This document shows, piece by piece, positions 1 through 64,000 of a stretch of DNA of 64,000 nt (its first letter is position 1; each line of letters starts with the position of its first letter). The position numbers were made by a program, and so were the translations under genes. This DNA is from Streptomyces sp. NBC_01268 (GTDB lineage Bacteria > Actinomycetota > Actinomycetes > Streptomycetales > Streptomycetaceae): assembly GCF_036240795.1 (NCBI RefSeq), contig NZ_CP108454.1:8120001-8184000 (forward strand), written 5' to 3'. The notes under the pieces were generated by a model, which saw nothing but the letters and a program-made list of their open reading frames with translations, searched no databases and was not told the origin of the DNA.

Positions 1-1262
1 GCAGGACCGACCCGAGGGCCGGCCGTAGGTCCGGCCCCAGCACCGCCCCCGTCGCCGGGTCCGCCCGTCGGAACGGCCTGAGGGCCGCCCGGCTCGGTCC
101 GCGCGACGTCCTGCACGTCGGCTCGGCCGGGCTGCGCAGCCGCCCCGTCCGCGTGGTGCTGTCCGCGCTCGGGATCGCCATCGGCATCGCGACGATGATC
201 GCGGTGGTGGGCATCTCGGCCTCCAGCCAGGCCCAGTTGCTGCGGCAGCTCGACGCACTGGGCACGAACATGCTGGTCGCCAAGGCGGGCGAGGGGATGT
301 TCAGCGGGCAGGACGTCAAGCTGCCCAAGGACGCGGTGGGCACGGTCTCCCGCATCGAGGGCGTCGAGAAGGCCGGCGCGACCGGCGACCTCGCGCGCTC
401 GGTGCGCCGCTCCGAGAAGATCCCGGCGGCCGAGACCGGCGGCATCGCGGTCAAGGCCGCCACCGAGGGCATGCTCGACGTGCTGCGCGGCCGGGCGGCA
501 TCCGGCACCTGGCTGAACGCGGCGAACGGCCGCTATCCGGCGGTGGTGCTGGGACATGTCGCCGCGGAGCGCCTGGGCATCGACCGGCCCGGGCGGCAGG
601 TCTGGATCGACGACCGCTACTTCACCGTCGTCGGCATCCTCGACCCGCTGCCGCTCGCCCCGGAGATCGAGCGCTCGGCGCTGGTCGGCTGGGACGCGGC
701 CCAGCGGCTGCTCGGCTTCGACGGACATCCGACCGCGGTGTACGAGCGTTCCACGGACGCGTCGGTACGCGAGGTCCAGCGGCTGCTCGCCCCGACGATC
801 GACCCGCGGAACCCGCAGAACGTGGCGGTCGGCGACCCGTCCTCGGCGCTCAAGGCGAAGGCCGCCACGGAGGGCGCCTTCTCCACGCTGCTGCTCGGCC
901 TGGGCGGCATCGCCCTGCTCGTCGGCGGCGTCGGGGTCGCGAACACCATGATCATCTCGGTTCTCGAGCGGCGCCACGAGATCGGCCTGCGCCGTTCGCT
1001 GGGCGCGACCCGGGGACAGATCCGGATCCAGTTCGTGACCGAGTCCCTGATGCTCTCGGGCCTCGGCGGCCTGGCCGGCGTGGCCCTCGGAGCGGCCGCC
1101 GTGGCCGCGTACGCCACCGCCGGCGGGCTGCCGTGGGTCGTCCCGCCCTGGGCGGCCGCGGGCGGCTTCGCGGCGACCCTGGCGATCGGCACGGTGGCGG
1201 GCCTCTACCCGGCGTTACGGGCGTCCCGACTGTCGCCGACGCTGGCGCTGGCGGCGGGGTAG
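1..1262 (+). CDS. ABC transporter permease, MacB/FtsX family (5' partial)
   Basis: The frame is open to the window edge, so the true start lies upstream; about 419 residues are visible, ending in TAG. A membrane segment (residues ~52-65, GIAIGIATMIAVVG) is followed by a ~200-residue extracytoplasmic MacB-like core and then by the FtsX permease domain, with three hydrophobic segments and the family signature NTMIISVLERRHEIGLRR before the last two. This is the membrane subunit of an ABC system of the MacB/LolCE type, which uses ATP to drive extrusion or an envelope process. The ATPase subunit should lie upstream, outside the window. Substrate cannot be read from sequence. A GTG at 153 could be proposed as a start but would leave the first membrane helix with almost no cytoplasmic N-terminus. 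Confidence 0.85.
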   Translation, partial: RTDPRAGRRSGPSTAPVAGSARRNGLRAARLGPRDVLHVGSAGLRSRPVRVVLSALGIAIGIATMIAVVGISASSQAQLLRQLDALGTNMLVAKAGEGMFSGQDVKLPKDAVGTVSRIEGVEKAGATGDLARSVRRSEKIPAAETGGIAVKAATEGMLDVLRGRAASGTWLNAANGRYPAVVLGHVAAERLGIDRPGRQVWIDDRYFTVVGILDPLPLAPEIERSALVGWDAAQRLLGFDGHPTAVYERSTDASVREVQRLLAPTIDPRNPQNVAVGDPSSALKAKAATEGAFSTLLLGLGGIALLVGGVGVANTMIISVLERRHEIGLRRSLGATRGQIRIQFVTESLMLSGLGGLAGVALGAAAVAAYATAGGLPWVVPPWAAAGGFAATLAIGTVAGLYPALRASRLSPTLALAAG

Positions 1263-1288
1263 GGGAGCCGAAGGCCCCGCGGGGCGCT

Positions 1289-1318
1289 GCGGGGGCCGGT
1301 GCGATGCCCGGCCCCCGC
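1289..1318. terminator. Bidirectional hairpin between convergent genes
   Basis: A perfect 11-bp GC stem (1289-1299 with 1308-1318) and 8-nt loop lies 26 bp after the permease stop and ahead of the convergent mechanosensitive channel gene. A second palindrome (1274-1285) sits just before it. No T tract, as is usual in Streptomyces. Confidence 0.55.
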
Positions 1319-1512
1319 GGCGGTCCCGCCGCCACGTTCCGGTCGACGGTCGACGGTCGACTGCGGTGCCGGACGCCGGCGCCGCCGCGTGAGTCGATGG
1401 GCGCCCGCGACCGGCTCGTCCCGGTGCGGGCGCCGAGCCCGTGCGGGCCGGATGCGGGCCGGGTCCCGGGCAGGACGACGACGGCGTCGCGGCCGCGTCG
1501 GCCGGGCGGTTC

Positions 1513-2571
1513 CTAGGGCCGGTCGAAGGCGTCGGGTGCGGGAGCGGTCACGACCTTGGGGAGGGCGCCCGGGTGCTCCCGCGCGAGCCAGCCGACGAGC
1601 TCCTCCCGGACGGCGCAACGGGTCGCCCACAGGTCGTCGGCGTCCTTGGAGGTCACGATCGCCCGCACCGTGATGCCGGTCGGCGAGGTGTCGGTGACGG
1701 CGAGGTCCCAGCCCCGCCCGTCCCAGGTGCCGCACGTGGTGAGGAACTCCTCGAGGTGCGCGCGCACGAGCGCGACCGGTGTCGTGTGGTCGCAGTGGAC
1801 GAACACCGACCCCGTCATCTCCGCGCCGCCGCGCGACCAGTTCTCGAACGGCCGCGAGGTGAAGTACGAGACCGGGAGCGTGACACGGCGCTCGTCCCAG
1901 GTCCGCACCGTGAGGAAGGTGAGGGTCACCTCCTCCACGACACCCCATTCGCCGTCCACGACGACGGTGTCACCGATGCGGACCATGTCGCCGAACGCGA
2001 TCTGGAAGCCGGCGAAGAGGTTGCTCAGCGTCGACTGGGCCGCCACGCCGGCCACGATGCCGATGATGCCGGCCGAGGCGAGCAGGGAGGTGCCGAGGGT
2101 ACGGAAGGAGGGGAAGGTGACGAGAGCGGCGGCGGCGGCGAGCACCCCGACGGCGACGGACACGGCCCGCATGATCAGCGTGACCTGGGTACGGACCCGG
2201 CGAAGCCGTGCGGCATCGCGGGAGCGTCCGGCGTACCGCGCGTACGAGGACTCGACGACCGCCGCGACCGACCGGATCGCCAGCCAGGCTCCGCCGCCGA
2301 TCAGGCACAGCAGCAGGACGCGGCTCACCGCCTCCGTGTGCGCGTGCAGCACCCCCCGTCCGGGCGCCGCCAGCGGGTAGGTCCATCTGAGCAGGACGGC
2401 CAGCACGACGACGTACAGCGGCGTGCGGCAGCGGCGCAGCAGCCCCCACAGCGGGGTTTCCGGATGCCGCGCGTCGGCGAACCGTGCCAGCAGGTCCGCC
2501 GCACGGCACACGACGAAGGCCGCGAGCGCCGAGACGCCGACGGCGATCGCCAGCCGGAAAACGCTCTCCAT
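1513..2571 (-). CDS. Mechanosensitive ion channel, MscS family
   Basis: The 352-residue protein has four hydrophobic segments in its first ~170 residues and then the MscS pore helix (GIVAGVAAQSTLSNLFAGFQ, residues ~160-180), followed by the beta-domain motif FGDMVRIGDTVVVDG and a cytoplasmic alpha/beta domain. MscS channels open on membrane tension and release solutes during hypo-osmotic shock. The ATG is preceded by GGGGAG at 3 nt. It is transcribed alone and converges on the upstream ABC gene. The C-terminal ~30 residues are Pro/Ala-rich and probably disordered. Family assignment is secure; whether it gates at MscS-like tension is unknown. Confidence 0.9.
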   Translation of the reverse strand: MESVFRLAIAVGVSALAAFVVCRAADLLARFADARHPETPLWGLLRRCRTPLYVVVLAVLLRWTYPLAAPGRGVLHAHTEAVSRVLLLCLIGGGAWLAIRSVAAVVESSYARYAGRSRDAARLRRVRTQVTLIMRAVSVAVGVLAAAAALVTFPSFRTLGTSLLASAGIIGIVAGVAAQSTLSNLFAGFQIAFGDMVRIGDTVVVDGEWGVVEEVTLTFLTVRTWDERRVTLPVSYFTSRPFENWSRGGAEMTGSVFVHCDHTTPVALVRAHLEEFLTTCGTWDGRGWDLAVTDTSPTGITVRAIVTSKDADDLWATRCAVREELVGWLAREHPGALPKVVTAPAPDAFDRP

Positions 2572-2863
2572 GTGCTCCCCAGGTGATGAGTCGAACAGGC
2601 CCGTCAGCTACGCCTCACCGCCCGGGAGTACGCCAAACCTCGACCCGGGAACCGGCGCCGCGCAACTCCGGCGCGGTCGGGCCCGCATCGCCGGTGCCGC
2701 GGACGGTGACGCATCCCGATCATGAGGAAACACCCTGCGTCAGACGACCGCACCACTGTTACTGTCAAGGGAGTTGAGGCAGGTGGGGGTACGGACCGGG
2801 GGGTCCCCGCGCGGAGCGCGGCCGCCACCTCCGCATGGACTCATTCGGGGAGGGACCCTTCTT

Positions 2864-5800
2864 TTGCGACAGATACGAACGCGCCGTCGTGCGCGTATCG
2901 CGGCGATCGCCGTCGCCCTGAGCGCGGCGCTTGCCACGGTGTCACCGCTCGGCGCGGGCACCGCGATCGCGGCACCCTCGGCGCCGGCGGAGCTGGTGAT
3001 TCCGGCCGAGCGCCACGCGGCGCCGGACGCCGGACGCCTGCAGGTCGCCGGTTCGACCGGCTTCCTGAGGGGTGACGAGGCGTCGGGGCTCAAGTGGGTC
3101 CCGTACGACGGCGGAACGGTCATCCCGTACGCGAACCCCCACGGGGACCGGCTCTTCGGCACCGGACGCGACCTGATCGCCCGGCTGAGCGGCGCCCAGG
3201 ACAAGGTCGACTTCACCGACGTCCTTGGCGAGACCACGATGACCGTCGCCATCCCCTCGGGCCATCGGTTCGCCGCGGTGATGGGGACCGAGGTCGTCAC
3301 CCAGGAGTACAAGGACGGCGCGGTCGTCGCGGTCCACGCGCTGTCCGTCGTCGACGGAGTCGCCAAGGACCGTACGGTCTGGGGCTTCCGGCCCGGCACC
3401 ACCGACATCTCGGTGTGGAGCGGGGACAACCCGAAGGGCTTCTTCCTCTCCTACCAGCTGGACGGGCTGAAGAAGACGGCTTGGATCAGGGCCGAGACGC
3501 TCGGCCAGTGGACGCTGGAGAACGCACGGAGCGTGAGCGCGGCGGGCGGCTACGTCTTCATCGTCACGCCGGAGAAGCGGCTCCAGGTCTGGGGCGCCGA
3601 CGTCTTCGGGGGCCAGGGCCCCCTGCGCGAGCTCGACTGGCCGGACGACGTGACCCCGGTCGGCATGGTCGGCAACCAGGTGATCACCCGCTCGGCCTAT
3701 GACCCCGACGAGGCCACGCTGACCGCGTACTCCGGCGACGGCGGGCTGGGACGTGTCGTCCTCACCCAGGTGCGAGGGGACATCCGGATCACCCCGGACG
3801 GGCGCCTGCTGGCCGTCCGGTTCGGCAGCGAGGGCATCCGTACCGTCCAGGCGCTGCGGGTCGAGATCAACGGGGGAGCGCTCCGCGTCGACACGGTCCA
3901 CCAGATTCCGCTCGTCCCGACCTCCCGTCACCGCATCGCGGTCGCGCAGGGCGAGCTGAGCTCCGTGGACCAGATCCCGTGGGAGCAGCCCCACCTGAGA
4001 GGCACCCGGCTCTCCGCCACCGAACCGGTCACGGCCGAGCCCGTGCAGGACCGGGGCACCGGCCCCGACTTCGACGCCCACTGCGGGCAGGAGTCCGACT
4101 GCCCCACGCTCGTACCGACGGGCGACGGGCGGGTCGTCTACCGGAACTCCCGGCAGGACCTGGTCCTCATGGACTCCGGCAAGCAGCTGCCCGGCACCAC
4201 GGTCGTCGAGGGGGGCGTCGTCGGCGACGTCGAGGCATCGGGCCGGTACGTCTCCTTCCTCTCCCCGAACAGCATGCAGAAGGTCCTGGACCTCGACACC
4301 GGCAAGATCGTCTTCGCCCGCGGCGGGTTCGCCGGGCAGGCGACCTCGCTCGAGGGCGGAAGCCTCTGGGTGGAGGGCGCGACCGCCGGCACCGTCGACG
4401 CCCTCGACGTCCGCACCGGCGCGACCCTGCGCTCGGTGAAGGTCGCCGACTGCTCCCTGAAGGACCTTCAGGTACGCCGCAGCGCCGTGTACTGGAAGTG
4501 CGACGCGACCTCCGGTGTCACCGATCTCGACACGAAGACCACCACCGCCCTGCCCGGCCACGACACCGCGGTCCTCGGGGAGGGCTACGTGGCCCACGCC
4601 GAGGCGGGCACCCTGTCGCTGACCCCGCTCAGGGGCGACGACAGGGCGACCCGGACCATCGGCCGGCCGGCCGACGCCCGGCCCGGCTTCGGCTGGGCCG
4701 TGGACCGCTTCGGCGGCCATCTGGCCTGGGTGGACGACCTGCAGCGCACGCACGTGGCGCCGAGCGGCGTCCGGACGCCGGACGTCTTCGTCGTCGACTC
4801 CGTACAGCCCAGCGGGATCCTGGACCGCAAGGCGACCACGCCGCAGAAGTGGTCGGCGAAGTGGTGGTTCTCCAAGCCGGTACGCCGCTGGAGCGTCACC
4901 TTCGTGAGCGAGTCGGGCGCCCACCAGCGCACGCTGCAGGGCTGGGAGCAGATCCGCGGCGCGCTGGAGGTGAACTGGGACGGCACGGACCCGGCCGGGC
5001 AGCCGATGCCCGACGGCCTGTACAACTGGACGCTGACCGCCGAGCCCGAGGACGAGCTCATCGGCCCGGCCACGCGCCTGTACGGGGAAGTGGCCCTGAC
5101 CCGTCTGAGCTCGCTGGCCTCCGGCCGCTACCAGCCGGTGACGCCGGCCCGGGTGATGGACACCCGCAACGGCACCGGCGTCGCCAAGGAGAAGATCGGC
5201 CCGGGCGGAACGGTCTCCCTCCAGGTGACCGGACGCGGCGGAGTTCCGGAGTCGACCGCCGTCTCGGCGGTGGTCCTGAACGTGACCGCGACGAACCCGA
5301 CGGCGTCGACGTTCGTGTCGGCGTACCCGTACGGGACGACCCGGACCAGCGCCTCGAACCTGAACGTCGTCGCGGGGCAGACCGTCCCCAACCTGGTCGT
5401 GGTGCCGGTCAAGGACGGCAAGGTCACCTTCTACAACCGCAGCGGCAGCGTCGACCTCATCGCCGACGTGGCCGGCTACTACTGGCCGGGACAACTGGGC
5501 TCGCTGTACGAGCCGGTGACGCCGGCCCGGCTGATGGACACCCGCTCGGGCATCGGTGTGCCGAAGGCGAAGGTCGGCGCGGACCAGACGGTCACGCTGA
5601 CGGTCGCGGGTCAGGGCGGCGTGCCCGCCTCCGACGTGACGGCCGTGGTCCTGAACGTGACGGCGACGAACCCGACGGCGTCGACGTTCGTGTCGGTCTA
5701 CCCGTACGGGACGACCCGGACCAGCGCGTCGAACCTGAACGTGGTCGCGGGGCAGACGGTCCCGAACCTGGTCGTGGTGCCGGTGAAGGCCGGCAGGGTC

Positions 5801-6241
5801 ACCTTCTACAACCGCAGTGGCAGCATCGACCTGCTGGCCGATGTCGCCGGGTACTTCACGAGCGCCACCTCGGGCTCGCTGTACGAGCCGGTGACGCCGG
5901 CCCGGCTGATGGACACCCGCTCGGGCATCGGCGTGCCGAAGGCGAAGGTCGGCGCGGACCAGACGGTCACGCTGACGGTCGCGGGTCAGGGCGGCGTGCC
6001 CGCCTCCGACGTGACGGCCGTGGTCCTGAACGTGACGGCGACGAACCCGACGGCGTCGACGTTCGTGTCGGTCTACCCGTACGGGACGACCCGCACCAGC
6101 GCGTCGAACCTGAACGTCGTCGCGGGGCAGACCGTCCCCAACCTGGTCGTGGTGCCGGTCAAGGACGGCAAGGTCACCTTCTACAACCGCAGCGGCAGCA
6201 TCGACCTGCTGGCCGACGTCGCCGGGTACTACAGCCCCTGA
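2864..6241 (+). CDS. Large secreted protein: beta-propeller-like region, FlgD-like Ig domain, three C-terminal repeats
   Basis: 1125 residues. I chose the TTG at 2864 because GGGAGGGA lies just upstream and it gives a normal Sec signal (RTRRRAR, then a hydrophobic core ending AGTAIAA); a longer in-frame start at 2774 would bury the signal. Residues ~45-640 are rich in repeated beta-strand patterns suggestive of a propeller. Residues ~655-745 resemble a FlgD/Ig-like module (VNWDGTDPAGQPMPDGLY). From ~755 come three ~125-residue repeats beginning PVTPARxMDTRxGxGV and ending LxADVAGYY. The repeats are of a type found at the ends of exported actinobacterial proteins, probably wall-facing. No catalytic motif was found and the function is unknown. 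Units 2 and 3 are almost identical in DNA. Confidence 0.8.
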   Translation: MRQIRTRRRARIAAIAVALSAALATVSPLGAGTAIAAPSAPAELVIPAERHAAPDAGRLQVAGSTGFLRGDEASGLKWVPYDGGTVIPYANPHGDRLFGTGRDLIARLSGAQDKVDFTDVLGETTMTVAIPSGHRFAAVMGTEVVTQEYKDGAVVAVHALSVVDGVAKDRTVWGFRPGTTDISVWSGDNPKGFFLSYQLDGLKKTAWIRAETLGQWTLENARSVSAAGGYVFIVTPEKRLQVWGADVFGGQGPLRELDWPDDVTPVGMVGNQVITRSAYDPDEATLTAYSGDGGLGRVVLTQVRGDIRITPDGRLLAVRFGSEGIRTVQALRVEINGGALRVDTVHQIPLVPTSRHRIAVAQGELSSVDQIPWEQPHLRGTRLSATEPVTAEPVQDRGTGPDFDAHCGQESDCPTLVPTGDGRVVYRNSRQDLVLMDSGKQLPGTTVVEGGVVGDVEASGRYVSFLSPNSMQKVLDLDTGKIVFARGGFAGQATSLEGGSLWVEGATAGTVDALDVRTGATLRSVKVADCSLKDLQVRRSAVYWKCDATSGVTDLDTKTTTALPGHDTAVLGEGYVAHAEAGTLSLTPLRGDDRATRTIGRPADARPGFGWAVDRFGGHLAWVDDLQRTHVAPSGVRTPDVFVVDSVQPSGILDRKATTPQKWSAKWWFSKPVRRWSVTFVSESGAHQRTLQGWEQIRGALEVNWDGTDPAGQPMPDGLYNWTLTAEPEDELIGPATRLYGEVALTRLSSLASGRYQPVTPARVMDTRNGTGVAKEKIGPGGTVSLQVTGRGGVPESTAVSAVVLNVTATNPTASTFVSAYPYGTTRTSASNLNVVAGQTVPNLVVVPVKDGKVTFYNRSGSVDLIADVAGYYWPGQLGSLYEPVTPARLMDTRSGIGVPKAKVGADQTVTLTVAGQGGVPASDVTAVVLNVTATNPTASTFVSVYPYGTTRTSASNLNVVAGQTVPNLVVVPVKAGRVTFYNRSGSIDLLADVAGYFTSATSGSLYEPVTPARLMDTRSGIGVPKAKVGADQTVTLTVAGQGGVPASDVTAVVLNVTATNPTASTFVSVYPYGTTRTSASNLNVVAGQTVPNLVVVPVKDGKVTFYNRSGSIDLLADVAGYYSP
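5134..6238 (+). repeat. Three tandem 375-bp coding repeats
   Basis: Repeat units start near 5134, at 5498 and at 5873; the period between the last two is exactly 375 bp (125 codons). Unit 1 has diverged in its first half, while units 2 and 3 differ by only scattered bases, so the third unit is a recent duplication or has been homogenised. Confidence 0.9.
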
Positions 6242-6259
6242 CGGACGAACGGACCGCGG

Positions 6260-6315
6260 GAAAGCCCGAGGGCCGGGTGCGCACCGAGAGGTGCGCACCC
6301 GGCCCTCGGGCTTTC
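6260..6315. terminator. 25-bp perfect-stem terminator
   Basis: 6260-6284 pairs perfectly with 6291-6315 around a 6-nt loop. The stem begins GAAAGCCC and ends GGGCTTTC, so it works in either direction and separates the secreted-protein gene from the convergent TetR gene. Confidence 0.85.
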
Positions 6316-6383
6316 GGGCCGTGCTCACACGGCTGCGCAGGGCAAGGACCGGATTGCCGGCGCGTCCGCGCGGTGCGGGGCGA

Positions 6384-6950
6384 TCAGGGCAGCGGTGTGC
6401 GGTGCAGGCTGATGAGCAGGCGCCAGACCCTTCCGGTGATCTCGGCGGGGGTGGCCTCGATCATGCCGTGCAGCCAGTCGGCAAGCACACCGGCGAAGGC
6501 CGAGGCCACGGCCGAGGCGACCAGTTCCGGCTCCGGCGCTCCGGCCAGCGCGCGCTCGGCCTGGCTGCGGGCGCGCAGGTCCCGGTGGAGGACCTGGCCG
6601 AGCGGACCGCCACCGCCGGGGCGGAGCAGCGTGCTGTAGAGCGCGCGGTGCCGGGGGAGCCGCTCGAAGAAGTCGACCAGCGCGGGCGGCGGACTCGCGG
6701 GGTCGGGCAGCCCCCGCCAGGCGTGCAGGGCGTCCACCGCCTCGCGGACGATCTCGGCGCACGCGTCGACGGCGAGCGCCTCCAGGTCGGCGTAGTGCAC
6801 GTAGAACGTGGCCCGGCCGACTCCCGCCCGGCGCACCAGCGCCGCGACGCCGACCTTGTCCAGCGGGCCGTTCGCGCACTCCTCCAGCAGGGCCTCGCGC
6901 AGCCGGGCGCGGGTCCGCTCGCTTCGAGGGTCCTCGGGCACGGAGGTCAC
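6384..6950 (-). CDS. TetR-family transcriptional regulator
   Basis: 188 residues from a GTG that overlaps the stop of the upstream DUF1304 gene by 4 bp (GTGA). The N-terminus holds a typical TetR helix-turn-helix (VAALVRRAGVGRATFYVHYA, residues ~28-47), followed by an all-helical ligand domain. Translational coupling to the DUF1304 gene and a promoter carrying two identical-type palindromes upstream indicate an autoregulated two-gene operon in which the regulator controls the membrane protein. The inducer is unknown. A longer frame reaching 7370 exists but starts inside the neighbour and was discarded. Confidence 0.85.
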   Translation of the reverse strand: MTSVPEDPRSERTRARLREALLEECANGPLDKVGVAALVRRAGVGRATFYVHYADLEALAVDACAEIVREAVDALHAWRGLPDPASPPPALVDFFERLPRHRALYSTLLRPGGGGPLGQVLHRDLRARSQAERALAGAPEPELVASAVASAFAGVLADWLHGMIEATPAEITGRVWRLLISLHRTPLP

Positions 6951-7309
6951 CCGGCCAGCAGGACGGCGGCGAGCGCCAAGGCGCCGGGCAGGGCCTGCGC
7001 GAGGAGGATGCGGCGGTTCGCGGTGAAACCGCCGTAGACACCGGCGACCACGACGCACACGAGGAAGAACACCCTGACCTGGAAGGAGGTCGGGTCGCCG
7101 GCGAACAGGCCCCAGACCAGGCCGGCCGCCAGGAAACCGTTGTAGAGCCCCTGGTTCGCCGCGAGCGGAGCGGTGGCGCGGGCCAGGTCCGCGTCGAACC
7201 CGGAGAGCTTGCGCCCGGGTGCGCGCTCCCACAGGAACATCTCCAGCACCATGATGTACGCGTGCAGTACGGCCACCAGGCTCACCAGCACGGTCCCGGT
7301 CGTCTCCAT
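6947..7309 (-). CDS. DUF1304 family membrane protein
   Basis: 120 residues with four hydrophobic segments. The pattern VAVLHAYIMVLEMFLW at the start and the AANQGLYNGFLAAGLVWG block in the middle are characteristic of the DUF1304 family of small integral membrane proteins of unknown role. I chose the ATG at 7309 because a strong AAGGAGAAGGAG lies 11 nt upstream; an in-frame GTG at 7321 overlaps that Shine-Dalgarno. First gene of an operon with the TetR gene, which begins inside its stop codon. Expression is probably controlled by the double operator at 7386-7418. Confidence 0.8.
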   Translation of the reverse strand: METTGTVLVSLVAVLHAYIMVLEMFLWERAPGRKLSGFDADLARATAPLAANQGLYNGFLAAGLVWGLFAGDPTSFQVRVFFLVCVVVAGVYGGFTANRRILLAQALPGALALAAVLLAG

Positions 7310-7385
7310 CGACGTCCTCACTCCTTCTCCTTGCGCGTGATCCCCGGAGCCTGGTCCCGGGTAGGGGCACCCGCCCCTACTTAAT

Positions 7386-7428
7386 GGACAGCTGTCTTGA
7401 ATGTATGGACACCTGTCCAGAAAGTCAA
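7386..7428 (-). promoter_or_regulatory. Sigma-70-type promoter with two phased TetR operators
   Basis: On the minus strand TTGACT (7428-7423) and TACATT (7405-7400) are 17 bp apart. Palindrome GGACACCTGTCC (7407-7418) fills the spacer and GGACAGCTGTCT (7386-7397) covers the expected start site. Their starts are 21 bp apart, two helical turns, so two TetR dimers would bind the same DNA face and occlude RNA polymerase. This explains autorepression of the DUF1304-tetR operon. Confidence 0.75.
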
Positions 7429-7502
7429 CGTCGGATGGGGGCGGACGCGAACCCCCCGGCCGGGAGCCCGAAAATCGAATGCCCCGGCCCTGTGCGCCTC
7501 CT

Positions 7503-7508
7503 TACGCT
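7503..7508 (+). promoter_or_regulatory. -10 box placing the transcription start at the ATG
   Basis: TACGCT fits TANNNT and is separated by 6 nt from the ATG at 7515; no Shine-Dalgarno is visible. This geometry gives a leaderless transcript. A -35 element is not obvious. Confidence 0.4.
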
Positions 7509-7514
7509 GCCGCC

Positions 7515-8102
7515 ATGGACAGCGGACCCGTACTACTGAACGTCGTCGACGTGGAGGCCACCTGCTGGGAAGGGCAGCCGCCGCCCGGGCAGGTGAGCGA
7601 GATCATCGAGATCGGCCTCACGGTCGTCGACCTGGCGGCCCGCCGTCGGGTCTCCCGGCACCGCGTCCTGGTGAAGCCCGCCCGCTCGGAGGTGAGCGCC
7701 TTCTGTACTGACCTCACCGGACTGACCCCGGCCGAGGTGGCCTCGGGTGTCAGCTTCGCCGAGGCCTGCCGGACGCTCGCCGAGGCCTACGGCGCCCGGC
7801 AGCGCCGCTGGGCGAGCTGGGGCGACTACGACCGCCGTCAGTTCGACCGCCAGTGCCGGGCCACGGGAACGCCGCACCCCTTCGGGCGGCCGGCGGAGCA
7901 CGGACACACCAATGCCAAGGCCGTGTTCACGGAGGCGTACGGGCTGCGCAAGCGGCCCGGCATGGCGGGCGCGCTGAAGATCGCCGGGCTGCCCCTGGAG
8001 GGGCGCCATCACCGGGGCGAGGACGACGCGTGGAACATCGCCGCCCTGGTCCTCGACCTGGTGGACCGCGAGGCCTGGCCCCGGACGGGCTCGCCGGCAT
8101 GA
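7515..8102 (+). CDS. 3'-5' exonuclease, DEDDh (RNase T/KapD-like) fold
   Basis: 195 residues. The first acidic pair of the DEDD nuclease fold is at D12-x-E14 (VVDVEAT), a conserved ExoII-like WGDYDRRQF block follows near residue 100, and the C-terminal HRGEDDAWNIA supplies the H-x(4)-D catalytic pair. The length and the EIIEIGLTVVD strand match the short exonucleases related to the KinA-inhibitor homologue KapD, which degrade single-stranded nucleic acid ends. No Shine-Dalgarno precedes the ATG, and a -10-like box sits 6 nt upstream, so the mRNA may be leaderless. It stands alone; the physiological substrate is unknown. Confidence 0.85.
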   Translation: MDSGPVLLNVVDVEATCWEGQPPPGQVSEIIEIGLTVVDLAARRRVSRHRVLVKPARSEVSAFCTDLTGLTPAEVASGVSFAEACRTLAEAYGARQRRWASWGDYDRRQFDRQCRATGTPHPFGRPAEHGHTNAKAVFTEAYGLRKRPGMAGALKIAGLPLEGRHHRGEDDAWNIAALVLDLVDREAWPRTGSPA

Positions 8103-8276
8103 AGCAGCCGGGTGGTCGTCCCAGGCCCTGGGCCCACCGGTCCCGTTCGTGTCCACTGGCCGCGGCGCAGAGCCCGTTGTCCGCTGTCGCGCCTCCGTGG
8201 GAGCATCGATGATCAACGGTCCGACTCCTTTTCGTCTGCGCCTCGCGACGCGGACGAAAGAAGGCGGGCCGTTCCC

Positions 8277-9563
8277 ATGTCCACGGATTCGAGCAGTCAC
8301 ACACGATCTGCGAACGGCGGGTACCGTCTGGTGCACATGACAGAGTTGGCGGAAGCCTGCCTCGAGGATGCGAACAACATCTTGGTCGCGCCTCCGCCGT
8401 TGCGGGACAATGAACTGATCAGGACCTTCTTCGGGTCCGTGATCACACCGGAGGAGCTCGACTCCGGTGTGCCCGACCTCGCCCGGAAGACCGTCTACCT
8501 GTGTGGCGACGTGTCCGGGATCAGCAGGCGCCAACTGGACGCGGCCGCCCGGGTCTTCGTGGTCCGGGAGCTGTCCCGCGGTTACCACGAGGACGCTGCC
8601 CAACCCTGGACTCTTGTCGACCTCGGACGCGTACCCGTCCGTGTCCACGGCGTCGGCGTGTACTACCGCGACTTCTTCGGAGCCGACGGCGCCGAACACT
8701 TCGGACGGATCCGTGCGGAGCACGTGTTCCAGTCCCTGACGGAGTCCACCAAGCCCGGAACGGCCCATCGCCGCGGAATCTACCTGACGCCCGTCACGCG
8801 CGAGGGCGACGACCTGCATTTCCGCCTGCTCCGCTGCTCCACGAATCTCTCGGGGCCGACCGAGGGCTTCGGTCCGACCGACACGCACATCGTCGAGACG
8901 CTGAACCGCGAGGCAGCCGTCGTCTTCCGGAACCAGGCGCCTTTGAACCACGTGCTCGCCCAGATCTACCACAACACCCTTGCCACGCCCGACCGCAAGC
9001 AGTCCAAGGCCAGGATCTCGTCCCATGCAGACAAGACCAAGGACATGCCCGTCAACGGAGTCATGGCCTTCTGCACCTTCTACGAGGGGCTCGACAAGCT
9101 GGAGCGCCTGGCCGAAGACACCTTCGACTACGGAGTGAAGGGTGCCAGTGGCCTCACCAGACTCCACTTTCGCCTCAAGGAGCCGGTCGAGGCGCGTGAC
9201 GGAGTCGATCTCCCTCCGCAGTTCACCCTGACCCTCTATCCCGGCTCCGTGTTCTTCATGCCGCTGTCCACCAACCGGCTGTACACGCACGAGATCCGGC
9301 CCTCGATGCTGGATGCCGAACTGCTCCCGACCCGCCTGGGATACGTGGTGCGTTGTTCGAGCGCCGAAGCCTTTCACAGGAACGGCCACACGTACCTCAA
9401 AGGGGCCGGCGATCCGGTGAAGCTGGGGCCGCCCACGGCGGCGGGCATGGACGATCTGCGCAGACTGTACGCCGAGGAGAACAAGACGTCGTCCTTCATC
9501 GACTACGGCGATGAATTCCCCTTCAGCATGAACACGGGAGATTACCTTGCCCCCCGAGCCTAG
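8277..9563 (+). CDS. AlkB-like 2OG-Fe(II) oxygenase homologue (first of a tandem pair)
   Basis: 428 residues. I did not recognise the protein by name, but the C-terminal half carries the metal facial triad layout of the AlkB-type fold: SHAD at H250/D252, then GSVFFMPLSTNRLYTHEIRP with H338, and a following TRLGYVVR arginine pair suited to bind 2-oxoglutarate. The N-terminal ~200 residues have no motif I can place. It overlaps the next gene by 17 bp, and the two proteins share the same core pattern (N..L...Y.NT...HxD...D), so they are probably paralogues acting together. The ATG at 8277 was chosen from GAAAGAAGG upstream; ATG 8337 is an alternative. Substrate (nucleic acid, protein or small molecule) is not predictable. 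Confidence 0.6.
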   Translation: MSTDSSSHTRSANGGYRLVHMTELAEACLEDANNILVAPPPLRDNELIRTFFGSVITPEELDSGVPDLARKTVYLCGDVSGISRRQLDAAARVFVVRELSRGYHEDAAQPWTLVDLGRVPVRVHGVGVYYRDFFGADGAEHFGRIRAEHVFQSLTESTKPGTAHRRGIYLTPVTREGDDLHFRLLRCSTNLSGPTEGFGPTDTHIVETLNREAAVVFRNQAPLNHVLAQIYHNTLATPDRKQSKARISSHADKTKDMPVNGVMAFCTFYEGLDKLERLAEDTFDYGVKGASGLTRLHFRLKEPVEARDGVDLPPQFTLTLYPGSVFFMPLSTNRLYTHEIRPSMLDAELLPTRLGYVVRCSSAEAFHRNGHTYLKGAGDPVKLGPPTAAGMDDLRRLYAEENKTSSFIDYGDEFPFSMNTGDYLAPRA

Positions 9564-10317
9564 GATCGCGGACGGGATCCTCTCGTGTGCCGTGCCCGCC
9601 GAGGAGGACTTCTTCGCGGAGCTGTCCGCCTCGACCCGGATGGAAGACGTGGGAAAGGGCCGGCAAGGCGCCGTGCTCGCCAGGATCGACGGCGCGGGCG
9701 GTGTGCCCCTCGTACGCACCACCACCCGATACGGCAGCCCGGCACAGCGTTTCCGGGCCGTGCACGAACGACTGGCGCGACGGGTTCAGGAACGTGCGGG
9801 AATCCCGGTCGCCTTCAACAACGCGCTCATCGAGAAGTACGCGAACACGTACAGGACGATGGGCGGTCATTCCGACCAGGCCCTCGACCTGGCCGGCGAT
9901 TCGTTCATCGCCGTCTTCTCCTGCTATCGGCATCCCGAGGCGAGTCCACCGAGGAAGCTGATCTTCGAATCGAAGGAGGAAGGTGGCGAGAGGTTCGAGA
10001 TCCCCCTGGCTCACCAGAGTTTCGTCGCGTTCTCCGTCGACTCGAACAGACGACTCAAGCACAGAATCGTGGGGGACACGTCGGCCCCGAGGGCGGACAA
10101 CGAATGGTTGGGTGTGACGTTCCGGACGTCGAAGACCGTCGTACGGTTTCGCGACGGACATGCGTACCTCCCGCAGGGCCCGCGCCTCATGGCGGCCGAC
10201 GAGGACCAGGCGCAGGAGTTCTACCGACTCCGGCGCCGTGAGAACGCCGAAGCGGACTTCACCTACCCCCTGCTGACGTACACCCTCAGTGAGAGTGACC
10301 TGATGCCGCCCGTCTGA
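9547..10317 (+). CDS. AlkB-like 2OG-Fe(II) oxygenase homologue (second of a tandem pair)
   Basis: 256 residues from a TTG at 9547, chosen because GGGAG lies 6 nt upstream; it starts inside the end of the preceding gene, implying translational coupling. GGHSD gives H108/D110 and LKHRIV gives H172, followed by LGVTFR, whose arginine fits 2-oxoglutarate binding. N-terminal NNALIEKYANTYRTMGGH aligns with the corresponding part of the upstream protein. The core is close to a minimal AlkB domain in length. Whether the pair forms a heterodimer, and what it oxidises, is inference only. A leaderless regulator gene follows 112 bp downstream on the same strand. Confidence 0.6.
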   Translation: MPPEPRIADGILSCAVPAEEDFFAELSASTRMEDVGKGRQGAVLARIDGAGGVPLVRTTTRYGSPAQRFRAVHERLARRVQERAGIPVAFNNALIEKYANTYRTMGGHSDQALDLAGDSFIAVFSCYRHPEASPPRKLIFESKEEGGERFEIPLAHQSFVAFSVDSNRRLKHRIVGDTSAPRADNEWLGVTFRTSKTVVRFRDGHAYLPQGPRLMAADEDQAQEFYRLRRRENAEADFTYPLLTYTLSESDLMPPV

Positions 10318-10417
10318 CGTGAAGGGTGCATTCCCTCGACTCTCCGCAGATCAGGAAGGCGGCGAGCGAGTCATGGGATCCGTGGTTCAGGACTGGCGAA
10401 ACCGGAATCGCAAATCG

Positions 10418-10423
10418 TATAAT
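10418..10423 (+). promoter_or_regulatory. Consensus -10 box TATAAT, leaderless start
   Basis: A perfect TATAAT ends 6 nt before the ATG at 10430, so transcription should begin at the A of the start codon. No Shine-Dalgarno lies between. The -35 is weak (TGGCGA at 10394 with an 18-bp spacer). Confidence 0.6.
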
Positions 10424-10429
10424 TACGGC

Positions 10430-10792
10430 ATGGAGTCAGATGGGCCTCGGACCAACTGGACGTTCGTCACGAACCACGCCCGGATCCTCGCCATGATCTT
10501 GCGCGACCCGGAGGTCCGGCTGCGTGATCTGGCCGCGGATTGCGGGCTCACGGAGCGGGCGGCCGGGGCCATTGTCCGGGACCTGGAGAGCGCGGGATAC
10601 CTCACCCGGGTACGCCACGGCAGGCGCAACCACTACGAGGTCACGCCCGGAACCCTCTTTCGCCATCCGGTCGAGGGCCACCACGAGATCGCGGACCTCC
10701 TGCAGTTGCTGGTCGACCTCGGTCCCCGGGCCGGATCGTCCGGCCCCTCTTCCCTGAACGGTGAATACCGTGAGCGCGACCCCCACCTCTGA
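10430..10792 (+). CDS. Winged-helix transcriptional regulator (leaderless)
   Basis: 120 residues. A short N-terminus is followed by a winged helix-turn-helix: [20 protein letters not shown], then [20 protein letters not shown] as the recognition helix and [12 protein letters not shown] as the wing (residues ~18-80). The C-terminal ~40 residues ([15 protein letters not shown]) look like a dimerisation helix. The fold is MarR/GntR-like and the protein is probably a small repressor. I chose the ATG at 10430 rather than upstream GTG 10319 or ATG 10373 because a perfect TATAAT sits at the right distance for a leaderless mRNA. It could regulate the tandem oxygenase genes just upstream, but no operator is evident. 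Confidence 0.75.
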
Positions 10793-10904
10793 ACCCGCGC
10801 GCCGGCGCGGGATCCGGGCTCGCCGCCACCGGCCGGCGGATCCCCTTCCCGATGTCTCGAGGTTCCGAGTTTCCGAGGTTCCCAGGTTCCGAAGGGAGCA
10901 GGCC

Positions 10905-12098
10905 ATGACGGCTCTTTCCGACCGCGAGGCCGTCGCGGTGAATGACCGGTTCGGGCTCGGCGACGTACTGGCAGCGGCCGAGAGCGCCGCGCCCGTGCAC
11001 TCTCTCGATGTCGTGGCGCCCTATCTGCGGGACCGGTTCGCGGCCGGGTACGTGTCGTTCCTGTTCGTCGACGTCGTCGGCCGACGCATGCTGAGGGTCC
11101 ACGACACAGCCGCCGTTCCCCACGGGGAACCCGCTGAACCGGTCCCTCTCGCGGGCAGCAGCGTCTACGACTACGTGCTGCACAGCCAGGACGTGGTGGT
11201 GGCAGAGGGGGACGGCGGGTATCGGGTGCTGGCCCCGGTCACCAACCGCGGCGACACCATCGGCGTCCTGGAGCTGTTCCTCACTCACGTGACGCCGGAG
11301 GTACGAGCCCAGATCCAAGAGGCCGCACACGCGCTGGCGTACATCATCGTGACGGACCGGCGCTTCACCGACCTCTACCACTGGGGCAACCGCACGACCC
11401 CGGTCAGCCTCTCCGCGGAGATCCAGCGCCAGCTGCTGCCCTCCGCCTCCTGCTGTGAGGCGTCCGAGTTCGCCCTGGCCGGCGCCCTGGTCCCGGCGTC
11501 CGACATCGCGGGGGACACCTACGACTACAGCCTGGACGCCCACACCCTGCACCTGTCGATCACCGACGCCATGGGCCACGACGTCAGGGCTTCCCTCATG
11601 GCAACCCTGCTGGTGAACGCCTCCCGCGGCGCCCGCCGTGCCGGCGCCGCCCTCGCCGAGCAGGCACGCCAGACCCACCAGGCCCTCCTCGACCACGGAC
11701 TCCACAGCATCGCCACGGGCCAACTCCTGCGCATCGCCCTCGACGGGAGCGGCTGCCGCCTCGTCAACGCCGGCCACCCCTGGCCGTACCTCCTGCGCGA
11801 CGGCACGGCCACCGAACTGCGACTGGCCGTGAACCTGCCCTTCGGGGTCGCGGAGCAAGGTCCCTACCAGGTCCAGGACCTCGACCTGCGCCCCGGCGAC
11901 CGCCTCCTCCTCCACACGGACGGCATGCGGGAACGCGATGCCGAAGCGGTGGACCTGGCCGCCCTCCTGCGCAAGACCGAATCCGAGCACCCGCGTGAGG
12001 TCGTGCGCACCATGGTCGGCGCGGTCACCGACGCCTACGGCGGCCACCCGCCGAAGGATGACGCCACCGTCCTGTGCCTGGACTGGTACGGGCCCTGA
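10905..12098 (+). CDS. SpoIIE/RsbU-type PP2C serine phosphatase with N-terminal sensor domain
   Basis: 397 residues starting at an ATG preceded by GAAGGGAG. Residues ~15-160 look GAF-like (a probable sensor). From ~165 the SpoIIE-type PP2C catalytic domain follows: IQRQLLPS linker, [43 protein letters not shown] and the closing [10 protein letters not shown], supplying the Asp residues for two metal ions. Enzymes of this class dephosphorylate anti-anti-sigma (STAS) proteins and so release alternative sigma factors. Two STAS genes lie 4-5 kb away (16173-16894) but are not adjacent, so pairing is unproven. The region just upstream of the start carries short imperfect GGTTCCGAG repeats. Confidence 0.85.
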
Positions 12099-12119
12099 AC
12101 ACGACCCTGGAGCACGGGA

Positions 12120-12500
12120 ACGGCCACGGACCGTCACGAGACTTCGAAGGCGCCCTCCTCGACGAGCACGCGCTGCGCCCCGGCCAGGGCTGGCTCATCG
12201 ACCAGTGCCTGCGCTTCTTCGCCCAGGCGCCCGCCCCCGGCTGCCGCGGCTGGCTCCGGACGGTCCGCACCGTCCGCTGCGGACCCGAAGACGCGAACGC
12301 CTCCGCCTCACCCTCCTCTGCTCCTCCGCACTCCGGGACCCTTCCGTCTTCCCCGCCCTCGACGACCTGCTGCGACGACCCGGCCCCACGGGACTCGCGG
12401 ACCGCGTGACCGCATACCGGGCCCTCGCCCGCCCGGAGAACCCCCGGGCGGAGGGCATGCTCGACCAACGCCCGTCCGACCAGTGCGTCGGACACGGCAC
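12120..12500 (+). pseudogene. Possible frameshifted remnant of an unidentified gene
   Basis: The stretch 12099-12648 has no intact gene. Two overlapping frames read like one protein broken near 12290: one contains LLDEHALRPGQGWLIDQCLR up to that point, and the other continues RLRLTLLCSSALRDPSVFPA and then LADRVTAYRALARPENP. I do not recognise the family. Codon bias is coding-like in both halves, each only on its own side of the break. It may instead be chance in GC-rich DNA. Confidence 0.3.
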
Positions 12501-12648
12501 AGCCGCCTCGGCGCTGAATGCCATCCGTCGCCGTCACCCCAAGACAACGGTGCGGCCGGACGACCCCGCAGACAGTGCGGCCGGTGGGTGCGGTGGCGGC
12601 TGGTGAGGCCACCATCGGGGCGTGCACCGAGTGCCGACGCGCCGCGGG

Positions 12649-13197
12649 TCAGGGCAGGCTGACCGCCCATGCAGTGAGCGCGGTGAAGTCTTCGCTGGTC
12701 AGGCCGTGTCGGGGGTCCACTCGGTGCAGGAGGGCGGGACCGTCGTGATGCTCCTTCACCCAGGCGCGGTCGAACTCGGTGATCTCGTCGTCTATCCATG
12801 CGAACGCCCGGCCCTGTGCCCACGCGACGATCTCCGGTGTCTTCCAGAACACTCCGTCCTCGGGCTCGATCCGCGGCGAAGGCCAGGGGATGAAGGGCAG
12901 CTCGGGCAATCCCAGGACCGGCCCGACGAAGGCGTTGGCCTCCTCCTCCCAGGTCGTCGCCCACACCAGGTCGAAGGGGAGTGAGTCCAACGCCGGTCCG
13001 TGAGCGGGGTTGAGCCACACGCGCAGGGGCCTCACCGGCCTGTTCGGCAGTCCCCACTCCGTCAGCCGAAGCCGCTCGGCGGCCTCCCAGCGGGGCGTCA
13101 CGAGCCGATGCGTCTGATAGCCCTCGGGCCGTCGATGCGGTTTCGCGGCATACGGATTGAGCGGTCCATCCACATCCACCAACAGCACCGGTCGCAC
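12649..13197 (-). CDS. HAD-fold protein of the HAD_SAK type
   Basis: 182 residues from a GTG. The N-terminus LLVDVDGPLNPY supplies the DxD nucleophile pair of the HAD superfamily, WATTWEEEANAF is the motif II region and FAWIDDEITEFDRAW the acidic C-terminal metal motif. This arrangement matches the HAD domain found in Swiss-Army-Knife RNA repair proteins and in stand-alone actinobacterial proteins, probably a phosphatase or phosphotransferase. No cap domain is evident. It is transcribed alone, with GGAG 7 nt upstream of the start. The substrate is unknown. Confidence 0.7.
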   Translation of the reverse strand: MRPVLLVDVDGPLNPYAAKPHRRPEGYQTHRLVTPRWEAAERLRLTEWGLPNRPVRPLRVWLNPAHGPALDSLPFDLVWATTWEEEANAFVGPVLGLPELPFIPWPSPRIEPEDGVFWKTPEIVAWAQGRAFAWIDDEITEFDRAWVKEHHDGPALLHRVDPRHGLTSEDFTALTAWAVSLP

Positions 13198-13431
13198 CAG
13201 CCGACTCCTCCGCTCCGCGTCGGACTCCGATTTTCTAGGCTAGGGCCTGTCCGGGCCGGCCTGGCGCCCCCGGGGGCCGTCCAGAAACGCGTGCGAGGCG
13301 GCATCCCGTGAGCCGCGTGTGCCGGCAACGGCGCCACAGCGCCCTCCGCAAACGGCATCCACCTGCCCGTGCGCCCCGACGTTCGCACAGGTAGAGCAAG
13401 AGGCGGCAGGAGTCGCCGGGGAACCGGTCCG

Positions 13432-14271
13432 TCACGGGAGGGCCGGAAGAAACGGAAGGTAGTCCGTTTTCGGGTCGGAAGGGATCACCGCATAGCTCGA
13501 CTCGGGCAGTTCGTTCCACACACCGGGCAGGTCGCCCAGTGGCTCGGAGACCACGAGGCGGGTGTCATCGGAGATCTCCCGGAGATAGTCCAGCTCGGGG
13601 TGGAGGCGCCGGACGGTCTCGGCCCTGCTGCTGTAGAAGAGCGAGCGGGAGCTTCCCTGGCTGGAATAGCGGAACGCCCACACGCGCTCTCCGTCACTCA
13701 CGGCCACCGTCATCTGCAGGGGGTCCGGTACGCCGTGTTCCTTGCCCAGCCGCTCGACGAGGCCCGCAGTACGGGCCACCGCGCCCGGAACGTCCTGGTC
13801 GAGGCCGAAGGTGATGGCCAGGTAGAACATCACCTCGGAATCCGTCGATCCCTCTATCGAGGGAAACAGCGCCGGGTCGACGGCCATGCAGAGGTCACGC
13901 TGCAGCCGGGGGAAGTCCGCGATGGCCCCGTTGTGCATCCACAGCCAGCGACCGTGGCGGAACGGATGGCAGTTGGTCTGCTGGACCGCGGAGCCGGTAG
14001 AGGCACGGACGTGAGCGAAGAACAGCCCGGAACGGACGTGCGCAGCGAGCTCACGCAGGTTGCGGTTGTTCCAGGCCGGTCCGACATCTCGGAAGACCGC
14101 CGGTGTCCGGTCACCGTCCGCGCTGTACCAGCCGACCCCGAAACCGTCGCCGTTCGTCGACTCGACGCCCATTCTCGCGTGGAGGCTCTGGTTGATCAGC
14201 GAGTGCTCGGGTCGGTAGAGCACCGTGTCGAGAAGGAGGGGCGACCCCGAGTACGTCAGCCAGCGACACAT
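13432..14271 (-). CDS. Class II glutamine amidotransferase
   Basis: 279 residues. The start at 14271 is fixed by AAAGGGA upstream and by the need for Cys at position 2: MCRWLTYSG gives the N-terminal nucleophile after Met removal, as in class II (Ntn) amidotransferases of the EgtC/YafJ group. Further signatures are STNGDGFGVGWY near residue 35, FFAHVRASTGS, then NCHPFRHGRWLWMHNGAI, which form the glutamine pocket. The protein hydrolyses glutamine, or a gamma-glutamyl compound, at this domain; no synthase domain is fused and no partner is adjacent. EgtC, the ergothioneine enzyme, normally sits in an egt operon, which is absent here, so that specific name is not used. Confidence 0.85.
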   Translation of the reverse strand: MCRWLTYSGSPLLLDTVLYRPEHSLINQSLHARMGVESTNGDGFGVGWYSADGDRTPAVFRDVGPAWNNRNLRELAAHVRSGLFFAHVRASTGSAVQQTNCHPFRHGRWLWMHNGAIADFPRLQRDLCMAVDPALFPSIEGSTDSEVMFYLAITFGLDQDVPGAVARTAGLVERLGKEHGVPDPLQMTVAVSDGERVWAFRYSSQGSSRSLFYSSRAETVRRLHPELDYLREISDDTRLVVSEPLGDLPGVWNELPESSYAVIPSDPKTDYLPFLPALP

Positions 14272-14350
14272 ACGCACCATCCCTTTCAGGGCCCTTCCGA
14301 GCCTACGCCGCCGAGGTTTCGCGTCCGTCGCTGCACGGCTGCGTCCGGTG

Positions 14351-15244
14351 TCACGGCAGGGGCTTTCCGCCCGTGGCGTTGACGATCTCACCGGTGATGT
14401 AGGAGGCCTGGGGGGAGGCGAGGAACACGTACGCGGGTGCCATCTCCGCGGGCTGCGCGGGCCGCCCCAGGGGTGACTGCTCGCCGAACTTCGTCGGGTC
14501 GGGCATCGTCGCGGGGATCAGCGGGGTCCAGACCGGTCCTGGCGCGACGGCGTTGACCCGGATGCCCCGCTCGGCGAGCATCTGGGCGAGGCCGTGGGTG
14601 AAGGAGACGATCGCGGACTTGGTCATGGCGTAGTCGAGGAGGTGCGGGCTGGGCTGGTAGCCCTGCACGGAGGCGGTGTTGATCACCGAGGCGCCGCGCG
14701 GCATGTGGGGCAGGGCCGCCCGGGTGAGCCAGAACATCCCGTACAGATTGGTCTTCATCACCCGGTCGAACTGCTCGGTGCTGATCGCCTCGATCCCGTC
14801 CGGCTGCGCCATCTGGTACGCGGCGTTGTTGACGAGCAGGTCGATGCCGCTCAGCTCGCCCACCGTCTTGTCGACGAGGGCGGTGCACTCGCCCTCGTGC
14901 CGGATGTCGCACACGACGGCCACCGCGGTGCGGTCGGCCTGGCGGATCAGACGGACCGTCTCCTCGGCCTCCGCGGCCTCCTCGGGCAGATGGGTGAAGA
15001 CGACGTCGGCGCCTTCCCGTGCGAAGGCGAGGCAGACGGCCCGGCCGATCCCGGAGTCGCCTCCGGTGACCAGCGCCTTGCGGCCGTACAGCAGGTCGTG
15101 CCCCTGGTAGGTGTCTTCACCGTGGTCGGGGCGGGGATCCATCGCCTCGGTCGAGCCGGGATGGTCCTGGTCCTGCTCGGGGAACGGGGGCTGCGGGTGC
15201 AGCGTCACGGGGTCGGTGAGGCCGGGCTGGTCGTGGGAGGGCAT
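14351..15244 (-). CDS. Short-chain dehydrogenase/reductase (general-stress YdaD/YhdF type)
   Basis: 297 residues. After a ~48-residue Pro/Asp-rich N-terminal extension the Rossmann SDR domain starts: TGGDSGIGRA (cofactor loop), CDIRHEG, LLVNNAAYQ, SVINTASVQGY, and the catalytic YAMTK. The extension plus the HDLLYGRKALVTGGDSGIG pattern matches SDRs of the general-stress group that reduce unidentified carbonyls. GGAAGGAG lies 6 nt before the ATG. The flavodoxin-like gene 31 bp upstream on the same strand probably shares its transcript, suggesting a joint redox or stress role. Confidence 0.88.
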   Translation of the reverse strand: MPSHDQPGLTDPVTLHPQPPFPEQDQDHPGSTEAMDPRPDHGEDTYQGHDLLYGRKALVTGGDSGIGRAVCLAFAREGADVVFTHLPEEAAEAEETVRLIRQADRTAVAVVCDIRHEGECTALVDKTVGELSGIDLLVNNAAYQMAQPDGIEAISTEQFDRVMKTNLYGMFWLTRAALPHMPRGASVINTASVQGYQPSPHLLDYAMTKSAIVSFTHGLAQMLAERGIRVNAVAPGPVWTPLIPATMPDPTKFGEQSPLGRPAQPAEMAPAYVFLASPQASYITGEIVNATGGKPLP

Positions 15245-15275
15245 CGTGGTCTCCTTCCGGCAACGGTCACGGGAG

Positions 15276-15905
15276 TCACGTGGAGGGCGGATAGGGGGCG
15301 CTCTTGAGGCGGCGCGCGAGGTGCGCGGTGTTCGCGGCGACCGTGGCCGTGGTGGCGGCGGTCTTCTCGGGTGTCTTGTCGAGGTCCTGGTAGTCGGTGC
15401 CCTGCATGGCCTCGCCGACCCAGTAGGTGACGGCGTTCGGTGCGAGGGAGAAACCGACGTCGTTCAGGCCCTGGAAGATTTCGGCGCTGACGTGGTGGGC
15501 GCCGTCCTCGTTGCCGACCACGCACACCGCGGCGGCCTTGCCGTAGGTGAGCATGCGGCCCGCGTCATCGGTCTCGCCGAGCTCGGCATCGCGACGTTCC
15601 AGGACGCGCTGGGCGACGCTGGAGGGGTGGCCGAGCCAGATGGGTGTGGACAGGACCAGGATGTCGCAGCCCAGGACCGTGTCCCGGATCTCCGGCCAGG
15701 CGTCACCGGCACCCATGTCCACCTGGACGCCGGGCCTGACGTCGTGGTCGGCGATCCGGATCACCTTGCCGGTGACACCGTGATCGGCGAGTGCTTCCAT
15801 GGTCTGTTCCGCCAGCAGCTGGGAGCTGGACCGCTCCGGCGGCGGCGAAAGAGTGCAGACCAGAGCGACGGCGCGCAGCGGCGTGGTTTCGGTGGTGGCG
15901 TCCAT
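15276..15905 (-). CDS. Flavodoxin-like NAD(P)H-dependent oxidoreductase
   Basis: 209 residues. VALVCTLSPPPERSSSQLLAEQ at the N-terminus provides the phosphate-binding loop of the flavodoxin/FMN-reductase fold, and DILVLSTPIWLGHPSSVAQR and AAAVCVVGNEDGAHHVSAE are the FMN-contacting loops. Enzymes of this group transfer electrons from NAD(P)H via FMN to quinones, azo dyes or other acceptors. It lies 31 bp upstream of the SDR gene, on the same strand, so the two are likely co-transcribed. No clear Shine-Dalgarno was seen before the ATG. The C-terminal 40 residues are Ala/Thr-rich and variable. Confidence 0.82.
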   Translation of the reverse strand: MDATTETTPLRAVALVCTLSPPPERSSSQLLAEQTMEALADHGVTGKVIRIADHDVRPGVQVDMGAGDAWPEIRDTVLGCDILVLSTPIWLGHPSSVAQRVLERRDAELGETDDAGRMLTYGKAAAVCVVGNEDGAHHVSAEIFQGLNDVGFSLAPNAVTYWVGEAMQGTDYQDLDKTPEKTAATTATVAANTAHLARRLKSAPYPPST

Positions 15906-16172
15906 ATGGTCCGGCTACCCCGATGAGCATGCCGTATCCGCTCGCCCTGGAGACGCCCGCCGATCGAGGGTGGGGCCGCCCCAAGGGGGGCTGGAGGTCG
16001 GCGGAGCCGGGTTCCGCCACCCCCGACTCACCCCGCTGTGCCTCGGCGCCAAGGGGACTGGCGCCGAACCCCCTCGCCTCAAGGTGCCGGTCGGCGGTCG
16101 CCAACCGGCTCGCGACGGTCAGGAGGCGGACGACCGCGTCGCAGCCCGGTTGCGGCAACACCGCGGCTGGGC

Positions 16173-16580
16173 TCATGCCGCGGTGTCGTTGTCCGCGATG
16201 TGGAAGAGGCGGGTGGCGCCGGTGAGGTCGAAGAGGTGGCGGAGGTGGTCGGGCAGGGGGCCGGTCAGGATGAGCTGTCCGGGCTTGTTGCGGGCGGTGA
16301 GAAGGGTGTTGAGGAAGGTGGAGTCGCCGAACGTGACCGCGGTCAGGTCGAGCAGGATGCGGGTGGCGCCGTCGTTGCGGGCGTCGGTCAGTGCCTGGCG
16401 CAGGCATCCGACGCTGTCCAGGTCGAGCTCTCCGCTCGCCGTCAGCACCGCGGTGCCGTCGGGCCGGGTGGCGCGCCGGTGGACGCCGGCCCGGCCGGGC
16501 GCGCTGTAGAGGTAGAGGTTGTGGTCGTCCGCGCCCGGCGTGGACAGGACCTCAGGCCGAGTGCGGTCGTTGCTCGTCAT
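16173..16580 (-). CDS. STAS-domain anti-sigma factor antagonist
   Basis: 135 residues. After a ~40-residue leader, the STAS fold runs from VLTASGELDLDSVGCLRQAL to LILTGPLPDHLRHLFDLTG. The phosphorylatable position is in VTFGDSTFLNTLL, where D-S-T-F matches the D-S-[ST]-[GF] switch motif of SpoIIAA/RsbV. Such proteins bind and titrate anti-sigma kinases when unphosphorylated. The ATG overlaps the stop of the upstream gene by 4 bp and has GGAGG 9 nt upstream. The partner kinase and sigma factor are not in the window; the SpoIIE-type phosphatase at 10905 is a candidate activator. Confidence 0.82.
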   Translation of the reverse strand: MTSNDRTRPEVLSTPGADDHNLYLYSAPGRAGVHRRATRPDGTAVLTASGELDLDSVGCLRQALTDARNDGATRILLDLTAVTFGDSTFLNTLLTARNKPGQLILTGPLPDHLRHLFDLTGATRLFHIADNDTAA

Positions 16581-16894
16581 GACGAGGTGCCTCCATCGGG
16601 TAGGCCGAGAGCCAGGGGGCCGGCCGCCCGTACGGACGCGGGCGGGGGCCAGGGCCGGTCGGTCAGGACCAGAGGGATGCCGAGGGCTTCGCACAGCCGG
16701 CGTACCCGCGCGAGGACGCTGAGTGTCGGGCGGGTGGCGGGCCCGTGGGGCAGGTGCAGGTGCACGCCGAGTGGCCGGTAGGCCAGGACGAGGGTCTCCA
16801 GTTGCAGGGCCGCGGCGGCGCGGTTGGTGACGTCGAGGTCGGACGGGACGCTCAGGGCCAGGATGCCGCCGTCGGCGGTGTGTTCCACGGGCAT
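16577..16894 (-). CDS. STAS-like small protein, translationally coupled
   Basis: 105 residues. The start at 16894 is supported by GGAAGG 9 nt upstream. LALSVPSDLDVTNRAAAALQ resembles the first STAS strand and helix, and RRLCEALGIPLVLTDRPW the last. The central switch motif is missing: the sequence HGPATRPTLSVLAR has a Thr-Leu-Ser rather than Asp-Ser, so it may be a non-phosphorylatable STAS variant. It overlaps the canonical STAS gene by ATGA and is made with it. A decoy or constitutive role in the partner-switch circuit is inference. Confidence 0.6.
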   Translation of the reverse strand: MPVEHTADGGILALSVPSDLDVTNRAAAALQLETLVLAYRPLGVHLHLPHGPATRPTLSVLARVRRLCEALGIPLVLTDRPWPPPASVRAAGPLALGLPDGGTSS

Positions 16895-17386
16895 GGCGCG
16901 CTGCCTTCCACCAGGCCCGCACACAGCCGCATGGTCATCGGACGGCGACAGAGGGTGCGGGCCCGGGAGACCGGGTCGTCGGATTCAGATGTGACGGGGG
17001 CCGTCACAACGACGTCAACGACCTGGGCCAGGAAAGAGGGGGCTTCCCGGCCGTTCGACCGGCGGAAGAACCAACCCTCCGGGGTTGGACTGAAGCGCAC
17101 CGATGCGCGTCCGCCGGTCTTCGGGTACTTCCTACGTTACGCGCCTACCCGCTCTGCGCCAGAGCACTGGCCGTGGAGGGATGTGGAGGGGTGTTCGTAC
17201 TGGTCCTGGCGGAGGTTGCGCGGCTGGAGCCTTGCGGGTGGTTCATGGTCGTGCCGTCGGGATTGCGTCCGAAGGCGGCCTCCGGAACGGCGGGGAGGTC
17301 TTCCTCGGGGACCGTGCTGCGCGCCTCAGCCAGAACTCGGGGTACGAAACGGCCGGACCCGGGGCGTGCGTGAACGTGACTGTGAG
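16895..17386. other. No gene seen
   Basis: Short frames on both strands in this stretch lack coding bias, start signals or family resemblance. It separates the STAS operon from the IS-damaged region and may contain the STAS promoter. Confidence 0.4.
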
Positions 17387-17542
17387 TCAGGCGAGGACGT
17401 TGATGGCGCGGGCGACCACCAGCCCGAGGATGACGAGGGAGACGAGGGACTGGATGCCCATGGCGATCTTGGCCCAAGGCGCCAGGGGCATCACGTCGGT
17501 CGGACTGAAGGCGGTGGCGTTGGTCAGGGCCAGAGGTAGAGG
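17387..17542 (-). pseudogene. C-terminal piece of an IS-split membrane-protein gene
   Basis: About 50 codons ending in TGA read LTNATAFSPTDVMPL, then LAPWAKIAMGIQSLVSLVIL (a membrane helix) and AINVLA. This is the missing end of the membrane protein whose N-terminal part lies at 19960-20462: there the frame stops at PRFVD-TA, here it resumes TA-CCTCTACCT. A small indel near 17530 also puts the resumed frame out of register. The piece abuts the IS end at 17543. Confidence 0.75.
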
Positions 17543-18484
17543 TAGGACTTGTCCGGTCGATCAAGTTCGTAGCCAGATGGTCAGGGCTACTGCTGTAGCG
17601 GTGCCGAGGTAGACGTAGCCGCGCTTGTCGTAACGAGTGGCGACGGCCCGGTGCTGCTTCAGGCGGTTGATCGTTCGTTCGACGGTGTTGCGCTTCTTGT
17701 AGCGGTCCTCGTCGAAGCCGGGTGTCCGTCCGCCGCGTGAGCCTGTGCGCAGGCGGGCGGCCTGACTGTCGGCCTTCTCCGGGATCGTGTGCCGGATACC
17801 GCGGCGCCGTAGATACTCGCGGCATGGCCCGTTGCTGTAGGCCTTGTCGACGGCGAGGCTGTCCGACTTCTTACGGGGCCTTCCTGACCCGGGCCGTGGC
17901 ACGCGGATCTTCTCCAGGACGGGCTTGAACTGGGTGCAGTCAGCCCGCTGGCCTGCGGTGACGATCAGGGACAGCGGGCGGCAGCGGCCGTCCGCGCTCA
18001 GGTGGAGCTTGCTGGTGAACCCGCCCCGCGAGCGGCCCAGGCCCTCACCTCCAGCACCACCTCCACCAGGCGGGCGACGAGACTGTGCCACGGCGTCTCG
18101 TCCTGGTGTTCCACTTCCGCGGCCCCCTTTGGTCCCGGGGCCGCATGCTGATGGGCGCGGACGATGGACGATGGTGGAGTCGACCGAGATGTCCCAGTCG
18201 ATCTCACCCGCTGCATCGGCTGCGGCCTGGACCTGCTGGAGCAGTCGTTCCCAGGTGCCGTCGGCGGACCACAGCCGGTGGCGTTCATAGACGGTCTTCC
18301 ACGGGCCGAACCGTTCGGGCAGGTCACGCCACTGAACGCCGGTTCGCACCCGGTGCAGAATCCCGTCGATCACCTGCCGGTGATCACGCCACCGGCCTCA
18401 ACGCCGGTTGCTGACAGTAGGAACGGCCGCAGCAGTTCCCACTCGGCATCACTCAGATCACCCCGCCCCATGCTCACATCAACG
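17543..18484 (-). mobile_element. IS5-like insertion sequence remnant (IS427-type target)
   Basis: The outer end at 17543-17565 (TAGGACTTGTCCGGTCGATC) is the terminal inverted repeat just beyond, and overlapping, the transposase stop codon. The opposite end is missing: homology to other copies stops about 13 bp upstream of the transposase start, near 18484. Related end sequences in inverted orientation lie at 19166-19188 and 19937-19959. The flanking split gene shows a TA target, as in the IS427 group of the IS5 family. Confidence 0.75.
17561..18471 (-). pseudogene. IS5-family transposase, frameshifted and with an in-frame stop
   Basis: The N-terminal part (MGRGDLSDAEWELLRPFL) is followed near 18405 by a lost base and by TGA where a Cys codon is expected before GRWRDHRQVIDGIL, so the two parts cannot be translated together. 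The rest (17561-18373) is intact for 270 codons: WRDLPERFGPWKTVYERHR, D in VDSTIVHRP, D in DKAYSNGPCREYLRR and E in the C-terminal KKRNTVERTINRLKQHRA, the DDE triad of IS5 transposases. The element is therefore probably immobile unless frameshifting occurs. Confidence 0.82.
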
Positions 18485-18502
18485 GCTGGGGCACGCCGGG
18501 CG

Positions 18503-19075
18503 TCACGACACCGTCGCGCCGGGCCCCTTCGGCCTGGAAAGAAAGACCCGGCGGGCCGGCACCTCGATTTCCGTGAAGATGACGGCAATCTCCTGTCCGG
18601 CCTCGAACTCTTCCACCGGACTCACCGCGGGCCGACCGTAGACTTCTTTGGAGGGAATCAGCCCGACGATCCCGCCCCCGAGGTCGACAAAGACGCCGAT
18701 GGGAACCGTCTTCTCCACCGTCCCGCGGATCTCCTGGCCCACCGGCGTACGGTCGGCGAAGGTCTGCAGGGGGTCGGGCTCCAGCGCCTTCAAGGACAGC
18801 CTGGCCTCCGCGTTGTAGGTGTCGAACTGGAGGAATTCGCACGAGACCCGCTGGCCCACCTGAACGACATCGGTCGGAGCGTCGATGTGCCGCCAGGACA
18901 GTTCGGGGATGACGATGAACCCGACACCGGGCAGGGTGGGATGGGCAGGTCCGTTGTCTAGGGCCACGAAGACCCCGAACCGTTCGATCGCCACGACGGT
19001 GCCGGACAGGATATCGCCGCAGTGCAGGGACTCCAGGAACGCCCAGAGTTCCGGGCTTTCAGACGGCCAATCCAT
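18503..19075 (-). CDS. Protein with two S1 RNA-binding domains
   Basis: 190 residues. S1 domain 1 spans ~20-95 (GDILSGTVVAIERFGVFVAL to CEFLQFDTYNAEARLSLKAL) and domain 2 ~112-188 (GQEIRGTVEKTVPIGVFVDL to VIFTEIEVPARRVFLSRPKG). Each has the G-x-V-x(6)-G-V-F-V core of the OB fold. Small two-domain S1 proteins bind RNA or modulate ribosomes; no catalytic domain is fused. The ATG at 19075 has GGTGG upstream; an in-frame start at 19093 is possible. The gene lies between IS ends and may have been carried in with them, but codon usage matches the surroundings and the frame is intact. Confidence 0.75.
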   Translation of the reverse strand: MDWPSESPELWAFLESLHCGDILSGTVVAIERFGVFVALDNGPAHPTLPGVGFIVIPELSWRHIDAPTDVVQVGQRVSCEFLQFDTYNAEARLSLKALEPDPLQTFADRTPVGQEIRGTVEKTVPIGVFVDLGGGIVGLIPSKEVYGRPAVSPVEEFEAGQEIAVIFTEIEVPARRVFLSRPKGPGATVS

Positions 19076-19165
19076 GCCGCCACCCTGGCACACGACCTCG
19101 TGGGTCGACCATGCCCTCGACGAGCTGCCGAGCTGCAGACCCCGCCATGACTCAGTAACCGGGAC

Positions 19166-19188
19166 CTTGATCGGCCGGACAGGTCCTA
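19166..19188 (-). repeat. Isolated IS end
   Basis: The reverse complement of 19166-19188 matches the IS end at 17543-17565 at 21 of 23 positions. No transposase sequence is attached. Together the two inward-facing ends bracket the broken transposase and the S1 gene. Confidence 0.6.
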
Positions 19189-19198
19189 GGGGAAACCT

Positions 19199-19519
19199 CT
19201 AGCCAGCCTTGTCAAAAAGAGCAAAAAGATCGTCCACGCCGGTGATGCCCAGAAGCGTGAATGATGCTACGGCGATCCCGAATACCGTCGTCCAGTACGT
19301 GGCCCGGGAGATCTTTTCCTGGGCTACCTCGTCGTGCAGGTGGCCGCCGATCGCCCCGAAGAGGAGCCCGCCGCCGAGCATCGCACCGGCGATCACCACG
19401 CTCTTTAGCGGTTCCTCGTGGGGCATGGCCCTGGCGGCGTGCATCTTGGCGAGCAGAACAAATCCTGTGGCCAGCCCGAAGATGAACCAGACCAACTGCT
19501 GGTTGTCCCGGTTCGACAC
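19199..19519 (-). CDS. Small membrane protein of unknown function
   Basis: 106 residues with three predicted membrane helices: WFIFGLATGFVLLAKM (residues ~11-26), VVIAGAMLGGGLLFGAIGG (~41-59) and WTTVFGIAVASFTLLGITGV (~75-94). A short polar N-terminus and the loop HLHDEVAQEKISRATY between helices 2 and 3 are the only soluble parts. I do not recognise the family. It lies downstream of nothing on the same strand and is bounded by IS fragments. The weak GAAGTGTG upstream of ATG 19519 is the only candidate start signal. Confidence 0.6.
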   Translation of the reverse strand: MSNRDNQQLVWFIFGLATGFVLLAKMHAARAMPHEEPLKSVVIAGAMLGGGLLFGAIGGHLHDEVAQEKISRATYWTTVFGIAVASFTLLGITGVDDLFALFDKAG

Positions 19520-19707
19520 ACTTCCCCCAATTCGCTTCCAGTCCCTCGCGAGAGGGCGCCTTGCAGCATTTCAGGGTACTCGCGCAGGTCCAACCACCGT
19601 ATGTCAGTGCGGCACTTGAGCTCGGGGTGTCCGCACCCCGCCCTCCCTGACGACACACCAACCAACGGTCAGATGACCCAAAGGCAACGCCCTGGAAGGG
19701 ATCACCC

Positions 19708-19812
19708 ATGAAGGACTCCACACGGCGGACGATCCGGACGGTCTTCCAGACCGCCGTCGCCGTCGCCGCCGGTGTGCCCCTCCTCCTGGACGCCTCCGGC
19801 ATCCCGGAAACG
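19708..19812 (+). pseudogene. Truncated holin-like small membrane protein, fused to an IS remnant
   Basis: An ATG with GGAAGGG 7 nt upstream opens MKDSTRRTIRTVFQTAVAVA and the hydrophobic AGVPLLLDASGIPETAP, typical of the N-terminus of small phage-holin-like membrane proteins in Streptomyces. After ~35 codons the sequence enters antisense IS DNA and the frame runs on to 19941 as a chimera. The second membrane helix is therefore lost. Confidence 0.55.
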
Positions 19813-19816
19813 GCCC

Positions 19817-19959
19817 CCCGCCACCTGCCACAATGCCCGTTGCTGACGGGCAGGAACGGTCGAAGCCGTTCCAACTCGGCATCCGTCAGATCACCCCGCC
19901 CATGCCCACAGCAACGACTCGGGCACGGAGTAGTCGCATGATCGACCGGACAAGTCCTA
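19817..19959 (-). mobile_element. IS5-like left-end fragment
   Basis: From the terminal repeat at 19937-19959, reading on the minus strand, the IS leader and the first ~30 transposase codons can be recognised. A missing base directly after the ATG destroys the frame. Homology stops near 19817 within the truncated holin-like gene. The outer edge abuts the N-terminal half of the split membrane-protein gene at the TA target. Confidence 0.7.
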
Positions 19960-20462
19960 GTCGACGAACCGGGGCCGCCAGTCGGGGCTCGCCAATTCGG
20001 GGTTGAGGTGCTGGGGGAAGGCGAGCGCGGGCGTGTGGGGCATGTGGTGGGCGCGGGTAACCGGCCCGCCGCGGTCGAGCTCGAAGTACAGCAGCGAGAA
20101 GGCCAGGACGGTGCCTGCCCACACGGTGCTTCCTGACTGCAGCAGGCTGGTGGCGGAGGCGGTCTCCTTGCCGCCTTGGAGGATGTCGTCGATCAGCTGG
20201 ATGGTGGACCAGACGGCGCTGAGTGCGAGGACGCCCCCGAGGGTGATCGACATGGTGCGCAGCGCCGTCGAGCGCCGGTCGATGCGGCCGGGTCGCCGGC
20301 GATGAGGGCGAGGAGGAGCAGTCCCTCGACGGCTGGGATCACCCAGCGAGGTGCCAGGCGGAGGTCGTCGGGGAGCAGGACGGTCAGCGCCATGGCGACG
20401 ACGATGGCCGTGGCCATCGGCCAGCGTGCCTCGCCCACGGGCTCGGTGATGCGTCCGGTCAC
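19960..20462 (-). pseudogene. N-terminal piece of the IS-split membrane-protein gene
   Basis: From GTG 20462: a helix (MATAIVVAMALTVLLP), DLRLAPRWVIPAVEGLLLLA (helix), then at ~20290 a single lost G (GACCCGGCCGC for an expected GACCCGGGCCGC) shifts the frame. The continuation reads SITLGGVLALSAVWSTIQLI, TVWAGTVLAFSLLYFELDRG and ends LNPELASPDWRPRFVD at the IS end. The missing C-terminus is at 17387-17542. The original four-to-five-helix membrane protein is of unknown function; a second, shorter fragment of the same family lies at 22204-22331. Confidence 0.75.
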
Positions 20463-20684
20463 GGGTGGCGGCCCTTATGGTCGAGGGCGACGGGTTGTCG
20501 CCGTCTTGTCCTCGGAAGATAGAGAGACGCGGCAGGCCGGCGGCGGATCTCGGGCGTGGGTACGCCCGGGCGGTGTCAGGTGCCGGCTGCGACGGTCCTA
20601 CTGGGGGATCTCAGAGGACCGGAGGTTTCGATGGATCACCGGTCGGCGGCCCGCCACGTCGCTTCGGTCAGGAGTCCGCCCCGC

Positions 20685-20775
20685 ATGCCGAAGATCAACG
20701 CCTCCACAGCCGCCGAGCACCGTGCCCAGCAATGCGAGGCGCTGATCGAGGCCCCTCGTACCGCCGAAAGCACCT
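20685..20775 (+). pseudogene. Fragment of a TetR-type regulator N-terminus
   Basis: In the 20463-21009 stretch, which has no intact gene, an ATG opens MPKINASTAAEHRAQQCEAL, the typical first helix of TetR regulators. After about 30 codons the resemblance stops without reaching the helix-turn-helix. I see nothing else in this stretch. Confidence 0.45.
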
Positions 20776-21009
20776 CGTCCGACTGGAGCCCGGCCGACTG
20801 GGGCGGGCCCGGCACACCTCCCCTGGACTCGTCAGCCGGGCGCAGGGTGTGCGAGGCCCGCCCATCGAGGGGAGGCATCCGGAGAACGTCGTCACGCGGA
20901 CGGTGTCAGTGTGATGTGAAGGGAGCCGAGATCCGCAGGCTGTCCTTCCAGCGCCGCTCGATGGGAGCGTGGCCGGCCCTCGAGCGGGGGCTCCCCACCA
21001 CCGCTCCTC

Positions 21010-22071
21010 CTACGCGGGCACCACGTCCGCGACCACGCACGCCACGTTGTCCGGGCCGCCCCGCTCCATGGCCAGGGTGACCAGGGCGTCCGCTGCGGTC
21101 TCCGGGTCGTCCGCCCCGGCGAGGGCGCGCCGGACAGCGTCCGGCGTGACGACCGCCGACAGCCCGTCCGTGCACAGCAGGAGGCGGTCGCCCGGCCGGG
21201 TCCCGTGCACCCCGAGCTCCGGATCGGGCGGCACGTCCCCTCCGTCCAGGGCCTTGAGGAGCAGCGCCCGGTCGGGGCGGTCCGGCGCCTCGGCCGGGTC
21301 CAGCTCGCCCGCGTCGACCAGGGCCTGCACGAGGGTGTCGTCCCGGGTGAGCCGGACCAGCGCGCCGGCGCGCAGCAGGTACGCCCGGGAGTCGCCGATG
21401 TGGGCGACGGCGAGGCGGGTGCCGGTCCAGGCGGCGGCGGTCAGGGTGGTGCCGGAGCCGCCGAGGTCCGCGAGCGCGGCGGCGGCCCTGCGTACGCCGT
21501 CCTCGAGGGCGTCGACGACGTCACCGGTCCGGCTCGACGTCGGGACGGTGAGCGCCTCGATGGCCGCCCGCGCGGCCCGGTCGCCCTCGGGGCCGTAGCC
21601 ATCGGCGACGGCCAGCAGGTGGGGGCCCGCGTGGGCCGCGTCCTGCTGGGAGGCGCGGACCCGGCCGCGGTCGAGACGGACGGCGGTATGCAGCACGTGT
21701 CCGGGTGTGGTCATGGCAGCGGTTCCCTTCAGCTGGTCGACCAGGGAGGACGCCAGGTCCCGCTTGGCGGCCGTCTCGGACTCCACGCCCGCCCAGTACG
21801 CGCGGATCGCGCGGGCCGCGGCCCCGGGGTCCGTCGCGTACCGCTCGCAGACCTGTCCCACCTCGGCGAGGGGCATGCCGATCCGCCGCAGCCAGGCCAC
21901 CAGCCGGGCCGCCTCGATCTGCTCCTCGGCGTAGTACCGGTAGCCGGTGAAGGGGTCGACGCGGGCGGGCGGCAGCAGGCCGAGCTCGTCGTAGCGGCGC
22001 AGAGCCTTGGCGGAGAGCCGGGTGGCGCGGGCGAAGTCCCCGATGGTCAGCATGGCCATAGCGTCGCGCAT
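21010..22071 (-). CDS. MerR-type regulator fused to a PP2C serine/threonine phosphatase
   Basis: 353 residues. Residues ~6-75 are a MerR winged helix: MLTIGDFARATRLSAKALRR, YDELGLLPPARVDPFTGYRYY. Residues ~76-120 form a helical linker. The C-terminal ~230 residues are a PP2C domain: LLAVADGYGPEGDRAAR (first metal Asp), GSGTTLTAAAWTGTRLAVAH, HIGDSRAYLLRAG, LLLCTDGLSAVV and GGPDNVACVVADV, all metal ligands present. The fusion couples DNA binding to protein dephosphorylation. GGAGGAG lies 12 nt before ATG 22071; ATG 22053 is an alternative. No obvious target gene is adjacent. Confidence 0.85.
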   Translation of the reverse strand: MRDAMAMLTIGDFARATRLSAKALRRYDELGLLPPARVDPFTGYRYYAEEQIEAARLVAWLRRIGMPLAEVGQVCERYATDPGAAARAIRAYWAGVESETAAKRDLASSLVDQLKGTAAMTTPGHVLHTAVRLDRGRVRASQQDAAHAGPHLLAVADGYGPEGDRAARAAIEALTVPTSSRTGDVVDALEDGVRRAAAALADLGGSGTTLTAAAWTGTRLAVAHIGDSRAYLLRAGALVRLTRDDTLVQALVDAGELDPAEAPDRPDRALLLKALDGGDVPPDPELGVHGTRPGDRLLLCTDGLSAVVTPDAVRRALAGADDPETAADALVTLAMERGGPDNVACVVADVVPA

Positions 22072-22203
22072 GACGGATGTGGCTCCTCCCCGTTGCCGGG
22101 CTCCCTGCCCGGCACTGCCGATGCTGGGCCTTCCCGGCGGGGGAAGGTCAACGGGAGCCGGACGCCATAGGACGGCGTCTCCCCTGCGTGGCGGAGACGG
22201 CTG

Positions 22204-22331
22204 GTGGCGGAGGCGGTTTCCTTGCCGCCTCGGAGGATGTCGTCGATCAGCTGGATGGTGGACCAGACGGCGCTGGGATCACCCAGCGAGGTGCCAGGCG
22301 GAGGTCGCGTGGGAGCAGAACGGTCAGCGCG
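22204..22331 (-). pseudogene. Internally deleted fragment of the same membrane-protein family
   Basis: On the minus strand RALTVLLPRDLRLAPRWVIP is joined directly to AVWSTIQLIDDILRGGKETA, which are about 40 residues apart in the copy at 19960-20462. DNA identity to that copy is high across both pieces. Neither end of the gene is present. Confidence 0.7.
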
Positions 22332-22777
22332 CGTCCTCCGCCCAGTGGCCATGCTGCTTGCGGCTGTCGAGGGAGTCCTCGTGGGCCGGGCCGAAGTAGG
22401 CCGTCGAGAGGGATGTGAGGGCTGCGTACGACCGAGCGGCCTCGGGGGCGTCGCCGCGGTCGGCGGAGGCTTCGGCCTCTGCCTTGAGCTGGAGGGCGGG
22501 TTTGTTCGCCGTATCTGGGCTGGTCAGCGGATTGTCCGGAACAAAGCAGCGCCTCTGGCACGGGTGCGGTGCTGCCGATGATCTCGATGCTGACGCGGTC
22601 GTTGGTGTCCGCGAGCTGATCTGGCTGGTGGAGCAGCCGACCTGCTGAGGCAGCGCCGCGAGGGTCTTGCCGGACTCGTCGACCCGCAGCCGCAGGAAAC
22701 TCCGCCGGCAACCCGGCGTGCGTGTTCACGGGGCGGACCGGCGCCCACCCGCGCCCGCGCTTCCTCGGCTCCGCCAC
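22332..22777 (-). pseudogene. Decayed copy of the HTH/TPR gene
   Basis: A GTG at 22777 opens EPRKRGRGWAPVRPVNTHAG, near-identical to the N-terminus of the intact gene at 28378-30405. A frameshift follows within 15 codons (FLRLRVDESGKTLAAL in another frame), then CSTSQIS is fused by a ~170-residue deletion to VSIEIIGS, and the last part (DAPEAARSYAALTSLSTAYF) is again out of frame, ending in the first TPR unit. The coiled coil and seven of eight TPRs are gone. Confidence 0.75.
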
Positions 22778-22951
22778 GCGTCCAACCCCCGGTCTCCCAC
22801 CCGCGATTGTCCGGCCTGTCCTGGACAGCGCTCCGTATATCCGGAACCTACCTGCGATGTCCGGTCCGCAGAGCCTGTACGAACCCACTCGCCTTCATGG
22901 TCTGTCCCACGGCCACCACCCGGTGACCGCCCATCCCATGAAGGGCTGACC

Positions 22952-23077
22952 ATGAGCGACGCCATCTCTCTCGCCGCCGACATCGTGACCGTTCTCGGCG
23001 CCCTCCTGAGTGCCGGCCTCGAAATCCACCGTGCCCGCCGCGAGGCCCGCGGCGACAGCGAGCCGCCGAAGGAGTGA
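22952..23077 (+). CDS. 41-residue single-pass membrane peptide
   Basis: ATG with AAGGG 7 nt upstream. The peptide MSDAISLAADIVTVLGALLS has one hydrophobic helix (residues ~5-22) followed by a charged tail (HRARREARGDSEPPKE). A hairpin terminator follows 25 bp after the stop. It is divergent from the decayed HTH/TPR copy, with which it shares a ~170-bp upstream region. Function is unknown; size and topology recall small holin-like or toxin-like peptides, but nothing shows that role. Confidence 0.55.
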   Translation: MSDAISLAADIVTVLGALLSAGLEIHRARREARGDSEPPKE

Positions 23078-23102
23078 ACCGCCGGCGCCCACTGCGACGA
23101 TC

Positions 23103-23135
23103 CGGCCCCGCGCCCCACCCTTCGGCGCGGGGCCG
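23103..23135. terminator. Hairpin after the 41-residue gene
   Basis: A perfect 12-bp stem (23103-23114 with 23124-23135) and 9-nt loop is followed by AGCCTTT. Confidence 0.65.
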
Positions 23136-23475
23136 AGCCTTTCCCGGCCCACCGTTGGCTCTGGGACGTCCTCGCGAGTCGGTGGACGGCCGGGGCGGTG
23201 TGCTCGCTGCGCGCCGAACGTGTGGATGCCGACTTCGATCATCTGGTCGGCGGAGTGCTCGCACTGCCCATGGGTAGCGTGAACACTCGTCGGAGGTGTA
23301 GGGGTGGGTCCTGTCAGCAGAAGCCCCCGGCCTGCCGCAGCGGTGGGCTGCCAAGGCGCGTCGTGTGCTGCTTCAGCCACTGCGTGTTCCAGAACTGCAA
23401 CGGAACCAGATGCAGGGTGACGGCGTTACAGATATCGCCTGTGACCCAGGGAGAACCGACAACGGAGGGCGACGT
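23136..23475. other. No gene seen
   Basis: No frame in this 340-bp stretch shows coding bias. The promoter of the 23476 operon should lie in its right half, but no clear -35/-10 pair could be chosen. Confidence 0.35.
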
Positions 23476-23646
23476 ATGTCCAGGAACCAGTGGATCGGCG
23501 TTGGGACCATCACAGCCACGATCCTTGCTGCGGTGATCACCGGCGGGGCGATGGTCCTGACGGACTCCGACGAGGGTGGCGTCAGGAACGATTGCAGTAA
23601 CTCTTCCACGTGCGCAGGCCGCGATATCAACGAGAACGGACGATGA
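23476..23646 (+). CDS. Small membrane-anchored protein with NCS...CxGRD motif
   Basis: 56 residues: a short positive N-terminus, one membrane helix (GVGTITATILAAVITGGAMV, residues ~8-27), then an exported tail ending NDCSNSSTCAGRDINENGR. The tail motif (N-x-C-S-x(4)-C-x-G-R-D-x-N) recurs in the lipoproteins at 23643 and 27451. The stop overlaps the start of the lipoprotein gene (ATGA), so the two are co-translated. GGAGGGCG lies 4 nt before the ATG. The two cysteines could form a disulfide outside the membrane. Function is unknown. Confidence 0.6.
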   Translation: MSRNQWIGVGTITATILAAVITGGAMVLTDSDEGGVRNDCSNSSTCAGRDINENGR

Positions 23647-24353
23647 GGGACTTACCACGAGAGGTGAGGGTGGGTGTCATCCGCGGTGCCATCCCGGCAC
23701 TGAGCGCCGTTCTGGCTTTGTCGGCGTGCGGCGGAACGGAGATCGGCACGCAGAACAACTGCAGTACGGGCGCCGACTGCATCGGTCGTGACCACAACGG
23801 GTCCGGCCACACCGCCCCCGCGCCGTCCGCAAGCTCGCCTTCGCCATCGTCTGCCGGATCGGCCGAGTCTGCAGAGGCTGTGACCTACTCCCTCGTCTAC
23901 GAGCACAAGACCGTCGGCCTCACGCTGCCGGACTGCGGCGGAAGTTGGTACGCCGACTTCGAGGACCGGACATCCAAGTACTACTCAGACGAAGACCTCA
24001 GGAACATGAGGACGCAGGCAGCCAACAACGGTCAGCAGGTGCCGCTCGACTTCTACTACGGAAACTGCGTCTGGGGGGCCTTCGGCAGCAACAATCCCTG
24101 GGGGATCGTCTCCTCGAAGCCGACGGGAGCGGCAGACTGCGCCGATGCGGCGCACAGCGCCGGGATGGACTACGTCAACCTCGCCCCGAGAAAGAACCAG
24201 GGCCAGGTGAAGCCGGGCACGCTGATCTGCTCTGCTACCGATGCCGGGGTGGCCCTCCTCCAAGTGAAGAGCTTCGGGGGAGAGACGCGCTCAGGCTCGA
24301 TGAGTACCCCAGACCGTGTGGTCCTCGACGTGACCCTCTGGAGGAAGGGCTGA
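23643..24353 (+). CDS. Secreted lipoprotein with NCS...CxGRD motif
   Basis: 236 residues. A Sec/lipoprotein signal (GAIPALSAVLALSAC, lipobox LSAC) is followed by GGTEIGTQNNCSTGADCIGR, a Ser/Pro-rich linker (~55-85) and a globular domain of ~145 residues with four to five Cys (LPDCGGSWYADFEDRTSKYY, CVWGAFGSNNPWG, LICSATDAGVALLQVKSF). I do not recognise the domain. The start at 23643 overlaps the stop of the 56-residue membrane protein by 4 bp. The first 35 residues after the lipobox are nearly identical to those of the lipoprotein at 27451, though the rest differ, so the N-terminal cassette is shared between different domains. Confidence 0.7.
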   Translation: MRDLPREVRVGVIRGAIPALSAVLALSACGGTEIGTQNNCSTGADCIGRDHNGSGHTAPAPSASSPSPSSAGSAESAEAVTYSLVYEHKTVGLTLPDCGGSWYADFEDRTSKYYSDEDLRNMRTQAANNGQQVPLDFYYGNCVWGAFGSNNPWGIVSSKPTGAADCADAAHSAGMDYVNLAPRKNQGQVKPGTLICSATDAGVALLQVKSFGGETRSGSMSTPDRVVLDVTLWRKG

Positions 24354-24639
24354 CGGGCGGCGACGGCGACGGCGAGGTCGGGCTGGGGTCTCCTGGAGGA
24401 GATCGAGCCGCCAGGTGATCGACGGGACCCGGTCGCGGGGTCAACCCCGGCCCACGACCGCCGCCCCGGGGTGGGCGACCGTGGGCCGCGCAACCCCGCA
24501 GGACCCCGGAATTCTCCCTGACCGGGGCCTGATCCGCCCCCGGGCCCGCGGGGCGCCGCGGTTCGTCCGCCGGTACGACTCGCCCGGGCCCCGCCCGCCC
24601 TACCCGTGAGCACCGGGACAGAGGATCGCGGACGTCGGC

Positions 24640-24805
24640 TAGGACTCGTCCGGCCGATCATGTGGCTACTTCGCGGTCGTTTCGTTGATGTGGACGTGGG
24701 GCGGGGTGAGCTGACGGATGCCGAGTGGGACGGCTGCGGTCGTTCCTGCCGGTCAGCAACAGGCGTTGTGGCAGGCAAGGGGCGGGAGCACCGGCAGGTG
24801 ATCGC
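24640..24805 (+). mobile_element. IS5-like left-end fragment
   Basis: In the 24354-24916 gap, terminal repeat 24640-24662 (TAGGACTCGTCCGGCCGATC) is followed by the IS leader and the degenerate transposase start (GRGELTDAEWD, then frameshifted to HRQVI). Homology stops at ~24805. The orientation is opposite to the 19817-19959 fragment. 24354-24639 holds nothing I can identify. Confidence 0.65.
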
Positions 24806-24859
24806 ACACGGTCCCGGAGAGGACCGACAGCCAGGCCGCCCGCCTGCGCCGCAGCCGAG

Positions 24860-24887
24860 GGGGCATCCCCGCACGAGCGGGGAGCGC
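24860..24887 (-). repeat. Solitary CRISPR-repeat-like hairpin
   Basis: The minus strand reads GCGCTCCCCGCTCGTGCGGG then GATGCCCC: a 28-nt unit with the CCCCGC/GCGGGG palindrome and GATGCCCC tail of actinobacterial type I-E repeats. No second copy lies at the ~61-bp period on either side and no cas gene is present. It may simply be the terminator of the adjacent MFS gene, which ends 30 bp away. Confidence 0.3.
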
Positions 24888-24916
24888 GTCGGCGCAGGGC
24901 AGGACTCCGGTTCTGC

Positions 24917-26218
24917 TCATTCCGTGGAGCCGGAGCCGGAGCCGGAGCCAGCGCCGGAGCCGGAGACGAGGTCGCGGTGGCGGCCCACTCCGGTCGAGAG
25001 GAGGTAGAGGGGGGGTAGGAAGGCGGCGGCGCAGACGGTCCACAGGGCGGTGTGGGCGCCGGTGTGGGTGGCGAGGAGACCGGCGGTGAGGGCGCCGAGC
25101 GGCATCGCACCCCAGGAGACGAAGCGGACCGTGGCCATCACGCGGGACAGCAGCTCCGGGGGCGACTGGGTCTGCCGGTAGGTGCGGGTGGTGATCGAGC
25201 CGATGACGGTCCCGAAGGCGAAGCCGGCGTTGCCGAGGGCGAACCAGTACGCGTCCCCCGCCGACGTGGTCAGCGGGGCGAGGAGGAGCAGCGCGCCGCC
25301 GGCCAGGTCGGCCGCGATGATGCCCCACGCGGTGCCGAGGCGCGTGGTCACCCGGACCGCGACGGCGGCGCCTGCGAGCGCGCCGACCCCGTCCATGGCC
25401 AGGACGAGGCCGAGCTGCACGGCGTCCAGGCCGGCCTCGCGGACCAGGTAGAGGGGGGTAAGGGCGACGAGGGCCGCGTTGAGGAAGTTGGCGGCGGTCG
25501 CCCAGATCATGCAGGGGCGCATGACCGGGTGCCTGGTGACGTACCGCCAGCCCTCGTGCATCAGCCGGAGCGGGCTCTCGCCTGTGCGGGGCGCGGGCAG
25601 GCTCTCGGGGAGGGTACGCAAGAGGACGGCGGAGGCGAGGTAGCTGGCGGCGTCCACGACGAGCGCGCCGACGGGACCGGTCACGCCGATCAGGACGCCG
25701 CCGAGGGAGGGACCGCCGGTGTCGGTGACGGCGTGCGTGCCGGACATGACGCTGTTGCGGGCGGCCAGCTGCCGGGCGGGGACGACGGCGGGCAGGAAGG
25801 TCGAGTTGCCGATGTCGAACAGCACCGTTGCCGCGCCGGTGACGAGTGCGGCGAACAGCAGGTGCGGGTACGTGAGGGTGCCGAGCCACCAGGCGAGCGG
25901 CAACGATCCGAGCGCCGCGAACCGTACGAGGTCGAGCGTGACCTGGAGTCGGCGGAGCGGTACGCGCTGCGCGACGACGCCTGCCGGGAGGCTCAGCAGC
26001 AGCCACGAGACTTGTCCGGCCGCGGCGAGCAGGGCGACCTCGAAGGCGGTGGCGTCGAGGACGGTGAGGGCGACGAGCGGCAAGGCCAGAGCAGTGACGG
26101 CGGTGCCCGCGCCGCTGACGGTGGCGGCGCCCCAGTAGCGCCAGAAGACGCCCGGTGGCGAGCTCTCCTGCTCGTCGTCGCGTCGGTCGTGCTCCTGGAT
26201 CGCTCGTGCCCCGCTCAT
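24917..26218 (-). CDS. MFS transporter (EntS/MefA-like, 12 TM)
   Basis: 433 residues with 12 hydrophobic segments. WRYWGAATVSGAGTAVTALA opens helix 1; LPAGVVAQRVPLRRLQVTLD is the cytoplasmic loop-2 motif A region; a second half begins near 220 with HPVMRPCMIWATAANFLNAA. The layout matches the drug- and siderophore-exporting MFS_3 group. The C-terminus ends in a low-complexity Gly-Ser run (SGSGAGSGSGSGSTE), encoded by a 6-bp tandem repeat. It is divergent from the HxlR-peroxiredoxin fusion, which probably regulates it. Substrate unknown; export of a toxic electrophile or oxidant is plausible from the context. Confidence 0.85.
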   Translation of the reverse strand: MSGARAIQEHDRRDDEQESSPPGVFWRYWGAATVSGAGTAVTALALPLVALTVLDATAFEVALLAAAGQVSWLLLSLPAGVVAQRVPLRRLQVTLDLVRFAALGSLPLAWWLGTLTYPHLLFAALVTGAATVLFDIGNSTFLPAVVPARQLAARNSVMSGTHAVTDTGGPSLGGVLIGVTGPVGALVVDAASYLASAVLLRTLPESLPAPRTGESPLRLMHEGWRYVTRHPVMRPCMIWATAANFLNAALVALTPLYLVREAGLDAVQLGLVLAMDGVGALAGAAVAVRVTTRLGTAWGIIAADLAGGALLLLAPLTTSAGDAYWFALGNAGFAFGTVIGSITTRTYRQTQSPPELLSRVMATVRFVSWGAMPLGALTAGLLATHTGAHTALWTVCAAAFLPPLYLLSTGVGRHRDLVSGSGAGSGSGSGSTE

Positions 26219-26256
26219 ACGGCGCCCACCCCCTGGATTTAGTTAGTCTCTTTTGG

Positions 26257-26270
26257 GAACTCACATGTTC
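26257..26270. promoter_or_regulatory. Inverted repeat in the divergent promoter region
   Basis: GAAC-N6-GTTC lies in the 136-bp region between the MFS start and the HxlR-peroxiredoxin start. It is the only clear palindrome there and is a candidate operator for the HxlR-type domain. Confidence 0.4.
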
Positions 26271-26354
26271 AAGGGAGTTTCTATCGGGACTGGCCTCATG
26301 GCGCAAGATGGTCCCTATGAGCGACGCCGTGCGCGGAGGAGTGGAGACGTGGTG

Positions 26355-27236
26355 ATGCGGTCGGTGCCCGAGCGGGACGCGGCCTGCGCGATCGCGCAGG
26401 CGGCAGCGGTGGTCGGCGACTGGTGGAGCCTGCTCCTCATTCGGGAGAGCGCGCGCGGGCACCACCGGTTCGACGCGCTCCAGGAGGAGCTGGGCATCTC
26501 CCGGAAGGTGCTCACCGAACGCCTGGTGCACCTGGTGGAGACGGGGATCCTTGAGAAGGTCCCGTACCAGGACCGGCCGGTGCGGCACGAGTACCGACTG
26601 ACGGAGAGCGGCCGGGGGCTGCTGCCGGTGCTGTTGTCGATGCAGGACTGGGCGGACCGCTGGGTCTTCGGCGACGGCTCGCTCAGCGGCACCGCCGACG
26701 AGGCAAGCACGGAGGCGCGGCGCGTCGCGGGCCTGGTGGGGGAGCGGCTGCCCCGCCTGGAGCTGCCGGGCCACCGGGACGGCGTACCGGTGGACCCGGT
26801 GGCCGACAGCGTGGCCACCGTCCTGTTCTGCTATCCGGCGACCGGGAGCCCCGGCCCCCTGCCGGACGGTTGGTCGGGCATCCCCGGCACCGTCGGCTGC
26901 ACGCTGGAGAACCGGCTCTTCCGGGACGCGTACGAGGACTTCCGTGCGGCGGGCGCGGAGGTGCGCGGCATCAGCACCCAACGCCCGGACGAGCAAAGGG
27001 TGTTCGCGGTCGAGGAAGGCATTCCCTTCACGCTTCTCTCGGACGTCGACCTGCGCCTCGCCGCCGCCCTGCGACTGCCCACCTTCCGCGCCGGGCAACT
27101 GCTACGGCTGAAGCGGGCCGTTCTGGTGGTGGACCGCGACCGCACAGTGCGGCACACGCGCTTCCCGGTGACGGACATCCCGGCGGCGGTGGGCGAGGCG
27201 CTGGCGGAGGTGCGGCGCCTGGCGGCGCAGGACTGA
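26355..27236 (+). CDS. HxlR-type winged-helix regulator fused to a peroxiredoxin-like domain
   Basis: 293 residues. Residues ~8-105 are an HxlR domain: ACAIAQAAAVVGDWWSLLLI, ELGISRKVLTERLVHLVETG, then the wing VPYQDRPVRHEYRLTESGRG. After a ~35-residue linker, residues ~145-290 form an AhpC/BCP-type thioredoxin fold with GIPGTVGCTLENRLFRDAYE; Cys182 sits at the peroxidatic position and FRD follows as in BCP enzymes. A redox-sensing regulator is the obvious reading: oxidation of Cys182 could change DNA binding. Start ATG 26355 was chosen over GTG 26352 and over upstream codons that have no Shine-Dalgarno. It diverges from the MFS gene. Confidence 0.82.
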   Translation: MRSVPERDAACAIAQAAAVVGDWWSLLLIRESARGHHRFDALQEELGISRKVLTERLVHLVETGILEKVPYQDRPVRHEYRLTESGRGLLPVLLSMQDWADRWVFGDGSLSGTADEASTEARRVAGLVGERLPRLELPGHRDGVPVDPVADSVATVLFCYPATGSPGPLPDGWSGIPGTVGCTLENRLFRDAYEDFRAAGAEVRGISTQRPDEQRVFAVEEGIPFTLLSDVDLRLAAALRLPTFRAGQLLRLKRAVLVVDRDRTVRHTRFPVTDIPAAVGEALAEVRRLAAQD

Positions 27237-27450
27237 CGGCATCCCCCCTGCCCCCTGCCCGCTGCCCGCGAGGCATGACGTCGGCCTCTGTGTCCGAAGT
27301 CGTCGTGGTCGTGGCGCGCAGGTCGCGCGGGGCAGCACCTGGCCGGACGCGTCCGCGTCGTATCGTTCGGCGCTCGCGCGTGCCACACATTGCCGCTGCG
27401 GTGTGGTGTCGAGGACGGGCGGGTTCCGCCGGTGTGCGTGTGCCCTATCG

Positions 27451-28092
27451 TCAGCCGGCGTCCCAGACGGTCACCGTGACATCGAACTCGGCAGGGCCGG
27501 ACACGCGGGTCACCGTGAAGGAGCCGAGGCGGCCGTTCTGCGTCCTCAGGCAGGCCATGGCCCCTTCCTGGACCGCGAGGGCGCGCCTTGCCAGCCGCCC
27601 CCTCGTCGCGGAGCAGTCCTCGTAGCCCGGTGGCGTCGCGCCGTCCCACGCCGCGAGCGCGTTGCCGACGACCTCGCCAGGGTGGCAGTCGCACTCCAGG
27701 CCGAGATCGCCGATCATCGCGTTGGAGGGTGGCACGCTGTCCAGCCACCAGCCGACTGGCCCCCCGTTGCTGTAGAGCAACAGGGTTCCTTGCCAGCGCA
27801 CCTTCGTGGCTCGGGCCGGTTCCGACGAGGTGGCCGGCGCGGATGAGGTGGAACGCGGCGGGTCCGGGAGCGATGACTGCTCCGGCTCCGACGGGGCAGC
27901 GGGGGGCGAGGTGCTGTCGTCGCCGGTGGTCTTGCCTTGATCAGCCTGGTTGTGATCGCGGCCGGCACAGTCGGCGCCCGTGCTGCAGTTGTTCTGCGTG
28001 CCGATCTCCGTTCCGCCGCACGCCGACAAAGCCAGAACGACGGCCGCCGCCAGCGCGGTACCTCGGATGAGCCTCGACCTCAGCACTCTCAT
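27451..28092 (-). CDS. Secreted lipoprotein with NCS...CxGRD motif (second copy)
   Basis: 213 residues. The signal LAAAVVLALSAC ends in lipobox LSAC; GGTEIGTQNNCSTGADCAGR follows, nearly identical to the cassette in the lipoprotein at 23643. A ~45-residue Ser/Pro/Glu linker leads to a ~120-residue domain with four Cys (LECDCHPGEVV, GYEDCSATRGR, AMACLRTQNGR) unlike that of the first lipoprotein. GAGG lies 7 nt before the ATG. It lies 285 bp downstream of the HTH/TPR gene on the same strand, and may share its transcript. Cell-surface location is well supported; function is unknown. Confidence 0.7.
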   Translation of the reverse strand: MRVLRSRLIRGTALAAAVVLALSACGGTEIGTQNNCSTGADCAGRDHNQADQGKTTGDDSTSPPAAPSEPEQSSLPDPPRSTSSAPATSSEPARATKVRWQGTLLLYSNGGPVGWWLDSVPPSNAMIGDLGLECDCHPGEVVGNALAAWDGATPPGYEDCSATRGRLARRALAVQEGAMACLRTQNGRLGSFTVTRVSGPAEFDVTVTVWDAG

Positions 28093-28377
28093 CGTCCAGC
28101 CTCAATGCGGAACCGACGGGCATACCGGGCCCCACCGTAACGGGCCTGGACTGGGCTTTCCAACAGGTCCGCAGGACCAGTTGGGTCTGGAAGATCCTAC
28201 GCGGGGTCCGCGTCATGCAAGAACTCCGGGGGCCGGATCGAGCCGCTGATGCCGGCCGATCCGGTCCGTGGTCGGCGGTGGTTCGATCGACGCCGAACCC
28301 TAGAGGTCATCGCGTGCAACCGTCCGCCGCGCCCGCCGGCACGCCGCCGGAGCCAGGACCTCTGGAGCGGCGCATGC

Positions 28378-30405
28378 TCACCAGAGCTCGTCGGCTCTGT
28401 TGATCCAGTGCTTGTGCTGGCGGCGGATGTTCAGGGTGGTTGCGTGGTCGGGGCCGAGGACACGGCTGTATGTGGGAAGGAGGTCGGCGTACAGGTCCCG
28501 TGCGGCGGCGGGGTCGCCGGCTTCACCGATCCAGAACGCATGCTGGCGGCGGTTGTTCAGGGTGGTTGCGTGGTCGGGGCCGAGGACGCGGATGGAGTCG
28601 GGAAGGAGGTCGGCGTACAGGTTGCGTGCGGTGACGGGGTCGCCTGCCTCGCCGGTCCAGAAGGCATGGTTGTGGCGGCTGGTCAGGGTGGCTTTGTGGT
28701 CGGGGCCGAGGGTGCGGGTCCGGTCGGTGGCGACGCTCGCCAGGAGGTCGCGTGCGGTGGCGGGGTCGCCTGCCTCGCCAGTCCAGTACGCATGGTTGTG
28801 GCGGCTGAGCAAAGTGAGTGGGTGGTCGGGTCCAAGGACGCGGGCCAGGCCGGAGATTACGCCGGTGTACAGGTCGCGTGCTGCGGCCGGGTCACCGGCC
28901 TTCCCCGTGAAGTCCGCGTGCTCGTTGCGACTGGTCAGAGTGTATTTGTGGTCGGGGCCGAGGATGCGGGTCCGGTCGGTGGCGACGCTCGCCAGGAGGT
29001 CGCGCGCGGCGGCGGGGTCGCCTGCCTCGCCAGTCCAGCATGCATGGTCGTGGCGGCTGAGCAGGGTGCTTGCGTGGCCGGGGCCGAGCACGCGGATGGA
29101 GTCGGGAAGGAGGCCGGCGTACAGGTCGCGTGCGGCGGCCGGGTCGCCGGCCGCCCCCGTGTAGGACGCAAGGTCCCGGCGGCTGAGGAGGGTGCTTGCG
29201 TGATCGTGCCCGAGCACCCGGATGCAGTCGGTGACGAGTCCGGCGTACAGGTCGCGTGCGGCTTCGGCGTCGCCCGCTTCGCCGGTCCAGAACGCCTGGT
29301 CATAGCGGCTGGTCAGCGTGTTCGTGTGATCATGGCCGAAGTGGGCCGTGGAAAGTCCTGCGATCGCGCCGTAGAGGCGCGCGGCCTCAGGAGCGTCCGC
29401 GCGGGCTACGGCGGCGGCGGCCTCTTCTTCGAGCTGGGCGGAGGGCTTGTTCGTCGCGCCCGGGCTGGTGGGGGAGGTCTCCGGAACAACAGACAGCGTT
29501 TCGCCTGCGGGGGCCGGGCTGCCGGTGATCTCGGTGCTGATGCGGTCGATGGTGTCCGCGTCCTGGTCGTTGACCGTCGCCGCGCGGGCGAGCGCGGCGT
29601 CGATGTCGTCGGCCTCGGCATCACGCTCGCCCCCCACATCCTGGGAAGCACCGGCGAGGGTGGGGAGATGATCGTGGGGCGAGGGCCCGTCACCGCGCAG
29701 GCGGTCGAGGTCGTCGGTCAGCGCCTCGATCTCCCGTCGGAGCCGGTCGGCCAGGTCCTCGGCCTGCCGCCGTTTGTCCTGCGCCCGGGCCAGCTCCGAC
29801 TCCGCCGTCGCCCGCTGTTCCTCTGCCCGCTCGATCCGTTTCTGCGCTTCTTCCAGCTCGCCCCCGGCCACCTGGGCGGCGAGCCCGTCACGCTCGCCGG
29901 ACAGCTTGTGCACGCGCTCTTCGAGGGTGTTCACCACGCCCAGCAGCACCCATACCAGGCGGGCCGAGTTCTCCGCCGCCTGACGCAGCTCGCCCTCCTG
30001 CTCCAGGGCCCGTGTCAGGCGTTCGTACACCTGGATCTGCTCGGCCTGCGTCTGCGCCAGGGCCACGGCGGAGTCCTGCGCCGGCGCCGGAGCGGGCTTG
30101 GGGGCGGGGCCCGGCGGGTGCTCGGCATCCTGTAGCAAGCGCAGGGCCTCGGCCTGCCGGCGTTCGCGCAGCATCGGCGGCACGGTGACCTCGACGAGCC
30201 GGATGACGAAGTCCCGCGGCGGGATCCGCCCGCTCAGGAGCGTGCTGACCTGGCTCGTGGAGTAGCCGACGTCCTTCGACAGCACCGCGAGGGTCTTGCC
30301 CGACTCCTCGACCCGCAGCCGCAAGAACTCCGCCAGGAGCCCGGCATGGGTGTTGACGGGACGTACCGGCGCCCACCCACGCCCTCGCTTCTTCGACTCC
30401 GCCAC
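28378..30405 (-). CDS. HTH / coiled-coil / eight-TPR protein
   Basis: 675 residues from a GTG. Residues ~1-75 hold an Xre-like helix-turn-helix (ESGKTLAVLSKDVGYSTSQV, LLSGRIPPRDFVIRLVEVTV). Residues ~135-235 are a heptad coiled coil (RIERAEEQRATAESELARAQ). A spacer of ~100 residues follows. From ~345 there are eight 42-residue TPRs of the kinesin-light-chain type, each with a G-x-x-H-x-x-T-L...R core; near-identical DNA in several units shows recent duplication. Such architectures are signalling scaffolds in actinobacteria. A decayed relative is at 22332-22777 with a similar ~110-bp upstream region. No NTPase or effector domain is present, so the partner must be separate. Confidence 0.75.
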   Translation of the reverse strand: MAESKKRGRGWAPVRPVNTHAGLLAEFLRLRVEESGKTLAVLSKDVGYSTSQVSTLLSGRIPPRDFVIRLVEVTVPPMLRERRQAEALRLLQDAEHPPGPAPKPAPAPAQDSAVALAQTQAEQIQVYERLTRALEQEGELRQAAENSARLVWVLLGVVNTLEERVHKLSGERDGLAAQVAGGELEEAQKRIERAEEQRATAESELARAQDKRRQAEDLADRLRREIEALTDDLDRLRGDGPSPHDHLPTLAGASQDVGGERDAEADDIDAALARAATVNDQDADTIDRISTEITGSPAPAGETLSVVPETSPTSPGATNKPSAQLEEEAAAAVARADAPEAARLYGAIAGLSTAHFGHDHTNTLTSRYDQAFWTGEAGDAEAARDLYAGLVTDCIRVLGHDHASTLLSRRDLASYTGAAGDPAAARDLYAGLLPDSIRVLGPGHASTLLSRHDHACWTGEAGDPAAARDLLASVATDRTRILGPDHKYTLTSRNEHADFTGKAGDPAAARDLYTGVISGLARVLGPDHPLTLLSRHNHAYWTGEAGDPATARDLLASVATDRTRTLGPDHKATLTSRHNHAFWTGEAGDPVTARNLYADLLPDSIRVLGPDHATTLNNRRQHAFWIGEAGDPAAARDLYADLLPTYSRVLGPDHATTLNIRRQHKHWINRADELW

Positions 30406-30554
30406 TCGTTCGACCCCCGGTCATGTATCCGTGATGGTCCGGCCCGTCCTGGACCTGCCCCCTGCATCCGGAACGTACCTGCAATGTCCGCTCCGCAAGG
30501 TCCGTACAAACCAACTCGACTTCGTGGAGGAAGACCGAAGAACTCTGATACCTC

Positions 30555-30890
30555 CTCGCCGCCGACCTCGTTGCACCCACCGATGCCACCGGTATCCCGC
30601 TCGCCGCCACCTTGACCGGCGGCAACCGCAACGACGTCACCCGGCTGATCCCGCTGCATCAGGCGGTGCCGCCGGTGAGGGCTCGGGCCCGGGCACGCAA
30701 CGCCGGTTCGTGGAGCGAGCATTCGCCCACCTGCACTGGTTCCGCGACCTGCGGATCCGCCGGGAGATCCGCAACGACATCCGCCGGGAGATCCGCGACG
30801 ACATCCACGACGACATCCACGAAGCCCTCCTCGCCCTCGGATGCGCACTGATCCGCTGGCGCCGCCTGAACTCCCGATGGAAGTTCAAGA
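30555..30890 (+). pseudogene. IS5-type transposase remnant with internal deletion
   Basis: The piece DATGIPLAATLTGGNRNDVT and RLIPLHQAVPPVR is the middle of an IS5-type transposase; about 50 codons later, in another frame, RRFVERAFAHLHWFRDLRIR is its C-terminus. The intervening catalytic Asp segment is deleted. Within the C-terminal piece a 24-bp unit is duplicated (30761-30784 and 30785-30808, partly again to 30820), stretching the helix. It sits where the divergent partner of the HTH/TPR gene would be expected. Confidence 0.7.
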
Positions 30891-30926
30891 CGGGCACGGC
30901 CGACGTTGATGGCCCGGTGGCCGACC

Positions 30927-31667
30927 TCAGGCCGGCTTGCGCCACACGGAGACGTGCTTCGCGGAGTCCTGGGTGAATGGGGACCCGTCCCAGTCCGCAA
31001 CGCGACGTTCCAGTTCGAGCCCAGCGATCCGCGCCATCAGGTCGAGCTCGGCCGGCCAGGCGTACCGGTGCCGGGAGTTCTCGCGGCGGTAGCGGCCGTC
31101 GTCGCCGTCGCGGGTGAAGTGGTGCGAGACGAGCATCTGCTCGACCAGGTCGAAGGTGTCGAAGCCGAGATGCTGCCGAGAGACGTCGAACGGCACCGCG
31201 ACCTGGCCGGGCGGCAGGAGCCGCAGCGGCGGCACACCCAGCTCGATGACGAACCGACCGCCGGGCTCCAGATGCCGTGCGGCGTTGCGGAAGCACTCGA
31301 CCTGCTCGTCCTGCGTGAGCAGGTTCGTGAGGGTGTTGTAGACGAGGTAGACCAGGGCGAACCCGCCGGGAACGACGGTGGTGGCCATGTCCCCGATGAC
31401 TACCGGGAGGGTGTCCTCGTCGACCTTGCGCCGCAGCACCGCCGCCATGTGCTCGGACAGTTCGATGCCCACCACCGGCACGCCGCGTTCCCGGAGCGGG
31501 ACTCCCACCCGTCCGGTTCCGATGGCGAGCTCCAGCGCCCGGCCGTCTCCGGCGAGCTCGGCCAGGAAGGCGAGGGTCGGTCCGAGAACGGCAGCCGAAG
31601 ACGCCTCGGCCTCCTCGGCGTCGTAGCGGTCGGCGGTCGCGCGGGTCCACAGTTCACTGCTCGTCAC
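30927..31667 (-). CDS. Class I SAM-dependent methyltransferase
   Basis: 246 residues from a GTG at 31667, chosen because it gives the usual length for the family. The SAM-binding core is ALELAIGTGRVGVPLRERGV (motif I, E-x-A-x-G-x-G), VVGIELSEHMAAVL (acidic loop), VIGDMATTVV and FALVYLVYNTLTNL (motifs II-III). It is a Methyltransf_25-like enzyme with a C-terminal beta sheet domain (VSHHFTRDGDDGRYRRENSR). The upstream region 31668-31925 is shared with the divergent mycothiol-dependent enzyme gene. Substrate unknown. Confidence 0.8.
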   Translation of the reverse strand: MTSSELWTRATADRYDAEEAEASSAAVLGPTLAFLAELAGDGRALELAIGTGRVGVPLRERGVPVVGIELSEHMAAVLRRKVDEDTLPVVIGDMATTVVPGGFALVYLVYNTLTNLLTQDEQVECFRNAARHLEPGGRFVIELGVPPLRLLPPGQVAVPFDVSRQHLGFDTFDLVEQMLVSHHFTRDGDDGRYRRENSRHRYAWPAELDLMARIAGLELERRVADWDGSPFTQDSAKHVSVWRKPA

Positions 31668-31925
31668 GGGTGGCCACTGTGCCGGGTGCCGAGGGGTGCT
31701 GTCGACGCATTTGGGCTTCCGCGGCGCAGCATGCGCCGCCCACGACTCGTCGTCGCCTTGCAAGGGCTTCGGCCGAACTGTCCCGCACCCCGGATCATCA
31801 ATCCCGAAGTGATCCGAACACCTTGGAGATCATTTCGCCAGGAGTTCTTGGAGCGCCCGGGAGGAGGCGTGCTGGGCGGTCTTAACCGAGTGCGAGAGTG
31901 CCGGTCCGGGTGATACAAGATCTGC

Positions 31926-32690
31926 GTGCCTGAGCATCTCAACTTCCCCACCCTGCTGCGGATGATCGACGAGCGGTCCGCCGCGTTTCGCGCCGCTGTC
32001 GCCGCGGCCCCCAGCCTCGACGCCGACGTCCCGTCCTGTCCGGGCTGGACGCTGTACGACCTGGCGAACCACCTCAGTGAGGGGGACCGCTTCTGGGCCT
32101 ACATCGTGCTGAACACCGAGCCGGGCGACGGGCGGCCGAGCAAGGACGGGCTGGCGGCGCCCAGGGAGCGCGAGGCCCTCATCACCTGGCTGGCCGACTC
32201 GACGGAGCAGCTGCTCACCGCTCTGCGCGAGGCCGGCCCGGACCGGGGCTGCTGGGCCTGGTGGGAGCCACTGGCCTCGCCGCACACGGTGGCCGCCGTG
32301 GCCCGCCGCCGCGTCCCGGAGACGCTGATCCACACCTACGACGCCCAGCTGGCCTCCGGTACCCCGAAGGAGCTGCCGACGACCGAGGCGGGCGACGCCG
32401 TCGAGGAGTTCCTCGCCACCGTCTGCACCGGCACGGTCCCGTGGCCGGGCGAGCCCGCCACCATGGACTACCACGCAGCCGAGGCCGGCTCCTGGCGCCA
32501 GACGGTGGACGCCGCCGGTTCCCGCTTCACCCGCCTCACCGCGGCGGAGGCCGCCGAGAGCAAGCCCACCGCCGCCATCTACGGCACGGTGAGCGAGATG
32601 GCCCTGCTCATGTACATGCGCATCCCGGCCGGCTCGCTGCGGATGGAAGGCGACGCCGACCTGCTCCAGCAGCTGCAGGACTGGGGCTGA
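31926..32690 (+). CDS. Maleylpyruvate isomerase family mycothiol-dependent enzyme
   Basis: 254 residues from a GTG. The N-terminal DinB-like four-helix bundle has CPGWTLYDLANHLSEGDRFW, whose His is the first metal ligand, and RRRVPETLIHTYDAQLASGT, whose E-x(3)-H supplies the others. The C-terminal ~90 residues form the MDMPI_C domain ending GSLRMEGDADLLQQLQDWG. Family members use mycothiol, the actinobacterial thiol, to isomerise or conjugate small molecules. Alone on its strand, with no evident Shine-Dalgarno. Substrate unknown. Confidence 0.85.
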   Translation: MPEHLNFPTLLRMIDERSAAFRAAVAAAPSLDADVPSCPGWTLYDLANHLSEGDRFWAYIVLNTEPGDGRPSKDGLAAPREREALITWLADSTEQLLTALREAGPDRGCWAWWEPLASPHTVAAVARRRVPETLIHTYDAQLASGTPKELPTTEAGDAVEEFLATVCTGTVPWPGEPATMDYHAAEAGSWRQTVDAAGSRFTRLTAAEAAESKPTAAIYGTVSEMALLMYMRIPAGSLRMEGDADLLQQLQDWG

Positions 32691-32826
32691 GACCGCGCAG
32701 CTGCCCCCCCCCGTGTGGGAGGGGAGGGTCCCGGCCTCGCCGCCGGGGCGGTCAACTCGAATACGGGGCAAGCCGTTCCACTCCCCGCACCTATGGGGAT
32801 GGCCCCCTGGCGTGCCCCACGGCTGA

Positions 32827-33345
32827 TCACACCGGATTCTCCGAGCGGCAGCATCCGTACCTGTTGGTCATGTCGTACTCGTGGCCGACCAGGATGCGTG
32901 CGCCGCAGGTGGCGCAGACCGCGGGCGTCGTCGGGTTCACCCGCAGGACGTAGGTGTGCTCCAGGTCCAGGACGGCGTCCACGGACTCCTTGCCGTGCTC
33001 CTTGATGCCCTGTCCGATGAACTCGAAGGCGCCGTACTGGGCTCCGCACTCGCAGTCGATGCGGTTGGAATGGGCGGGCCCGATGTCCTTGACGCCCAGC
33101 TCCGAGGTGATCCTCTCCCGCTCCTCGCGGGACACCGGCTCCATGCCCCGGTCCTTGATCCGTCTCGGGCTCCAGTACCACGCCTTGAACGTCTCGGCCT
33201 GTCCGGGGGAGAGGTAGAACGTCACCGATCTGCCGGCCCTCAGCGCGTCCTGCACGGCCGCCACGACCGCGGTGTCGTCCCCGGACATCACGATCCTCCC
33301 GTCGCGGACCAGGGCATCGATCTCGGCGAGCGAGCTGCTCTTCAT
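32827..33345 (-). CDS. Conserved-looking Cys-rich protein of unknown function
   Basis: 172 residues. I chose ATG 33345 because GGAAGGA lies 5 nt upstream; a 16-residue longer form from 33393 is open. Residues ~15-75 are alpha/beta-like (LVRDGRIVMSGDDTAVVAAV, VTFYLSPGQAETFKAWYW). The C-terminal half has CECGAQYGAFEF, CATCGARILVGHEYD and a terminal CC, together a likely zinc ribbon. I do not recognise the family. The gene is monocistronic, convergent with the mycothiol-dependent enzyme gene. Zinc binding is inference from Cys spacing. Confidence 0.6.
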   Translation of the reverse strand: MKSSSLAEIDALVRDGRIVMSGDDTAVVAAVQDALRAGRSVTFYLSPGQAETFKAWYWSPRRIKDRGMEPVSREERERITSELGVKDIGPAHSNRIDCECGAQYGAFEFIGQGIKEHGKESVDAVLDLEHTYVLRVNPTTPAVCATCGARILVGHEYDMTNRYGCCRSENPV

Positions 33346-33529
33346 GGACGTCCTTCCGGTGGGCTCCGTCTGTTCCGACCGTTCGATGCTCACCCGTGAT
33401 CACGCCGTGGGCCAGCGGGGGCGGGCGACCGGGGGCGCCCCTCCGTCGAGCCGGTGGCCGCACTGAGGCGATTCCGGCGGACCGCTTGTTGATCCTGCTA
33501 GCGCGACGGGCCGTTCGTGGGAGCCGGGG

Positions 33530-33650
33530 TCAGTGCGCGCGTACGCCGTCGATGGCGATCGACAGCAGGAGGTCGGCCTCCGCCGGGCCGTCGAGCTCCT
33601 GCTCGGTGGCCAGCGCGATGGCGCCGACGAGCTTCAACACGCGACCGGCC
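33530..33650 (-). pseudogene. C-terminal fragment of a TetR-type regulator
   Basis: The minus strand reads RVLKLVGAIALATEQELDGP and ends EADLLLSIAIDGVRAH-stop, a typical TetR C-terminus. Upstream the sequence passes directly into the NmrA fragment on the other strand, so the DNA-binding half and the divergent promoter are deleted. Confidence 0.6.
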
Positions 33651-33651
33651 T

Positions 33652-34289
33652 GCAGGGCAGGGCCGTGACCCATCACCTGCTCCGCGACGGCTGGAAGGTG
33701 CGCGCGCTGACGCGCGACCCGAACGGCCCGCAGGCCACGGCGCTGGCGCGGGCCGCCGCACCTGGTCAGCAAGTGGCGGATCGAGCGCCACGTCGCCGCG
33801 CTCGGCCTGCCCGCGACGATCCTGAGGCCGGTGTCCTTCATGGAGAACTTCACCGGCGGATACGCGCTGCGGAACGGGAACCTCTCCACCGGTCTCGCGC
33901 CGGAGGTCCCGCAGCAGATCATGGTCGTCGACGATGTCGGCGCCGTCACCGCGCTGGCGTTCTCCCGGCCGGAGGAGTGGATCGGCCGGGCCGTCGCCCT
34001 GGCCGGGGACGGACTCACACCGGTTCAGATCGCCGCGGCGATCGGGAAGGCACTCGGCATACCGCTGCCCTACGTTCAGATCCCGATCGACGCGATCCGG
34101 GCGCTGAACGAAGACTTCGCCTACGCCAACGAGTGGCTCAACGAACTCGGCTACCGCGCGGACATCCCCGCCACCCGGGAGATCCACCCCGGCACGATGG
34201 ACTTCAGCACATGGCTGGAGCGCACCGGCGCGTCCCAGATCGCCTCGTTCCTCGCCACCGCCGCACGTACCGCCGGGCAGCGCGGATGA
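33652..34289 (+). pseudogene. NmrA-like NAD(P)-binding protein, 5'-truncated and internally deleted
   Basis: VTHHLLRDGWKVRALTRDPN is the end of the first Rossmann unit of an NmrA/HSCARG protein, lacking the GxxGxxG start. About 85 residues later in the family, and in another frame here, the sequence resumes at KWRIERHVAALGLPATILRP and continues to a normal C-terminus (SFLATAARTAGQRG). The downstream frame from 33831 could be translated from an internal ATG but would lack the cofactor site. Confidence 0.7.
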
Positions 34290-34329
34290 GCGCCCGTACG
34301 CACGGCCTGCGGCGCGTCGGGACCACGTA

Positions 34330-34515
34330 GGCACACCGCCGACCTGGCCCGCATCACAGCCGCGGCCGCCCTGCCGAACGGCCGTGACCCCATACGTGGA
34401 CTCGGGCACACGGACCCGGACGCGCTCGACGGCCGGCTGGTCGATGCACTGGTGGTCCACGGCCGCGCCGAGGACATCGCCCACCGCGTCCGAGAGCGTA
34501 CGAGTAAGGCCCGAG
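34330..34515 (+). pseudogene. C-terminal fragment of an LLM flavin-dependent oxidoreductase
   Basis: GRLVDALVVHGRAEDIAHRV and RERTSKAREAVVV match the end of F420/FMN-dependent luciferase-like oxidoreductases. The first ~230 residues expected of the family are absent. Confidence 0.5.
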
Positions 34516-34613
34516 AAGCCGTTGTCGTGCCGGTCATGACGGGCGCGCGTTCGCCTGTGCCGACTCGGTCGTGTGATCTCTCAGCCGGCTCGGCGTGCAG
34601 GGCGTCCTTGCCG

Positions 34614-35606
34614 TCAGTTCACCTCGGATCCGAAGCGGCGCTTGTACGCCGATGGAGTGATGCCCGTCTCGCGACGCATCAGCGTGCGCAGGTTGGTGGC
34701 GGTGCCGAGACCGCTCCGCCGTGCGACTACCTCGAAGCGGGATTCGCCTCGCTCGATCAGTCGGCAGGCCAAGGCGAGCCGTTCTCCCGTGAGCCACGTC
34801 AACGGGGTCGTTCCCAGCTGTGCCCGGAAGCGGCGGTGGAGCGTCGCCGGGCTGACCGCCGCCCGCGCCGCGAGGTCCGAGATCGCGAGTGGTGAGTCCA
34901 GCCGTTCCTGCGCCCAGGCCAGGACGGGTGCCAGGGACTCGTCGGGGAGGTCGGGCAGGGGACGCTCGACGAACTGCCGCTGCCCGCCGTCGCGGTGCGC
35001 CGCGAAGACCAGTCGTCGGCTCACGGAGTTGGCGGCCTCGGCGCCGTGGTCGCGGCGGACCACGTACAGGCCGAGGTCGAGTGCAGCCGCGCTTCCTGCA
35101 GCGGTGAGGATGTCTCCGTCGTCCACGAACAGCACGTCTGATTCGAGGTGGACGGCAGGGAAGCGGGCGCGGAAGGCATCGGCCCACTGCCAGTGGGCCG
35201 TGGCCCGGCGCCCGTCGAGGACTCCGGCCTCCGCCAGAGTGAAGGCGCCGCTGCAGAAACCGATCAAGCGTGCGCCGCGCGCGTGCGCCCGTCGGATGGT
35301 CTCGAGCACGGCGGGCCGGCGGGGCACCTCGACGTCGGGGCGGTTGGGGACGATCAAGGTGTCTGCCGTATCGGCTGCCTCCAGGCCGGCGACTCCTGTG
35401 AGGGTGAAGAATCCGTCTCGCATCGGAGTGGAGGGCTCGGGGGAGCAGAGTCGGAAGTCGTAGAGGTCGCGGCCGATCTCCGGCCTGCGCAGGCCGAAGA
35501 TCTCGGTCGCGCAGCCGAGCTCGAACGGGTTCGAGTTCTGGTCCACGATCACGACCACGCGGTGGATGTCTGCCCCGTGGGCTGGGTGCGAGGATTCTTT
35601 CGCCAT
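34614..35606 (-). CDS. GlxA-type transcriptional regulator (DJ-1/PfpI domain plus AraC HTH)
   Basis: 330 residues. Residues ~15-190 are a DJ-1/PfpI-like domain (IHRVVVIVDQNSNPFELGCA; elbow Cys in LIGFCSGAFTLAEAG). Residues ~215-325 are the AraC double helix-turn-helix: PLAISDLAARAAVSPATLHR, RFRAQLGTTPLTWLTGERLA, VARRSGLGTATNLRTLMRRE. Regulators of this group usually activate adjacent metabolic genes. I chose ATG 35606 because AGGA lies 8 nt upstream; TTG 35612 is two codons longer. It diverges from the cupin gene with a 52-bp gap, so it probably controls that gene and itself. Confidence 0.88.
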   Translation of the reverse strand: MAKESSHPAHGADIHRVVVIVDQNSNPFELGCATEIFGLRRPEIGRDLYDFRLCSPEPSTPMRDGFFTLTGVAGLEAADTADTLIVPNRPDVEVPRRPAVLETIRRAHARGARLIGFCSGAFTLAEAGVLDGRRATAHWQWADAFRARFPAVHLESDVLFVDDGDILTAAGSAAALDLGLYVVRRDHGAEAANSVSRRLVFAAHRDGGQRQFVERPLPDLPDESLAPVLAWAQERLDSPLAISDLAARAAVSPATLHRRFRAQLGTTPLTWLTGERLALACRLIERGESRFEVVARRSGLGTATNLRTLMRRETGITPSAYKRRFGSEVN

Positions 35607-35658
35607 GTGCAATTCCTAGCACTCACGCTGTCCATGCGAAGGTGCCGAGGATGGGGCC

Positions 35659-36054
35659 ATGAACAACCAGCCGATCTCCCTTCGCCAGGCCCTGGACTCC
35701 TTCGACGCGTTGTGGAGTCCGCGCATCGTCACGCGCGTCAACGACTACGACGTCCGGATCGCCAAGGTCGAGGGCGAACACATCTGGCACGCCCACGACG
35801 ACACCGACGAGTTCTTCCTGGTGCTCGACGGGGAACTGCACATCTCCTTGCGCGAGCCCGAGGGCGAGCGCACGGTCCTGCTGCAGCAAGGGGCGGTCTT
35901 CACCGTCCCCGCAGGTACGGAGCACAAGCCGTACGCGCCGTCCGGAGCCGCAATTCTCATGTTCGAGCCGACGGGGACGCCGACCGTCGGCGACCGCCAC
36001 GATGAGATCCCCGCCCACGTGGACGCGACGACCGGACACGTCCTCCCCGCATGA
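35659..36054 (+). CDS. Cupin-domain protein
   Basis: 131 residues, a single cupin barrel. Motif 1 is IWHAHDDTDEFFLVLDGELH (H-x-H-x(4)-E with the distal Gly), motif 2 AVFTVPAGTEHKPYAP (P-x(4)-H). All four usual metal ligands are present. Small cupins of this type isomerise, oxygenate or bind small carbonyl compounds. A 13-bp terminator follows 133 bp downstream. Divergent from the GlxA-type regulator, which is its likely controller. Confidence 0.85.
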   Translation: MNNQPISLRQALDSFDALWSPRIVTRVNDYDVRIAKVEGEHIWHAHDDTDEFFLVLDGELHISLREPEGERTVLLQQGAVFTVPAGTEHKPYAPSGAAILMFEPTGTPTVGDRHDEIPAHVDATTGHVLPA

Positions 36055-36186
36055 GCGGACGGGCAGAGGTCGGGGCCGCCGACGGGTGATCCTGCCGCAG
36101 CCCGGGCGTGAAGGCGGGGACTCCTGACCGACTCGGACGGTCGGATTACCCCGTCCGGCTTCGCCGAGCCCTGCCGTGTGGAGCTG

Positions 36187-36219
36187 CCTCCGCAGGAGGA
36201 CCGAGACCTCCTGCGGAGG
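36187..36219. terminator. 13-bp perfect-stem bidirectional terminator
   Basis: 36187-36199 pairs perfectly with 36207-36219 around a 7-nt loop, between the cupin gene and the convergent gene at 36306. The remainder of 36055-36305 holds no gene. Confidence 0.7.
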
Positions 36220-36305
36220 GTGAGCCGGTGCTGCGCGGCTTCCGCTCGCCCTCGGGTGACGGGTGTGAGGCCGGTGTCCGAGGTCTGGAGTGGGCGCAGA
36301 GCGGG

Positions 36306-36638
36306 TCAGGCGTGGCTGATCCATCGCTGGAGCGCGGCATGGGTGGTGTCGTCCAGCCGGCACAAGGCCTCGATGGCGTCGAGGTCGCCGGGCCGGGGCG
36401 CGATGCCTGCGGTCGTGAGGACTGCGTGCAGTTCCAGACGACGGCGGTCGGCCGGCTCGAGCGGCGGGTGGAGGCGGGTCCCCGGGGTGGGTGCGAGGAG
36501 TGGGCTGTCGTCGCGCTCCATGACGCCGTAGACGGTCGGGGTCGGCTGGGGCAGGTCCTCGAGTGCGGCGGGGAAGCGGTAGGGGTCGAGATCCATCAGC
36601 TCGGCAGAGCTCGGGGTGAAAGCCTGAAAACCAGTCAT
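36306..36638 (-). CDS. Small protein of unknown function
   Basis: 110 residues. Start ATG 36638 is decided by a perfect AAGGAGG 5 nt upstream; a longer form from 36659 would overlap that signal. The first half is Pro-rich (TPSSAELMDLDPYRFPAALE, DLPQPTPTVYG) and likely extended; the second half is helical (PADRRRLELHAVLTTAGIAP, LDAIEALCRLDDTTHAALQR). No membrane segment or signal peptide. I do not recognise it. The strong Shine-Dalgarno suggests high expression. Confidence 0.6.
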   Translation of the reverse strand: MTGFQAFTPSSAELMDLDPYRFPAALEDLPQPTPTVYGVMERDDSPLLAPTPGTRLHPPLEPADRRRLELHAVLTTAGIAPRPGDLDAIEALCRLDDTTHAALQRWISHA

Positions 36639-37153
36639 AGGTGCCTCCTTGGTCGTCATGCCACTGCACAGGACGACTGCGGGGGCAGTGTGGTCAGTTG
36701 CGGTGCGCGACGGATCCCACCCGGATGTCCCCTATGGCATCTCGTCACAAGTCCGATGAACCAACCCGTCATTCGACCGGCAGGACGTCCGTCCCATGGC
36801 CGGGTGATGGAGTACGGCACTCGACGGTCGGCGCCGGGGCCATCACACGGCTGCGCCCGGCCGCTCCCGTGGTACTGCCCATGCACGGGTCGGCGCTGAC
36901 GTCCCCCGGCCTGGCTGGTCGGCGGCCTGCTGGTGGGCCGGCCCCCAGGCCTTGCTCGCATCGGACGGTCCGGCTCTTCGTTCTGGTTTTCGATGCCGGC
37001 ATGGGTGTGCTCATCATCTTTTGGTCAGAGCTGTTCTGTTCCGGTCGTTCATGACGGATAAGAGGTTCTTGGTGTGTTTGGCGGGATAGGGCTGGGTCGG
37101 CGGGGACCGCGCCTATGGGGGAGCGCCCGCGGAGTGGACAGGGAGATGTGGCG
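36639..37153. other. Intergenic, no gene seen
   Basis: 515 bp with lower GC around 36980-37080 than the flanks (TCATCATCTTTTGGTC region). This AT-richer part probably holds the promoter of the repeat-protein gene at 37154 but no consensus pair stands out. Confidence 0.35.
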
Positions 37154-38944
37154 ATGGCCAACCTGCACTACGAGATACTCACCGATCCCGGGCAGCTCCA
37201 GGTGTCCGGGAAGGGCAAGGACGAGGAGTCACCAGGGGTGGTGCACATCGTCGTCTCGAATCCGAGCGCCTGGTCCGTGACGCTCTACGAACTCGAGGTG
37301 ACGGTCCCCTTCGGCAGCGGGAAGACCCACCTGACCGCGCATGTCGACAGGATCCGAGCTCGTCTCGGCGCCAGCACCCTGAGCTCCTCGGTCGGCCTCT
37401 CGGAGAACTGGAACGGCACCACCGGGACTTACCGGTTGGAGGCGCTCTCCGGTGTGCGCCTGCGGAAGGGCGAGGTCATCGTCATCGAGATCGCCGACTT
37501 CCCTGTCTCCTCCGAGGAAGGGCTGGTCCTGCTGTCCGTGGCGGAGGACTCGCACGGCCGTGGTCCCAGGAGCGACCACCTCGTCACGTTGAGCCTGCTG
37601 AAGCATGCCCCGCGCATCCCGCGCAACTTCCGCGCCGACAGTACGCTGCTCGGCGCGACGGAGCAGGTCACCCTGCGGTGGGACGGTCCGGAAGACCTCG
37701 ACTACAAGATCCAGGGCCCGGTCGGATCCCCGCAGCCCGTCCCGCAGACCTCGGGCGACTGGCACTGGTCACCGAAGCAGGGCGAGGAACCCAAGCGTGA
37801 TGCCACGTACATCCTGATCGCCACCCCCAAGAGCCCGCATCAGCCCGGGTACTACCTCACCACCACCGTCCACCTGCGAAATCCCGAGTTCGAGAGCGTC
37901 AGCGCGACCGCCGGGCTCGCCACCCCGTGGGTGAAGGGCATCGAGCACGAGGGGCGGATCGAGTTCACCGACCTCGGCGCGAAGGTCCTGGACAAGCAGC
38001 GGGCGGCGGGCACGGTCGAGGTCAAGGCGGCGGTCGCGGAGACGGTCCTTGCGACCGCGGGCGTGAACGCTCCGTGGGTGAAGGGCACCGACCACGAAGG
38101 CCGTATCCGCTTCACCGACCGGGGCGCCGAGATCCTCGACAGCGGGCAGGCATCGGGCACGGTCACCGCGGCGACCGCGGACGTGGACAGCGTGCGTACG
38201 GCGCTGGTGCGAGGAAGGGACGGAGGGGCGGGCTGGATCCGTCTGCCCGCCGACGGGATCACCGTCGGCCACGGTGACGGCGGTGACCTGGGTGTCGTCA
38301 CGGCGGAGCGAATTCGGGTGACCGGCGTGAACACCACGTGGGTCGGGGACGTCGACGGCGGTAAGGGGTGGCTCGAGTTCCCGCGGTCGGGCGTGAACGT
38401 CCGCAAGGACGGAGGCCAGGAGTGGGGCACCGTCGCCGCTGACAAGGCCGACCTGAACGGCATCAACACCTCGTGGGTGCAGGGCCGCACGACCGCGGAT
38501 GGGTGGATCGAGTTCCCGACCGGCGGGCTGAACGTGTTCCAGGGCGCCGGTGATCGTCAGTGGGGCACCGTCGCGGCGGGCACCGCGGACCTCAACGACA
38601 TGGTCACCCACCGCGCCAGGGTCAAGGAACGCCTCCACCTGGAAGGCGGTCTGACCGTCGACGACGTCCTGGAGACGCAGGACGGTCCGCCTCGGCTGAT
38701 CGTCCACGGCCGCCTCGATGCCGAGGGCGAGGTGCTGGCCGCCCGTACGGTGACCGTCGCCGGCGACCTCACCACCAAGGGGATCCTCCGTGTCTTCGGG
38801 GAGTCCCGGTTCAGGGGCAAGGTCAACGCCAACGGACACCTGTCCGTCCGCAACGGGGAATCCTGGATCCTGCACACCAATGACGGAAAGGTCGCCATCC
38901 AGGGAGACCTGCGCGTCCACGGAGCCTTCCGCTCCGACAGCTGA
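37154..38944 (+). CDS. Tail-fibre-like protein with tandem beta repeats
   Basis: 596 residues from ATG 37154 (GGGAG 8 nt upstream). Residues ~1-245 look like two beta-sandwich domains, without signal peptide. From ~250 there are five ~45-residue repeats with the shared pattern W-V-x-G-x(5)-G-x-I-x-F-x(5)-G-V and a following GTVxAxxAD (for example VNAPWVKGTDHEGRIRFTDR). The C-terminal ~90 residues (TVTVAGDLTTKGILRVFGES) are a regular beta-solenoid-like pattern. The architecture recalls phage tail fibres or contractile-injection adhesins, yet no other phage gene is nearby. A 12-bp hairpin terminator follows. Function unknown. Confidence 0.65.
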   Translation: MANLHYEILTDPGQLQVSGKGKDEESPGVVHIVVSNPSAWSVTLYELEVTVPFGSGKTHLTAHVDRIRARLGASTLSSSVGLSENWNGTTGTYRLEALSGVRLRKGEVIVIEIADFPVSSEEGLVLLSVAEDSHGRGPRSDHLVTLSLLKHAPRIPRNFRADSTLLGATEQVTLRWDGPEDLDYKIQGPVGSPQPVPQTSGDWHWSPKQGEEPKRDATYILIATPKSPHQPGYYLTTTVHLRNPEFESVSATAGLATPWVKGIEHEGRIEFTDLGAKVLDKQRAAGTVEVKAAVAETVLATAGVNAPWVKGTDHEGRIRFTDRGAEILDSGQASGTVTAATADVDSVRTALVRGRDGGAGWIRLPADGITVGHGDGGDLGVVTAERIRVTGVNTTWVGDVDGGKGWLEFPRSGVNVRKDGGQEWGTVAADKADLNGINTSWVQGRTTADGWIEFPTGGLNVFQGAGDRQWGTVAAGTADLNDMVTHRARVKERLHLEGGLTVDDVLETQDGPPRLIVHGRLDAEGEVLAARTVTVAGDLTTKGILRVFGESRFRGKVNANGHLSVRNGESWILHTNDGKVAIQGDLRVHGAFRSDS

Positions 38945-38959
38945 CGCGGTCCCGCCCAG

Positions 38960-38998
38960 CCTGCTCCGCCGCCCGCCCTTCGCGGCCGGCGGAGCAGG
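38960..38998. terminator. Hairpin terminator
   Basis: A perfect 12-bp stem (38960-38971 with 38987-38998) starts 16 bp after the repeat-protein stop; the 15-nt loop can pair further. Confidence 0.65.
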
Positions 38999-39233
38999 TG
39001 TCACCGGGCAGCCGGAGCGTGCCCGGGCAAGACGGCGTCACTCCTTAGGGGCGGCATGTCACGTAGGGGGCCGTATCACGGGACGGAAGGATGGCTGCGG
39101 CTTCGAAGCCGCACCGCCGTCGCACGGACGGGTGAGGTCCGCCCTCGGCACCGATCTCTCATGCCGTCGGCGGGTTCCGCGGACGGCGAGGCCGCTGACC
39201 GTCCGGTCCTGTCGAGACTGCCTGTGAGGCTTC

Positions 39234-40046
39234 ATGTCCGGTATTCCGTCCTACATCGACCCGACCAAGCCCAGTATCGCCAGGGTGTACGACGCCTTCC
39301 TCAGTGGCACCGACAACTACGAGGTGGACCGCGAGGTGGTCCGGGGTGTGATGAAGGCAGCTCCGGAGGCCGCGGACCTGGCGGTGGAGAACCGTGCCTT
39401 CCTCATCCGCGCGTGCCGCTTCCTGGCCGGCGAGGCAGGCGTCACCCAGTACCTGGACTGCGGCTCGGGCCTGCCCACCGCGGAGAACACCCACCAGGTG
39501 GTGCAGCAGGTCGACTCGGACTCACGGGTCGTCTACGTGGACAACGACCCCTTGGTGCTCGCGCACAGCCGCGCGCTGCTGGAAGGGAGCGAGAACGCCG
39601 TCATCGTCTCCGAGGACATCTTCGAGCCGGAGCGGCTGCTCTCGAACGAGCTCGTGCGCTCCCACCTGGACTGGGACAAGCCGATCGCGTTGCTGCACAT
39701 GGGCACACTCCACCACTACAAGCACGAGGAAACCCGCACACGCAAAGACATCATGCGTGCCTACATCGACGCCCTTCCGCCCGGCTCCTATGTGGCACTC
39801 AGTCACTTCCTGGACCCGGAGGACGAGTACAGCGAGACCGCCCGAATGATGGAAAGCATGTTCCTCCACAGCATGATGGGCAGTGGCACCTTCTCGACCA
39901 CGGACGAGCTGAAGGACCTGTTCAACGGTCTGGAGATGGTCGACCCGGGGCTGGTGCGATGCACCGACTGGCGACGGGACGATCCGCAGACCGAGCAGAA
40001 CGCTGCCCAGCGGTGCATCGCCGGCGGCGTCGCGCGCAAGCCGTAG
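39234..40046 (+). CDS. SAM-dependent methyltransferase of the PF04672 (DUF574) type
   Basis: 270 residues; GTGAGG lies 4 nt before the ATG. Family signatures are present in order: DPTKPSIARVYDAFLSGTDN, the N-terminal YDxxLGG-like element; QYLDCGSGLPTAENTHQVVQ (SAM motif I); VVYVDNDPLVLAHSRALL; ALLHMGTLHHY; LPPGSYVALSHF. These enzymes are abundant in Streptomyces; few substrates are known. The stop codon lies inside the first unit of a 7-bp tandem repeat. Confidence 0.88.
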   Translation: MSGIPSYIDPTKPSIARVYDAFLSGTDNYEVDREVVRGVMKAAPEAADLAVENRAFLIRACRFLAGEAGVTQYLDCGSGLPTAENTHQVVQQVDSDSRVVYVDNDPLVLAHSRALLEGSENAVIVSEDIFEPERLLSNELVRSHLDWDKPIALLHMGTLHHYKHEETRTRKDIMRAYIDALPPGSYVALSHFLDPEDEYSETARMMESMFLHSMMGSGTFSTTDELKDLFNGLEMVDPGLVRCTDWRRDDPQTEQNAAQRCIAGGVARKP

Positions 40047-40121
40047 GCCGTAGGCCGTAAGCCGTAAGCCGTAAGCGGTGAGCCGTGAGCCGTGAGCGGT
40101 GAGCGGTGAGCGGTGAGCCAA
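40038..40121 (+). repeat. Heptanucleotide tandem repeat (12 units)
   Basis: Twelve 7-bp units of form (A/G)(A/G)GC(C/G)GT run from codon AAG of the methyltransferase through its stop. The units shift gradually from AAGCCGT to GAGCGGT. Confidence 0.9.
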
Positions 40122-40229
40122 GCGGGCACCGTCAGTTGCCAAGCGCGCAGGCTCGGCGAGCACCCCGGAATCGCACATCGGGGATCTCCCCGATGGCGCA
40201 CTCGGGCTCGGCCGACGACCATGCACCGC

Positions 40230-41318
40230 ATGGCCACACCCACCCTGCCGGCACCGACCGGGCCGCACCCGGTCGGTACCACGTCGGCGTACCTTGAGGA
40301 TGTCTCCCGCCCGGACCCGTGGGTCGCGGACGTGCCGACGCGCGAGCTGATGATCTCGATCTGGTACCCGGCCGCACGCCCGTCCGGTCCGCGCGCCCGT
40401 TACCTGACGCGGACCGAGTCGGCGCACGTCCTGGCCGGCCGGCCCGTGGCCATCGCGCCCGAGGCGCTGAGTTCGGTGCGCACCAACGCCTTCCCGGACG
40501 CTCCGCTCGACCCCGGACTGCGGGAACTGCCGCTGATCGTTCTCTCGCCCGGCTTCACCCGGCCGCGTGCCACGCTCACCTCGATCGGCGAGGACCTGGC
40601 CAGCCACGGTTACGTCGCGGTCGCGATCGACCACACCTACGAGACCGCGGCCACCACCTTTCCGGACGGGCGGGTGGCCGCCTTCGCCCTCGGCCGCGGG
40701 TTTCCGCGCACCGCCGAGTTCTGGCACAAGGTGAAGACCGGGCGCGCCCGCGACGCCTCGTTCGTGCTGGACCAGCTCCTCGGCAGCGACCCACCGTGGG
40801 CAGGCGCGGCCGGGCTGGCCCCGGACCGGATCGGCATGGCCGGACACTCCGCGGGAGGCGCGGCCACCATCGCGGCGATGCTCGCAGACGAGCGCATCCG
40901 CGCGGGCAGCAACGTGGACGGCAGTACCGGCCCCCTCATCCCGCACACCGGCCTGGACCGGCCGTTCCTGTTCCTCGGCCGGGACGGCCAGTACTCTCCC
41001 GGCGACGGGCCCGCCGCTGACACGTGGGCCCGAGACTGGCCCCTATTGACCGGCTGGAGGCGCTGGCTGGTGGTGGCGGGAGCCAGGCACCCGTCCTTCA
41101 CTGATGTCGGCCTGTTGGCGGACCAGCTCGGCCTGCCGCTCGGCGCGGCCACCTCGGGGCTGCGCACGATGACGATCACCCGCACCTACCTGCGTGCCTT
41201 CTTCGACCAACACCTGCGCGACACCCAGCAAACACCGTTCGACCATCTCCACGCGGACCACCCCGAGGTGCGGTCCTGCCTGCCGCCTGACCATCGGACC
41301 GACGGAGGATCGACGTAA
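40230..41318 (+). CDS. Alpha/beta hydrolase, platelet-activating-factor acetylhydrolase type
   Basis: 362 residues. The nucleophile elbow is IGMAGHSAGGAATIAAML (G-H-S-x-G-G), with LPLIVLSPGFTRPRATLTSI supplying the oxyanion region and VDGSTGPLIPH and GARHPSFTD carrying probable Asp and His of the triad. There is no signal peptide. I chose ATG 40230; ATG 40221 in the same frame is three residues longer, and still longer starts are not backed by a ribosome site. Family members hydrolyse esters including PAF-like lipids and polyesters; the natural substrate is not evident from the context. Confidence 0.85.
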   Translation: MATPTLPAPTGPHPVGTTSAYLEDVSRPDPWVADVPTRELMISIWYPAARPSGPRARYLTRTESAHVLAGRPVAIAPEALSSVRTNAFPDAPLDPGLRELPLIVLSPGFTRPRATLTSIGEDLASHGYVAVAIDHTYETAATTFPDGRVAAFALGRGFPRTAEFWHKVKTGRARDASFVLDQLLGSDPPWAGAAGLAPDRIGMAGHSAGGAATIAAMLADERIRAGSNVDGSTGPLIPHTGLDRPFLFLGRDGQYSPGDGPAADTWARDWPLLTGWRRWLVVAGARHPSFTDVGLLADQLGLPLGAATSGLRTMTITRTYLRAFFDQHLRDTQQTPFDHLHADHPEVRSCLPPDHRTDGGST

Positions 41319-41513
41319 GGCTTGATCCCGGCCTGCCAACATCGGGGGAAGAAGACGATGCTTCACGGATATCGGCCGCGCTGATGCGCGGAGGGGGGTG
41401 CGAGCCGTGGACCGGGACCGTCCGAGCAGCGCGCCCGCGGCAGGGCGTACGTGCCGTCCATAGCCGGGCACCGAGGGGTTCCGCTGTGCGGGGGACGGCG
41501 GGATTCTGGGTGT

Positions 41514-42434
41514 ATGAAGGCGACGGGGCGGGTCATCGGTCGGTGGGTGTGCGCGGGAGTCGGGATCTGGGTGGCGGCCGAGGGGGTGGACCGGTTACGG
41601 GTGGCTCCGGCTGCGGCGGTCGTCGAGCGGATGTCGGCGGTGGCGGTGGTCGCGGCCGTGCTCACGGCCGTCGTCGTGCTCGTCCCCGTGCCGCTGAGGC
41701 GACTGCTCGGGCGCGTCGTGGCGGCCAACCAGAGAAGGCTGGCCGAGGAGTTCGACCACGGCTCCGACGCGCGGTTCATGGCACTGATCGGCAGGCAGTT
41801 CGGCTACGTCGGGCTCGGCCTGCTGCTGTCCGTGTTCGTCACCGCCGTAGTGGGGCCGGTCGGACTGTGGGCCGGGACAGAGCTGGCTGCCGGGCTGGGT
41901 CTCGACGTCGAACTCGGGGGAGGGGCCAAGGAGGTCGTGGCCGCGGCGCTCGTGGTCGCAGCGGTGGAGCGGGTGCTGCTCCTCGTGCTCGTCGTACCGG
42001 TGAAGGGCCGCGCGGCCGCGGCGTTGCGCGCCCTGGCCGGCTACCTCGCCTGCCTGGGCGGCCTGGCCCTCGCCGTGGCCTGGCTGGACGGCGTGACCGC
42101 CGACGCCCCGCACTGGCTGACGCTCGCCGTCGTCGTCGCCGTCTTCCAGCTGCGCCCGGCACTGACCTTGACCCTGCCCGTGCCGGGCATCGCCTCGCTC
42201 GTCCTCGTCTGCGCCAACGCCCTGGTGCTCTGGCTGATCGCCTGGCTCACCGGTCTGGTGGACATCACGGGCTTCTGGCCGTTGGTCGGGGCGGTCGCCC
42301 TGATGTGGGTGACGGAATGGCCCATCCGCCTGCTGTCCGCGGTGGCCGAGGCCCGCAGGAACCCACCGGCACCCCTTCCGCCGCACGACCCGTTCTGGCC
42401 CGACAGCCAGATGCCGCACACGCCTCTGTACTGA
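41514..42434 (+). CDS. Integral membrane protein with holin-like repeats
   Basis: 306 residues, about eight hydrophobic segments. The C-terminal half (LTLTLPVPGIASLVLVCANA, LVLWLIAWLTGLVDITGFW) matches the mycobacterial-type four-TM phage-holin superfamily IV pattern (family IV domains also occur in non-phage proteins). The N-terminal half has four further helices and a cytoplasmic loop (RLAEEFDHGSDARFMALIGR). The C-terminus is Pro-rich. No phage gene is adjacent, so a housekeeping membrane role is more likely than lysis. Confidence 0.65.
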   Translation: MKATGRVIGRWVCAGVGIWVAAEGVDRLRVAPAAAVVERMSAVAVVAAVLTAVVVLVPVPLRRLLGRVVAANQRRLAEEFDHGSDARFMALIGRQFGYVGLGLLLSVFVTAVVGPVGLWAGTELAAGLGLDVELGGGAKEVVAAALVVAAVERVLLLVLVVPVKGRAAAALRALAGYLACLGGLALAVAWLDGVTADAPHWLTLAVVVAVFQLRPALTLTLPVPGIASLVLVCANALVLWLIAWLTGLVDITGFWPLVGAVALMWVTEWPIRLLSAVAEARRNPPAPLPPHDPFWPDSQMPHTPLY

Positions 42435-42452
42435 CTGGTCACCGGCCCGTTG

Positions 42453-42509
42453 CCGCGGGTCAGCCCTCGTCCCGCGGGTCAGCCCTCGTCCGCCGGGTCA
42501 GCCCTCGTC
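42453..42509 (+). repeat. Three tandem 19-bp repeats
   Basis: Unit CCGCGGGTCAGCCCTCGTC occurs at 42453 and 42472 and, with two swapped bases, at 42491, just after the membrane protein. The rest of 42435-42975 holds no gene I can support; it precedes the biosynthetic cluster. Confidence 0.85.
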
Positions 42510-42975
42510 AACGCCGCGGAAGGTTCGTGAGCCATCAGCGGCGTCGGTGAACTCCGCGACGTCCACGGCGCGCTTCCCCGGGCTTCCGGGCACCGACTTG
42601 GCGGCGGTGACCGACGACGCCCCGTTCGCCGATCGCGTTCGCCCTGCGCCGTCGCTGTGCGCTCCGTCGAAGTGGGACGGCCGATCTGCGCTGTTGACTT
42701 CCGCTCGCCGGATTGCCGACGATACGAGTCCGACTGTCGATCAACCGACGGCTGCCGCGAGCCTCGCGTCAGAGTCGTAGGCGGCCTTCTGCCCGACCGC
42801 CTTGATCGTCACGCCGGGGCAAGCCCGCGCCCGAGCGCGCCGCGCCCGGACGGCCACCGCGCCGAGGGCGTCGCCCCCGGGGAGCCCCGCCGTCGCCTCC
42901 GTATCGATCTCTCTGCGCCGATCAGGCCCCGTCTCCCCTCTCGTACCGTCCCCCCCTCGTGCAAGGGAGCACGCC

Positions 42976-44655
42976 GTGACCCGTTCCCGTTCCGAATTCC
43001 GTTCCCATTCCGCCGAGCCGCCCCGAGCTCTCGAGCGCACGGGCCCCCTCACCTTCGGGCAGCTCGCGCAGCTCGTGGAGTACGAGGAAGTGCTCGTCGG
43101 CGCCCCGGAAGCCGCGTGGACCCGGACGCTGACCCAGCGATGGGCTCTCCCTGCGGACACCGAGGTCTCCGCGGTACGCGACGCCTTGGCGCTGCTTGCC
43201 CGCCGGCACGAGATCGTCCGTACGACCTTCGAGCGGGACGACTCCGGAGACCCGGTCCAGAAGGTGTGGAAACCGGGAGCCGAGCGGATCCGGACGATCG
43301 ACCCGGGAGCTCTTGCGAGCGAGGCCGGATGGACAGAGTCCTACCTGGCGTCGCTCCGGCGAGAGCCGCTTCCCGTCGGCATGGAGCCGCCGATCACCTT
43401 CGACATCCTTGCCGAGGGAGACACGGCGAAGGACGTGCTGATCGCGTTCCACCACATCGTCGCCGACTACCGGAGCATGCAGATCCTCCACCGCGAGTTC
43501 CTCAGCGCGTTGACGCTGCTGAGCCAGGGGAAGACGGATCTGGCGGTCGCGCCGCCACGGCAGCCGATCGACGAGGCGCTGATCCAGGCGGCTCGCGCCG
43601 GCCAGGAGGGCGACGGTCTCGAGCCCTGGCGGGAGGTGCTGGACGCGACGGCCCCCACCTCGTACCCGCGGTGGGACGAACGCCGCTCGGCGGGCTACAC
43701 GGCCACGTTCGCATCGGAGTCGCTCCAGCACGCGGTCTCCGTCCTGTCCCAGCGGAACGGGCTGTGGCCGGCCCAGGCGTTGCTGGGCCTCTACGCCTTC
43801 GTCATCGCCCGCTACACCGGCTTGCCCTCCACGTCCCTGTGCGTCATCTCCTCCAACAGGTTCACCTATCCGACGGGCGTCCACTGCTGCGCCCTGCGTG
43901 TGCCCGTCGTCCTTCCCACGGGAGCAGTGGCTCCGGATGAGCTCATGAAGACCGTGGAGGCCGCGACAAGGAATCTGCATCGGAACGCCGACCACGACGC
44001 TCGCGCTCTTCGCAGGATGCTGGACGGCCGCCAGGAGAGCACGGGATTCAACACCCGCCTGAGACTGGAGTACAACTTCTTCTCCCGACGCGGTGGGGCC
44101 ATCCGTACGGGCATGCCGTACGGCACGCGATCCCCCAGCACATTCCGTCACGAACCCACGGAACCGGCCGACCCGACCCTCACCTATCTCGCGGCGCGGC
44201 CCGGCAGAGGAACGGAACCCATGGTGCTCTCTCTCGAAGCCAACGAAGCCTTTCTGCCGCTGCCGGCCGCCTCGGCCCTCTTGCGTGCCTTGGAAAGCCT
44301 GGGTGCGGAACTCGCGGCGGCCGGAGACGAGGAGAAGGGTCGGGAAGAGGAAGGAACCGTCAGCTGGGCCGCGCACATGGACCTCGCGCTCAACGCGCGG
44401 CCCGCGGTGTCCGGGCTGCTCGCCTTCCGGTCCGGGTACGTCGACGCGCACCGGATCGTACGGGCCGTCAACGCCGAGCTGGGTGACGGGTGCGTGGTCG
44501 ATGTGGCGGTACGTGGCCGGGGAACACCGCGCGAGCGGCTCGCGGTCCGTCTGTCAGAGTCTCCAGGGCACGAGGCGACAGCGGATCTGCTGGCGAAATT
44601 GCGTCGCCGGGCACACCGTGACCCGTCGCTGGTGATCCCGACCGAGGTAATGTGA
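42976..44655 (+). CDS. Stand-alone NRPS condensation-domain protein
   Basis: 559 residues from GTG 42976 (AAGGGAG 6 nt upstream). Residues ~20-440 are a condensation domain: LALLARRHEIVRTTFERDD, then VLIAFHHIVADYRSMQILHR with the catalytic HHxxxD (HHIVAD), ISSNRFTYPTGVHCCALRVP and LRLEYNFFSRRG. The last ~110 residues form a small alpha/beta extension (AVSGLLAFRSGYVDAHRIVR, ERLAVRLSESPGHEA), resembling the end of an adenylation domain. Condensation domains form amides between carrier-bound acyl groups and amines. With the ACP and two adenylate-forming enzymes downstream it could join an acyl or amino acid group to the ribosomal peptide. It is transcribed in the same direction, 320 bp ahead of the precursor gene. 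Confidence 0.85.
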   Translation: MTRSRSEFRSHSAEPPRALERTGPLTFGQLAQLVEYEEVLVGAPEAAWTRTLTQRWALPADTEVSAVRDALALLARRHEIVRTTFERDDSGDPVQKVWKPGAERIRTIDPGALASEAGWTESYLASLRREPLPVGMEPPITFDILAEGDTAKDVLIAFHHIVADYRSMQILHREFLSALTLLSQGKTDLAVAPPRQPIDEALIQAARAGQEGDGLEPWREVLDATAPTSYPRWDERRSAGYTATFASESLQHAVSVLSQRNGLWPAQALLGLYAFVIARYTGLPSTSLCVISSNRFTYPTGVHCCALRVPVVLPTGAVAPDELMKTVEAATRNLHRNADHDARALRRMLDGRQESTGFNTRLRLEYNFFSRRGGAIRTGMPYGTRSPSTFRHEPTEPADPTLTYLAARPGRGTEPMVLSLEANEAFLPLPAASALLRALESLGAELAAAGDEEKGREEEGTVSWAAHMDLALNARPAVSGLLAFRSGYVDAHRIVRAVNAELGDGCVVDVAVRGRGTPRERLAVRLSESPGHEATADLLAKLRRRAHRDPSLVIPTEVM

Positions 44656-44854
44656 CATTTTATTGGGCGGATACCCTGCGTAACGAGAGGGAGTGCGGGC
44701 TTCGGTCCGCCGACCGGGTGGTCGAGGTCCTGGTAGCCCCCACCAGCCAATCTCTGTTTCTGGGAGTCTCAGAGTCAACTGGCCTTAATCCGCGCTGTAG
44801 TGACAGACGGTCAGCTCCGGTGTTCGTTCGGCCCTGCTCCCGGACCACTACTCC

Positions 44855-44884
44855 TTGACCGTCGTTGAGCAGGCCTCCTAGCGT
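44855..44884 (+). promoter_or_regulatory. Promoter of the precursor gene
   Basis: TTGACC (44855-44860), an 18-bp spacer and TAGCGT (44879-44884) form a good HrdB-type promoter. Transcription would start near 44891, excluding the longer in-frame ATG 44886 and leaving ATG 44976, which has GAAGGG 6 nt upstream. Confidence 0.6.
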
Positions 44885-44975
44885 GATGCCACGGCGATCT
44901 CGTCGTGCCATGCGAGGCAGACATGGCGCGGGGGGACCGTTCGTTGTCCGTGTTGGCAGACAAGAAGGGCTGAAA

Positions 44976-45266
44976 ATGGCTATGACTGACGGTCGGGCGA
45001 TGGTCCCGGCTTCGAGTGACAACGGTCGTGCGCGGGCGATGGTCCCGGCTTCGAGTGACAACGGTCGTGCGCGGGCGATGGTCCCGGCTTCGAGTGACAA
45101 TGGCCGTGCGCGGGCGATGGTCCCGGCTTCGAGTGACAATGGCCGTGCGCGGGCGATGGTCCCGGCTTCGAGTGACAACGGCCGCGTCCGGGCGATGGTC
45201 CCGGCTTCCAGTGACAACGGCCGCGTCCGGCCGACGGCCCTGGCCTCCCGTCACAACGCTCGCTGA
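44976..45266 (+). CDS. Multi-core RiPP precursor peptide
   Basis: 96 residues: a six-residue N-terminus (MAMTDG), then RAMVPASSDNG six times without change, separated by RA (four times) or RV (twice), and a degenerate seventh unit RPTALASRHNAR before the stop. The unit is 13 residues. Each core has two adjacent Ser, substrates for YcaO-type cyclodehydration to oxazoles; there is no Cys. Arg at every junction suits release by the M16 peptidase. A recognisable leader is absent, which is unusual. Sequence and position beside a YcaO operon support the call; processing and modification are inference. Confidence 0.85.
   Translation: MAMTDGRAMVPASSDNGRARAMVPASSDNGRARAMVPASSDNGRARAMVPASSDNGRARAMVPASSDNGRVRAMVPASSDNGRVRPTALASRHNAR
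44994..45266 (+). repeat. Seven 39-bp core repeats of the precursor
   Basis: Units start at 44994, 45033, 45072, 45111, 45150, 45189 and 45228. Units 1-2 and 3-4 are identical within pairs, and units 1-6 differ only at synonymous sites and in the RA/RV linker; unit 7 is diverged. The pattern indicates stepwise duplication under selection on the core. Confidence 0.95.
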
Positions 45267-45572
45267 CACCAGGCCGTTTGGGCTTCTCCCGCGGGTTCCG
45301 GGTGCACGCGTGACTCGTTCCCCGCGATGAGCGGCCCGGCGTGATCGCCGCAGAGAGAAGGGCGCTTCGTTCGCCCCTCCGTGCGACAGCGACAGAGGCC
45401 GCCCGTTCGGGCCGGCGTGAAGTGCGTACCGCGCTTCGGACGGGCGGCTGCCGTCAGGCAGCGCATATCAGCACAGTCCCACGTCAACGACGTCCGCACG
45501 CGGTCGTCCAGGTTCTCGACGACGGCGTGCGACTGGTGCTTCCGGGACACCGACACCCCTAGTGAGGAAACC
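45267..45572 (+). other. Intergenic leader between precursor and operon
   Basis: 306 bp without a supported gene. A short hairpin (45360-45364 with 45372-45376) could attenuate read-through so that the precursor is made in excess of the enzymes; the stem is only 5 bp, so this is weak. A GAGGAAA ribosome site lies at the right edge before GTG 45573. Confidence 0.4.
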
Positions 45573-46961
45573 GTGCCGACCAAGAGCGCGAACTTGGGCG
45601 AGGCGCTCGACGGTTGGCTCGACGCGACGACGCACGGACTCGGCGACGTGCCCGCCGACCTCGTCGACGATGCCGCCGCGGCGTCCGCGGACTTCATGCT
45701 CTGCGCGTTGATCAGCCGGCTGCTGCCGGCCGAAGACGGGCGGGAGCGCGATCAGGGCATGGAGGCTGCCGGTCCGGCCGTGTGGTGGACCGGAGCGGTT
45801 CACCGTGCGGAGGTGGCGGCGGAGGCGAACCTGCTGGCGGGGATCGCCGCCGACTTCGACGCGGTGCACTACCTGGCCGGTGGTCATCTCTCGGCCTTCC
45901 TGGCGCCGGCGCTGCTCGGCCGCAGGGACCTGCCCCTGGACGCGGCACTTCGGCTGCAGGCCATCGCCACGGAGTTCGCCGTCCGTGTCGGCCAGGTGAT
46001 CAAGGACCGTGCACGCCTCAAGGGGCTGCACGTCACCCCCCTCGTGGGCGGATTGAGCAGTGTGTACGCGCTCGCGCTCGCCAACGGCTACTCCCCGGAC
46101 CGGGTGAAGTGGTGTCTGCGGCTCTTCCTTTCGACGTTCCGGTCCGACTACGGGCTCCTGGGCAGCGACGGGCGCCTCTACCAGATGGCCCAGGCCATGC
46201 GGCAGGCCCATGCCGCCGTCGCCGAGGGGGGTGTCCACACGCGCCTCGACCTCGCCTCGGCCCGTGAGTGGTGGCGGCCCCTCACGACGCTCGGCATCCC
46301 GATCGACTCCCCGACTGAATCGAACGCAGCCCATGACCTCCCGGCCGGTCTGCCGGACGGCTGGATCTCCGGCGACAGGTTCACCGACCTGAAACCGATG
46401 CCGTGCTGTGCGTACTTCTTCTCCGTCCTCGCGGTGGTCGCCGGGCTGCGTGGCCGTGTCGCCACCGATTCCGTCCGCCGGCTGGAGGTCCACGTCCCCC
46501 GGTACGCGTTCGTCGCCCACCGTGGTGCGGGCGACGGCTCGTGGCTGGCGCCGTTCGACCTGGCCCACAACGTCGCGATCTGCTGGCTTCTGGGGCGGGA
46601 CAGCTGGACCCCGCTGCCCGAGCTGACCCGTGACGAGGTCCGCGCGATGCGCGAGCTGGTCCACCTGCGCGTCACCTCCGACGACCTGCCGGTGACCGCC
46701 GTGGCCGTGACGGCGGACGGAACCGGCGCCGAAGTCACGCTGGCGGCAGGGGACTTGCCCCCGGTCGACGGTGCCGCCCGACGCCACGCTGCCCTGCGGC
46801 AGAAATGCGACGTCGTCCGGCGGCGCCTCGGACCCGCGTGGAACGCGCCGCGTGCCGACCAAGGGGCGGGCGAACTCCTGCGTGAGCTGCTGGACAGGAG
46901 CGGACAGGACGTACGGGGCCTGGCGACCGGCCTTCCCACACTGAACGGAGCATTCCAGTGA
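45573..46961 (+). CDS. MmgE/PrpD-family protein in the peptide cluster
   Basis: 462 residues from GTG 45573. The MmgE/PrpD fold is recognised from AAEANLLAGIAADFDAVHYL, GGHLSAFLAPALLGRRDLPL (the His-Pro-like active-site loop, here HLS), IATEFAVRVGQVIKD and the second-domain RFTDLKPMPCCAYFFSVLAV. Family members are 2-methylcitrate dehydratase, cis-aconitate decarboxylase and iminodisuccinate epimerase, all acting beside a carboxylate or imine. In a RiPP operon the expected substrate is the peptide, perhaps its Asp-Asn, by dehydration, epimerisation or cyclisation; that is inference. Its end overlaps the next start by 4 bp. Confidence 0.7.
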   Translation: MPTKSANLGEALDGWLDATTHGLGDVPADLVDDAAAASADFMLCALISRLLPAEDGRERDQGMEAAGPAVWWTGAVHRAEVAAEANLLAGIAADFDAVHYLAGGHLSAFLAPALLGRRDLPLDAALRLQAIATEFAVRVGQVIKDRARLKGLHVTPLVGGLSSVYALALANGYSPDRVKWCLRLFLSTFRSDYGLLGSDGRLYQMAQAMRQAHAAVAEGGVHTRLDLASAREWWRPLTTLGIPIDSPTESNAAHDLPAGLPDGWISGDRFTDLKPMPCCAYFFSVLAVVAGLRGRVATDSVRRLEVHVPRYAFVAHRGAGDGSWLAPFDLAHNVAICWLLGRDSWTPLPELTRDEVRAMRELVHLRVTSDDLPVTAVAVTADGTGAEVTLAAGDLPPVDGAARRHAALRQKCDVVRRRLGPAWNAPRADQGAGELLRELLDRSGQDVRGLATGLPTLNGAFQ

Positions 46962-47551
46962 CTTTTCCTCCGGTTGAGATATCCCGTCTGTACCTCCATT
47001 CCTCACCGTCCCGCGAGGCGGTCCGCCGGGAGGTGGAGTCGCTGGTGAGCGGTGACGCGCGACTCGGCGCGGTGCCTGCGGCCGGGTCCTACGGTCCCGG
47101 AGTGCTGTGCGTGGACGTGGCCGGATTCGAGGAACGGCAGGACGTGCTCGCGCGTGCGCCGCACGTCGTGCGTCGAGGTGGCCTGCACCTGCCCGTCGTC
47201 ATCGACGACGAGGGCACGTCGATCGGTCCGCTCACGACGCCGGGCTTCTCGGCCTGTCTGCAATGTGCCGCGCACGTCGCGGACCGGGCGGCCCCGACCC
47301 CGGACCCCGCCGCCGTGCCGTCCCCCGCGCCCGCCGCCCTCACCCCCCTCGTCGCCGCCCTCATCTCGGCCACCGTCGCCCTCGAGGCCGGCAGGATCGT
47401 GTGCGACCCCGACCGGCTGCCCCTCTCCCTCGGCCACGTCGTCCGCGTCGAGCACGACACCGGGGCGGTGGCGATACTCGCCGTCACCCAGGTCGACGGG
47501 TGCGAGGTGTGCGGGTCCCTCATCGAGCTCGCCCTGGGGGGAGAGCTGTGA
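46958..47551 (+). CDS. Short ThiF-like cyclodehydratase partner (TOMM E1-like), N-terminally reduced
   Basis: 197 residues from GTG 46958, coupled by GTGA to the preceding gene. VIDDEGTSIGPLTTPGFSACLQC is followed by a second pair GCEVC: C100-x-x-C103 and C182-x-x-C185, the zinc site of TOMM E1-like (ocin-ThiF-like) proteins, which bind the precursor and activate the YcaO enzyme. SIGPLTTPG is the family hallmark. The usual proteins are longer (about 350 residues or more); here the N-terminal part is only ~80 residues, and the adenylation motif is missing. It overlaps the YcaO start by 4 bp, so the two should form one cyclodehydratase. Confidence 0.75.
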   Translation: MTFPPVEISRLYLHSSPSREAVRREVESLVSGDARLGAVPAAGSYGPGVLCVDVAGFEERQDVLARAPHVVRRGGLHLPVVIDDEGTSIGPLTTPGFSACLQCAAHVADRAAPTPDPAAVPSPAPAALTPLVAALISATVALEAGRIVCDPDRLPLSLGHVVRVEHDTGAVAILAVTQVDGCEVCGSLIELALGGEL

Positions 47552-48747
47552 ACGACGGCGTACGCCCGGCCGCCCCCGACACCCTTGGCCTGCTGGAGGA
47601 CCTCCTCGTCCGGCGGAGCGGGTCGATCTCCTCGCTGCAGCCCCTCGACGACTTCTACAACGACGAGCCCCGGGGGCAGGGATGGGTCGCACAGCTGCCG
47701 CCGAACGCCCACCGGCCGCAGGGGACCGCAGCCCTTCCCCGGGCCACCGGAGGCCGTGGCCGTGACCGCCTCGCCCGGCTGAAGGCGGTGATGGAGGCGG
47801 CCGAGCGCATCAGCCTCAGTACGGTGCCGCCCGAGCGCCTGACGTACGGCACGGCCGCCGAGCTCTCCGACCGCCTCGGTCCCGAGGCCTTCCCCGAACC
47901 CTGGCGCGGGTCCCCGGCCTGGGAGCGGCCCATGCACTGGTGCCGTGCCGTCAGGATCGGCGCCGAGGAGGCCGGTTTCGTCCTGGTGCCCGCCCAGTTG
48001 GTCTACTGCCCCTACTGGGAGCCGGACCGGCAAGCCATGCTGTGGGATCCGAGCAGCAACGGCGCGGCGGCCGCGTTCTCCTACGGCGACGCGGTGGCGC
48101 GTGCCTCGCGGGAGGCCTTCGAGCGCCATGTGATCCTGCTGGCGCACTACCTCCGGCTCGGCGGTGAGGAGCTCGACTGGCTCGACCTGGCGCTGGAGCC
48201 GGGGGCGCTGCTGATGGGGCTCGAAGCCCGCACTCTCGGCCTGCGCGTCCGGGTCGCCTGCCTGGTGCGCACCCCCTTCCCCGTGGTGGTCTGCGTCGTG
48301 GTCGACCCGACGAAGCGTTTTCCCGCGCTCACCACGGGAAGCGCGTGCGCGGTCACCGTCGAGCAGGCGGCGAGCTCCGCCATCAGCGAGGCCCTCCACG
48401 CCCGCAGGCAGGCACGGGACTTCCTCACGGACGTGCCGCCGGTGGAGGCGTCCGACCTCGAGACGATCGAGGAGCGGGTCGTCTACTGGGGACAGCCGGA
48501 CGCGCCCGGGCGACTGGAGTACCTCTTCGGCGGCTCCAGGCCCCTCGAGGGCACGTACACGCAGGGATACCTGGACGAGGGGTACGCGGCCGAGGTGACG
48601 GCCCCGCAGCTCGCCGACGCCGGTGTCAGCGTCGTGAAGGTCGTCCATCCGCGGCTGCAACCCCTCTTCTTCGCCGAGAGCGACAAGCTCCTGCTGGAGC
48701 AGGCACGCCGTTCGGCCATGTCCACCGATCCGCACCCCTACGCCTGA
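47548..48747 (+). CDS. YcaO cyclodehydratase
   Basis: 399 residues from GTG 47548. YcaO ATP-site motifs are present: DRLARLKAVMEAAERISLST (E-x(2)-E-R helix), SSNGAAAAFSYGDAVARASR with EAFERHVILL, then AASSAISEALHARRQARDF. The C-terminus ends TDPHPYA, like the Pro-rich tails needed for catalysis in cyclodehydratases. These enzymes phosphorylate backbone amides with ATP to form azolines from Ser, Thr or Cys. Because the core contains only Ser residues, oxazolines are expected. Translationally coupled to the E1-like partner upstream; a SagB-type dehydrogenase gene follows 9 bp downstream. Confidence 0.9.
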   Translation: MNDGVRPAAPDTLGLLEDLLVRRSGSISSLQPLDDFYNDEPRGQGWVAQLPPNAHRPQGTAALPRATGGRGRDRLARLKAVMEAAERISLSTVPPERLTYGTAAELSDRLGPEAFPEPWRGSPAWERPMHWCRAVRIGAEEAGFVLVPAQLVYCPYWEPDRQAMLWDPSSNGAAAAFSYGDAVARASREAFERHVILLAHYLRLGGEELDWLDLALEPGALLMGLEARTLGLRVRVACLVRTPFPVVVCVVVDPTKRFPALTTGSACAVTVEQAASSAISEALHARRQARDFLTDVPPVEASDLETIEERVVYWGQPDAPGRLEYLFGGSRPLEGTYTQGYLDEGYAAEVTAPQLADAGVSVVKVVHPRLQPLFFAESDKLLLEQARRSAMSTDPHPYA

Positions 48748-48756
48748 CAGGACACG

Positions 48757-49548
48757 ATGACGATGGCGGACAAGGAAGCGACGGCCACCGCGCTCGACTT
48801 CCACCGCGGCACCCACGCCGATGCCGCGATGCTGGCCGACTGGCAAATGCTGCCGACCGACCAGTGGCCGGACGAGTGGTTCACGTACAACGAGAAGGTC
48901 TACCCACGCCTGGACGGCACCCCGCTGCCGGTCCCCGGATCCCCTCCTTCCGCGGCGGGCGCCGACTGGCTCGAACGCCGGACCAGCACCCGCACCCCTC
49001 TCGACGAGATGACGCTCGCCGACCTCGCCCACGTCCTCTGGTACACGACGCACTCCCGGCCGGCCGACCAGGACGGCCCCCTCGACTGGCACCGCCCGTA
49101 CCCCTCGGCCGGCGGCCGGCTGGGGTGCGAGTTCTACGTCATCGCGCAGAACGTTTCGGGACTGACCTCCGGGGTCTACAACTACCAGGTAAGACAGCAT
49201 GAGTTGGTGCGCCTCCGGGCGGGACTGACTCCGAAGGTCCTGCGCTTCCTCTTCGGCGACGGATGGACGGCACGCACCTGCGCCTTCGTCGTCGCGACGG
49301 TCTCGCTCGACCGGCTGGAGACCAAGTACGGCCAACGGGGCTACCGGTACGGCCTCGTGGAAGCCGGCGCGGCCGCCCAGACGCTCTGTCTCGTCGCGGC
49401 CTCGGCATCCCTGGGCACCTGCGTCATCGGCGGATTCGCCGACGTACCGATGGGCCAACTCCTCTTGTGCACACCGAACTCGGAACTCCCCGTGCTGGCC
49501 GTCGCCTTCGGCGACATCGAGGAGGGACGAGCCGATGCTCGTGACTGA
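48757..49548 (+). CDS. SagB-type FMN azoline dehydrogenase (nitroreductase fold)
   Basis: 263 residues. The nitroreductase fold of the ThcOx/SagB group: LERRTSTRTPLDEMTLADLA, RPYPSAGGRLGCEFYVIAQN (the PSAGG FMN phosphate motif), VYNYQVRQHELVRL, YGLVEAGAAAQTLCLVAASA and CVIGGFAD. Enzymes of this group oxidise azolines to azoles with FMN. Adjacent YcaO and E1-like proteins make that function very likely. It overlaps the JmjC gene by 14 bp. The N-terminal ~65 residues are an extension of unknown role. Confidence 0.88.
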   Translation: MTMADKEATATALDFHRGTHADAAMLADWQMLPTDQWPDEWFTYNEKVYPRLDGTPLPVPGSPPSAAGADWLERRTSTRTPLDEMTLADLAHVLWYTTHSRPADQDGPLDWHRPYPSAGGRLGCEFYVIAQNVSGLTSGVYNYQVRQHELVRLRAGLTPKVLRFLFGDGWTARTCAFVVATVSLDRLETKYGQRGYRYGLVEAGAAAQTLCLVAASASLGTCVIGGFADVPMGQLLLCTPNSELPVLAVAFGDIEEGRADARD

Positions 49549-50590
49549 CCACGCGGTCGACAGCGTCCTGGGCGTGTCGCATGCCGAGCTGTCCGAGGCC
49601 ATGGGCAGACGGTGGTTCCACAAGACAGGCGCCCTGAGGCCGGAGGCCACGTTCGGATGGAACGCCCTCAACAAGGCACTGCGGTACGGGAATCTGGGCA
49701 CCGACCAGGTCCGCCTGGTCGGCGGCGACGTGGCGACCGAAGAACTGTTCCACCGCGCCGTCGCGGGCGGCTCCCGGGTGTACCACCGGATCGCCCCGCA
49801 GGCCGTACACCGGGGGCTCGACAGCGGTGGCACCCTCGTCATCGACCAGCTCGACCTGGTGGACCCCTGGGCCGACCAGGTGGCGCGCGCCCTGTCGGGG
49901 GTCTTCTCGGCGCGGGTCCAGGCCAATGTCTACGCCTCGCTGCGCGGCGCGCCGGGCTTCGGCGCGCACCGTGACACCCATGACGTCTTCGTCGTCCAGG
50001 GCAGCGGGCGCAAGCACTGGACCGTGGCGCCGGGCGACGGCACCGACGAGGTGCGCCTCACCATGGAACCGGGCGACGTCCTGTATCTGCCCGAGGGCAC
50101 GACCCACGACGTGGCCACGCACGCGCAAGGATCCCTGCACATCACGTTCGCCGTCCCCCGGCCGAACCTGCAAGAGCTCCTGACATGGCGGGCCGCTGAT
50201 TCGGGCGGCACCTTCCTGCGCACCGCCGTCGACCCGTCCGACCCCGCGGCCGCCGCCGCGTCCGTCGCGCAGTGGGCGGGACGTGTCGTCGGCGAGGCCG
50301 ACATCCGCCGCTTCCTGGAGGACGCTGTTGGCGGCGCCATGGCACCCTCCTGCACGAACCTGCCCTATGCGTGCGGTGACCCGTCCGTTCTGGAGGGACT
50401 GTCCGCGCGGCGGTCGTTCGTCTGCGTCCTGCCCGACGGGGCCACCGACCACGCGCGGGTCCTCGCCCGGCTGACGGCGACCGACCGTACCCCTGTGAAG
50501 GAACTCCTCGCTGGCGTCGCGGTGGACGACCCGGTCGCCGTCGTCGGCGATCTCATGCGGTGGGGCCTGATCGACGTGTCGGAGACGTGA
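49535..50590 (+). CDS. JmjC/cupin_4-type Fe(II)/2OG oxygenase (ROXA/YcfD-like)
   Basis: 351 residues from ATG 49535 (GAGGAGGGA 7 nt upstream). The JmjC core is GAPGFGAHRDTHDVFVVQGS with H145-x-D147, GRKHWTVAPG, then EPGDVLYLPEGTTHDVATHA supplying the third ligand H191 and GSLHITFAV closing the barrel. A C-terminal ~120-residue winged-helix-like domain follows, as in ribosomal oxygenases such as YcfD. Such enzymes hydroxylate residues of proteins. In this operon a side chain of the core peptide (for example Val, Pro, Asp or Asn) is the probable target. Confidence 0.82.
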   Translation: MLVTDHAVDSVLGVSHAELSEAMGRRWFHKTGALRPEATFGWNALNKALRYGNLGTDQVRLVGGDVATEELFHRAVAGGSRVYHRIAPQAVHRGLDSGGTLVIDQLDLVDPWADQVARALSGVFSARVQANVYASLRGAPGFGAHRDTHDVFVVQGSGRKHWTVAPGDGTDEVRLTMEPGDVLYLPEGTTHDVATHAQGSLHITFAVPRPNLQELLTWRAADSGGTFLRTAVDPSDPAAAAASVAQWAGRVVGEADIRRFLEDAVGGAMAPSCTNLPYACGDPSVLEGLSARRSFVCVLPDGATDHARVLARLTATDRTPVKELLAGVAVDDPVAVVGDLMRWGLIDVSET

Positions 50591-50592
50591 GC

Positions 50593-51708
50593 ATGCGCCG
50601 CACACGAGAAGCGGAGGCCGGTTTCGGCTGGTCCGAGCAGCGGGGTGACACCGCGGCCCTCGCGCTGGTGTTCCCGGCGGGCTTCGCTGCGGAAGGGGCC
50701 GACCGGCCGGGCCTGGCCCACTTCACGGAACACATGATCATGGCGCCGTCGGGGGGACGCGCGGAACCGTACGCGTCCCTCGAAGAGGCGGGCTGCCTCC
50801 TGGAGGCCCGGACACGAAGGGACCACATGACCGTCACGGTCAGCGGGCCCCAGGACTCCTTCCTGGACGCCGTCGGTACCGTCGTGGCCCATCTCGCCGA
50901 CCTGGAGCGGCCCGACGGCACCGCCGACCGCCAGGCGGAGATCATCCGCAACGAGGTGCTGGACAAGACCCGGCTCGCGCCCCAGTCGGACACCTGGCGC
51001 TGGTGCGTGCCCACCCCCGACGGGCCGATCGGACTCGACCACGACCCGATCACCTCACCGGCGCTGTCGGGATCCGTCGGCCATGCCGGGACCTGGCGGG
51101 CCTTCGCCGCGGAGCGGGTCCGCCTGGACGGGTGCGCCGTCGGGCTGGCGGCGGACCCGACCAGGGTCCGCCCCGAGGACGTGGCGTCGTTGCTCGGTCC
51201 GAGGACGTGGGGAGAGCGGGCCCCGGCCTCGGCGCCCGCGCACTTCAGGGCCGCGGGCGTGCGGCGGCACGCGCTCGTCGTCCCCGTCGTGGACGACGGT
51301 CCGTCCGGGCAGGCCGCCGCCCTCGTGGCCGGACACCTGTTCGCGGCCAGGGCCGCGACGGTCCATCGGCGGCGGCCCGCACCCGTACGGTACGGCCTGT
51401 TCGACGAGTGGTTCAGCGAGAGCGGACCGACGGCCCTGGAAGTTCCGCTGCCGGTCGGATTCGACCCGACGGCACACGAGCACGAGCTGCTGCGAAGCCT
51501 CCGCGCCGCTGTCGACCCCGGCCGGACGACACGTGCGGGTGAGCAGCTGTCCGAGCAGTGGCGTACGCGTACCGAAACGGCCTCGGCAGGCGCCCGATCG
51601 ATCGCCTGGGCCGCGTTCGCGCGACATCACGGCGACCCGTTCGTCCACGTCGACCTCGACCTCGTCGCGCGTCACCTGGAGACGATCACCGTCTGGGAGG
51701 AGCACTGA
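50593..51708 (+). CDS. M16-family metallopeptidase
   Basis: 371 residues. The inverted zinc motif HxxEH is HFTEH at residues 43-47, and E121 in EIIRNEVLDKT is the third ligand at the expected spacing. The second half-domain is the non-catalytic M16 repeat (ERVRLDGCAVGLAADPTRVR). M16 peptidases cleave small peptides inside a clam-shell chamber, and in some RiPP pathways remove or separate cores. Start ATG 50593 fits a GGAG 8 nt upstream; GTG 50587 would overlap the preceding stop by 4 bp. It overlaps its small partner by 1 bp. Confidence 0.85.
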   Translation: MRRTREAEAGFGWSEQRGDTAALALVFPAGFAAEGADRPGLAHFTEHMIMAPSGGRAEPYASLEEAGCLLEARTRRDHMTVTVSGPQDSFLDAVGTVVAHLADLERPDGTADRQAEIIRNEVLDKTRLAPQSDTWRWCVPTPDGPIGLDHDPITSPALSGSVGHAGTWRAFAAERVRLDGCAVGLAADPTRVRPEDVASLLGPRTWGERAPASAPAHFRAAGVRRHALVVPVVDDGPSGQAAALVAGHLFAARAATVHRRRPAPVRYGLFDEWFSESGPTALEVPLPVGFDPTAHEHELLRSLRAAVDPGRTTRAGEQLSEQWRTRTETASAGARSIAWAAFARHHGDPFVHVDLDLVARHLETITVWEEH

Positions 51709-52280
51709 TGCCCGGCCCCGCGACCCGGACGACCCGCTGGGGCGAGGGCATGGACCTGCTCCGGCGGCCCTCGCACTTCGCCGCGACCGTGCCGGTCCCC
51801 CTCGCGGGCCCCGATGACGTCCTGGCGTGGCTGTGCCTGTGCGAAAGCCTCGCCGGAGGGTTCACGAGCCCGTTGACCCGCGCGGGACGGCTCGACGGCA
51901 CGCTCTTCCGCGTCAGGCTCGCGCTCCTGCCCGGTGCAGGGGAGGAAGGCGTCCTGGCCCTGACGTTCACAGCGTCCGCGCACACCGAGGCGGCCAATAC
52001 CCGGGCCGTGCTCCACGCCCTGACCGCGGTCGTGCACCAGGACCCGGTCGCGCTCCCTCCATGGCGGAGCGCGGCACGACGCCTCTCCACCCGCCTGGCC
52101 ACCACCGACCCCATGCCGCCGTACTCGCCTTGGCGGCGTCACCCGTACGACGCGCACCTGGACGACCCGGTGGCCTGGGCCACCCGCACCCCGCCGCCCC
52201 AGTCCCACCGGCAACGGCTCGCGGTGCTCCTGCGGGCACTGTCGGAGCACGGCGCGGGCACGGAAGGACACGCATGCTGA
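51708..52280 (+). CDS. Small M16-like partner protein lacking the zinc motif
   Basis: 190 residues beginning at the last base of the M16 stop (TGATG). Patterns such as WLCLCESLAGGFTSPLTRAG and LALTFTASAHTEAANTRAVL resemble a C-terminal half-domain of M16 peptidases, without HxxEH. Pairs of catalytic and non-catalytic M16 subunits occur in mitochondrial processing peptidase and in some RiPP clusters. Identity as an M16 half is tentative: I see only the glycine-containing loop and strand order. It may complete the chamber of the upstream peptidase. Confidence 0.5.
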   Translation: MPGPATRTTRWGEGMDLLRRPSHFAATVPVPLAGPDDVLAWLCLCESLAGGFTSPLTRAGRLDGTLFRVRLALLPGAGEEGVLALTFTASAHTEAANTRAVLHALTAVVHQDPVALPPWRSAARRLSTRLATTDPMPPYSPWRRHPYDAHLDDPVAWATRTPPPQSHRQRLAVLLRALSEHGAGTEGHAC

Positions 52281-53527
52281 CACCCCCCTCCGCCCCCGAG
52301 AAGGCGACGGACCGCGTCCGCCTCCTCCGCCGCGTCAGTACGGTCTCCAGCCTTGAGGACGGCGCCTTCACCGTCGTCCTCCCGGTCCTCGCGCAGAAGT
52401 CGGCCGGCAGCATGGGCGTGGCGGCCGTCTTCATCGCCGTCACCGCTCCCTGGGCCCTGGCATCGCTGCCCCTCGGCTACCTCGCGGACCACCTGTCGCG
52501 GACACGGCTCGCGAAGGCGGCCGCGCTCGGACGCCTCGGCTTCGCCGCGCTCCTCGCGACCCTGCCCCTCTGGGGCGGCTACGACCAGTGGCTGTTCACC
52601 GCCGTGGCATTCGGCCTGGGCACCTGCGGCGTGGCCTCGGAGATCGCGCGTCAGTCCCTCGTACCGCAACTCGTCGCCCAACCCGAGGACCTGGTCGCGG
52701 CCAACGTGGAGATCGCGAAGGTCTCCCAGCTCTACGGGGCGTTCGTCGGGCCCCTGCTGGCCGGGACGCTCCTGTCCTGGAACCAGTCGCTGACCACGAC
52801 GGTCCTGGCCGTCCTCGCCGTTCTCACCCTCCTGTTCACCCTGCGGCTGCCACCCGTCCCGCCCTTGCGGGACGAGCCCATGCGGCCGCGGACCATGGTC
52901 GGAGACGGCCTCGGCGGATTCCGGTACATCTGGCGCACCCGCACCCTGCTGGCCCTCGCCGCGTCGAGTTGCCTCGTCTCCGTCATCTGGTACGTCTGGG
53001 AGACCTCCTTCACGGCCTACGCCCTCGCCGACGACGGCCTCGCGGCCTCCGACCTCGTCTACTCGCTGCTGCTCCTGTCCGGGGCAGCCGGCGGGTTCGT
53101 CGGCGCCCGGCTGGTCCAGCGGATGCTGCGCGCGTTCCCCCTGAGCACCGCGCTGTCACTGAGCCTGGTCGGCTGGACCGTGTGGTTCGCCGTGCCGGCC
53201 TTCACGTCGAACTGGTTCGCCGTGGCCGGCAGCCTGCTCGTCGGCGGCTGCAGCGGCCTTCTGTGGAACACCATCTCGATCTCCGTACGGCAGCTGGTGA
53301 CGTCCGTCGAGATCCTCGGCAGGACCACGGCCGCCTACCGCGTCATCACCAGGACCGGCCGCGTCATCGGAGCCGCGCTCGCCGCCCTCCTCATGGCGCA
53401 CATGCCGTGGCAGCACATCCTGGCCGCGTGCGCGGGCGCCATCGCCCTGACAGCCCTCGGCCTCCACCTCCTGTACCGCGACGGCACCGCGAACGGTGCG
53501 GAGCCGCTGACGAAGGAGCAGGGATGA
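52274..53527 (+). CDS. MFS exporter
   Basis: 417 residues, 12 hydrophobic segments, starting inside the end of the previous gene (7-bp overlap; GGAAGGA upstream). Motif A is LGYLADHLSRTRLAKAAALG; the second half begins near 205 with RYIWRTRTLLALAASSCLVS. The layout matches the MFS_3 group of exporters (EntS/MefA type). It is the only transporter in the cluster and should export the finished peptide or give self-protection. ATGA overlap links it to the adenylate-forming enzyme. Confidence 0.85.
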   Translation: MLTPPSAPEKATDRVRLLRRVSTVSSLEDGAFTVVLPVLAQKSAGSMGVAAVFIAVTAPWALASLPLGYLADHLSRTRLAKAAALGRLGFAALLATLPLWGGYDQWLFTAVAFGLGTCGVASEIARQSLVPQLVAQPEDLVAANVEIAKVSQLYGAFVGPLLAGTLLSWNQSLTTTVLAVLAVLTLLFTLRLPPVPPLRDEPMRPRTMVGDGLGGFRYIWRTRTLLALAASSCLVSVIWYVWETSFTAYALADDGLAASDLVYSLLLLSGAAGGFVGARLVQRMLRAFPLSTALSLSLVGWTVWFAVPAFTSNWFAVAGSLLVGGCSGLLWNTISISVRQLVTSVEILGRTTAAYRVITRTGRVIGAALAALLMAHMPWQHILAACAGAIALTALGLHLLYRDGTANGAEPLTKEQG

Positions 53528-54981
53528 CGACACCCGCGTCCGTTCGTGGACCGCGGCCACCGGCCACGGACTGGACACCCCGCGCGACCCTGGTGCTGCA
53601 CACCCAGGACGAGGGCATCGAGGTGCTGCGCCCCGAGCACCTCGCGGAGCGCCTTCCGCACGTGAGGGAGCGGCTTCGCCGGTCCGCGGGCGACGACCGA
53701 AGCGTCTGCCTCGTGCCCGACCCGCGACAGCCGTTCGCGCACTACCTGACGGAGCTCCTCGCGGCACTCGCGATGCCGCACCCGGTGGCCCTGCTCCACG
53801 CCGGAAGCCACGCCTCGCCACTCGCCGAGCTGGCCGGGCACGGAATCCGGGCCTGCACCCTCCGCACAGCCGCCGGCCACGAGCCCCTCCCCGCCGCCCC
53901 CGCGCCCCTGCCCGACCAGGCCCTCCTGCTGAGGACGGGCGGCTCCAGCGGCCGGTCCCGCTTCGCGGTCAACACCAGCATGCGCCGCGCGCTCGTACGC
54001 GACCGCAGACTGAGCCTCGCGCGCGCTGTCGGCCTGCGCGACGGGGCACGGGTCCTGCTCGCCGGCCCGGTCGGCCACGCCGCCCACCTGAGCATGCTCC
54101 TGGACACGGTGAACCACGAGGCCGAGGTGCATCTGTACGAGAGCCCCGACCCGGCGCGGGTCCTGCCCGACATCCGCCGCCACGGCATCCAGTGGCTCAC
54201 CGCCACCCCCTTGCACCTGCGCATCATGATGCGCCAGATGCGAGACGCCCGCGGCACGGCGGAGCTCGAAAAGCTCGTCCACATGAGCGCGGCCTGCGGC
54301 GAACCGGTCAAGAGGTTCTGGCACTCCGTCCTCGGCCCCGAGAACGTCTACGAGGTGTTCGGCTCCTCCGAGGGCATCGGCACCACGATCGCCCGAGGCG
54401 ACGAATGGGAACGCCGTCCCGGCACCGTCGGCAGGGGCTTCTACACCTCCGTGGCCGTCCTCGACCCCGCGGGCCGCCCCGTACCGGCAGGTGAGCCGGG
54501 CGACGTCTACTTCGCCTACGGCGCTCCGGCGCGCCCTCTCCACGTCGGCCACGGGGACCACGTCCGGTGGACGGGCAACGGGCTGGTCGGCATCGGCGAC
54601 CGCGGCTTCCTCGACGACGACGGCTTCCTCCACCTGGAGACCAGACCGCAGCTCCGCATCACGGTCGGCGGCACCACGGTCGTGGCCACGGACGTCGAGG
54701 ACGCACTCCTCGCGTTCCCGTGGGTCCACGACGCGGCAGCGGCCGGCATCGCCAACCAGGTGACGGGACAACGCGTGATCGGCTTCGTCGTGCTCGACGC
54801 CCACGCCCCGGCCACCTGGGCGGCCGAACTCGCCGCGGAACTGCGCCAGAACCTCCCGGCGGCAGCCGTACCCCGCCACGTGTTCGCCGTCGACTCCGTC
54901 CCCCGGGCCCCGTCCGGCAAGGTCGACCGCGCCGCGATCGCAGCCCTGGCCGACGCACACTCCAGGAAGGAAACAGAATGA
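53524..54981 (+). CDS. Adenylate-forming enzyme 1 (AMP-binding)
   Basis: 485 residues. ANL-family motifs: LLLRTGGSSGRSRFAVNTSM (P-loop-like A3, with the Lys position not conserved), EVFGSSEGIGTT (A5), GIGDRGFLDDDGFLHLETRP (A7-A8) and PRAPSGKVDRAAI (A10, catalytic Lys). It activates a carboxylate as an acyl-AMP, normally for loading onto a carrier protein. The carrier gene is next, overlapping by 4 bp. The substrate code cannot be read with confidence. A second, different ANL enzyme follows the carrier protein, so two distinct acids may be loaded. Confidence 0.85.
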   Translation: MTTPASVRGPRPPATDWTPRATLVLHTQDEGIEVLRPEHLAERLPHVRERLRRSAGDDRSVCLVPDPRQPFAHYLTELLAALAMPHPVALLHAGSHASPLAELAGHGIRACTLRTAAGHEPLPAAPAPLPDQALLLRTGGSSGRSRFAVNTSMRRALVRDRRLSLARAVGLRDGARVLLAGPVGHAAHLSMLLDTVNHEAEVHLYESPDPARVLPDIRRHGIQWLTATPLHLRIMMRQMRDARGTAELEKLVHMSAACGEPVKRFWHSVLGPENVYEVFGSSEGIGTTIARGDEWERRPGTVGRGFYTSVAVLDPAGRPVPAGEPGDVYFAYGAPARPLHVGHGDHVRWTGNGLVGIGDRGFLDDDGFLHLETRPQLRITVGGTTVVATDVEDALLAFPWVHDAAAAGIANQVTGQRVIGFVVLDAHAPATWAAELAAELRQNLPAAAVPRHVFAVDSVPRAPSGKVDRAAIAALADAHSRKETE

Positions 54982-55460
54982 CGCACACGCTCCTCGACAA
55001 CCCGAACTTCAGCGGCATCCGGCGCCGCACGCCCGACGGCCGGCACGTGGTGGCCGTGTCCCTCCGGTCCTACATGTCCGTCCCCGAGATCAGAGCCGCG
55101 CTGGCGGAGCTCCTCGGCGACCAGGCGGGCGAGATCGACTTCGCCGTACTGCACGCGGGGGAGGAGGCGACCGCCGACGCGGTCAGTGACACCACGCTGC
55201 TCACCGGGAACTTCCACGCCATGCACGCCCCAGGGAGCGTCGTGGAGACCGAGCTCGCGGAGCGGATCACGCTGATGATGACCGAGGACGCGGTCGTGAG
55301 CATGTCCGACAGCATCGGCGACCTGGGAGGGGACTCCCTCATGTGCCTGGAGCTCAGCGAGGCACTCATCAGCATGTGGGGAGTGGAGATCGACCCGGTG
55401 GAGATCTTCCGCATGAACTCCCTGAAGGAACTGGCCGACGACATCGAGGCCAGGCGGTGA
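54978..55460 (+). CDS. Acyl/peptidyl carrier protein with N-terminal extension
   Basis: 160 residues. The C-terminal carrier domain (residues ~85-158) has IGDLGGDSLMCLELSEALIS with Ser120 as the phosphopantetheine site and GVEIDPVEIFRMNSLKELAD as helices III-IV. The N-terminal ~80 residues (VVAVSLRSYMSVPEIRAALA) form an extra alpha/beta domain of unknown role, unusual for a free-standing carrier. It overlaps both flanking adenylate-forming enzyme genes by 4 bp, so the three are made together. Confidence 0.88.
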   Translation: MTHTLLDNPNFSGIRRRTPDGRHVVAVSLRSYMSVPEIRAALAELLGDQAGEIDFAVLHAGEEATADAVSDTTLLTGNFHAMHAPGSVVETELAERITLMMTEDAVVSMSDSIGDLGGDSLMCLELSEALISMWGVEIDPVEIFRMNSLKELADDIEARR

Positions 55461-56884
55461 CGTCCCGGTCGCTGGACCTCCTGGCCGGCGCCGCACCCGA
55501 CGCACCGGCCCTCCTCGAGAAGGCCCGCGTGGTGACGCGCGGGCAGGCGCGCACGATGACCGAGGAGACGGCCCGCTTCCTCGGCGACGACCGCAAGAAA
55601 CTCGTGATGGTCGAGAACCCCCGCTCGCTACCGGGAGCCCTGGCCTGCCTGGCCGCGCTGCGCGCGGGACACGCGGTGCTGCCGGTCGAGGCCCTCACCC
55701 CCGACGACGCCCGGACCTACATCGACAGGCTGCGCCCCGACGTGCTGGTCGGGCCCACGTGCACAGCCGCAGCGGACACCCCGGCCGGATACGGCCGCCC
55801 CGAGACCGCCCCGCACATCGGGACGGTCCGCCGCGCACCCGGCAGTCAAACCACCTCACTCGCAGAGGAGTTGGCCCTAGTACTGCGCACCTCCGGATCC
55901 ACCTCCCACGGCAGGCTCGTGCGCCTCTCGTACGACAACCTCGCGAGCAACGCCGCAAGCATCGGCACGGCGACGAGCATCCGACCCACCGACGTCGCGG
56001 CGACATCGCTGCGCATGGACCACAGCTTCGGACTGTCCCTGTTCACCTCCCACCTGGCCGCCGGCGCCGCCGTGGGACTGCTCACCGCCACGCCCAGCTC
56101 CGACCGCTTCTGGGCAGAGGCCAGGATCCTCGGCGCGACCTGCGCGGGCCTGGTCCCCTCCACGGCCCGGTTCATCCTGCGCAGCCACGAGTCCGCCGCG
56201 AAGCTGGCGACCCTCAGATCCCTCCTGGTCGCCGGAGGGCCGGCGAGCCCCGACGAACTGCGCCGGCTGCGAGAACACGCCCGGTCGGTGTACTACATGT
56301 ACGGGCAGACCGAAGCGACGGCACGCATGACCTGTCTGGACCCGGCCGCCGCCGCCGACCACGAGGGCAGCGTCGGGACCCCCGTGCCGGGCGGACACAT
56401 CGAGATCCGCGGCCACGACGGAACCCCGCTCCCCGAAGGGCGCCTCGGCGAGGTCTACTACCGGGGACCGAACGTCATGCTGGGATACGCCGGTTCGCGC
56501 GCCGACCTGGCCCTGCCGGACGTCACCGGCGACACCCTGCGGACCGGCGACCTCGGCCGCGCCAGGGGCGGCATGCTGTACCTCGAAGGCCGTATCGACC
56601 GGCAGGTCAAGGTACTCGGGCAGCGGGTGAACCTCGACGCCGTCGAGGCGACGGCGACGGCGACGCTCGGCGGAACGGCCACAGCCGCCGTGCACACCGC
56701 GCCCGACGAGGTCTCCCTCTACGTGGAGGGAGACCCGGAGCACATGGAGTGCCTCCGCGCAGCGGACCTCGCCTACCTGGGAGTCCCGCGAGGATCCCTG
56801 AGACTGCGTACCACGCCACGGCTCCCGAGAACACCCTCGGGAAAGATCAGATACGCGGCCGTAGGCCGTCACGGCACCGCCTAG
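55457..56884 (+). CDS. Adenylate-forming enzyme 2 (AMP-binding)
   Basis: 475 residues from GTG 55457. ANL motifs: LALVLRTSGSTSHGRLVRLS (A3, Lys replaced by His-Gly-Arg), YYMYGQTEATARM (A5), TGDLGRARGGMLYLEGRIDR (A7-A8) and PRTPSGKIRYAAV (A10 with catalytic Lys). The sequence is closer to free-standing acyl-ACP ligases than to NRPS A-domains. It may charge the carrier protein with a fatty or hydroxy acid while enzyme 1 loads an amino acid, or the two may supply alternative substrates. Overlaps the carrier gene by 4 bp. Confidence 0.83.
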   Translation: MTSRSLDLLAGAAPDAPALLEKARVVTRGQARTMTEETARFLGDDRKKLVMVENPRSLPGALACLAALRAGHAVLPVEALTPDDARTYIDRLRPDVLVGPTCTAAADTPAGYGRPETAPHIGTVRRAPGSQTTSLAEELALVLRTSGSTSHGRLVRLSYDNLASNAASIGTATSIRPTDVAATSLRMDHSFGLSLFTSHLAAGAAVGLLTATPSSDRFWAEARILGATCAGLVPSTARFILRSHESAAKLATLRSLLVAGGPASPDELRRLREHARSVYYMYGQTEATARMTCLDPAAAADHEGSVGTPVPGGHIEIRGHDGTPLPEGRLGEVYYRGPNVMLGYAGSRADLALPDVTGDTLRTGDLGRARGGMLYLEGRIDRQVKVLGQRVNLDAVEATATATLGGTATAAVHTAPDEVSLYVEGDPEHMECLRAADLAYLGVPRGSLRLRTTPRLPRTPSGKIRYAAVGRHGTA

Positions 56885-56938
56885 AAAGCAGCGGGTATCG
56901 TGACCCTGCCCCGACACGCAGCGAAAGGCGCATCAGCC

Positions 56939-57958
56939 ATGAGCCTGTCCGAACCCGCGGCACGGATCCGCTCGTTGCTGGAAAAGTGGGTCGCACGCAG
57001 GACGCTCCTCGGAGCCCAGGTCTTCCACCGGCACGACGGCGACGTGACCGACATCGCGGTGGGAGAGGCCGCTCCCGGAGTCGCGGCCACCCCCGATGTC
57101 GTCGGCCGTGTCTACTGCGCCAACAAGTCCGTCCTGGCCGTCACGGCCGGAGTCGCCTCGCAGGAGGGGCTGCTCGACCTGAAGGACCCGATGGCGCGCT
57201 TCTTCGACAACTGCGCCCCCTCCATGGCCACGGTGACGGTCGCCGATCTCCTCGGGCACACCTCCGGTCTCCCTACCGCACTCCACAAGAGCACCGGTTC
57301 CCTGGAGGAGCGGGCCCGCCGCATCGTGGCCTCCGGCTCGCGCCAGCCGGGCCCCGCCCGCTACAACACACAGAGCGCCGCGGCCGTACTCGGGTCGGTC
57401 CTCGAGCGCCTGTACGGGCTCCCGCTCGCGGACGTCGTCGACGAGAAGGTGGCCCGCCCCCTGGCGCTGCGCGACCTGGCGCTCGTCCCGCGCCCGCACC
57501 AGCAGTACGTCCCGCTGCACCGCCGGGACGGCACCATGCGCTTCGTCCCGGTCGCCGACGAGGACATGGGTCTCCACCCCGCGAACCCGGGGCAGGCGGG
57601 CGTCTCCACGGCATCCGACATCGGCCGCCTCCACGCGGACCTCGTGGACTCCCTGCGTGGCGGAGGCAAGCTCCTCGACCGCCCGACGGCCGCGGCGCTG
57701 TGCGCGGTGAACGCCACGGTGCAGCTGCACGACCTCGGCGCCCGCAGCTGGGGCCTCGGCGTCCAACGCGACCTGCACGAGGGCATCCTCGGCGAAGGCT
57801 GGAGCCCCGAGACCTTCGGCCACATCGGCACCACCCCCCGCCGCATCGTCACCCTCCACGCCGCCGACCCGGCCTCCGGCCGCGTGATGGCCCTGCGCCT
57901 GTTCAGCGTCGCGGAGATCAACGACCGCTGCGTCCAGGAACTCACCAGAATCGCGTGA
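56939..57958 (+). CDS. Beta-lactamase-fold enzyme with Cys at the nucleophile position
   Basis: 339 residues from ATG 56939 (AAAGG upstream; GTG 56900 is longer without a ribosome site). The class C/penicillin-binding fold is clear: VGRVYCANKSVLAVTAG aligns with the S-x-x-K helix, LLDLKDPMARFF, LLGHTSGLPTALHKSTG, YNTQSAAAVLGSVLERLYG and FGHIGTT (the H-x-G motif, H295-G297). The nucleophile is Cys60 (C-x-x-K63), and the second motif is Y142-N-T instead of Y-x-N. In NRPS pathways, PBP-type thioesterases with this fold release or cyclise carrier-bound peptides; here that role fits, because a carrier protein is present. A thiol nucleophile is unusual in this fold. Last gene before the operon terminator. 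Confidence 0.75.
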   Translation: MSLSEPAARIRSLLEKWVARRTLLGAQVFHRHDGDVTDIAVGEAAPGVAATPDVVGRVYCANKSVLAVTAGVASQEGLLDLKDPMARFFDNCAPSMATVTVADLLGHTSGLPTALHKSTGSLEERARRIVASGSRQPGPARYNTQSAAAVLGSVLERLYGLPLADVVDEKVARPLALRDLALVPRPHQQYVPLHRRDGTMRFVPVADEDMGLHPANPGQAGVSTASDIGRLHADLVDSLRGGGKLLDRPTAAALCAVNATVQLHDLGARSWGLGVQRDLHEGILGEGWSPETFGHIGTTPRRIVTLHAADPASGRVMALRLFSVAEINDRCVQELTRIA

Positions 57959-58006
57959 CAGCCGCCCCGCCGGGCAAGACCACCTTCGGGAAGCATGAAG
58001 CCCATG

Positions 58007-58040
58007 GCCGAGGTCCCCGGCTTCCGCCGGGGACCTCGGC
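58007..58040 (+). terminator. Terminator of the biosynthetic operon
   Basis: A perfect 15-bp stem (58007-58021 with 58026-58040) with loop TTCC lies 48 bp after the last stop. It marks the right border of the cluster. Confidence 0.8.
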
Positions 58041-58240
58041 TGCCGGGCCGGGCCGGGTGGCGTGGCCCGGCAGCGGCATGCCTGCCGTCGGCCGGGCGTG
58101 ATGCCCTGCCCCGTCGGTCGCCGTGCCGCCCGACCGCCTCGCCGCAGCCTCGAACGGGGCACTCCGCCTTCCCCTACGCCAGATCCTCCCTACCCCCGAA
58201 TCGAGGGAGGAGCCAGCGCCTTGGAGGCGGCGGCGCCGCG

Positions 58241-58669
58241 TCAGTAGACGCGGAGGCAGTTCAGGAGAGTCGTCGTACCGATCTCGCGGTCGCACGCCCA
58301 GACCCGTATGTTCTTCTTGTAGTTGAAGCTCCACGAGTCGAAGGTGTTGACCTTGCTCGCGTAACGGTTCTTGTGCGTCCACGCGCCGTTCGCCCACGTG
58401 TCGAACTCGAGGGCCAGCACGGCTTCGAGCTTGTTGTTCGGGATCGCGTCGCGGGCGCCGGCGTAGGAGAAGCTGCCCGCGTAGTAGGTGTAACCGCCGG
58501 CCGTCCCCGCCGCGTGCCACTCGTACCCGCCGCTCACCTCCGCGTTCTTGCTGGAGCTCAGGCCGTACAGGTTGACACTCGTCGCACTGGCGGGGCCCGC
58601 CAGTGCGACGACCAGCGCGGATGTCAGCGCTGCGGATCCGAGAACCGTGCGCTTGAGAACGGGTCGCAT
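58241..58669 (-). CDS. Small exported protein of unknown function
   Basis: 142 residues with a Sec signal (MRPVLKRTVLGSAALTSALV, cleaved after ASA near residue 29). The mature ~113 residues are rich in Tyr, Asn and Trp (WHAAGTAGGYTYYAGSFSYA, WSFNYKKNIRVWACDREIGT) with two Cys near the end that could form a disulfide. I do not recognise the family. It converges on the biosynthetic operon, beyond the terminator, and is probably independent of it. Confidence 0.7.
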   Translation of the reverse strand: MRPVLKRTVLGSAALTSALVVALAGPASATSVNLYGLSSSKNAEVSGGYEWHAAGTAGGYTYYAGSFSYAGARDAIPNNKLEAVLALEFDTWANGAWTHKNRYASKVNTFDSWSFNYKKNIRVWACDREIGTTTLLNCLRVY

Positions 58670-58918
58670 GTCTTGCTCCTCATGAGTCGGGGCCGGCGCA
58701 GGAAAGCCGAATCAGGTCCACGTGCAGCGGCGAGGTGCCTGCTCAGGCGCCCTTCTCCCTGCCTCGCCGCCACAACGATCCTCACGGCTGCCGCTGCCGA
58801 CGGCCACGCCTTTCGGTCTCGACCGAAGCGCCTGACGCAAAAGGATCTGGGCTTGTTCCGATCAAGGGAGGAAGGTCAGTTCTCGGCCGGTTGAGCGAGA
58901 GGGAGGAGTGACGTGTCG

Positions 58919-59938
58919 ATGCTTCGCATCCACCTCAGCCAGGAGGATCTGGCCAGGACCCGTGTGATGGACACGTGGGGGCCGCTGGGGGAGACGCTTC
59001 TCAGCCTCACGACCCTGCAGCAGGTCAAGGGGCCTACGGTGCTCGGCAGTTGGCGTCAGCAGGTGCGGCAGGCATGGGGCCCCGTCCTCCACCCGGCTGC
59101 GACGCTGTTCCAGAGTGCCTTCCTGGACCTGTTCACGTTGACCGGGCCGACCGCGTCGTGGGAGGAGGGCCTGGAGGCGCTGCGCGGCGTTCGCCCGGAC
59201 CTGATGCGCGAGGAGCTCATCGGGGCAGGCGAGTTACGTGAACTGATGACGGGGAGCACCGAACGGTGGACGGGGCTGGCATGGGGAGATCCCGCACACG
59301 ACCGCGCCGACCGGCGGGCGCTGGTGGACTTCCTGGACGGATATCACCAGGTGGCGGTGGCTCCTCACTGGTCGCGGATCCGAGCCCGGCTGCAGCAGGA
59401 ACAAGCCGCCCATGCCCGGGCCTTCGCCGAGAAGGGGGTGGAGGCGCTGCTGGCCGGGCTGCCGCCCGGGTTCCGCTGGCGCTCGCCGGTACTGGAGATC
59501 GGACGCGGCGCACAGGTCAAGGACCTCCGTCTCGACGGACGTGGGCTGATGCTGGTGCCGTCGGCGTTCTACCAGACCCGGCCGAACGTCTTCCTCAGCC
59601 CCGTCGACAGCCAGCAACCCGCGGTGCTGTTCGTCCCCGTCCTGCGTACCGTCGGCGATGTCGCCGGTGTGCTGACCACCGCACCGGGCGGGACCCTGAA
59701 GGCCTTGAAAGCGCTGCTCGGCCGGACCAGGGCCCACGCCCTGGACGCCATCGGGGTGAGCGCTTGCACGACGAGTGAGCTCGCTCAGCGCTTGGGGATA
59801 TCTCTGGCCAGCGCCAGCGAACACGCCACTGTGCTGCGGCAAGCCAATCTGATCGCCACCACCCGGCACGGCAGCGCCGTCCACCACGCCCTCACGCCCC
59901 TGGGGTCCAGCCTCCTCAACGGCACACCCTCCTCCTGA
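58919..59938 (+). CDS. ArsR-type winged-helix regulator with large N-terminal domain
   Basis: 339 residues from ATG 58919 (GGAGGAG 10 nt upstream; GTG 58913 also possible). The C-terminal ~75 residues are an ArsR/SmtB-like winged helix: RTRAHALDAIGVSACTTSEL, AQRLGISLASASEHATVLRQ, ANLIATTRHGSAVHHALTPL. The N-terminal ~250 residues are alpha/beta without a known motif, a layout common in Streptomyces regulators that sense unknown ligands. It lies outside the operon terminator; a role in regulating the peptide cluster is possible but unsupported. Confidence 0.75.
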   Translation: MLRIHLSQEDLARTRVMDTWGPLGETLLSLTTLQQVKGPTVLGSWRQQVRQAWGPVLHPAATLFQSAFLDLFTLTGPTASWEEGLEALRGVRPDLMREELIGAGELRELMTGSTERWTGLAWGDPAHDRADRRALVDFLDGYHQVAVAPHWSRIRARLQQEQAAHARAFAEKGVEALLAGLPPGFRWRSPVLEIGRGAQVKDLRLDGRGLMLVPSAFYQTRPNVFLSPVDSQQPAVLFVPVLRTVGDVAGVLTTAPGGTLKALKALLGRTRAHALDAIGVSACTTSELAQRLGISLASASEHATVLRQANLIATTRHGSAVHHALTPLGSSLLNGTPSS

Positions 59939-59981
59939 ACGGTGGAGTTGCGCAGTCGGCGGCCGGGCGCGCCGGCGCCCG

Positions 59982-60806
59982 CTAGGGGCGGCTGGCGGTG
60001 ATGACGTAGTAGTCGAGGAAACCCTTCTCCCAGGCGTGGAGGAAGTTCCTCGGCCAGGTGCCCGGTTTCCACTGGGCGGACAGCCAGTGGTCCCAGCCCG
60101 GCCAGACCGAGGGGCCGATGGACTCGCAGCGGACGTCGACCATGCCCGACCAGGCCAGAGCGTCGGTGAGTTCGGACGGTGTACGGGCGATGTCCAGCCC
60201 GTCCGCGAAGGTGTCGAGCAGCTCGGCCAGCCGAGGCGCGCCGGCGGGGTCCGGGGTGAAGAAGCTGGTGATGGCGGTCCGCCCTCCGGGCCGCAGCACC
60301 CGGGCGGTCTCCGCGGCGAAGAGTGCCAGGTCGTCGAAGTGCTGGGCGGCCTCCACGCTGTAGACGCAGTCGAACTCGGCGTCCCCGAACGGCATCCGCT
60401 CGGCCGCCCCGCGCGCCAGCCGCAGCCGCTCGACCCCGCCCACGTCCAGCAGATCCGCGTTCGCCCGCCGGGCGCGGTCCAGCTGCTGGGGGTGGATGTC
60501 CATGCCGGTGACCTGGGCGGGACCGTACTCCGCCAAGGCCAGCGCGCAGCCGACACCCAGCCCGCACCCGACCTCCAACAGCCGGGCACCGCCGAGGGGC
60601 CCCGCGGAGTCGAGCACCTGCCGGTACAGGTCCTGCTGGCTGCGGATCCTGTCCTCCACGGTCGGCGGACGGTCCAGGTCCTCGGGCTGCCAGTAGCCGA
60701 AGTTGATGAACCCACCCGCGAAGACGGGCACCGCACTGAGGTCGGCGGGGCCGTACGTCTCGTGTACAGCGGCCCGCATCCCGTCGGGCCGGTCGGCTTG
60801 AGTCAT
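59982..60806 (-). CDS. SAM-dependent methyltransferase
   Basis: 274 residues from ATG 60806, chosen over 60812. Motif I is GGARLLEVGCGLGVGCALAL, the acidic loop VTGMDIHPQQLDRARR, motif II GAAERMPFGDAEFDCVYSVE, motif III VLRPGGRTAITSFF; together they match the UbiE/sterol-type Methyltransf_11 group. An N-terminal ~70-residue helical region (FAGGFINFGYWQPEDLDRPP) resembles that of polyketide or sterol C-methyltransferases. A small hairpin (59965-59980) lies between it and the convergent ArsR gene. Substrate unknown. Confidence 0.82.
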   Translation of the reverse strand: MTQADRPDGMRAAVHETYGPADLSAVPVFAGGFINFGYWQPEDLDRPPTVEDRIRSQQDLYRQVLDSAGPLGGARLLEVGCGLGVGCALALAEYGPAQVTGMDIHPQQLDRARRANADLLDVGGVERLRLARGAAERMPFGDAEFDCVYSVEAAQHFDDLALFAAETARVLRPGGRTAITSFFTPDPAGAPRLAELLDTFADGLDIARTPSELTDALAWSGMVDVRCESIGPSVWPGWDHWLSAQWKPGTWPRNFLHAWEKGFLDYYVITASRP

Positions 60807-60857
60807 GAACACACCTCCGTGCTCAGTGTGTCCAACGGGTGACGTTCTGTCGATGTG

Positions 60858-60897
60858 GTGCGTCGGTGCGTCGGTGCGTCGGTGCGTCGGTGCGTCG
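60858..60897 (+). repeat. Five tandem 8-bp repeats
   Basis: GTGCGTCG occurs five times without change, 50 bp upstream of the methyltransferase start, ending in GTGTCGG. Confidence 0.9.
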
Positions 60898-60934
60898 GTG
60901 TCGGAGAGCCGCAGCGCTCGTACGCTCCTGCGGC

Positions 60935-61325
60935 CTGCCCCTAGGCCTCAACGTCGTCCTGCACCGGGGGAACCTCGACGCGATCGACACGATCATCGAA
61001 CTGGGCCTGTCCTGGGGCGTGGACCGTATCGAGGTGGCCAACGTCCAGCTCTACGGCTGAGGTGGGTCGGCCCCGACCACTTCGACGGCGTCGCCAAGCC
61101 GTGGATGGGCGGCTGGGGCGCAGTCTCCCTCACCGTCACCCCGGAGGGGACCGCCCTTCCCTGTCCTGCCGCGGGAATCCTGCCGGATCTCGACCCGCCC
61201 AACGTCCGCGGCCACGCGCCGGCCTGGATCTGGGACCACGCCGCAGCCCTCACCCGCTATCGCGGAACCGAGTGGATGACCGAGGCCTGCCGCACGTGCT
61301 CCCGCCGCCGGCACGTTCCGACCAC
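60935..61325 (+). pseudogene. pqqE: Fragmented pqqE (PQQ radical SAM maturase)
   Basis: GLPLGLNVVLHRGNLDAIDT, IIELGLSWGVDRIEVANVQL and YG-stop is the segment after the radical SAM core of PqqE. The frame then shifts and resumes, after a missing ~60 residues, at KPWMGGWGAVSLTVTPEGTA and DLDPPNVRGHAPAWIWDHAA and ends TEACRTCSRR. The first Cys of the auxiliary-cluster region (normally KPCMGGWG) is Trp here and the N-terminal CxxxCxxC domain is absent, so the gene is dead. No other pqq gene is nearby. Confidence 0.65.
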
Positions 61326-61451
61326 GAGGACGGCATGGCCGAGCCACCTGAGGAGCCCGCGCGCGACTGGTCACGTCGCCGTTCGGCTCTGCGGTGCCCG
61401 GCTTCGACGTGGCCCGCGTCACGGGACCCCTTCGCCTGCTGGAGCCGTGGG

Positions 61452-62495
61452 TCATACGCGGGGCAGTGCGAAGGGGATGTGTCCCGTCGCGAGGCCGGTG
61501 GTGTCGAGGAGGCGGCCCATGCGCTTGCGGGAGCGGAGGAAGACGGTGCGGTCGCTCACCTTCAGCTGGGGAAAGCGCTCGGCGAGCTGCGCCTCGAAGG
61601 GGTCGATGGCGTGCAGGCCGCGGAGCCAGAGCATCACGAGGAGGTTGTCGGAGCCACTGACGGAGACGGCGAGGCGGACTTCCTCCATCCGGGCCAGCGC
61701 GCTGCCCGTGGCCGCGAGGTGGCTGTGGGGGACCGCGGTGCGGTAGAGCACCACCGTCGAGAGTCCCGCGAGGGGATGGGCCAGGTCGCAGCGGAAGGTG
61801 ATGTCGCCGTCGCTGATCATCCGCTGGAGCCGACGGCGGGCGGTGTGTTCACTCATCCCTGCCTGCACCCCGAGCTCGGTGTAGCCGAGGCGTCCGTCGA
61901 CGCCGAGGGCCGCGAGCAGGGCCTGGTCCTCCGGCGCCGGCGGGTGGTGCATGCGGGCGCTGTAGACGGTCGAGCGCGCGGTGCGCGGCGCGGAGAGTTC
62001 CGCGTGTCCGGCGGGTTCCATGGCCCGCATCCGCCAGTCCCCGCCTTCGCCGTACAGCGTGATCCCGAGCCGGGTCCGGGTGGACCGGACGCCCTTCAGG
62101 CCGCCGATCAGGCCGTGTACGGAGCGGCCGAGGGAAGGCAGGTCGGCGGCGGCGACGGACGCCAGGAGGTCGAAGTCGCCGGCGGTCTCGTCGACGCTGA
62201 AGACCCAGGGCATGTCGGCCAGGGCACGGCTGATTCCTTCGAGGGACCGCGGCCGGCACCGCACCTCGACGTAGGCGACGGTGGCCGATTTCGCCGCGTC
62301 GTACGCGGTGACCCAGGCCAGACCGTTCAGGCGCAGCCGTTCCCAGCGCCGGGCCACCGTCGTCGCGTCCACACCGAGCGCCCGGCCGATCTGCGACCAC
62401 GGTGCCCGGGGGGCCGCCTGCAGGGCGTCGACGAGCGCGAGGTCCAGTTCGGAGAAGCGTACGTCCGCACGGGTGTCGCGGGAATCGGGTGTCAC
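61452..62495 (-). CDS. Tandem Lrp/AsnC-type transcriptional regulator
   Basis: 347 residues, two Lrp units in one chain. Unit 1: HTH in DLALVDALQAAPRAPWSQIG, RALGVDATTVARRWERLRLN and a RAM domain to ~155. Unit 2: EDQALLAALGVDGRLGYTEL, GVQAGMSEHTARRRLQRMIS, then a second RAM domain (HPLAGLSTVVLYRTAVPHSH). I chose GTG 62495 because GAGAGGG lies 4 nt upstream. Lrp proteins sense amino acids. It diverges from the MFS/amidohydrolase operon, which it probably controls. Confidence 0.85.
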   Translation of the reverse strand: MTPDSRDTRADVRFSELDLALVDALQAAPRAPWSQIGRALGVDATTVARRWERLRLNGLAWVTAYDAAKSATVAYVEVRCRPRSLEGISRALADMPWVFSVDETAGDFDLLASVAAADLPSLGRSVHGLIGGLKGVRSTRTRLGITLYGEGGDWRMRAMEPAGHAELSAPRTARSTVYSARMHHPPAPEDQALLAALGVDGRLGYTELGVQAGMSEHTARRRLQRMISDGDITFRCDLAHPLAGLSTVVLYRTAVPHSHLAATGSALARMEEVRLAVSVSGSDNLLVMLWLRGLHAIDPFEAQLAERFPQLKVSDRTVFLRSRKRMGRLLDTTGLATGHIPFALPRV

Positions 62496-62608
62496 GGCGC
62501 CCTCTCTGATGCTTTCCTGCAATTCTCCGGCGATTCCGGTTACAGGCCGGATCGTAGGGGCACTTCCGGCCGATGCCCAGTTTCGGCCACGGTGATGAGG
62601 AGTGCCTC

Positions 62609-63859
62609 GTGTCTGCTCCGTCCCCGCAGTCCGCCCGGAGAACCGTCCGGATCACGATCGTCCTGTTGTTCGCTGCCTGGCTGGTCGACTACGCCGACCG
62701 GCTCGTCATCAATCTGGTCCTGCCCTCCCTCGGAGCCGAGTTCGACCTCAGCCGGGGCCAGCAGGGCCTGGTCGTCTCCGCGTTCTTCCTCGCCTACGCC
62801 CTCGCCCAGATACCCGGCGGGATGCTCGCCGACCGGTACGGCGCGCGGCGCGTCACGCTCTGGGCCCTGCTCGCGTGGTCCGTCTTCACCGCGCTGACCG
62901 GCTTCGCCTGGTCGTTCGCTGTCCTGCTCGTGCTGCGGTTCGCGTTCGGCGCCGCCGAGGGTGTCTTCCCACCCGCTTCCCTGAAGGTCCTCGTCGAGCG
63001 GACCACGCCGGACGAGCGCATGGCCGCCAATGGTCTGGTCATGAGCTCCAACGCTGTCGCCGGCGTTCTCACCCCGCTTCTTGTCGCTCCCCTGATCGCG
63101 GCCTTCGGCTGGCGGTCCGCGTTCTTCTCGACGGCGGCGCTCGGCGTCTTCGTCCTCGTGGCGGTACGGCTGCGGCTCCCCGCTCCGCTGCCCCGCGTGC
63201 AACCGGCGACGGGCACCCTCCGCACGGGCGCGGGCGGTGTGCTGCGGCTGGGCGTGGTCTGGCGCTTCAGCGCCATGATGTTCGGTTACAGCGCGATCGT
63301 CTGGGGCTTCAACACCTGGGTCCCCTCCTACCTCGTCGAGGAGCACCAGGTCTCCCTCGCCGCGGCCGGGACCCTCGTGGCCGTCCCGGCCCTCGCCGCG
63401 GCCGCCGCGATCGTCCTAGGGGGCCGGATCTCGGACCGGCTCGGCGGCCATCACCGCAAGGTGATAGTCCCCGGCATGACGGTGGCCGCCGTCACGCTGC
63501 TCCTGACCGCCTTCTCGTCCTCGCTCACCGGCTTCCTCGTCTTCGGCACGCTCGCCTCGGTCGCCGTGGCCCTGTGCTACATGCCCATCTTCGTCGTCCC
63601 GCTGAGCGGACTGGCCCCGGAACAGGTCGGCGTGGGCAGCGCCGTGGTCGTCCTCGGAGGCCAGGTGGCCGGCATGGCCGTCCCGCCCGTCGTCGGCGCC
63701 CTCGCCGACGCCTTCTCCTACCAGGTGGCCTTCGCCTCCTTGGTCCTCGGCGCCGTCATCGCCGCCGCCATGGCCCTGCTGACCCCGCAGGACGCCGCCT
63801 CCTTCCGGACCGCCACCGGAGCGTCCCCCCTTCCCGCACCCGCTAAGGAGCTCTCATGA
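62609..63859 (+). CDS. MFS transporter (anion:cation symporter-like)
   Basis: 416 residues from GTG 62609, fixed by AGGAG 6 nt upstream. Twelve hydrophobic segments; helix 1 ends LVDYADRLVINLVLPSLG and motif A is GGMLADRYGARRVTLWALLA, both typical of the ACS family that takes up carboxylates such as sugar acids. It overlaps the next gene by 4 bp (ATGA), so uptake is probably coupled to hydrolysis by that amidohydrolase. Divergent from the Lrp gene. Confidence 0.85.
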   Translation: MSAPSPQSARRTVRITIVLLFAAWLVDYADRLVINLVLPSLGAEFDLSRGQQGLVVSAFFLAYALAQIPGGMLADRYGARRVTLWALLAWSVFTALTGFAWSFAVLLVLRFAFGAAEGVFPPASLKVLVERTTPDERMAANGLVMSSNAVAGVLTPLLVAPLIAAFGWRSAFFSTAALGVFVLVAVRLRLPAPLPRVQPATGTLRTGAGGVLRLGVVWRFSAMMFGYSAIVWGFNTWVPSYLVEEHQVSLAAAGTLVAVPALAAAAAIVLGGRISDRLGGHHRKVIVPGMTVAAVTLLLTAFSSSLTGFLVFGTLASVAVALCYMPIFVVPLSGLAPEQVGVGSAVVVLGGQVAGMAVPPVVGALADAFSYQVAFASLVLGAVIAAAMALLTPQDAASFRTATGASPLPAPAKELS

Positions 63860-64000
63860 CCGCCGCCCCCCTCACCCGCCTGCTGGCCGCCCTCCCGGAG
63901 CGGCTGCCGGACCTGCGCGCCCTCTACGAGGACCTGCACGCCCACCCCGAACTGTCGTTCCAGGAGTTCCGCACGGCCGGGATCGCCGCCGACCGGCTGC
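63856..64000 (+). CDS. M20-type amidohydrolase (3' end beyond the window)
   Basis: The ATG overlaps the MFS stop, with AAGGAG 5 nt upstream. The 48 visible residues (RALYEDLHAHPELSFQEFRT) are the standard opening of M20D amidohydrolases, whose conserved H-x-x-P-E-L-S-F-x-E precedes the metal-binding core. These enzymes hydrolyse N-acyl amino acids or hippurate-like compounds. With the MFS transporter and the Lrp regulator it forms an amino-acid-derivative uptake and cleavage unit. Confidence 0.75.
   Translation, partial: MTAAPLTRLLAALPERLPDLRALYEDLHAHPELSFQEFRTAGIAADRL

Follow-up and report, generated by a model that had tools for sequence, protein, structure and literature searches.

The 64,000-nucleotide stretch of DNA analysed here (the window) carries a cluster of 14 genes in which, as judged from the sequence, a nearly leaderless six-unit precursor, a complete set of azole-forming enzymes, a carrier protein and two ligases are encoded together. 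It is quite possible, if somewhat short of probable, that this ribosomal azole pathway and a stand-alone nonribosomal acylation module form one biosynthetic system working by the steps proposed below, of which we infer the chemistry, the direction of coupling and the product. The host genome is a single contig of 8.5 Mb, presumably from a Streptomyces. Every gene named in the first-pass annotation was found where it had been placed, on the plus strand (Table 1); the gene for a 190-aa protein, whose predicted model matches M16-type folds, was absent from that list. From position 45573 the genes formed a run that mostly overlapped, as had been reported, with overlaps of 1–14 bp and not 1–17 bp, and with gaps of 9 bp before the SagB gene and 15 bp before the beta-lactamase-fold gene. 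The genes for the condensation (C) protein and the precursor stood outside this run, 320 bp separating the end of the C gene from the precursor and 306 bp the end of the precursor from the MmgE gene; the order of these three genes was the same in S. gardneri. Scanning for promoters and terminators gave no more matches than in shuffled sequence. Adenylation (PF00501), carrier (PF00550, GGDS) and condensation (PF00668) proteins were all found by family match, each as a separate protein, and none of the 14 cluster proteins was a multidomain synthetase by Pfam, so that the cluster has no multimodular NRPS assembly line.

Table 1. Genes of the cluster, with positions in the window.
Feature	Position	Strand	Characteristics
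Stand-alone condensation (C) domain protein	42976..44655	+	559 aa, HHIVAD motif, PF00668 63.2 bits
Precursor	44976..45266	+	MAMTDGR, six AMVPASSDNGR units with AR/VR joints, degenerate seventh
MmgE/PrpD-fold protein	45573..46961	+	GTG start; Foldseek of model
Short E1-like TOMM partner protein	46958..47551	+	197 aa, two CxxC pairs, TIGR03882
YcaO cyclodehydratase	47548..48747	+	PF02624 115 bits
SagB-type FMN dehydrogenase	48757..49548	+	TIGR03605 107.4 bits
JmjC_2/cupin 2-oxoglutarate oxygenase (HRD...H)	49535..50590	+	PF08007 75.4 bits
M16 peptidase, catalytic part (HFTEH)	50587..51708, start 50587 or 50593	+	PF00675 39.1 bits
190-aa M16-fold protein, proposed partner half in a split M16 protease	51708..52280	+	predicted model
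MFS exporter (predicted)	52274..53527	+	PF07690 74.9 bits
ANL1, acyl-CoA/acyl-ACP ligase-like, 485 aa	53524..54981	+	PF00501 + PF13193
Acyl/peptidyl carrier protein (ACP), ~90-aa N-terminal extension, GGDS attachment site	54978..55460	+	PF00550 29.7 bits
ANL2, adenylation enzyme closest to VinN	55457..56884	+	PF00501 151 bits
Beta-lactamase-fold enzyme, CxxK replacing SxxK	56900..57958, start 56900 or 56939	+	PF00144 103 bits

Eleven of the 14 genes (precursor, E1-like, YcaO, SagB, M16, 190-aa protein, MFS, ANL1, ACP, ANL2 and beta-lactamase-fold) were kept in the window and in five other Streptomyces loci, L002 (S. gardneri), L003, L004 (S. bobili), L005 and L006 (genome G392). Gene calls in the fetched loci came from a codon-usage script, and G305 and G352, being the same contigs as L002 and L004, were not counted as extra loci. 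The enzymes of L003–L006 were only 42–69% identical to those of the window. The system was rare: scoring of about 8000 candidates from 5.8 billion proteins gave nine matches each for the YcaO (E <= 1e-40) and beta-lactamase-fold (E <= 1e-20) families, the named ones being from Streptomyces and one Streptacidiphilus. Genus and class searches each covered samples of 392–394 genomes from larger groups, at strict thresholds (1e-25 to 1e-60) that leave weaker relatives outside the counts. Four plasmid-borne records were set aside, their YcaO proteins being distant (about 24% identity). The YcaO and beta-lactamase-fold genes occurred in an identical set of 3 of the 392 sampled genomes, which indicates one system and not two neighbours. 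Together with the five other loci, this supports the view that the azole genes and the carrier, ligase and beta-lactamase-fold genes are one conserved system. An azole RiPP operon lying beside an unrelated NRPS-like operon would fit the occurrence of an ANL2/ACP/C-type module elsewhere without YcaO, with ANL2 at 37–42% identity. When flanking genes lacking a YcaO neighbour were looked for, only ANL2 relatives of 39–42% identity were found, in five other genomes, and they were not orthologues. Against such a neighbourhood stand the single overlapping operon, the retention of both halves in all six loci even where gene order had changed, and the co-occurrence just described; it is largely rejected and we consider it very improbable.

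The precursor array was a tandem repeat with a period of 39 bp, 5.9 copies and 96% match, and it encoded six intact units and one degenerate seventh. Among the 25 complete units of five loci, ten of the 11 residues of AMVP(A/G)SSDNGR were invariant, and the sole tolerated change, Ala or Gly, adjoined the Ser-Ser pair; the unit was conserved across L002–L006. Apart from this change all codon differences among the 25 units were synonymous, which rules out a chance repeat or a non-coding array. The final unit ended in NGR-stop in four loci and in NGRQ-stop in one, so that NGR marks the unit boundary and AR is a linker. Each 13-residue repeat contained two Ser, adjacent to one another, and the unit had neither Cys nor Thr. 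With the likeliest ATG start, seven residues preceded the first unit in the window and L002, five in L004, L005 and L006, and four in L003, and with these starts the precursor does not have the TOMM/LAP-type form of an N-terminal leader and a Cys/Ser/Thr-rich core. No start codon downstream of the nearest upstream in-frame stop gave a leader of more than 4 or 5 residues in L003 and L004; an upstream start could give one of at least 20 residues in the window, L002, L005 and L006. L003 held one unit only, possibly through a collapsed assembly, and the L004 precursor was interrupted by Ns. A protein search with the precursor as query returned zero matches, itself included, probably owing to its repetitive sequence, and a literature text search with fragments of the unit returned unrelated papers only.

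Residues E84, E87, E190 and E193 of YcaO, which we take to be the ATP ligands, were invariant in the six loci. The protein scored 82 bits against the SagD subfamily, below the cut-off of 219, and its C-terminus read PHPY(A) only, not the full PxPxP. The E1-like protein passed the NCBIfam model narrowly (38.8 bits, cut-off 36.9) and kept its CxxC pairs in all six loci, and the SagB-type protein scored 107.4 bits for a cut-off of 78.4. An oxygenase, either JmjC or TauD, was present in every locus; in the five having the JmjC gene (the window and four others) the H-x-D, presumably the iron-ligand motif, and the later His were conserved. The catalytic M16 part showed HF(T/A)EH in six of six loci, this HxxEH being, we assume, the zinc motif. 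Its 190-aa neighbour matched no family over the cut-off in Pfam or NCBIfam and had no PDB relative by sequence. The predicted model (pLDDT 74) matched bc1 core subunits and M16 peptidases in Foldseek, with a best E of 3e-4 and TM-scores of about 0.45–0.53 for the better matches, and on this model we propose that the protein may supply the other half in a split M16 protease. The available parts of PMC10885120, in which MusD of the muscoride pathway also appears, describe a heteromeric M16 protease, PttP1/PttP2, that matures class III lanthipeptides. The likeness lies in a heteromeric M16 protease, here predicted, beside a RiPP; the differences are the RiPP class, the partner, here a half protein of 190 aa, and the places of cutting, predicted here to follow Arg between repeated units.

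In the second half of the cluster, the GGDS of the carrier was kept in all six loci, and a PDB search with this protein gave nothing useful. The closest solved relative of ANL1 was a bile acid-CoA ligase. The C protein was 75% identical to its counterpart in the same position of S. gardneri L002, and a C domain was detected in five of the six loci, L006 being the one in which none was found. Apart from the pair formed by the window and S. gardneri, identity between the C proteins was 23–29% over the aligned parts, and HHxxxD, which we take to be the functional motif of the domain, occurred in that pair only, reading SHxxxD in L003, DHxxxD in L004/L025 and CHxxxD in L005. For ANL2 the closest relative among solved structures was VinN, whose positions were placed by motif within the alignment and not by structure. 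In all six loci Ser occupied the position of VinN Asp230 and Arg that of Arg331, residues which, according to the available parts of PMC11253843 and PMC7756342, bind the amine and the carboxylate, respectively. The Ser makes an amino acid substrate unlikely and weakens the candidacy of ANL2 as an amino-acid-activating enzyme. The cluster resembles VinN/VinL, as far as the same parts describe it, in its free-standing carrier and adenylation enzyme with Arg331 kept, and differs in the Ser and in the absence of a PLP decarboxylase among the 14 proteins (Pfam). The enzyme first annotated as a PBP-type thioesterase does belong to that fold family (PF00144, 103 bits), and has Cys in place of the catalytic Ser: CxxK stood for SxxK in all nine aligned sequences (the window and eight relatives), and the substituted column was visible in the alignment against 1ci8 and 7y3z. 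Its Cys, Lys, Tyr, Asn and His were invariant in the nine, as were H295 and G297 of HxG; the Tyr region reads YN, not a strict YxN.

The annotated MmgE/PrpD protein scored below the Pfam cut-off (18.2 bits for 32.1), and the assignment held at the level of the modelled fold (E about 1e-7). The model, built from four sequences, matched IRG1, iminodisuccinate (IDS) epimerase and 2-methylcitrate dehydratase in Foldseek (E 2e-7 to 8e-6), and all 17 PDB chains at E <= 1e-3 were of the IRG1/PrpD/MmgE/IDS-epimerase type, the fold extending over the whole length, with TM-scores of only 0.37–0.50 and a pLDDT of 59, that is, moderate confidence. By sequence, the PDB search gave mainly designed-repeat noise and B. 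subtilis IRG1 at E 1.3e-4. MmgE/PrpD and JmjC were each present in four of the five relatives' genomes searched; neither was found anywhere in genome G392, where the L006 cluster instead carries the large and small subunits of an aconitase-family enzyme and a TauD oxygenase. Both proteins belong to the cluster in the window, and L006 weakens the case for their being essential. The MmgE/PrpD fold and its aconitase-type replacement both suggest a polycarboxylate.

The hybrid azole RiPP/NRPS-like reading of the first-pass annotation is supported in part, as a joint conserved system, with a thioesterase-family enzyme that lacks the catalytic Ser and without an obligatory MmgE or JmjC. We propose that, as there is almost no leader, the E1-like protein would recognise an element inside each unit or linker and present it to YcaO, which with SagB would convert Ser6-Ser7 to a bis-oxazole, with a loss of about 40 Da from each unit. 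The split M16 protease would then free each unit by cleavage after Arg at either end, much as prohormones are processed. ANL2 would load onto the carrier a non-amino di- or tricarboxylic acid that the MmgE/PrpD protein, or in one relative an aconitase-type enzyme, and possibly the oxygenase too, would have shaped; no gene building the carbon skeleton of such an acid was found in the cluster by Pfam. The C domain would couple this acyl group with the peptide's N-terminal amine; since no C domain was found in L006, this step may not be universal or another protein may perform it there. The Cys beta-lactamase-fold enzyme would finally transfer or trim the product and the MFS protein would export it; these steps give ANL1 no part. 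Bolder, and in our view rather doubtful though worth entertaining, is the reading as a new natural-product class, a nearly leaderless, prohormone-like polyprotein of identical 11-mers bearing bis-oxazoles, excised at Arg by a split M16 protease and fused to a polycarboxylic acid by a stand-alone nonribosomal module that includes the C domain, carrier and ligase, with the recognition signal inside the unit and the beta-lactamase-fold enzyme acting as a Cys acyltransferase.

The roles in the coupling could also be reversed. One of the ligases would activate the azole peptide after its excision, whole or in part, and its C-terminal carboxylate would be attached to the carrier; either the C domain or the beta-lactamase-fold enzyme with its Cys would then join the peptide to an amine, amidating or cyclising it at the C-terminus. 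The two ligases for a single carrier, the free carboxylate left after Arg at the end of each unit and a Cys nucleophile suited to thioester transfer agree with this; yet ANL1 and ANL2 resemble ligases of small acids and not activators of an 11-residue peptide, and the dedicated MmgE- and aconitase-type enzymes suggest that a small acid is made, so that we regard the peptide as acyl donor as unlikely. No more likely, in our judgement, is that the repeated peptide serves as a scaffold for building a small molecule, the 11-mer being mostly recognition sequence and a Ser-Ser-derived fragment alone entering the product, which would in turn be a carrier-bound building block. The unit is near-invariant while the L003–L006 enzymes have diverged, the signal must sit in the unit if the usual leader is absent, and the single tolerated change lies next to Ser-Ser; but a lone two-part protease is not expected to trim an 11-mer to such a fragment, and a bioactive 11-mer would explain the invariance equally well. 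Beta-hydroxy-Asp/Asn, oxazol(in)es and hydroxy-polycarboxylates are known iron ligands, and a chelator built from them would be consistent with Asp8-Asn9 in every unit, an oxygenase in every locus and the polycarboxylate-type enzymes. Such a product is improbable, as nothing in the window matched the iron-box consensus, even with up to three mismatches allowed, which speaks against an iron-regulated siderophore, and no iron-siderophore uptake protein was found among the 14 cluster proteins (Pfam).

The preferred reading, an acylated bis-oxazole peptide, shares features with several known systems. As in TOMM/LAP azole RiPPs, the E1-like protein, YcaO and SagB-type dehydrogenase adjoin a small precursor gene; unlike in these, the leader is almost absent, a single unit of 11 residues is repeated six times with only two adjacent Ser each, and a C domain, a carrier and two ligases stand alongside. 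Muscoride A, a cyanobactin with adjacent oxazoles and a Val-Pro-type start, is made by cyanobactin enzymes and prenylation. The cluster resembles it in its short peptide, where a bis-azole is proposed to follow a start of the Val-Pro type, whereas the 14 proteins gave no Pfam match to a subtilisin-type protease or prenyltransferase and have instead M16 and an ANL/ACP/C module. Lipolanthines and goadvionins are RiPPs that carry fatty acyl or polyketide chains, and their pathways use fatty-acid/polyketide machinery with an acyltransferase of a different type. Acylation of a ribosomal peptide by a carrier-based pathway, here proposed, would be common to both, whereas the present cluster has a stand-alone C domain and ANL ligases. 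Fungal multi-copy precursors processed by kexin, and alpha-factor, likewise consist of identical head-to-tail units with basic processing sites, and differ from this bacterial system with its M16-family metalloprotease and azole-forming enzymes.

Literature searches, which were not exhaustive, found no published description of this cluster, nor of a C domain and carrier acting on a ribosomal azole peptide in YcaO systems. If the proposal is correct, these proteins would do so here, at the junction of two natural-product logics, and a bacterial azole RiPP would need almost no leader and be processed like a prohormone. The beta-lactamase fold would include a branch with a Cys nucleophile, and the exchange of MmgE/PrpD and JmjC for an aconitase-type enzyme and TauD among the six loci would predict the chemistry of the acyl part.

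The window spans bases 8,120,001–8,184,000 of an 8.5 Mb single-contig genome. The first-pass annotation, which read a cluster there as an azole RiPP pathway joined to NRPS-like acylation and release, was correct in what it observed; the cluster comprises 14 genes (see the table). From the MmgE/PrpD-like gene (start at 45573) to the cluster end the genes overlap by 1–14 bp, with the exception of two gaps of 9 bp before the SagB gene and 15 bp before the beta-lactamase-fold gene. Ahead of this run, 320 bp separate the gene for the stand-alone condensation domain protein (C) from the precursor gene, and a further 306 bp lie between the precursor and MmgE/PrpD-like genes. The regulator-like protein encoded after the cluster had no match (E ≤ 1e-3) in the five related loci, some of which end near the cluster.

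Features of the window and of two related loci (positions count from the start of each stretch)
Feature	Location	Strand	Description
Heptanucleotide tandem repeat	window, 40038–40119		AAGCCGT, 11.7 copies, between PF04672 methyltransferase and lipase-like genes
Cluster	window, 42976–57958	+	14 genes
Cluster, first half, in order		+	C, tandem-repeat precursor, MmgE/PrpD-like, E1-like TOMM partner, YcaO, SagB-type dehydrogenase, JmjC_2 oxygenase
Cluster, second half, in order		+	M16 peptidase, 190-aa protein, MFS exporter, ligase-type ANL1, carrier protein (ACP), ligase-type ANL2, beta-lactamase-fold protein
Small reading frame	window, 58241–58711	-	downstream, outside the operon; secreted-looking (signal-peptide-like start, judged by eye)
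Regulator-like protein	window, 58913–59938	+	ArsR/MarR-type, scores under Pfam cut-offs
Eight-base tandem repeat	window, 60857–60900		GGTGCGTC, 5.5 copies, perfect
Two Gfo/Idh/MocA oxidoreductase genes	L003, 3186–5563	-	adjoin the C-type gene
Long reading frame	L041, 2889–9992	-	about 2370 aa, four C-type matches; some 9 kb past the ANL2 gene of L006

A scan of genome contigs with the YcaO protein revealed five loci besides the window, in S. gardneri (L002), Streptomyces sp. 130 (L003), S. bobili (L004), S. harenosi (L005) and Streptomyces sp. AC550_RSS872 (L006). The azole and the carrier, ligase and beta-lactamase-fold genes occurred together in all six: precursor, E1-like, YcaO, SagB, M16 and 190-aa protein genes, together with MFS, ANL1, ACP, ANL2 and beta-lactamase-fold genes. 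The beta-lactamase-fold gene is truncated by the edge of L004 and complete in L025, on the same contig. Gene order differs, the beta-lactamase-fold gene lying upstream in L003 and L005, and the M16 pair with the beta-lactamase-fold gene upstream in L006. The proposed combination of a ribosomal azole peptide with carrier-based acylation is well supported as one conserved system.

In a sample of 392 genomes of the same genus, the three with a match to YcaO (E ≤ 1e-60) were also the three with a match to the beta-lactamase-fold gene (E ≤ 1e-40): the window's own and those of S. gardneri and S. bobili. As these two were already counted as loci, the test demonstrates absence elsewhere and adds no loci. 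C (E ≤ 1e-25) was present in two genomes, both within the YcaO-positive three. ANL2 (E ≤ 1e-60) was present in eight, with 63–100% identity in the YcaO-positive three and 39–42% in the five others. Two of these distant relatives (loci L020 and L021) have genes for stand-alone ANL1-like, carrier and C-type proteins close by, with no match to the azole genes at either locus; the remaining three are inside long reading frames of 853–880 aa. Reading frames of roughly 220–480 aa are also lined up in L020. At class level, a search of 394 sampled genomes with the YcaO alignment (E ≤ 1e-50) matched the window's own genome alone. Each search of 5.8 billion proteins scored the roughly 8000 candidates with the most words in common: nine matched YcaO at E ≤ 1e-40 and nine matched the beta-lactamase-fold protein at E ≤ 1e-20; the named organisms were Streptomyces and one Streptacidiphilus.

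The precursor array has a 39-bp period with 5.9 copies and 96% matches (Tandem Repeats Finder). Its translation reads MAMTDGR, then six AMVPASSDNGR units with AR or VR joints, then a degenerate seventh. Six copies are also present in L002 and L005, and six with Gly in place of Ala in L006; the L004 array is broken by Ns. L003 has one copy, with no second found by a pattern search of its whole genome, and this may represent a collapsed short-read assembly. In the 25 complete units of the window, L002, L003, L005 and L006 (L004 being omitted for its Ns), 10 of the 11 residues were constant and residue 5 was Ala in 19 and Gly in 6. Codons differed at nine of the 11 positions, all synonymously except for this change. 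The array ends with NGR-stop in L002 to L005, NGRQ-stop in L006 and the degenerate unit in the window; the unit therefore ends at NGR, and AR, VR or SR is linker. Taking the likeliest ATG, 4–7 residues precede the first unit. The longest leader from any in-frame start is four residues in L003 and five in L004; starts at least 20 residues upstream exist in the window, L002, L005 and L006, where a longer leader is possible.

The E1-like protein (TIGR03882, 38.8 bits, cut-off 36.9) and SagB (TIGR03605, 107.4, cut-off 78.4) passed their family thresholds. YcaO matched PF02624 at 115 bits and scored 82 for the SagD subfamily, under the cut-off of 219; its residues E84, E87, E190 and E193 are unchanged in the six loci. 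YcaO-type enzymes convert Cys, Ser and Thr. Since Ser6 and Ser7 are the sole convertible residues of the unit, they would become two adjacent oxazoles. The M16 peptidase keeps HxxEH in all six loci. The 190-aa protein, its proposed partner, had no family match above cut-off, and its model (pLDDT 74) resembles M16-type folds, both bc1 core subunits and M16 peptidases, with a best E of 3e-4 and TM of about 0.45–0.53 among the better matches. Heteromeric M16 proteases are described for class III lanthipeptides in a review (PMC10885120). Arg closes every intact unit and precedes the first one in all loci but L003 (Gln), so the simplest prediction is that M16 would cut after Arg.

The carrier GGDS is present in 6/6 loci. 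The nearest solved relatives are a bile acid-CoA ligase for ANL1 and VinN (3wvn, E 7e-27) for ANL2. According to PMC11253843 and PMC7756342, VinN binds the amine by Asp230 and the carboxylate by Ser299/Arg331. With residue numbers assigned from the alignment motif, ANL2 has Ser at the Asp position and retains the Arg of KR in all six loci, so that the predicted substrate is an acid bearing a second carboxylate but no amine. The MmgE/PrpD protein scored under the Pfam cut-off. Its model, of moderate confidence, had 17 PDB matches at E ≤ 1e-3 (TM 0.37–0.50), all of the MmgE/PrpD family, namely IRG1/cis-aconitate decarboxylase, iminodisuccinate epimerase and 2-methylcitrate dehydratase.

MmgE/PrpD and JmjC are both absent from the L006 cluster, and neither was matched in its whole genome (E ≤ 1e-3); both were matched in the four other relatives' genomes searched alongside. 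Between the beta-lactamase-fold gene and the precursor, L006 instead carries a TauD-family oxygenase (78.6 bits) and an aconitase-family subunit pair (large subunit 431 bits, cut-off 385; small subunit 124, cut-off 109). The large subunit is separate from the genome's other match (43% identity, C-terminal part only), and the five other genomes gave distant matches alone. Two hydro-lyase types and two 2-oxoglutarate oxygenases seem to occupy the same two slots. This paired replacement suggests that the chemistry includes a polycarboxylate substrate and a hydroxylation, of either the acid or the peptide.

The C protein was found in the window, L002, L003 (opposite strand), L004/L025 and L005. 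Window and L002 proteins share 75% identity, and other pairs 23–29% across aligned parts; the L003 protein scored 25.9, below the Pfam cut-off of 30.6. The motif is HHxxxD in the window and L002, SHxxxD in L003, DHxxxD in L025 and CHxxxD in L005, the second His and the Asp being retained in all five. A profile built from C-type proteins of the loci just listed plus L020 and L021 found no C protein in the 21 kb of L006. Given this spread, the C step is common and variable, and may not be universal. The oxidoreductase pair in L003 is possibly extra tailoring, and the long frame of L041 may belong to a separate NRPS or cluster.

In the beta-lactamase-fold protein, HMMER aligned CANK with the family SxxK (against 1ci8 and 7y3z). 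Cys60, Lys63, Tyr142, Asn143 and His295 were constant in the nine aligned sequences, the window's and eight of its nine matches (P0010, 99% identical, was omitted). A Cys nucleophile would suit acyl transfer from a thioester.

An open PMC text search returned, among the matches listed, no paper on such a cluster; as subscription journals are mostly outside its coverage, this is weak evidence of novelty. There is a fair chance that the cluster represents a new class.
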